Below, piece after piece: positions 1 through 21,540 of a DNA stretch of 21,540 nucleotides. The stretch spans positions 1 to 21,540 of the IMG/VR virus record IMGVR_UViG_3300003321_000203; one strand, given 5' to 3'. This DNA is from a virus. Within the stretch, counting starts at the first letter, position 1; every line of letters starts with the position of its first letter. The position numbers were made by a program, and so were the translations under genes. The notes below the pieces were generated by a model. It was given only the letters and a program-made list of their open reading frames with translations. It did no database searches and had not been told where the DNA came from.

Positions 1-594
1 GGGGCGAGCGGCTACACGCGCTATGTGTGCCCGAAGCCTTCGAATCGAGGGAGCCACCCACCCTGCCCCAGCCGTCGAAGCGTCAGGGTCGAGCTCGCCG
101 ACCGGGCGGTCTTCGATGAGCTCTGGAAGATGGTCGGCGGGGAAACAAGCGACGTCGCCCGGGCAATCGATGCGGCGAAATCCGGCGAAGAGCCCGAGGA
201 TCCGAAGGCGGCCCTAAAGCGCCTCGAAAAGGAGCTCGCGAAACTCGCGGCTCGGGAGACCCGCGCCCTGGCGCTCCTGAACGATGGGCTGCTATCCGAC
301 AAGGCGGCTCGGGCCGAGCTCGCGACGGTGAAAGCGGCTCGCGCCGAGGTCGAAGCCCTGGTTCAAAAGGCGACCGATGCCGCGAATGCGCCGACCCCGC
401 GCGCCATTCTGAAGGCTACGGCCGCTCTTCGCGCCGAGGTGACTCCAGAGCGCATGCGCGAGGTGATCGCGCGTCTGGTGCCAAATGAGGCCGGCTACGG
501 GCTGACCCTAACGCCAAAGGGCATCGTGATTCGCGGCCGGGTCGCACTGTCACCGGCCGTGAACGCGCCGTTTCACATGCTCGCCCGCTGCTGA
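1..594 (+). CDS. Serine recombinase (integrase), C-terminal part, 5' truncated by window edge
   Basis: The frame is open from base 1 and ends at TGA 592-594, giving 197 visible residues. The N-terminal resolvase catalytic domain lies outside the window. What is visible matches the C-terminal half of large serine recombinases. It begins with the second part of a zinc beta-ribbon (YVC at residue 8-10 and a second Cys at residue 22, followed by an RVEL strand). Next comes a long charged coiled coil (about residues 60-130, rich in Lys, Glu, Ala and Leu), then a short beta-strand tail (GIVIRGRV). These enzymes join attP and attB by double-strand breakage through a Ser nucleophile. It is the only plus-strand gene and converges on the phage late operon, so I infer it is the integrase of this phage. 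A recombinase of a neighbouring element is the alternative. Confidence 0.85.
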   Translation, partial: GASGYTRYVCPKPSNRGSHPPCPSRRSVRVELADRAVFDELWKMVGGETSDVARAIDAAKSGEEPEDPKAALKRLEKELAKLAARETRALALLNDGLLSDKAARAELATVKAARAEVEALVQKATDAANAPTPRAILKATAALRAEVTPERMREVIARLVPNEAGYGLTLTPKGIVIRGRVALSPAVNAPFHMLARC

Positions 595-640
595 CCGGGA
601 CGCGACCACAACATGAGCATGTGCGAGCCGCGTCCCGGTC
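593..640. terminator. Perfect 12-bp inverted repeat between convergent genes, likely bidirectional terminator
   Basis: The arms at 593-604 (GACCGGGACGCG) and 629-640 are perfect reverse complements around a 24-nt loop. The loop contains a smaller palindrome (ACATG..CATGT). The recombinase stop codon touches the left arm and the stop codon of the last minus-strand gene touches the right arm, so the structure fills the whole convergent gap. It lacks a clear U-tract on either strand. Function as a terminator is inferred from position and stability. Confidence 0.65.
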
Positions 641-726
641 TACAGACCTGAGAGCGCCGTGGCGATGGCCCACAGCATCACGAACAAGGCTCCGATGGCG
701 AACAGCGCTCGGTCGCGGCTCGTCAT
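640..726 (-). CDS. Very small single-pass membrane protein (28 aa)
   Basis: This is the last gene of the minus-strand operon. It starts at ATG 726 in an ATGA overlap with the preceding gene and stops at TAG 640-642. The product has a short charged N-terminus (MTSRDR) and then an almost continuous hydrophobic helix of about 20 residues ending SGL. The same frame is open further upstream, but the overlap start with AAGG about 9 nt before it is the best supported. Position in the lysis region suggests a small holin, antiholin or lysis-regulating peptide, but nothing in the sequence proves this. It is not similar to a family I can name. Confidence 0.6.
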   Translation of the reverse strand: MTSRDRALFAIGALFVMLWAIATALSGL

Positions 727-983
727 TGCGCGTTCGCCTTCTCGAGCCGGTACGCAGGCCAGTCCGGTGGGTTCAGCAACATCGTCGACGGCCACTCGTG
801 CGGCGCGGGACGAGGGTCCCACGAACCGATGACCTCGACGTCGACGTCGCGACAACGACGCTCGACCTTCGACCACCACGCGCACGAAGCCCTGCAAGCC
901 GGTGTAATCGGGTAGCCCCACTCGTCGCATGCGGGCCCGGGAGCTGGTGAAGTCAGCATCAGAGCGGCGACGAGCGCGAGCAT
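723..983 (-). CDS. Small exported Cys-containing protein (86 aa), function unknown
   Basis: The start is ATG 983, embedded in TGATG with the stop codon of the upstream lipoprotein gene. The end is TGA 723-725, overlapping the next gene by ATGA. The product begins with a hydrophobic signal-like segment (residues 1-18, ending APGPA) followed by Cys19, then Cys30, Cys34 and Cys44, many Trp residues and a Pro-rich C-terminal half. Cys19 could be a lipidation site, but the preceding residues are not a canonical lipobox, so cleavage by signal peptidase I is equally possible. It is coupled to genes 983-1204 and 640-726, so the three may act together at the envelope. I do not recognise a family. Confidence 0.65.
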   Translation of the reverse strand: MLALVAALMLTSPAPGPACDEWGYPITPACRASCAWWSKVERRCRDVDVEVIGSWDPRPAPHEWPSTMLLNPPDWPAYRLEKANAQ

Positions 984-1204
984 CACATGTCCGATCGGTG
1001 CTGCTTCGCTTCGAGCTGCGCTTTGATGCGCGCCGCGTAGGTGTCGACGTCGAGGCACGTGAGCTCGAACGGCTTCTCGGGGTCGATCCGGCCGCAGATG
1101 AACATGTCCGCGTTCTCGTTGCCGGTCATCTTGACCGTGAGCCTTGCGGCGCCGCAGCCACACGCGGCGAGGAACAGCGAGACGACGACAAAGAGCTTTC
1201 GCAT
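983..1204 (-). CDS. Small lipoprotein (73 aa), possible outer-membrane spanin-like
   Basis: It starts at ATG 1204 with GAGGT upstream at good spacing. The N-terminus is a textbook lipoprotein signal: Met-Arg-Lys, a hydrophobic stretch and the lipobox LAAC with Cys15 as the lipidated residue. The mature part is only about 58 residues, has two more Cys (37 and 50) and ends in a charged helix. A short phage-encoded lipoprotein in a lysis region could be an outer-membrane spanin of the Rz1 type, but it lacks the Pro-rich composition often seen in Rz1 and is not nested in another gene. Its stop forms TGATG with the next gene. Function is therefore inferred from context only. Confidence 0.7.
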   Translation of the reverse strand: MRKLFVVVSLFLAACGCGAARLTVKMTGNENADMFICGRIDPEKPFELTCLDVDTYAARIKAQLEAKQHRSDM

Positions 1205-1211
1205 GGCGACC

Positions 1212-2162
1212 TCAGTTCGAAAGGAGCGACCGGCGCTTCGCGATCGTGTTTTGCGTGTACCGGGAGCGCGCGAACCCGCCGCAGTCGAGGCAGCGGTAAC
1301 GCTGGTATTGGCCCGTCTGCGTGCAGCTCGAGCCGTTGCGCTTCAGGTTTTTTGAGCCGCACTTCGGGCACGCGATCTCATCGCTGTCGAAGTAGACCGC
1401 GACGTTCGGGTGTCCCTCGGCCCAGGGCCGCAGCTTCAGGTACACCGGCTCGAGCGCGACGACGTCGCGAATGTTGTAGCGACGCATCTTGCGCCAAGCC
1501 TCGCGCTTGTCGGCGAGACACTCGGCCCAGAGCTTGAAGCCGTCGTTTCCAAGCTTGGGCGTCTCAGGCGCGAGATGCTTCGAGACCCAAGCGAGCTTGT
1601 TCGAGGTGAGCTCGAAGTGCCGTTTTGCAATCAACATCGTGTCGACGATCTTGATCGGCGAGTAGGGCTTGAAGCCCGACAGCAAGAGCCGCGCGTTGAT
1701 TTTTCGGACGTCGAAGCTCTTGGCGTTGTGCCCTACGACGATGTCCGCTTCATCGAGCAGCGCCCAGAGCTCGCGCAGTAGCGGACCGTCGTCGCGCACG
1801 CGTCGAACACCACGACCGCCCGTGTCTCGCTGAATGACCCGCTTCTCACCGAGCCACTTCGCCGCGAACGAGAGAATCGACCAGTCTGCGCCTATCTGCT
1901 CGAGACCGATGTTCTGTTCCCAGAGTCCCCAGGAATACACGTTTAACGGTGCCGTCTCGATGTCCAAGAGCAGGATTCGCGGTCGTCGGTTGCGTGGTGC
2001 GTCGGTCGTCGGTACATTGCGAGTCGGGGCGTGACGGGGACCTTTGGCTCCGCGTAGCCGGCTCTGGCCGGGGCGCGAATCCACCGAGGTTTTAGACACC
2101 CCGCCACGCCCCCGTTTTTCCCGCTCGCGCTCTAGGTGGTCTTCGTAGAGACGGTGAAGCAT
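1212..2162 (-). CDS. DEDD-family 3'-5' exonuclease-like protein (RNase H fold) with C-terminal zinc ribbon
   Basis: The product is 316 aa. It starts at ATG 2162 (TGATG overlap, GGAGGTGA about 8 nt upstream). Residues 1-60 are Arg-rich and probably disordered. The fold then shows the exonuclease motifs in order: LLLDIET (Asp67, Glu69), VVGHNAKSFD (His145, Asn146, Asp151) and YNIRD (Tyr229, Asp233), which fits a DEDDy active site as in DnaQ-like or predicted 3'-5' exonucleases. Residues 265-294 carry CPKC and CLDC, a four-Cys zinc ribbon. The family trims or proofreads nucleic acid using two metal ions. Substrate is unknown. Its place between lysis-type genes is odd and suggests a moron or an accessory nuclease. 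GTG codons at residues 22 and 27 are possible later starts. Confidence 0.8.
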   Translation of the reverse strand: MLHRLYEDHLEREREKRGRGGVSKTSVDSRPGQSRLRGAKGPRHAPTRNVPTTDAPRNRRPRILLLDIETAPLNVYSWGLWEQNIGLEQIGADWSILSFAAKWLGEKRVIQRDTGGRGVRRVRDDGPLLRELWALLDEADIVVGHNAKSFDVRKINARLLLSGFKPYSPIKIVDTMLIAKRHFELTSNKLAWVSKHLAPETPKLGNDGFKLWAECLADKREAWRKMRRYNIRDVVALEPVYLKLRPWAEGHPNVAVYFDSDEIACPKCGSKNLKRNGSSCTQTGQYQRYRCLDCGGFARSRYTQNTIAKRRSLLSN

Positions 2163-2677
2163 CAGAATTCACCTCCGAGCGTGAGACCGAAGCTCGGGCC
2201 GGTGCTGAGACCCCAGACGCCGATCCAAAAAGGCCCGACGAGACGCCGTTCGGCGTAAGCGCCGGCCGCGAGCAAGTCCCAACCGACGGGGCGATCGAAG
2301 CGAATACCGCCGACGTTCGCGCCGATCAGCACGCCGACGCGCCACTGCGGCTTGTACGCCGAGACCGTTTGCTTCTCTTCGCTGGCCAGATTCGCCGAGC
2401 TCTCGACGGTTTTGGCCGTCTTCACGTCGTCGACCGACCGCTCGACCTCATGCTCGACGCGTGTTCCGTCGGGCTTCACGACCCGGTCGCGGTACACGAC
2501 GACGGTCTTCGTCTTCTCTTTGCTGGCGACTTCGACCTTGCGCTCGACGAAGCGAATCGACTGAGCGACCACCACCTCGGGACCGGGCGTCGTGTAGCGG
2601 CCGACCATGAACGCAGCCGCGATGAGGACGAGCGCGAGCAGCGGGCGCCAGTGCGATTTGAAGAAGTCCCAAATCAC
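2162..2677 (-). CDS. Membrane-anchored periplasmic protein with outer-membrane-like C-terminus (171 aa), spanin-like candidate
   Basis: It starts at GTG 2677 with GAGGAG 5 nt upstream and overlaps the preceding gene by GTGA. One transmembrane helix lies at residues 11-28. A highly charged linker follows (about residues 45-108, with alternating Lys, Glu and Val and the segment VVVYRDRVV). The last 60 residues look like amphipathic beta strands rich in Gly and aromatics, ending in Phe (LGGEF). That combination would place one end in the inner membrane and the other near the outer membrane, which is what a spanin must do. Spanin function is an inference; no family signature was recognised. Confidence 0.7.
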   Translation of the reverse strand: MIWDFFKSHWRPLLALVLIAAAFMVGRYTTPGPEVVVAQSIRFVERKVEVASKEKTKTVVVYRDRVVKPDGTRVEHEVERSVDDVKTAKTVESSANLASEEKQTVSAYKPQWRVGVLIGANVGGIRFDRPVGWDLLAAGAYAERRLVGPFWIGVWGLSTGPSFGLTLGGEF

Positions 2678-2844
2678 TTTGACTCCTCGAGACGGCGCTC
2701 GCGAATTCGACGATCGTCTTCAGTTCGATCGGGGCTGATGCCCGCCTTTCTCCAGTCAGGCCATGTGCGAACGCGTTCCGCGTCTCGCTCGACCGCGGCC
2801 CAAAAAGCCCGAGCTTCGGGCGTGTCTTTTCGCCGTCCGATCAA
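2674..2844 (-). CDS. Small highly charged protein (56 aa), unknown function
   Basis: This gene is short. The frame runs from TTG 2844, which overlaps the stop of the upstream tiny membrane gene as TTGA, to TGA 2674-2676, which overlaps the next gene as GTGA. The product has a core ARAFWAAVERDAERVRTWP (two Trp, helical), then WRKAG and an Arg/Glu-rich C-terminus. The segment resembles small phage proteins of similar length, but I cannot name a family. The open frame has no ATG or GTG between its upstream stop and the TTG, so TTG is the only usual start. The overlaps on both sides are the main support. Confidence 0.65.
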   Translation of the reverse strand: MIGRRKDTPEARAFWAAVERDAERVRTWPDWRKAGISPDRTEDDRRIRERRLEESK

Positions 2845-2930
2845 AGGCTCGAGCCCCGCGCCGCGATGATGATGCCGGTGAGCGTGAGGCCGAACGCGAC
2901 CACGATCAGGACCAACGGAACGAACTCCAC
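2841..2930 (-). CDS. Tiny single-pass membrane protein (29 aa), holin-like candidate
   Basis: The gene starts at GTG 2930, with AGGTGA placed 4 nt upstream, and stops at TGA 2841-2843. The product is nearly all hydrophobic: a start MEFVP, about 18 Leu/Ile/Val/Ala/Gly/Thr residues, then a short basic-polar end (ARGSSL). It lies directly after the DUF5675-type gene and is coupled to the next gene by a TTGA overlap. The good ribosome binding site and clean transmembrane profile support a real gene despite its size. A role as holin or antiholin is inferred from the lysis-region context. Confidence 0.65.
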   Translation of the reverse strand: MEFVPLVLIVVAFGLTLTGIIIAARGSSL

Positions 2931-2939
2931 AGCGTCACC

Positions 2940-3371
2940 TCACTTCGTGATCGAAATCGTGATCGGCTCGCCGCGGTTCCAGGCGGCTTCGACCTTCGCG
3001 TAAAATGCGGCGCACGCGGCGCGGCTCTCACCGACGAAGTCGGGATGGCTCGCGAGATACGTTCGGCCGAGGATGATGCAGCCCTCGGTGTCTTCGGCGG
3101 TGTTGCCCGAGTGCATCAGGACGCCTTCGAAGCCCGGAACGTCGTGCAGCCGCGGCGTGAAGAAGTCTCGGCCTGCGATCTTCGAGAAACGCGGCGAGCG
3201 CTCCCACGTCACCCGATACTCACCGTACGGAATCGCGGTCTGGCCCTGAACCTTGACGCCGGGCGCGCGAATCACGTCTTCGAGCGTGAAGCACTCGAAC
3301 ACACCGTCGACGTAGAGACTCCCGACGGTACTCTTGTCGGTGAACTCCCGGCGTTTGAGCTCGAGCCTCAC
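2940..3371 (-). CDS. DUF5675-family protein (143 aa), possible peptidoglycan-active or lysis protein
   Basis: It starts at GTG 3371 with a GTGA overlap. The order of motifs matches DUF5675: N-terminal LKRREF, then VDGVFECFTLED, QTAIPYGEY, SPRF, VPGFEGVLMHSGN and TEGCIILG. His87 and Cys98 with the following Ile resemble, at shorter spacing, the His and Ser-x-Gly-Cys pair of L,D-transpeptidase domains, so an action on peptidoglycan is possible but unproven. The family is common in tailed phages near lysis or tail genes. It sits between a coiled-coil small gene and a tiny membrane gene. No other candidate cell-wall enzyme is visible in the window, which makes this the best lysin candidate. Confidence 0.75.
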   Translation of the reverse strand: MRLELKRREFTDKSTVGSLYVDGVFECFTLEDVIRAPGVKVQGQTAIPYGEYRVTWERSPRFSKIAGRDFFTPRLHDVPGFEGVLMHSGNTAEDTEGCIILGRTYLASHPDFVGESRAACAAFYAKVEAAWNRGEPITISITK

Positions 3372-3559
3372 GAAGTTCGTTCCTTCGCTTCGCGGTCAAG
3401 AAGACGCTTGATGACGCGTTCAACGCGCTCGTCTGTCTCGGCGACCACCTTCGCGAGCTCCGCGCGAACGCGCTCGAGCTCCGGGGGTTGCGTCTGAGAC
3501 CTAGACTCGGGCGCGGGTTTTGACTTCGACCAGCGGAGGTACCACGGGCGATAGGTCAT
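3368..3559 (-). CDS. Small coiled-coil protein (63 aa), unknown function
   Basis: It starts at ATG 3559 in an ATGA overlap with the holin-like gene and ends in a GTGA overlap with the next gene. Residues 1-25 are aromatic and basic (YRPWYLRWSKSK). Residues 26-63 form a predicted charged helix with heptad-like spacing (LERVRAELAKVV and following). No transmembrane segment or signal peptide is evident. The two-sided overlap with lysis-type genes suggests co-expression with them. I do not recognise a family. Confidence 0.65.
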   Translation of the reverse strand: MTYRPWYLRWSKSKPAPESRSQTQPPELERVRAELAKVVAETDERVERVIKRLLDREAKERTS

Positions 3560-3801
3560 CTCTCGCCCCGCATTGAGAGGCGCTCAAGAACCTCGACGCA
3601 CGTCACGAGCTTTTGCGCGAGCGGTGCAACCTGCATCGCGGTTTGAAGATGCGCTTGATGCGCGGCCTCGAGCTTCGTGGCGTGATCGGCGTCGCGCTGG
3701 CGACTGTCGCGCACGAGCCAGCCGATCGCGAGCAACGCTAGCGTCAGAAACGCCGGAAAGGGGTTCTGCGCGAGGGCTTGAAACAGGGCCGAGAAGTCCA
3801 C
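3556..3801 (-). CDS. Holin-like small membrane protein (81 aa)
   Basis: The product has one hydrophobic helix at about residues 16-30 (AFLTLALLAIGWLV), a basic junction (RDSRQR) and then a long amphipathic, probably coiled-coil C-terminus with one Cys. Size, N-terminal helix and position at the head of the lysis region fit a single-span holin or a holin-associated protein. An inner-membrane spanin is an alternative. The start is GTG 3801, which lies at exactly the same register in the upstream repeat as the ATG of three other genes. The ribosome binding block GGGGGA abuts the start codon, unusually close. Confidence 0.7.
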   Translation of the reverse strand: MDFSALFQALAQNPFPAFLTLALLAIGWLVRDSRQRDADHATKLEAAHQAHLQTAMQVAPLAQKLVTCVEVLERLSMRGER

Positions 3802-3825
3802 TCCCCCACTAAAAGGGGGCGGTTT
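3802..3825 (-). repeat. Start-site repeat, copy 4 (upstream of holin-like gene)
   Basis: On the minus strand this reads AAACCG then CCCCCTTTTAGTGGGGGA, immediately followed by the GTG start at 3801. It matches the other three copies except for CAGGGG changed to TGGGGG. The change keeps a 5-bp C/G stem around a TTTTAGT loop. It lies in the 36-nt gap between the Cys-rich lipoprotein gene and the holin-like gene. Confidence 0.85.
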
Positions 3826-3837
3826 CAGCCCTTGGAA

Positions 3838-4119
3838 CTACGGGGCGCAGGCGCCGTTCTGATACCAGACGAACCGGCCGACCAGTTCAGGGTGCAGCGG
3901 GCCGCCGTCCGGCGCATTCGGGCACGTCCCATCGACCGATTCGCTCGCGTAGCACGGCATTTGAGTCTCACAGGCCCAGCGCTGCCCGCCTATGCAGCGC
4001 TGTTCGGCGAGCTCGCTTTCGCAGCACGGGGCCTCCGGGCTCGGCGTGGAAGGGCACGTCGTCGGAACGATCGGGGCACCGCAACCGAAGAGCAGGATAG
4101 CGAGCGTGTAGGTTTTCAT
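3838..4119 (-). CDS. Small Cys-rich lipoprotein (93 aa), unknown function
   Basis: The chosen start is ATG 4119, with GGGGAAG upstream at good spacing. An in-frame ATG at 4158 lacks a ribosome binding site and would bury the signal peptide. The N-terminus is MKT plus a hydrophobic run and the lipobox LFGC (Cys13). The mature protein has eight more Cys (22, 32, 33, 42, 50, 56, 66, 91), so several disulfides are likely in the periplasm or at the outer surface. It follows the tail adhesin and precedes the lysis genes, so it may alter the host envelope (for example superinfection exclusion) or assist lysis. Both ideas are inference. No family was recognised. Confidence 0.7.
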   Translation of the reverse strand: MKTYTLAILLFGCGAPIVPTTCPSTPSPEAPCCESELAEQRCIGGQRWACETQMPCYASESVDGTCPNAPDGGPLHPELVGRFVWYQNGACAP

Positions 4120-4167
4120 GTTCTTCCCCGTAGACGTGTTTCCGCCCATATTATTCAAACCGGCCTT

Positions 4168-6876
4168 TCAGAGGAACGGGAAGAAGTTCAGACCGTCAAG
4201 CGACACGAAGGCGTTGTTTCCGACGAGCGGCGTGACGTTGCCGCTCGTGTCGATCTCCACCCGTCCGAACAGGTTGTTTGCAACCACCGCGAAGTTCACG
4301 TTCTGCGGTGGCGCGACGGGCAGCGTGAACGCCGTGAGGCCAATCGTCCCGCTCTTGATCAGACCCTTGAGCCAGATCCGCCCGTACCTGTCCCAACGAA
4401 ACGCGGCGGTTGTGTGCGTGCCGGCGTCGTAGTTAACCCAGGAATTCTGAAAGCCTGGAATGGCGTCGTACCGCTCTGTGAACTTCGTGGTCGTGCCGAT
4501 CTCGTACCAAGGCGACCCGACCCACTGCAGCCGAATTTCATCGACGTCGATCGTGTATGCAGACGTCCCGGTCGAGTTCGCGACGAGCGTAACCTGAGCC
4601 GAACGAACCGACGTCCCGCCGTCAACACGGCAGTAAAGATCGCTCTTGACCCAGTGTCCTTTTTTGACATTGCCGAGAACGGTGATCACCGAGCTCACCG
4701 TGACCGAAGACCCGGCGTAATCGTAGAGAGAAACGAAGATCTCGAGGGCCCCCGCGACCGTGTTCGCGGACGCGGCCTTCGTCCACACCGAGAAGCGATA
4801 GAGCTGAGACGTGCGATTCGCTTCGCCGGCTTCGTTGATGATGGGAATCATCGCCGATTGAATGTCGACGTTGCCCGAGACTTTGCCGTTCAACCGGAGG
4901 TACCGGCCTCCGCTGATCCCGTTTCCGTCCTCCATCACCTGAACGTCGGTCCCATATGTGCCGAAGCCGGGCACGATCGACCAGTGATCCGGCATCCCAG
5001 AGGTGTCGACGCGCGTCTCAAATCCGCCGTTCAGCGGGTAATCACCGAGAGCGATACCGTCGGTCAGGTGTCCCGATGAAGCCTGGCCTGCCACGAAGCT
5101 AATTTCGCGCGTCGGCTGACTCTTCACGAGTCGGCTTCGGTTGTGTCCGTACAGGACCGCCTTCGCGTAGTAGGTCTGACCTGGGATCAGCTCGCTGACC
5201 ACCACATCGTTCGAAGCGCCTTGCTTCTTCAGCGTCGAGCTCGACGGGGTGAACCCAGGCGACGCGCTGACGTGAATCTCGGCGTTCATGGGGAGTGCGC
5301 CTTTGGTTTCCGTCCCCGCTAACTGAAACCGAGCCCCACCAATCGCGGCGGAAGCCGTCATCGTAACGTTGTCACTGTTCGTCAGGTCGAGCGCGTGCTG
5401 ATCGCGATTCAGCTTGCTGTGCCACCGACGGAAGCCGGCGCTCGGCTTACCGCGGCAACCGATCGTCGTGCGCGCCTCTTTGTCGGTGATCTTGTGCGTG
5501 TACGACGTGACACCGAGCGACTGATCCGAGTCGTAGTGAATGCCGTCGGCCGTCCACTTGTAGTAGTCCCCGAGCTCGACGAACCGGAAAAGCGGCACGT
5601 CGCATTCGTGCTCCACCACGGGCGTCGCGAGATCCGAGATGACGTTGTCCGCGAGCGTATTCGCCTCGGTCGCGGAATCGATGTTCGACGTGCTCGCTTC
5701 GCCGATTTCGCAGAACCGACGCCCGTAGTTCGAAATGCTCGTCGCGTCGGTACGTACGACGGTCTTGCGAGTCGGCCTTCCGGCCGCGTCGAGAGCCGAG
5801 CTATCGCTGTACACGACCTGAACCGCGTTGCGAATGCCCGCGATCTGTATCGGGAGACGTGCGAGCTTGTACCGCTGCGACGGGCTGAACGTCCGATCGG
5901 GCGTGGATGCGCTTCGATTTGGGGCCTGGAATGTGAGCTTGAAGCTCGAGCTCCCGGCGTCGTACCTGAAACGAAGGTCCCAACCGATTTGGTCGACGAG
6001 CACACGAAGCGCATCCCAAACGCTCGTGCGGTCGGGCTTGTACGCCTTGATTGCCCAAGAAGGCGAAACGGGCACGTTCAGCGTGACGACGCCCGCGCCA
6101 AGGTTGTCGTCAATGATCTGCTGCATCACCGTCTCGACGGCGGTGCCGCTCGTGAGCGACGTCGACCCGCTTTCGGTCCACGTCACGCCACCGTCAACAA
6201 CCGTCGCGCCACCGCCCGTCGGCCAGGTCGGTTCGGTCGAGCCCGTGATGCCGGTCGTGATCGCCGTCGCACGATAGAAGTGCGAGTTCTTCGCGCCGTC
6301 AGTGGGGATGACCCGGTCTCCGACGGCGACGGTGTCGGTCGGTCGCCAGATGATACAGCCCTTCGTGGCGTTGACCCCCTGCGCCATTGCGTACACGCGC
6401 TCGCGCTCCATCCACGTGTCACGCAACTTCCCCTGCAGGTCGGAGCAGCGAAGCTTGACGTGTTCGCCTTCACCCGAATCGATCTCGTCGATGTACCCGT
6501 GAAATTGAAGGTTCCAGTCTCCTGAAGCGGGCGCGACGCCTTCGGGCATCATCGCGACTTCGATCTGAACCTCGCGGGCGAGCGCGAGAAGCGCCGAGTA
6601 GCTACCGGGATACGCGAACGCGAGGTTGACGGGGCTTCCGGCCATCAGCGGAGCGACCGAGATCTTCTCTACCTCGCGCTTCAGCGTGATGTCCGCATCC
6701 ATTCCTTGAGAGTCGATCGTTTCCTTCCACGTCGCCGAAACGCACATGTTCCGGCCCGCGTAGGTCGAGAGATCGCGGAACGTACCACCCGAATCTTTGA
6801 CCTTCGCGCGCCAGAAGACCGAACGGCCACCGGTTGCGGTAAGAATCTTGTCATCGGCGGTGCTGATCGTGCGCAT
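4168..6876 (-). CDS. Tail hub / receptor-binding tail protein (902 aa)
   Basis: It starts at ATG 6876 in TGATG with the preceding stop and a strong GAGGAGGT upstream. A longer reading of the frame beyond that ATG is not supported. The N-terminal part (about 1-480) resembles phage central tail or hub proteins, with an inserted strand-turn motif at 202-233 (TGITGSTEPTWP to DGGVTW) that recurs in phage tail proteins. Residues about 520-595 look like a fibronectin III domain (LIPGQTYYAKAVLYG). Residues 610-785 form a jelly-roll-like carbohydrate-binding domain (PLNGGFE to DVDEIRL). Residues 805-902 match a C-terminal module common in phage tail adhesins (GFQNSWVNY, GRIWLKGLIKSGTIG). I infer it caps the tail tip and carries host recognition. 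Confidence 0.82.
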   Translation of the reverse strand: MRTISTADDKILTATGGRSVFWRAKVKDSGGTFRDLSTYAGRNMCVSATWKETIDSQGMDADITLKREVEKISVAPLMAGSPVNLAFAYPGSYSALLALAREVQIEVAMMPEGVAPASGDWNLQFHGYIDEIDSGEGEHVKLRCSDLQGKLRDTWMERERVYAMAQGVNATKGCIIWRPTDTVAVGDRVIPTDGAKNSHFYRATAITTGITGSTEPTWPTGGGATVVDGGVTWTESGSTSLTSGTAVETVMQQIIDDNLGAGVVTLNVPVSPSWAIKAYKPDRTSVWDALRVLVDQIGWDLRFRYDAGSSSFKLTFQAPNRSASTPDRTFSPSQRYKLARLPIQIAGIRNAVQVVYSDSSALDAAGRPTRKTVVRTDATSISNYGRRFCEIGEASTSNIDSATEANTLADNVISDLATPVVEHECDVPLFRFVELGDYYKWTADGIHYDSDQSLGVTSYTHKITDKEARTTIGCRGKPSAGFRRWHSKLNRDQHALDLTNSDNVTMTASAAIGGARFQLAGTETKGALPMNAEIHVSASPGFTPSSSTLKKQGASNDVVVSELIPGQTYYAKAVLYGHNRSRLVKSQPTREISFVAGQASSGHLTDGIALGDYPLNGGFETRVDTSGMPDHWSIVPGFGTYGTDVQVMEDGNGISGGRYLRLNGKVSGNVDIQSAMIPIINEAGEANRTSQLYRFSVWTKAASANTVAGALEIFVSLYDYAGSSVTVSSVITVLGNVKKGHWVKSDLYCRVDGGTSVRSAQVTLVANSTGTSAYTIDVDEIRLQWVGSPWYEIGTTTKFTERYDAIPGFQNSWVNYDAGTHTTAAFRWDRYGRIWLKGLIKSGTIGLTAFTLPVAPPQNVNFAVVANNLFGRVEIDTSGNVTPLVGNNAFVSLDGLNFFPFL

Positions 6877-7688
6877 CAGACCTCCTCGAGCTCGGCGTCG
6901 ATGACGCGAATTGACTGGTAGTAGGTGCCGTTCAGATACCCGGGCATGACGTTGATGCCAGACACCCCGCCGCAACAGGTCTTCGTGACAAGGTTTGCGT
7001 CGATGAGGTCGCCGTCGCAGTCGAGGTAAGCGAGCTGAGAGAACGCGGCGCCGTACGCGACGACGCTCGCCGGCCACGAAGACGGAACCTCGTAGGGCAA
7101 AATCACAAGGTCATCGAGATTCGTCGTGCTCGCGGCGTCAGCATCGAGGGTCACCGTGCCGAGCGATGTGCTAGTGGTGAGCCAAGACGTCGCGTCGCTG
7201 GTCAACACACCACCGACGTAGGCTTGCGACCCAGCCTTCGTCGTGCTCGTCACGACGTAGTGGGTAAACGCCCCTGCGCCGACCTTGCGCCACACCATCA
7301 CCGTCCACTTCGTTCCGTTCGCAGGAAGAGCGGCATAACGAATCCGCCCAGAGCTCGCGGTCTGCTGCGCCCCACCCGCGCCATACTTCGAGGTCGCGTT
7401 GATCACCGTGTTGGTGAGAACAGACGGCCCAAGGCCCTTGCTGGAATAGAAGTGAGTATCGAAATTCCACGTGTGCCCGCGGCCGAGAATCAGTTCGCGC
7501 GTGGCGATCGCGTCAGTCGGGGACAGGTGCGCAACCTTGAACTTGTAGGTCTCCTTGAGAGCTCGACGGTTGATGAGCTTGGAGCCGTCTTCGGCGCGCT
7601 CATTCTCACCGATCTGCGACGTCTGATGAGACGCGCCGTCGGTGAGCACCGCGATCGGAATCCCGCTTATGCGAAGAATGTTCGCCAT
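6876..7688 (-). CDS. Distal-tail-like protein with LamG-like insert (270 aa)
   Basis: It is the first gene after the tape measure, where siphoviruses encode the distal tail protein. Residues 1-75 (MANILRISG to ATRELILGRGHTWNF) resemble a tail-tip beta domain. Residues about 80-210 look like a LamG or concanavalin-like domain (KYGAGG, TKWTVMVWRK, NLDDLVILPYEVPSSW), a fold that often binds carbohydrate or protein. The C-terminus returns to beta structure (YYQSIRVIDAELEEV). It starts at ATG 7688 and its stop is fused to the next start as TGATG. The distal-tail role rests on position more than on sequence. Confidence 0.7.
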   Translation of the reverse strand: MANILRISGIPIAVLTDGASHQTSQIGENERAEDGSKLINRRALKETYKFKVAHLSPTDAIATRELILGRGHTWNFDTHFYSSKGLGPSVLTNTVINATSKYGAGGAQQTASSGRIRYAALPANGTKWTVMVWRKVGAGAFTHYVVTSTTKAGSQAYVGGVLTSDATSWLTTSTSLGTVTLDADAASTTNLDDLVILPYEVPSSWPASVVAYGAAFSQLAYLDCDGDLIDANLVTKTCCGGVSGINVMPGYLNGTYYQSIRVIDAELEEV

Positions 7689-7690
7689 AG

Positions 7691-9904
7691 TCAGCGCCTA
7701 TCGTTGCTTCCGGTGGAGTCGTCGCTGTCCCCCGAGCTGCGATGATGGTTTCCGCCGCTCGAGCCGCTCGAGCCACCGCTTGACCCTGTGCTGTGGTTGC
7801 TGCTGCTCGCGGGGTTGCCGGTGATGCTTCCGGTCTGCAGGAATTGCTCGCGCTCCGCGTCATTCGACGCGTAGGACGCGCTCGAACCAACGGAAGAACT
7901 CATCGAGCCCGGCGACGTTGCGTTGAACTGAGCCAGTGCGACCTTAAAGCCCTGCGGGATGTTCAGCAGTTGCTCTGAGACTTTGTCTGCCGCGTCGCCG
8001 AGCTTTCCGACCTTCTCAGCCGCGTTCGCCGACTCGTCAGCGAGACCGTCATAGCCCTTCGACCACAGGTCGGTCATTTGCTTGAACACGTCGGCGCGCT
8101 TCATCTCCGCGTCGTGGTAAAGCTTCGCCGTCCCCGACGTGTCACCACCAAGAGACTTAATGATGTTGTAGATGACGCCGAGGATCGACATCCAGGCCGT
8201 CAGCAGACCGAACATGATTCCCAGCACGGTCTCACCGATGAACTTCATCACGAAGTTGATCGCGTCGAAGACGGGGGCCATGACCTGGCCAAGCATGTCG
8301 AAGAGCCCACCCAGGGCCTCAAAAGACATCGCAATCGGCGCGAGGATGGTCGAAATCAGACCGATCACGGGCGCGAGCTGCTGAAGAACCTTCCCGATGA
8401 TGTGAAAGATGGGGTTCAGAACCTGATGAATGACATGCGCAACCATGCCCACGGCGCCGATGAGAGGTCGCAGGCCGTTGACCAGATCATTGAAGCCGCT
8501 CGAGAGCTCCTGAATCGCGGTCATCACCTGACCGTTGCCGATGTCGATCAGCTCTTGAAACCGTTTGAACTTGGAGAAAAGCTCGATGAAGACGGCAATG
8601 ATTGCGCCCCAGATTCCGCCGTTCTGGAACCCTTGAATGCCTGCGTTGATGGTCTCGCCGAGACTACCGAGCTTCGACGCAAAGGCTGAGATCCCCGACT
8701 GCACCGCGCTACCAAGCTTGTCGAGCTGATCGTTAAAGACCTCGCGCATCTTCACTTCGCGGTCATACTCTTGCGAAACCTGCATGAGGCTTTCGGACAT
8801 CGACTTGTCCGTGTCTTCCTTGTAGTCCTCCTTGAACATCTCGTCATTCGAGACGCCCATGTCCTTCATCCAAGACTCGTTGGCCGTAATCGGCCCGTTC
8901 ATCTCGCCGATCCGATACTCGGGCGTGTTCGTGTGAACCGTTACCGCGCCCTGTTTGCCGGTGAAGCCGAGCGTCTTCTTCGTCCAATCGACCGCGTCGC
9001 CGAGCATCAGTTTCCACTCGTCGATCCCTTCGACGGTGTATTTCTTGACTTGATCTGCCGCGAGCTTGAGCGCGTCCCCCATCGCGCCGCCCTTCATGTC
9101 CTTCGACCACTTGTCAATCATTTCGTCGCTGGCATTGTTCGCTTGCTCGCGACTCGCGACGTTGACGGGGTTCTTCAAGAAGTTCATCGCGTGCGCGATG
9201 GATTTCTCGACGGCCGCCCATGCATCGATGAACCAGTCGAAGAAGTTCGTCGAAAGCCATTCCTTGAAGCTGTTCCAGTAACCAGAAATCGACTCGATGA
9301 CCGAGCGTGTCTTCTCTTGGATCCCGCCCCAGTTCTCACGCCATGCTTTGTGCAGCAGCGCGACGCCGACGAAGATTCCCGCGATGACGGCGCCGAACGC
9401 GAGCAGCGGAGTCATACCGAGCGCAACGGCGGCGCCCATAGCCTCGAAGGCCGGCATGAGAGTCGAGACGATGCCCGAGACCTTACCGATCGCGAGGGCC
9501 GCAACCCCGACCGCGGTCGCGATCTCAACCCAGTGCGCGATCTGCTGCTTCGTCTCAGGTGTCAGCGATTGCCACCAACCGAGCATCTCGCGCAGATGTA
9601 CGTTCATCTCGCGCAGGACCGGGACCATCATCGCCCCGATCTCGGTCGCGAACGTTGCGAAGATGTCTTTCGTTTGCCGAACCTGAGTGGCAACCGTGGC
9701 GTTGTGCTCAGCGGCTACGGCGAGCGCCGCCGCAATTCCGGCACCGATCGCAACACCCGCGCGACCGATCTCGTTTGCCGCGGCCTTGATCTTCCGAGAC
9801 ACCTTCTCGGCGATCTTGGCCGCATCCTCCATGCCCTTGCCGAACGCGGACGTCTGCGCGCTCAACATCACGTACAGATCGCCGACCTTCAAGCCACCGG
9901 ACAC
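7691..9904 (-). CDS. Tail tape measure protein (737 aa)
   Basis: It starts at GTG 9904, three nt after the chaperone frameshift product ends, with AAGGTG upstream. The sequence begins KVGDLYVMLSAQTSAFGKGM, a typical tape-measure N-terminus, then an Ala/Gly-rich hydrophobic helix (48-66), a larger hydrophobic region (127-183) and another in the last third. The C-terminal 45 residues are Ser/Gly/His-rich and low complexity. The protein would be threaded in the tail tube, set its length and help DNA entry. At about 0.15 nm per residue, 737 residues would give roughly 110 nm. No lysozyme or peptidase domain was recognised. Confidence 0.88.
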   Translation of the reverse strand: MSGGLKVGDLYVMLSAQTSAFGKGMEDAAKIAEKVSRKIKAAANEIGRAGVAIGAGIAAALAVAAEHNATVATQVRQTKDIFATFATEIGAMMVPVLREMNVHLREMLGWWQSLTPETKQQIAHWVEIATAVGVAALAIGKVSGIVSTLMPAFEAMGAAVALGMTPLLAFGAVIAGIFVGVALLHKAWRENWGGIQEKTRSVIESISGYWNSFKEWLSTNFFDWFIDAWAAVEKSIAHAMNFLKNPVNVASREQANNASDEMIDKWSKDMKGGAMGDALKLAADQVKKYTVEGIDEWKLMLGDAVDWTKKTLGFTGKQGAVTVHTNTPEYRIGEMNGPITANESWMKDMGVSNDEMFKEDYKEDTDKSMSESLMQVSQEYDREVKMREVFNDQLDKLGSAVQSGISAFASKLGSLGETINAGIQGFQNGGIWGAIIAVFIELFSKFKRFQELIDIGNGQVMTAIQELSSGFNDLVNGLRPLIGAVGMVAHVIHQVLNPIFHIIGKVLQQLAPVIGLISTILAPIAMSFEALGGLFDMLGQVMAPVFDAINFVMKFIGETVLGIMFGLLTAWMSILGVIYNIIKSLGGDTSGTAKLYHDAEMKRADVFKQMTDLWSKGYDGLADESANAAEKVGKLGDAADKVSEQLLNIPQGFKVALAQFNATSPGSMSSSVGSSASYASNDAEREQFLQTGSITGNPASSSNHSTGSSGGSSGSSGGNHHRSSGDSDDSTGSNDRR

Positions 9905-9907
9905 AGA

Positions 9908-10470
9908 TCACCTTCTCCGTTTGGCCTTCGCCGAGTCGAGGGCCTTCTTGCGCTCTTCACCCTTGGTGATCAGGAATGCCAGCCACGTAATGAACTCGCT
10001 GTGGGGCATTTCGTCGATCTGCTTCAGGGTCTTTTTCAGTTTCAGGCCGACTTCGAGCTTCATGCGAAGCTCAGGGTCAGCCTTCAGCCTTTTTTTGCGT
10101 CGGCCAGATCAAAGTTCAGCTGCGCGAGCGCGGCGTTTGCGAGGTCGTCGAACCACCCGCCCGTTGGCTGCTTCGACAGCGAGTCGCGGTCGGCCTCTTC
10201 GAACACCTTCTCGGCCGTCGACTTTCCGTCAGGCCCTGGGACGCAGGTCAGACACATCACGGCGTTGACCTGCAGCTTCGTGAGGTCGGGCTTGCTGTCC
10301 TTCTCGAAGGAACCGGCCGAAGCGAAGATCATCCCCCGCTCTTCCACAGAGGGTTGACGCACAACCACGTCGACGGGCTCACCATCGAGCACGATCGACA
10401 GCTTCTCTTCGCGAAACTTCTTCTCGGCACCGACGGTCTTCGAACGAATCTTGTCTCTCAGGCTGCTCAT
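9908..10470 (-). CDS. Tail assembly chaperone, -1 frameshift fusion product (gpGT-like, 187 aa)
   Basis: Translation starts at ATG 10470 and follows the zero frame for 127 codons to the A7 run at 10090-10096. It then slips back one base and continues as RLKADPELRMKL and on through EMPHSEFITWLAF to a Lys/Arg-rich end (AKAKRRR), stopping at TGA 9908-9910. The extension adds 60 residues and ends 3 nt before the tape measure start. This is the classical arrangement of lambda G and GT: the short form dominates and the fusion recruits tail tube protein to the tape measure. The coordinates cover the full span, including the one-base backward shift. Confidence 0.8.
10055..10072 (-). other. Hairpin downstream of the frameshift site
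   Basis: On the minus strand GAGCTTC and GAAGCTC form a perfect 7-bp stem with a GCAT loop, inside the frameshift extension. It begins 17 nt after the slippery run. That is farther than the spacing usual for a stimulatory structure, so its role is uncertain. Confidence 0.4.
10084..10470 (-). CDS. Tail assembly chaperone, short form (gpG-like, 128 aa)
   Basis: It starts at ATG 10470 with AGAGGAAA upstream. The frame is open further upstream, but that part is antisense-like and overlaps the tube-like gene. The product runs MSSLRDKIRSK to DLADAKKG and stops at TGA 10084-10086, two codons after the slippery site. Motifs such as LDGEPVDVVVRQPSVEERG and a Cys pair near VMCLTC fit the family of tail assembly chaperones that sit between the tail tube and tape measure genes. 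It acts in the cytoplasm during tail assembly and is not expected in the virion. Confidence 0.8.
   Translation of the reverse strand: MSSLRDKIRSKTVGAEKKFREEKLSIVLDGEPVDVVVRQPSVEERGMIFASAGSFEKDSKPDLTKLQVNAVMCLTCVPGPDGKSTAEKVFEEADRDSLSKQPTGGWFDDLANAALAQLNFDLADAKKG
10090..10096 (-). other. Programmed -1 ribosomal frameshift slippery heptamer
   Basis: The minus strand reads GAC GCA AAA AAA GGC TGA in the zero frame. A AAA AAA is a perfect X XXY YYZ heptamer, placed one sense codon before the stop. The -1 frame from this point is open for 60 codons and ends right at the tape measure gene. Confidence 0.85.
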
Positions 10471-10480
10471 ATGTTTCCTC

Positions 10481-11170
10481 TCACGTGCCCCAGGTTGGTA
10501 CTGCGAGTTCTGTTTCACCGAGACCGTTCGGTGCGTGGGTGCTGAACTTGATCGTCCCCTCGATTCGCGCGTCGAGAGGCGCCTTCTCATTTCCATCCGA
10601 GAGGTAGACCCACGCGCGCCAGTACTGTGTGGATCCGCCAGGTCGGTATTCCAGCAACACCTTCGTGCCTGCGCGCATCGCGGTGCGTAGTTTCGTGGTC
10701 CCAGCACCCGGATCGAGGTCCGTCGTCAGGAGCTCGAGCGTCTGAAACGAGCCGTTCGCATCTTGAAGTGTCGCCATTCGCCGACGGCTCGTGTCGCCGA
10801 ACACGGTGACCTCGGTGAGATCGGCCATGTCGTCGACTTCGAATTCGGTTCCCGAGAGGATCGAGAGCGTCGGAATGTACTTGCCTGACACTCGAACCAA
10901 CGCGCTCGAGCCCTGATCGGACGTGAACGTGATGATCCCGAACATGTAATCGACCGTGTAGGTCGACGGGTTCGCGGTCGCGTATGGCGACGCTCCGGCC
11001 CCGTCGGGGTCGACCTCGACGGTCAGTGCGGTGTCGGGATCGAGGATGCGCTTCGTCGCATCGGTGATCTGATACACCGTGTTCGCCGTGAGCTTGGTCG
11101 TCGGCTCTTGCGTGAGGGTGGTCGGAGTCCCGCCGACCTTCACGGTCGTGCTGTTAGAACTCGTCGCCAT
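10481..11170 (-). CDS. Tail-tube-like structural protein (229 aa), second copy
   Basis: It starts at ATG 11170, three nt after the stop of the tail tube gene, and ends 10 nt before the chaperone gene. The N-terminal 105 residues are beta-rich (TYTVDYMFGIITF, ALVRVSGKYIP). The remainder resembles the neighbouring tube protein: EFEVDDMADLTEVTVFGD, then a ...LQDANGSF... segment, an LR.AM.AGTKVLLEYR stretch and EGTIKFST near the end. This suggests a duplicated tube-fold gene with an added N-terminal domain. It could be the real major tube protein with the upstream gene as partner, or a minor tube or terminator component. Confidence 0.65.
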   Translation of the reverse strand: MATSSNSTTVKVGGTPTTLTQEPTTKLTANTVYQITDATKRILDPDTALTVEVDPDGAGASPYATANPSTYTVDYMFGIITFTSDQGSSALVRVSGKYIPTLSILSGTEFEVDDMADLTEVTVFGDTSRRRMATLQDANGSFQTLELLTTDLDPGAGTTKLRTAMRAGTKVLLEYRPGGSTQYWRAWVYLSDGNEKAPLDARIEGTIKFSTHAPNGLGETELAVPTWGT

Positions 11171-11173
11171 CGC

Positions 11174-11611
11174 TTAGCCCGTGACGTCGGTCGGCGCGCC
11201 GGTGAACTTCAGACTCGCGTTGAACTCGGTCTTCCCGCCGACGCCGTCCTTGACCGTGAACTTCTCGACCAGGCACTGAACCTGATAACCCTTGAACACC
11301 CCGACACCGGCCGAGGGGTTGAAGTAGATCGAGATCCAGACAGCGGCGCCAGACCGCTTACTCGAGCGGAGCAACGCTTGCGGCGCGTCGGCCGCCTCGA
11401 AGTCACCGGCGAGCTCGATCGAGCCATCATTCAGACCCGTGATACGTTGCTTCCAAGCAGCTGAAGACGCGCCCTTGAAGTCGGTAACCTCGAGCAGGTC
11501 GGCGAGCTCGTCATAGGTTGCATCGTTGAGACCGTCGATTTCGTCGCCGCTTCCCGGCGTAGAGCTCGACGCCTTCGCGTACACCTTGATTGGGTATCCT
11601 GCAGTTGCCAT
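11174..11611 (-). CDS. Major tail tube protein (145 aa)
   Basis: It starts at ATG 11611 with GGGAG upstream. The product matches the tail tube fold of siphoviruses: GLNDATYDELADLLEVTDF, then AWKQRITGLNDGSIELAGDF, LLRSSKRSGAAVWISIYF, GYQVQCLVEKFTVKDGVGG and a final FNASLKFTG. It lies after the tail-terminator-like gene and before the chaperones, the usual place. Rings of this protein would stack around the tape measure to form the tube. Confidence 0.8.
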   Translation of the reverse strand: MATAGYPIKVYAKASSSTPGSGDEIDGLNDATYDELADLLEVTDFKGASSAAWKQRITGLNDGSIELAGDFEAADAPQALLRSSKRSGAAVWISIYFNPSAGVGVFKGYQVQCLVEKFTVKDGVGGKTEFNASLKFTGAPTDVTG

Positions 11612-11625
11612 TCAATATTCTCCCG

Positions 11626-12060
11626 TTACGACGTGAAGCGACATTCGAGGCCGATGCTCCAACCGGGCTCGTCGTGGTCATCGCGACCGAGCGCTATGGG
11701 CTGCGCGTCGCGGAGCAGAACTGAGTAGTAGGGTGTGATCGAAGCCTTCTGAAGCTTGTCGGCTACCGACCTCGCGAACTGGAATCCCTCAAACGCTTTC
11801 TCGCGCTCGCCGCGCACGAGAATCGAGAGCTGAAGAATGTGATCGCTTCCACCGCTTCCGAAATAGGGCGCAGGAGACGGGCCGCCTGCTGATCGGACAT
11901 ACACGTGTGGCAACGTCACGGTCCCAGCTTCGTCCGAACCAAACTGGTTCGCGGGGACCTCTTCGCTGGCGAACAGATTCGTTCCGCGCGTGAGGCCGAG
12001 CCCCGCTCCCTCGAGAAAGGTCGCGACGTCGGTCGGCGCGTCTGGAATTGAGAGAGCCAT
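11626..12060 (-). CDS. Tail-terminator / minor capsid-like head-tail joining protein (144 aa)
   Basis: It starts at ATG 12060, overlapping the upstream stop as TAATG. The sequence has an N-terminal helix region (DAPTDVATFLEGAGLGLTRG), LPHVYVRSAGG, a segment HILQLSILVRGEREKAFEGF, then ARSVADKLQKA and a C-terminal GWSIGLECRFTS. This order fits tail terminator or minor capsid proteins that cap the tail tube and bind the neck. It lies between the gp10-like and tube genes, exactly where such proteins occur. Confidence 0.72.
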   Translation of the reverse strand: MALSIPDAPTDVATFLEGAGLGLTRGTNLFASEEVPANQFGSDEAGTVTLPHVYVRSAGGPSPAPYFGSGGSDHILQLSILVRGEREKAFEGFQFARSVADKLQKASITPYYSVLLRDAQPIALGRDDHDEPGWSIGLECRFTS

Positions 12061-12443
12061 TAGTCGATGGCACCTCTCACAACCTGAGCCATTCGCTGCG
12101 AGAACTCAGGTCCCATCTGATTCGCGGCCGTCTGAAGCCAAAACTGATTCGGGGTCTTCCGCTTCTTGCCGAAGTGAAAGCCCTCATGAACCGCGGCGGC
12201 GTAAGGTGCTTCGTAACCCATCGTTGCAATGGGGTTGCCGTGGTCACTAAGGCCGGCCGAGACGAACGAAGAAGCCTTCAGTTCGCCACTTTCAACCGGC
12301 ACTTCCGCGTTGGCTATGATCTCAAGCCGCGCGGCCTCGGCCCTCAGCGCGCCGACGAGGGTGGGCTTAATCCGCTCGAAGATCTTTTCGACGTTCGAAC
12401 GAAATGCACCCGCGTCAAATTTGACTTCGGCGGCGTCGCCCAT
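12060..12443 (-). CDS. HK97 gp10-like head-tail joining protein (127 aa)
   Basis: The family pattern is clear: an N-terminal helix (DAGAFRSNVEKIFERI), a second helix, EVPVESGELKASSF at residues 47-60 and YEAPYAAAVHEGFHFG at about 77-92, then a C-terminal helix. Proteins of this family sit at the neck or tail completion stage. Its ATG (12443) lies inside the start-site repeat, with AGGGG only one nt from the start codon. It is the first gene of a block running on to the tail tube. Confidence 0.85.
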   Translation of the reverse strand: MGDAAEVKFDAGAFRSNVEKIFERIKPTLVGALRAEAARLEIIANAEVPVESGELKASSFVSAGLSDHGNPIATMGYEAPYAAAVHEGFHFGKKRKTPNQFWLQTAANQMGPEFSQRMAQVVRGAID

Positions 12444-12467
12444 TCCCCTGCTAAAAGGGGGCGGTTT
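12444..12467 (-). repeat. Start-site repeat, copy 3 (upstream of gp10-like gene)
   Basis: The minus strand reads AAACCG then CCCCCTTTTAGCAGGGGA, directly followed by ATGGGC. Identity with the protease copy extends through ATGGG (12439-12467). The copy occupies most of the 36-nt gap after the beta-rich unknown gene. Confidence 0.9.
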
Positions 12468-12479
12468 CGGCCGACGGCT

Positions 12480-13370
12480 TTAGACGTACACCTTCCAGAA
12501 TCTTGCGGCGCCGACACCATCGCGCATCTTGTCAATCTGGAGAATTCGCCGGGACGCAAGGACGTTTCCGGTGTTGTCCCCCTCGCTCGTGAGCCAAATC
12601 CGGTGTTGTAAGGTCAACGCAAGCGTCGGCGGGACGTAGATCACGAAATTAGCCTGTACCGTTTGACCTGCGGCGTCTTGGATTGACACTCGCGTCGACT
12701 GAATTCGAGCTCTAGACGTAGAGATCGTGCCTGTCGTCGGCTTGGCATACTGATCACGGCTCGTCACCGCCGCATATGAAATCGTCCCCTGGAAGAGGCC
12801 AGAAGGCTCCGCCGCGCTACCTGAAGCAGCCGGCGCAACCGCCGTCGGAGTCACGAAAGAGAACGGTGGGACGGGACTCGGGTCCGCACCGGCCGGCATA
12901 GAGAGCTTCCCGAGCACCCCGACGAGCAGGTCGGCCGCAGTAGGAGTCGCCGCGTACAGGTAAGGCGCGTGAACGGCCGAGAGCGCGGGCGCGCTGCGCG
13001 CATTCCCGTCGACGTCGACGTAAAGCCCGAGACCACTCGGCGCGGACCCGGCCCAGAGCGCCCCGGTTGACTGGTTCGTCAGCAAGAACACCGCGAACGG
13101 GGCCGCTTCGGTGCATACCGCGCCCGACCAGTAAGCGGGGAACCCGCCGGTACCCGTCGAGACAACCCAGGCGATACCCTCGGCCACGTCACCGGTTGTC
13201 GGCTTCGCGCGATAGACGCCTTGTCCGACGTGAACGAACGTCGGTTGGGTCCGTGCGGTGCCTGAACGGTTCCTGTAGTCGACGAACACGAGCCCGTTCG
13301 CGAGCGCATCGGTCTTCGGATTGCCGCTCGAATCCCAGACCGCGACTTCAATGATGTCGCCCGTTGCCAT
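12480..13370 (-). CDS. Beta-rich structural protein of the neck region (296 aa), unknown family
   Basis: It starts at ATG 13370, sharing TGATG with the preceding stop. The product has no signal peptide or membrane helix and alternates short beta-type segments with Ala/Pro/Gly/Thr linkers. One linker at the middle is Pro/Ala/Ser-rich (VAPAASGSAAEPSG). The first half carries IIEVAVWDSSGNPKT and TFVHVGQGVYRAKP, and the end is RFWKVYV. The composition suits a virion surface or neck protein, maybe two domains joined by a linker. I do not recognise it and assign no function. Confidence 0.7.
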   Translation of the reverse strand: MATGDIIEVAVWDSSGNPKTDALANGLVFVDYRNRSGTARTQPTFVHVGQGVYRAKPTTGDVAEGIAWVVSTGTGGFPAYWSGAVCTEAAPFAVFLLTNQSTGALWAGSAPSGLGLYVDVDGNARSAPALSAVHAPYLYAATPTAADLLVGVLGKLSMPAGADPSPVPPFSFVTPTAVAPAASGSAAEPSGLFQGTISYAAVTSRDQYAKPTTGTISTSRARIQSTRVSIQDAAGQTVQANFVIYVPPTLALTLQHRIWLTSEGDNTGNVLASRRILQIDKMRDGVGAARFWKVYV

Positions 13371-13654
13371 CAAGGTCCGATCGGGTTGACCTTCGAATCA
13401 GGAACGTCGTCTTCGAGTCCGTTGAGCCTGCGCAGGGCACCGAGACACAGCGACAGAAGAGTGTGCATCGCATCTTCTGGGCCGGGCTTGTAACCAATCT
13501 GCACCTCTTTCAAGGTGAGGATTCGCCCCTCGCTGTCTTGAGCACTACCGGTCACGACGATTTCCACATTCCCGTTAGGCTGAGGGTACATGTGAACCTG
13601 CGCGACACGTGCGGCGTCGCCTTTGATCGTCACCGATGCGTCCTTGATCGCCAT
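13370..13654 (-). CDS. Small neck-region protein (94 aa), paralogue of its upstream neighbour
   Basis: It starts at ATG 13654 with GAGGT 8 nt upstream. It aligns over nearly its full length with the 80-residue product of 13658-13900: both start MAI, then xVT..G.AA or SA, a hydrophobic strand, ..G....V...G.A.D..G, and end in an ALRRLNGLED or ALRIANGLEV helix. This copy has a 12-residue C-terminal extension (DVPDSKVNPIGP). Function is unknown; a structural subunit is likely from the position. Confidence 0.7.
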   Translation of the reverse strand: MAIKDASVTIKGDAARVAQVHMYPQPNGNVEIVVTGSAQDSEGRILTLKEVQIGYKPGPEDAMHTLLSLCLGALRRLNGLEDDVPDSKVNPIGP

Positions 13655-13657
13655 GCG

Positions 13658-13900
13658 TCAGACCTCGAGGCCATTCGCGATGCGCAGCGCCTGAAGCGCC
13701 GCCGCGGACATGTTGTTGAGCGTTGCAACACCGCTTCCGAATGTCTTCGTGGTCGCGATCTGCTCGACGAATCCCGCTCCATCGTCGGCGGTGCCTACGA
13801 TGTCGACACGATAGCTTCCGTCCGTCTGCAGGTAGACCGTGAAGCTCGTAATCTTTGCGCTCGAGCCCAGGAACGTGACCGTCTTGTTCTGAATTGCCAT
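13658..13900 (-). CDS. Small neck-region protein (80 aa), paralogue of its downstream neighbour
   Basis: It starts at ATG 13900 with TGAGGAAG upstream and stops 3 nt before its paralogue. The product has an N-terminal beta half (TVTFLGSSAKITSFTVYL, SYRVDIVGTADD) and a C-terminal helix (AALQALRIANGLEV). It follows the fibre-like gene directly. A role as fibre base, chaperone or neck subunit is possible. No family was recognised. Confidence 0.7.
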   Translation of the reverse strand: MAIQNKTVTFLGSSAKITSFTVYLQTDGSYRVDIVGTADDGAGFVEQIATTKTFGSGVATLNNMSAAALQALRIANGLEV

Positions 13901-13906
13901 GCTTCC

Positions 13907-14827
13907 TCAGGTGATTGAACTGTAGACCGCGAGATATCCGAGGCTCGAACCGCTGGCGTCGAAAACTTGAATCTTCTTCACGACACTCCCCGGCGTGGTC
14001 GCGCTCGCGCTGTTTCCAACCCCGATGCCTCCTGGCGCCAGAAACTTACCGCTCGTCGTAACACACCCTACGACGTTCGTTTGATTGTCTCTATAGAAAA
14101 CGTGTGAATACCGATCGTCACCCGCAGATATCGTGTTTCCGTTACACGAGGCGGCGCAGATTGCACCGGCGCCATCCGACGCGTTTCCAAAGAGCCTCGA
14201 TGGCGTCCCACCATTGCCTGTTGCAAAGTAGCCGGTGTTGCTCCAAACAGTCAGCCCGGCTCTCAGCGTGCTCGCGGCCGCAAGATCCCCAGCTGCTGTA
14301 ATTTTTCCACTTCCATCACTCGTCAGATAATCAGTAGTACCGCCGCCAATCTTCCAGCGCGCACCGGTTGCCGCCGCAAAAGCATTGCTTCCGGAAGCGA
14401 TCGAAGAGATCACCGAACCCGTGAAAGTTTTATCTCCGCCGATCGTCTGAGTGCCGGCCGTCAGCGCCCCGGGTTGTGTGCCTGAAGCCGGCTGAAGTGT
14501 GAGCACCTGACCGTTAAGTGACGCGCCGTTCGCATTCGGGCTCGACCCGACCGCTCCAAGCGTCACGTCACCGGTGTTGGTGCCTAAAACCGCATCAAGT
14601 TTCGCTTTGTCCGCACCGGACATCGCTCCGGCCGACCCGGAAGCGATAGCTACGGCCAGCGAAATCACTTGGCCATTCAACGAAAGCCCGTTCGCGGTAC
14701 CAATCGAGACGTTGCCGGTGTTCGTACCGGTGATCGCGTCCAGCTTCGTCTTGTCGGCCGCCGACATGAGGCCGCGGAGCGACGGGGACGCGTCTTGCGG
14801 CGGTGCCGGAATCGGTTGCGAGCTCAT
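13907..14827 (-). CDS. Fibre-like protein with internal repeats (306 aa), head or neck fibre candidate
   Basis: The best start is ATG 14827, in an ATGA overlap with the connector gene; a TTG at 14836 is an inferior alternative. Residues 18-57 and 67-110 are tandem repeats with the pattern GxMSxADKxKLDAxxGTNTGxV and SLNGQVxxL. A segment PGALTAGTQTIGGDKTFTG follows (about 119-137). These motifs are typical of phage tail-fibre and collar proteins. The remainder is Gly/Ser/Ala-rich with a beta C-terminus (KIQVFDASGSSLGYLAVYSS). Its location among head-tail connector genes, far from the tail-tip genes, suggests a capsid or neck fibre. Confidence 0.75.
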   Translation of the reverse strand: MSSQPIPAPPQDASPSLRGLMSAADKTKLDAITGTNTGNVSIGTANGLSLNGQVISLAVAIASGSAGAMSGADKAKLDAVLGTNTGDVTLGAVGSSPNANGASLNGQVLTLQPASGTQPGALTAGTQTIGGDKTFTGSVISSIASGSNAFAAATGARWKIGGGTTDYLTSDGSGKITAAGDLAAASTLRAGLTVWSNTGYFATGNGGTPSRLFGNASDGAGAICAASCNGNTISAGDDRYSHVFYRDNQTNVVGCVTTSGKFLAPGGIGVGNSASATTPGSVVKKIQVFDASGSSLGYLAVYSSIT

Positions 14828-15498
14828 ACCGTCCAACTCATCTTGTAGGGAGCGAGAAGAGCTCGTGCGTACGCCGGAATAACCTGTTCAGCTGTCTTTG
14901 AGTCGAAGAAGCTGATCGACCAGTCGCCGATCGCCTCACTCTTCACGTTCGGATCGACTCCGCGGAGCCTGAGAAGGCCGCACGCGGTCTGGATCGCGGC
15001 CTCTTGCACGACATACGGGAGGGTCACGCTCGGATAGGTCACCGAGTCGAGCGCGTTCTGACCAGGCGTCACGAAGCCGCCCGTGTACGTCGCGACAATC
15101 TTGTCCGACTGCCCGTACGAACCTGCGATCTGATCGGACACCGCGAACGAGTCGGCGCGTTGAGTCGAGCACCAAACACCGTTCTTGCGGAGCACGAGCC
15201 CGGTGTCGGCGTTCGCGCCAACACTCTCGTAGTTCGAAGAATCGACGGTTCCGTTTGCCTCGACGATTGAGGTGATTGAAACGATGGGCGCACGCTTCAG
15301 AATCAAGAACGGTCGGCCGGAGCTCTCAGGGTACTCGACCAAACCCGAGGCGCGCTCGAACGTTCGCGCGCAGTGGTTCGCAATCGCCTGCGATGCGGCC
15401 GAGACCGCACGTTGAACGCGGTCGTCTGAGGACACACCGAGGTCGCTCGCGACGTCGGACGCCAAACACAGATCGTATGCTTGCGGCGAAAGTGACAT
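14824..15498 (-). CDS. gp6-like head-tail connector/adaptor protein (224 aa)
   Basis: It starts at ATG 15498 with GAGGACGG just upstream. The first 60 residues show the adaptor pattern: a short helix (YDLCLASDVASDLGV), then DDRVQRAVSAASQAIANHCARTFER, followed by strands (ILKRAPIVSITSIV). A middle beta region (VATYTGGFVTPGQ) and a C-terminal helical part (YVVQEAAIQTACGLLRLRG, PAYARALLAPYK) follow. Such proteins bind below the portal ring and close the head. The gene follows a strong terminator-like hairpin, so its expression may depend on read-through or a separate signal. Confidence 0.8.
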   Translation of the reverse strand: MSLSPQAYDLCLASDVASDLGVSSDDRVQRAVSAASQAIANHCARTFERASGLVEYPESSGRPFLILKRAPIVSITSIVEANGTVDSSNYESVGANADTGLVLRKNGVWCSTQRADSFAVSDQIAGSYGQSDKIVATYTGGFVTPGQNALDSVTYPSVTLPYVVQEAAIQTACGLLRLRGVDPNVKSEAIGDWSISFFDSKTAEQVIPAYARALLAPYKMSWTV

Positions 15499-15500
15499 CC

Positions 15501-15548
15501 GTCCTCAAAAGAAACGCGGCCGGTCGCCGGTTTCCCGACGCCGGCCGC
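15501..15548 (-). terminator. Strong hairpin with T-rich tail, intrinsic terminator
   Basis: On the minus strand GCGGCCGGCGTCGG and CCGGCGACCGGCCGC pair around a GAAA tetraloop (15516-15548). The stem has about 14 bp with one bulged A and one G-T pair. The tail is GTTTCTTTT. It lies right after the putative decoration protein gene and overlaps the ribosome binding region of the connector gene only at its tail end. Confidence 0.8.
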
Positions 15549-15571
15549 AAGCGCGCTGCTGATTTAGACCG

Positions 15572-16039
15572 TTACGCCGAGCGAGTAACGGGCTGCGAGG
15601 TGTTGTACATGCTTCCGCCGAGCACAAACACAGCAGTGATCTCCGCGACGTCGGTGCCAGAAGCGGTGTGATCGGGCGTATACTTCACACGGACAAACGA
15701 CTTCTGTTGAGTGAAGTCGATGTCGAGCTCGTACTGACCGTACTGATCACCGGTACCCGTCACAAGATCCACGGTCGCGGCGAGCTGTTCGACGTCAGTC
15801 GAGTAGGTCGAGTTGTCGTCGGAGTAGGCCAGCTTGACCGAAGTCAGAGTCAGCTTCTTGGCGGCGGTGTTATTCGCATGCGCGGCGATCACCAACTTGC
15901 CGGAGCCGAATCCACGGCGGTCGCAGCCCGTCCCGGTAACTTCGGTAGCGTCGCCGGTACCCGCGGCGGTGAGTCTCGACCCGGCGACACAGGTCGTCTT
16001 GATTTCCGCGCCCACGTTTGCAGTTTTAGGATCAGACAT
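15572..16039 (-). CDS. Putative head decoration/structural protein (155 aa)
   Basis: It starts at ATG 16039 with AAGGA 8 nt upstream and follows the major capsid gene. The product is beta-rich with no signal peptide: LTLTSVKLAYSDDNSTYS, then LVTGTGDQYGQYELDIDF and FVRVKYTPDHTASGTDVAEI, ending AVFVLGGSMYNTS. The last part resembles small phage capsid-associated proteins encoded next to the capsid gene. It is bracketed by a hairpin upstream and a strong terminator downstream, consistent with a separately tuned, abundant product. Decoration of the capsid is an inference from position and composition. Confidence 0.7.
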   Translation of the reverse strand: MSDPKTANVGAEIKTTCVAGSRLTAAGTGDATEVTGTGCDRRGFGSGKLVIAAHANNTAAKKLTLTSVKLAYSDDNSTYSTDVEQLAATVDLVTGTGDQYGQYELDIDFTQQKSFVRVKYTPDHTASGTDVAEITAVFVLGGSMYNTSQPVTRSA

Positions 16040-16054
16040 TTGTTGTTTCCTTGT

Positions 16055-16091
16055 AAAAGTTGAATAGGGCGACCGAAGCTAGCCGCCCTAC
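16055..16091 (-). terminator. Hairpin between capsid and decoration genes
   Basis: The minus strand GTAGGGCG (16084-16091) pairs with CGCCCTAT (16064-16071) around a 12-nt loop. It is followed after 4-5 nt by a weak CTTTT tract, and then by the ribosome binding site of the decoration gene. This could be a partial terminator, an RNA-processing or stability element. The U-tract is weaker than at 15501-15548. Confidence 0.5.
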
Positions 16092-16101
16092 TCAGTCAGG
16101 T

Positions 16102-17448
16102 TTAGTTGCCCCAGGTCACGTTGTAGACGCGGGCACCGCTCACGTTGTGACGAAGACCGATGTCGACCTCTTTGAGCAACCGAATCACCGTCTGGTCGGT
16201 CGAGATTCCAGAAACAACCGTACCGCTGTTGTTAGTGTAGGCGCCGTTGGGGAAGACTTCGGCCTCAACCGACATGGCGTCGAGGATGATGACCTCGCTC
16301 ATGTCGAAGAAGAGCAGATCGGACTGACCGTTTGAGTTGCTCGTCTCACCGTTCGCCAGCGTGAGACCACCCGTCTCGCTGATCTGGTTCGTGATGAAGA
16401 ACTTCTTCCCGCGAATTGTTCCGCGGGCATTCCACTCGTTCTCGAGCATGTTCGAGCCGTCGCCGCTCGAAGCAACGGCGTCGAGGATCGCGGCCTTGGG
16501 GGACGGCGAGGTGAAGATTGCAACGTCGTCCATTGGCGCGTTGGCAAGCTCCATCTTCTTCAGCGCCTTGTCGATCTCCTGCTTCATCTCGAGCACGGTT
16601 GGCTTGCCGGCAACACCGAGTGCGGTCATCGCGTACTTCATGCTAGACGCAAGCTGAAGCGCGATGCCGCGCGGCTTACCTGACGTGCCGGGACCGTAAA
16701 GAAACTGAAGATCCTCTTCGAGGGCGACGACCTGAAGCAGATCATTGAGCACGAACTGATCGGCGCTGATGCTCGCATTTCGAATCAGGTCGTTAGGAAC
16801 CGGGCACTGTGCGGCCAGCTTCTTCGCCGTGAGAGCGAGCGGCTGTGAAGTCGTCGGATTGCTGTTCGTGACCGCCGTAGTCTCACCGACCCAATAGGCG
16901 GTACCGGCAGCAGCCTGCCCGTCGAACTGGAGACGCTGCCCGCCGCTAATGGCGCGTGCACCGGCTTTGCGCACAACCGACTTGTTCCGCAGAAGCTCAA
17001 TGAAGTCACCGGACCACTCGGGGCGAACCATAGACCCCATACCGGCGAACGCGCCGCTCGAGAGGGCCTTCGCAAACTCACCGTATCCCATACCGGGCGA
17101 GCGCTCGTTCCAGCCCTTGACCACATCAAGAATCGGCTTCCGGTCGAGCTCAGAAGCAGCCTTCGCCTTGATGAAGCGAACGAAGGCAAGCCCTTTGTGC
17201 TTCTCGAACGCAGGGGCACCAACCTGGACATCGGTCGGTTGAGCGGGCGTAGACCGATGGCCCTGAACCCCGCCCATGATCTCGGTCAAGATCTCGTCTT
17301 TGAGAGCCTTACGCTCGGCTTCCTTCGCTGCCTTCTCGGCCTCGAGCTTCGCCTTCAAATCAGCTTCGGCTTTCGCCTGAGCCTGCATCGCGACGAGTGC
17401 GGCGGCGGTCGCGTCCGCCTTGATCTTAGCGATCTCTTCCTGATTCAC
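16102..17448 (-). CDS. Major capsid protein, HK97 fold (448 aa)
   Basis: It starts at GTG 17448, overlapping the protease stop as GTGA, with GGAG 8 nt upstream. Residues 1-60 are a charged Ala/Glu/Lys-rich coiled coil typical of the scaffolding delta domain that the protease removes. The mature part has the HK97 pattern: GMGSMVRPEWSGDFIELL at 136-153, AYWVGETTAVTNS at 184-196, LTAKKLAAQCPVPNDLIRNAS, then LNDLLQVVALEEDLQFLYG and GTSGKPRGI (254-262). It forms the icosahedral shell. The delta domain being in the same polypeptide explains the absence of a separate scaffold gene. Confidence 0.92.
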   Translation of the reverse strand: MNQEEIAKIKADATAAALVAMQAQAKAEADLKAKLEAEKAAKEAERKALKDEILTEIMGGVQGHRSTPAQPTDVQVGAPAFEKHKGLAFVRFIKAKAASELDRKPILDVVKGWNERSPGMGYGEFAKALSSGAFAGMGSMVRPEWSGDFIELLRNKSVVRKAGARAISGGQRLQFDGQAAAGTAYWVGETTAVTNSNPTTSQPLALTAKKLAAQCPVPNDLIRNASISADQFVLNDLLQVVALEEDLQFLYGPGTSGKPRGIALQLASSMKYAMTALGVAGKPTVLEMKQEIDKALKKMELANAPMDDVAIFTSPSPKAAILDAVASSGDGSNMLENEWNARGTIRGKKFFITNQISETGGLTLANGETSNSNGQSDLLFFDMSEVIILDAMSVEAEVFPNGAYTNNSGTVVSGISTDQTVIRLLKEVDIGLRHNVSGARVYNVTWGN

Positions 17449-18131
17449 TTGGTAGCTCCGTTAGACTCGAGGAGATTGAGAGCACGAGCCGCAATCGCCT
17501 CGATCGATGCGGTATGTTCGGACTGAGACTTTTTGCGCACGTCTCTGTCGTCGAGCGCCTTCACGACGATCTGCGCGGCGCGAAGCGCGATCTTCTCGAT
17601 GAGTTCAGCCGCTTCGCCTTCGAAACCCTTCACGCGCAGTGCGCGTTGGTTCCCTGGAATCGTGACGATCGAGATCTCGAGCAGGTCTTGAACGGTCGAA
17701 TCAAGACCGCCCTTCTCGTTCTCAACGTAAGAGCCTTCGGGAATCGCGTAGCGAACCGAAACCGCGTTCAAAAACCCGTCTGCGACCTTTTGCTCAACCT
17801 GACGTGCGAAAGCGTCCTTCTGATCAAACTGAACATCAACGTAGAGTGCGTTCCCGTCGACGTACGCGCGACCCTTACCGATCGGAAGCACATCTTTCCG
17901 CCCGAGACCGAGAAAGCCGCCGTCGCCGGCCTCGTGATTATACAGGATGACAGGATTGGCGTTGAAAGACGAGAGTTGCCACCCCCCGACGCTCAACCGG
18001 TCCTGATAGCGGTCGAACTCGCCGTCGTTTGCGCGAAACGTGTACGTCTTTGGCTGATCTGACAGCGTACCGGGTGTAGTTTTGACTTTCTCAAAGCCAA
18101 AACTGCGTGTACGTTGAACCGATCCGCCCAT
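17445..18131 (-). CDS. Prohead protease, HK97 type (228 aa)
   Basis: Residues 50-160 carry the family signature: GWQLSSFNANPVILYNHE with His66, then GKGRAYVDGNALYVDVQF, a helix KDAFARQVEQKVADGF and LNAVSVRY with Ser125, followed by LLEISIVTIPGN (151-161). His66 and Ser125 fit the catalytic pair of this serine protease. It cleaves the capsid delta domain during head maturation. The ATG (18131) lies in the start-site repeat. The last 50 residues are charged and helical. Confidence 0.9.
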   Translation of the reverse strand: MGGSVQRTRSFGFEKVKTTPGTLSDQPKTYTFRANDGEFDRYQDRLSVGGWQLSSFNANPVILYNHEAGDGGFLGLGRKDVLPIGKGRAYVDGNALYVDVQFDQKDAFARQVEQKVADGFLNAVSVRYAIPEGSYVENEKGGLDSTVQDLLEISIVTIPGNQRALRVKGFEGEAAELIEKIALRAAQIVVKALDDRDVRKKSQSEHTASIEAIAARALNLLESNGATK

Positions 18132-18155
18132 TCCCCTGCTAAAAGGGGGCGGTTT
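18132..18155 (-). repeat. Start-site repeat, copy 2 (upstream of protease)
   Basis: The minus strand reads AAACCG then CCCCCTTTTAGCAGGGGA, followed by ATGGGC. It is identical to copy 3 over 29 nt (18127-18155, including ATGGG). It fills most of the 34-nt gap between portal and protease genes. Confidence 0.9.
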
Positions 18156-18165
18156 TTACAAGTGG

Positions 18166-19575
18166 TCAGAGCCCTGCGCCTGCCCAAGGCGGATCGCTTG
18201 GTGAAGTCTTCGCATTGGACGGCTGGTTCTGCTCTTCGATCGTGTCAGCTTCGGACCCCTGACTCGCATCGGGAGTCGTCGGCTGCTTCTCCGTCTGCCC
18301 CGGCATTGGGGCGAGATAGCCTTTCAACGCGGGGTCCGGCCTCTTCCCGGCGAGCTCTCGAGCTTCGTTGTAGGTGAATGCGGTCGGGAAGGTCCCCATC
18401 ACGCGCAGTTCATGCTCTCGATCCTCGGGAATCGGGGACGCATAATCGAGGAAATCCCCTTCGGACCCAAGCCGAGGCATCAGTCTGAACTGGAATTCAG
18501 ACCTGAGAAACTCCGCACGGGGCACAATGCAGTTCTTCGCAAGCGAATCGTGCGCCGCCCATGCGGTTCCCTTACTCGAGCTCGTCAGGTCGCCGACGAT
18601 CTCGGGCGCGACACGCCAGTTCATGCGCACGAAGTCATTGACGCCCTTACGCAGAGCGCGAAGGTCCATTTTCTGGAAGTCGGTATCGAGCCTGGACACT
18701 GAAGTCTTACCTCCGGTGATCAGAACGTTGCCGGCGCGATCCGGGCCTTGATGATTCTTAGTCAACTCCTCTTTGAACTTCTTCGCGGCTGGCGTTTCGC
18801 CGTTAGTCATGCCTTCAATCGCGATCACCGCGGCCGGAATCGTGTTGTTGTAGAAGTAGTTCTTCGCGAACCGCGCCGCATACTCGTCTGTGTCGAGCTC
18901 GTCGCCGAGCGTGAAGCCTTTCCCGACGCCGCGGCCCATCGGATCCGCAGGGTCCGGGTGCCTGATATGGAGCATTCGATCTGGCGGAACCTGCCCGGAC
19001 ACCCGCCCAAAGTTGATGAGATAGAACTGCTCATCGGTCGGACGCATGAAGTCGGGGAGGTTCGTGACCGCGCTCGGGGGCAGTGGCCAGAATCCGACGG
19101 GCATCTTGCCCATAAGATCCAGCGGAAGAAACGATTCACCAACCAGATCAAGGTGAATCTGCATCAGCTTCATTGTCTGCCGCCCGGTCAAATGATCGTT
19201 CGGGCTTTCGAGAAGCTTCAGCATCGGGTGACCGGGCACCTCGACGACCTCACCACCGTCGACGAGCGCTTTCAGCGCTTCGCGCCGCGTCGATCCGAGA
19301 CTCCGTGAGGGAATGACGGGCATTCGCATCGCGGCGGCGAGTTTCGCTACCGACCTTGGCCCGGCGACCGGCCGATAGACACACCACTCGAGATCCGCGA
19401 CCCCGTCGGCCGTCACATCGACCAGGGTGTTGAGCCACGGCATCATCTTGTAGGCCGCGAGCAGCTCGGGCGTACCCTTTCGTATTGGTGCCGAGGCCCA
19501 GCGGCTCACCGCGAAGTCGGTCGCGGGTTGGCTGGACACCGTGAACAACCCTTTGACTCGATTCCACAAACCCAT
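18166..19575 (-). CDS. Portal protein (469 aa)
   Basis: The start is ATG 19575 with GAGGTGG 2 nt before it; a GTG two codons earlier lies inside that ribosome binding site and is less likely. The product shows portal features: KMMPWLNTLVDVTADGVADLEW near the N-terminus, a DPADPMGRGVGKG loop, a YAARFAKNYFYNNTIPAAVI stretch, KTSVSRLDTDFQKMDL and WRVAPEIVGDLTSSSKGTAW. The C-terminal 45 residues are Pro/Gln/Ser-rich and disordered. Twelve copies would form the ring through which DNA is packaged. The order terminase, portal, protease, capsid is standard for HK97-like phages. Confidence 0.9.
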   Translation of the reverse strand: MGLWNRVKGLFTVSSQPATDFAVSRWASAPIRKGTPELLAAYKMMPWLNTLVDVTADGVADLEWCVYRPVAGPRSVAKLAAAMRMPVIPSRSLGSTRREALKALVDGGEVVEVPGHPMLKLLESPNDHLTGRQTMKLMQIHLDLVGESFLPLDLMGKMPVGFWPLPPSAVTNLPDFMRPTDEQFYLINFGRVSGQVPPDRMLHIRHPDPADPMGRGVGKGFTLGDELDTDEYAARFAKNYFYNNTIPAAVIAIEGMTNGETPAAKKFKEELTKNHQGPDRAGNVLITGGKTSVSRLDTDFQKMDLRALRKGVNDFVRMNWRVAPEIVGDLTSSSKGTAWAAHDSLAKNCIVPRAEFLRSEFQFRLMPRLGSEGDFLDYASPIPEDREHELRVMGTFPTAFTYNEARELAGKRPDPALKGYLAPMPGQTEKQPTTPDASQGSEADTIEEQNQPSNAKTSPSDPPWAGAGL

Positions 19576-19586
19576 AACCACCTCTT

Positions 19587-21050
19587 TCAGAAAGCGAAGA
19601 ACTGATCGGCAAACACGAGCTCGTGAACGCCCCAGTTCATGGCGTCCGCGCGGTCGTCTCTGCGACCATTAACCCCGGTAAATTTCTCGAGTTGCTTCTC
19701 GAGCTTCGGAAACGTGACGAGCTTCGGCGTCATGCCCCCTTCGTTGTCGTCAAACGTCGGGCCGACGAACTCGATCCGCCCAGTCTCCGCGAGCGCACTC
19801 ACCGGCTCGGCGCGCTTGCTCTTTTGCTCACGAGCTCGAACCGACTTCACGTTGACGTAAACACCGAGCTCTGCCGCGACGGTCTGAATGATCGTTTCGA
19901 CCATCTCACCGCCGCTGTTCACCTCGCATACGAGAGTGTCGCACTTGAAATCAAAGTACGTCTGAATCGCGGCGAGCGCACCGGCTCGCGGCGACCCGTG
20001 AACAGACCGGTCGGCGAGAATCGAAACACGTTTCAGCGGCATGCCGTCAGGGCCGATCAGCGCCGAATTCTTCACGCCTTGGGCGATGATTCCCCACTCG
20101 TCGGAGCCAACTTCACTCGTCGGCGCGGGGTCGACCGAAACGATCCGTCGATCAAGCGTCATCGCGTACGTCAACGGGTCAGCGTCGACACGGCCCCACT
20201 TCGCCGAGCCGAAGATCGCGCCCGGCACATCCATCAGAAGCTGACCGAGAACCTCTTGCTTCCCCCATCGGGTGTTCGCGAGGTTCCGCATGTTCGCAAT
20301 TGTGGTCGGTGCAAGGAACGCCGCGTTCGCGAGGCTCGAGCCCGTGACGAGCGCCGTCGTCGGGTCTTTCATCAACGCTTCGAGCTTCTTCAGCGGCTTC
20401 GGCGTCGTCGTCAGCAGCGTTTGCGGTGGTGACTCCTTGGTTCCGATGCGATTGAACATCGGAATCTGATCAAGCGCGGCCATTTCATGCTTCCAGGTCA
20501 CAGGCTCGTCGCCCCAGACCCACGAAGTGTTCGTCCCACGAAGACGATCGGGCTTGTCCGCCGAGTAGCAAAGCGCAACGGCGCCGTTCGGCCAGGTCAA
20601 GCGCCGCTTCGACGGCTCGTACTTCGGCATGAACCATGGCGGTGACAGTGAAAGAATCCCGCTCGGGCCGCGGATCATCGTGTCGCGGACGTCGGCCGCG
20701 GTAGGTCCGATCAGCGCACCTACGCCTTTGTTCTCACGCGCCTTGCCGATCGACCAGCGCGATCCCATGTATGTCTTGCCGAATCCACGTCCCGCGAGCG
20801 CAAGACACACCGTCCAAAGCCAATTTGGCGGGATTTGCTGTCGCCGTGCCCAGAAATCGAGGCTGAAAACGATCGCTTCGACGTCCGCTTGCGTCAGACC
20901 ATCGAAGAAGCGCACGAGTTCGTCGCGCGTCTTGATCGTCGCGGCGATCCTACTGGCGATCGACTCTTCGGGTCCGAGTGAAGCGGCGAGCGCATCGAAG
21001 CCGAGATGTTTAGGGACCGGCCGATCCCATTTCTCAGACGCCGGGGGCAT
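19587..21050 (-). CDS. Terminase large subunit, ATPase and nuclease (487 aa)
   Basis: It starts at ATG 21050, overlapping the small terminase gene by 17 nt, with AGGAAA upstream. The ATPase half has Walker A AGRGFGKT (86-93), Walker B VWGDEP (178-183) and the coupling motif LLTTTPKP (212-219). The nuclease half has IVSVDPAP with Asp307, VCEVNSGG with Glu376 and DDRADA with Asp466 and Asp469. The length and motif order fit a full-length enzyme. It pumps DNA through the portal and cuts the concatemer. Whether packaging is cos or headful cannot be told from the sequence. Confidence 0.93.
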   Translation of the reverse strand: MPPASEKWDRPVPKHLGFDALAASLGPEESIASRIAATIKTRDELVRFFDGLTQADVEAIVFSLDFWARRQQIPPNWLWTVCLALAGRGFGKTYMGSRWSIGKARENKGVGALIGPTAADVRDTMIRGPSGILSLSPPWFMPKYEPSKRRLTWPNGAVALCYSADKPDRLRGTNTSWVWGDEPVTWKHEMAALDQIPMFNRIGTKESPPQTLLTTTPKPLKKLEALMKDPTTALVTGSSLANAAFLAPTTIANMRNLANTRWGKQEVLGQLLMDVPGAIFGSAKWGRVDADPLTYAMTLDRRIVSVDPAPTSEVGSDEWGIIAQGVKNSALIGPDGMPLKRVSILADRSVHGSPRAGALAAIQTYFDFKCDTLVCEVNSGGEMVETIIQTVAAELGVYVNVKSVRAREQKSKRAEPVSALAETGRIEFVGPTFDDNEGGMTPKLVTFPKLEKQLEKFTGVNGRRDDRADAMNWGVHELVFADQFFAF

Positions 21051-21513
21051 TCGGCGTTTCCTGGGGTGATTTTTCCGTCGCGGGCGGCTCGGTGGGTGGT
21101 GCCTGCGGTAACAACCGCTCGAAACGCTCCATGAGCAATTGCATCGTGGCTTGCTCTTGCGCCGCGCGATCCTCTGCGGAAACGATCTCGTAGTTGTCGT
21201 GCCGCCCGAAGAGCTCAGGGTGACGACGCGAGAGCGCCCACTGCAACACCTTCGGGTCCGAAGGCCCGTGAGCGATCATCGTGTCGAAACACGCGGCAAC
21301 GAAATCCGACTCGGCCTTGTTTACGTCCCGAAGAAATTCGAAGTAGATGCCTTTAGTTTCCTTTGCACCTTTCGCGTACCACTCCGAAACCATCGCCTCG
21401 GTGAGGCCAACTTGCGCCGCCGCCATGGGGCGGTGCATTCCCTTGCGAAGCAAGTCGCAGAACTGTTTCTGCAGTGCTTTAAGCGCCTTCGGCGGCCGAC
21501 CGACCAGACCCAT
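21034..21513 (-). CDS. Terminase small subunit (159 aa)
   Basis: An N-terminal helix-turn-helix (GRPPKALKALQKQFCDLL, then AAAQVGLTEAMVSEWYAKG at 31-49) is followed by helices (FLRDVNKAESDFVAACF), a segment PKVLQWALSRRHPELFG typical of phage small terminases, and a Pro/Glu-rich tail. It recognises the packaging site and regulates the large subunit. Its ATG (21513) lies within the start-site repeat at the window edge. The stop lies inside the large terminase gene, implying coupling. Confidence 0.87.
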   Translation of the reverse strand: MGLVGRPPKALKALQKQFCDLLRKGMHRPMAAAQVGLTEAMVSEWYAKGAKETKGIYFEFLRDVNKAESDFVAACFDTMIAHGPSDPKVLQWALSRRHPELFGRHDNYEIVSAEDRAAQEQATMQLLMERFERLLPQAPPTEPPATEKSPQETPNAPGV

Positions 21514-21536
21514 TCCCTGCTAAAAGGGGGCGGTTT
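21514..21536 (-). repeat. Start-site repeat, copy 1 (upstream of terS)
   Basis: The minus strand reads AAACCG then CCCCCTTTTAGCAGGGA, followed by ATGGG. It lacks one G of the AGGGGA block found in copies 2 and 3, so the stem is one pair shorter. The sequence further upstream is outside the window. Confidence 0.88.
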
Positions 21537-21540
21537 CGGC

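Follow-up and report, generated by a model that had tools for sequence, protein, structure and literature searches.

Start-codon-proximal repeats of a tailed phage are probable promoters for a divergent phage-encoded sigma factor

A repeated element heads four units of a phage late region

The locus described here raises the question of why nearly the same short sequence recurs immediately ahead of four genes, each of which is the first gene of a packaging, head, tail, or lysis-like unit. The window (the whole stretch of DNA analyzed), a linear virus record 21,540 bases in length, holds an HK97-type tailed-phage late region, with genes in the order terS, terL, portal, protease, major head protein, adaptor, neck, tail tube, and tape measure. 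The genes relevant to this report are as follows.

21034-21513, minus strand: terS (phrog_4102, 6e-15), opens unit 1
19587-21050, minus strand: terL (phrog_979, 7e-17), unit 1
18166-19575, minus strand: portal (phrog_2662, 1.5e-43), unit 1
17445-18131, minus strand: head maturation protease (phrog_80, 6.8e-16), opens unit 2
16102-17448, minus strand: major head protein (phrog_617, 3.6e-38), unit 2
14824-15498, minus strand: adaptor, unit 2, to which other genes also belong
12060-12443, minus strand: neck/tail-completion gene (phrog_5, 4.8e-9), opens unit 3
Unit 3, after the neck gene: tail tube, tape measure, and other tail genes, with matches to a major tail protein (phrog_1407) and a tape measure (phrog_305)
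3556-3801, minus strand: holin-like gene of 81 aa, from the open reading frame list and the sequence, opens unit 4

The 81-aa gene has no PHROG match and is called holin-like solely because of a hydrophobic stretch. Each of the four unit-opening genes is preceded by one copy of the element; the number in parentheses is the distance from the C of the -10-like hexamer to the start codon.

21515-21540, minus strand: copy 1 (terS), -10-like CTTTTA at 21526-21521, ATG at 21513 (+13)
18140-18165, minus strand: copy 2 (head protease), CCA at 18165-18163, AAAA block, -10-like CTTTTA at 18145-18140, ATG at 18131 (+14)
12452-12477, minus strand: copy 3 (neck/tail-completion), CCG at 12477-12475, GAAA block, -10-like CTTTTA at 12457-12452, ATG at 12443 (+14)
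3810-3835, minus strand: copy 4 (holin-like gene), CCA at 3835-3833, GAAA block, -10-like CTTTTA at 3815-3810, GTG at 3801 (+14)

The initial annotation had reported four copies ending at start codons, and all of them were found. All four lie on the minus strand, in the same orientation as the gene that follows. No other repeat in the window is nearly as strong, and a search of the window that permitted up to three mismatches returned no others. The protease and neck copies share 31 identical nucleotides, the holin-like copy differs by a change of CA to TG, and the terS copy lacks one G, which reduces the distance from TTTTAG to the start codon to 6 nt from the 7 nt seen in the other three. 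The terS copy is also truncated, as the contig stops 14 nt upstream of its CTT, and the protease copy includes a -35-like TGACCA at 18168-18163. The repeat had been viewed as a 24-nt unit. This unit is real, but it constitutes the 3′ part of a larger element, in which CCA or CCG is conserved 20 nt upstream of CTT. No sigma-70-type promoter matches were found on the coding strand between window positions 2500 and 21540.

The gaps containing the three fully visible copies measure 34, 36, and 36 nt, in agreement with the 34-36 nt noted earlier. The accompanying statement that most other junctions overlap holds only in part, given a 62-nt gap after the major head protein and a 73-nt gap before the adaptor. 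These two larger gaps (16040-16101 and 15499-15571, minus strand) lack the element and carry hairpin-like inverted repeats, which might act as attenuators or in RNA processing. A gene at 1212-2162 (minus strand), located after the lysis-like genes, resembles an exonuclease subunit of DNA polymerase (phrog_403, 5e-103). Its best matches, at 49%, are from Pseudomonas phages; the phage is otherwise without close relatives in the phage collection.

Close relatives carry homologous elements before structural and replication genes

When IMG/VR and 84,980 genomes were scanned for the exact motif, no true copies were found outside the window. A single 17-mer match in contig L005 was rejected, as the rest of the element is missing and such a match is no more than chance would yield in a collection of this size. 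A search with the portal protein returned no relatives, and a search with TerL as a single query returned relatives at only 35-44% identity, in which the element is absent. When TerL was instead aligned with three relatives (42-45% identity) and the alignment was used as the query, approximately 20 new contigs (L012-L032) were recovered whose TerL proteins are 62-67% identical. Several of these bear taxon-style identifiers, which we take to denote isolate genomes.

The elements of these close relatives are homologous but not identical to those of the window, whose copies have the form ...GAAACCGCCCCCTT-TTAG. The corresponding forms are ...GCGGAAAGYGTCCCCAT-AAAG or -TGAAG in group A, ...CCAAAACCGCACACAT-TTAG in group B, ...AAAACGYGCCCCCAT-TTAG in group C, and ...GTTGCCCCCAT-TGAAG in group D. 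A weight matrix built from these elements detected copies on both strands, numbering about 6-8 in the majority of the longer records from group A. Elements scoring at least 14 bits are present, in 1-7 copies each, in 20 of the 21 close relatives, and the remaining one (L030, a 6.7-kb fragment) has none. The 82 distant TerL relatives hold two isolated matches in total, and 0.8 Mb of shuffled sequence gave zero matches. One strong match (21 bits, AGCCACTCGTCAAAATCGTCCTTATATGG) lies at L070:6205 (minus strand) in a distant TerL relative that has no second copy and no detectable sigma homologue.

In relatives represented by whole or long contigs, elements precede terS, the protease gene, the neck gene, a VapE-type primase-helicase gene, a PD-(D/E)XK nuclease unit (with an extra gene in front in some records), a unit comprising a 176-aa gene and DNA polymerase A, a methyltransferase unit, and a short operon that includes a sigma factor gene. 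The elements lie in sense with their downstream genes on both strands, the replication genes being on the opposite strand. This placement before unit-opening genes on both strands is as expected of promoters that head transcription units. The proposal of a phage-wide signal at packaging, head, tail-completion, and lysis blocks is therefore supported, and the relatives extend this signal to replication genes. Absence of the element before the homologous genes of all relatives, which had been named as the result that would speak against such a signal, was looked for and did not occur.

The element is an extended conserved block at a near-fixed distance from start codons

Alignment of 55 nonredundant copies on the C of CAT produced the consensus R-CCA-N3-GC-N-RAAA-N-YG-Y-CCCCAT-WNA. 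The conserved span extends from about -23 to +6 and includes R at -21, CCA at -20 to -18, GC at -14/-13, RAAA at -11 to -8, YG at -6/-5, YCCCCAT at -4 to +2, and A at +5. No conservation is evident upstream of -24 in this alignment, and purine richness is the sole feature downstream of the element. The RRCCA and CATNNA sequences are 17 nt apart, and the bases of the spacer between them are conserved as well. No TTGAAA-type -35 sequence is conserved upstream, where positions -40 to -24 are without conservation. CCCCAT is near-invariant in many relatives and is close to the sigma-32 -10 sequence CCCCATWT, but the match in the window is just partial (CCCCCTTTTA). The window hexamer, CTTTTA, has T at the second position, where relatives usually have A (CATNNA).

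In most copies, the start codon begins at +11 to +17 from the C of CAT. An ATG or GTG that opens a frame of at least 60 codons occurs at +9 to +20 for 86% of 91 copies, versus 15% of random positions. Exceptions are the copies that precede the 176-aa gene upstream of DNA polymerase, which are separated from the start of that gene by 59 nt; thus, the element needs no adjoining start codon.

Two additional features were observed next to elements. After the element of the 176-aa/DNA polymerase unit, where no long frame begins at the usual place, there is a conserved leader, AGGACGTCCTYTCGACGTCCC, with repeated GACGTCC (G001:C1 21102-21161, G003:C1 23363 and 25333, G006:C1 26396, G011:C1 21738, and L013:719 on the minus strand). 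This leader is possibly an operator or an RNA leader. The other feature was seen in groups B and C, in which the neck element comes directly after a GC-rich hairpin and the T-containing stretch that follows it.

A divergent sigma factor gene accompanies the element in close relatives

Every close relative whose sequence covers the region upstream of terS carries a divergent sigma factor gene there. The 230-aa gene at this location matches Pfam Sigma70_r2 (3e-9), matches region 4 weakly, and matches the PHROG annotation "RNA polymerase sigma factor." Sigma70_r2 is matched by all nine of the aligned homologues, and a profile built from the homologues matches RpoS domain 4 (1.5e-15) and SigA domain 2 (7e-11) in the PDB. 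An AlphaFold2 model of the protein has a mean pLDDT of 78, a low-confidence linker, and a pTM of 0.45. The best Foldseek matches of this model are sigma subunits, including sigma-32 (8hkc), with low TM-scores, as would be expected of two domains that have no fixed relative orientation.

The presence of the element follows that of the sigma gene, as can be seen by comparing the 20 of 21 close relatives that carry elements with the two isolated matches among the 82 distant loci, in which no sigma homologue was detected. A separate search used two subalignments of the nine homologues as queries. Two records fetched through the sigma protein alone, L128 and L130, have 4 and 6 elements, respectively; both were left out of matrix building and thus constitute an independent test. 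We infer that the phage represented by the window carries its own sigma gene just beyond the contig end.

The copies within a genome also change together. Copies from different genes of one genome are 85.5% identical (positions -14 to +6), whereas copies from the same gene in different groups are 64% identical (0.643 versus 0.855), a difference reached by none of 5,000 label permutations. Such likeness within genomes is as expected for sites that share one diverging reader. The sigma proteins themselves are 27-40% identical between groups, and the group A and G003 proteins are approximately 41% identical.

Proposed function of the element

Based on these sequence comparisons, we conclude that the repeats are probably promoters of a phage-encoded sigma factor, rather than ribosome-binding or recombination sites. 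The element is an asymmetric block with fixed spacing, and its GCCCCCATTTA portion is close to the sigma-32-type -10 sequence CCCCATWT with a C-rich extended -10 (PMC6687850). In the proposed mechanism, the phage sigma factor, encoded just upstream of terS, would direct host RNA polymerase to about eight promoters of nearly the same sequence, such that each lytic transcription unit has one at its 5′ end. RRCCA, within -23 to -18 from the C of CAT, would serve as the -35 region, and CATNNA (CTTTTA in the window) as the -10 hexamer. The 17-nt spacer between them would include the conserved RAAA and the C-rich extended -10.

With a promoter of this kind, the transcription start is predicted to lie about 12 nt downstream from the C of CAT. 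Because this position coincides with the start codon (+11 to +17), the mRNAs may be leaderless or nearly so, with at most about 5 nt between the 5′ end and the start codon. Alternatively, transcription could start a few nucleotides earlier, with the purine-rich start regions serving as ribosome-binding sequences. The pairing of sigma factor with element, the start sites, and the leaderless translation are all predictions from the patterns described above.

Several observations count against parts of this proposal. The conserved RAAA in the spacer is unusual for a sigma-70-family promoter, and the window contig both ends before the expected sigma gene and has T in its -10 sequence. Moreover, the group A and G003 sigma proteins adjoin the same motif despite their modest identity, and thus recognition residues are not yet tied to motif variants. 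For the leaderless view in particular, the start region is purine-rich and Shine-Dalgarno-like, which would be superfluous for a strictly leaderless mRNA.

If the proposal is correct, an unexplained repeat becomes a defined regulon, with a divergent, unstudied sigma factor, a promoter consensus, and target units in prophages and virus contigs, including isolate-derived records. The groups CCCCCTTTTAG, CACACATTTAG, CCCCCATTTAG, and TCCCCATAAAG, together with their sigma proteins, would form a natural data set for the coevolution of sigma factors and promoters. Promoters at start codons also raise the question of leaderless translation of virion genes, and the gaps upstream of the promoters resemble landing sites for antiphage defense genes. 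We speculate, with somewhat less than even confidence, that one phage sigma factor drives nearly the whole lytic program through promoters fused to start codons, that key mRNAs are leaderless, that sigma factor and promoter diverge together as lock and key, and that defense genes occupy the gaps.

Alternative explanations for the element

Of the three mechanisms suggested in the initial annotation, binding of a phage regulator fits best, the regulator being the sigma factor; control of translation is disfavored, and the idea of a recombination boundary is half right. One alternative is that the promoters are read by a host sigma factor, such as a heat-shock factor of the sigma-32 type. The near-consensus -10 sequence (CCCCATWT; PMC6687850) is in keeping with this possibility, but we consider it unlikely given that the TTGAAA-type -35 is absent, positions -40 to -24 are unconserved, and CAT is missing from the window copy. 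Concerted divergence between phage groups is likewise hard to square with a conserved host factor, and the presence of the element tracks the phage sigma gene. Another phage DNA-binding regulator, either a repressor or an activator, might instead use the elements as operators on overlapping promoters. Such a role could account for an uninterrupted block of about 23 bp in which the spacer bases are conserved too and which recurs at every transcription unit and changes in concert within a genome. Nonetheless, the element is nonpalindromic and is always in sense with the downstream gene at a near-fixed distance from its start, and no separate promoter was seen. The regulator conserved in all relatives is the sigma factor, and an operator would add a second factor where the first suffices. 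We regard this explanation as quite improbable. Promoters for a single-subunit RNA polymerase of the T7 type, composed of a recognition block, an AT-rich melting stretch, and a purine start, would account for a contiguous block of at least 23 bp, the AT-rich 4 nt after the C-run, and the purine-rich sequence downstream. We judge this to be very unlikely. The annotated replication-side genes of G011 and its relatives, which are a subset of the open reading frames, encode VapE primase-helicase, PD-(D/E)XK nuclease, helicase, DNA polymerase A, methyltransferase, RuvC-like, and integrase proteins but no such polymerase, and the conserved sigma factor would be left unexplained.

Given their close register with the start codon, the elements might also act in translation, as a start-codon RNA hairpin or an extended ribosome-binding sequence. 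Start-associated sequences of cluster K mycobacteriophages provide a precedent (PMC3203893), and a CCCCU/AGGGG hairpin is possible beside the AUG in the window. The hairpin was dropped as a candidate, since CACAC replaces CCCCC in group B and a 4-bp stem could form in just 21 of the 73 distinct copies. In addition, three of the four copies in the window have unremarkable folding z-scores, the G-run is unconserved, the conserved part precedes the mRNA start predicted by the -10 sequence, and the copies before the 176-aa gene are 59 nt away from its start. A role in translation thus seems highly doubtful. Least probable of all, in our estimation only barely credible, is that the elements are module-recombination boundaries with no role in expression. 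Eight prophages of group A were compared. In the sequence that immediately precedes the protease and neck elements, identity falls to chance level (0.27 and 0.29), compared to 0.80-0.83 for the elements and 0.85-0.88 for the gene starts, and unrelated cargo genes are found upstream of both. However, the sequence upstream of terS is conserved as well in the same prophages (0.86), copies vary by group in concert, elements also front genes that have no adjoining cargo, as in the window, and neither the near-fixed distance to start codons nor the link to the sigma gene would be explained. The drop in identity ahead of the protease and neck elements is best explained by the insertion of cargo genes in front of a promoter that has to remain with its module.

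Comparison with known systems

SPO1 gp28 and T4 gp55 are phage-encoded sigma factors with their own promoters. Promoters for the sigma factors of phiEco32 and phage 7-11 are described as well conserved and low in copy number (PMC4331800). The system described herein likewise pairs a phage sigma factor with a motif that is well conserved, present in few copies, and placed ahead of gene clusters, late genes among them (PMC4331800). It differs in its sequence and in its setting, namely prophages and contigs of approximately 20-38 kb whose late genes are of the HK97 type. In addition, a single type of element serves replication as well as structural units, and most start codons follow it by 11-17 nt.

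The start-associated sequences of cluster K mycobacteriophages are 13 bp long (GGGATAGGAGCCC), have an AGGAG ribosome-binding core, lie 3-7 bp from the start codon, and are confined to the nonstructural half of the genome (PMC3203893). The function of these repeats is unsettled (PMC3203893, PMC12699233). Like these sequences and their extended counterparts (ESAS), the present elements are short, asymmetric repeats at start codons, mostly in one orientation and rare outside their clade (PMC3203893). In contrast to GGGATAGGAGCCC, they are unrelated in sequence, precede the structural units that begin with terS, protease, and neck genes, and require no AGGAG core. Heat-shock promoters of sigma-32 (RpoH) have a similar C-rich extended -10 with a CCCCATWT core (PMC6687850), to which many relatives come close and the window only in part, but a TTGAAA -35 is replaced here by the -35-like RRCCA with its 17-nt spacer to CATNNA. 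T7-like promoters also consist of uninterrupted, nearly identical sites, about 23 bp long, ahead of gene blocks, but the present relatives have a sigma factor and, among their annotated genes, no single-subunit RNA polymerase. The element resembles start-associated sequences in appearance and phage sigma promoters in its apparent mode of action, and membership in the latter class is supported in the relatives. A limited literature search found no published description of this pair of sigma factor and promoter.

Cargo genes adjoining the elements

In the prophages, unrelated cargo genes are located directly upstream of the protease, neck, and 176-aa-gene elements, and several of these are defense-like. 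They encode PARIS AriA/AriB, SduA, a caspase domain, a RelA/SpoT-domain protein (PDC-S33), DUF4062, Mrr, Schlafen AlbA_2, RES, and a DisA-type domain. Cargo loci are found at the following locations.

L018:17600-19904
L130:16589-17764
L114:4532-6010
L126:127-1167
L016:12801-13826
L017:12704-13609
L015:17228-18004
L112:4044-5270
L031:12766-14574

It is possible that the gaps upstream of the elements are antiphage defense hotspots bounded by sigma promoters. Other arrangements were observed in single records. In G006 (C1, 8487-11851), the protease gene appears to be split by an insertion of about 2.6 kb that carries a 527-aa and two small open reading frames with the look of a transposase set, and the element and the first part of the gene are on its far side. 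In L012 (18378-18490), about 19 copies of the hexamer GTGCGA lie between a cargo gene and the neck element.
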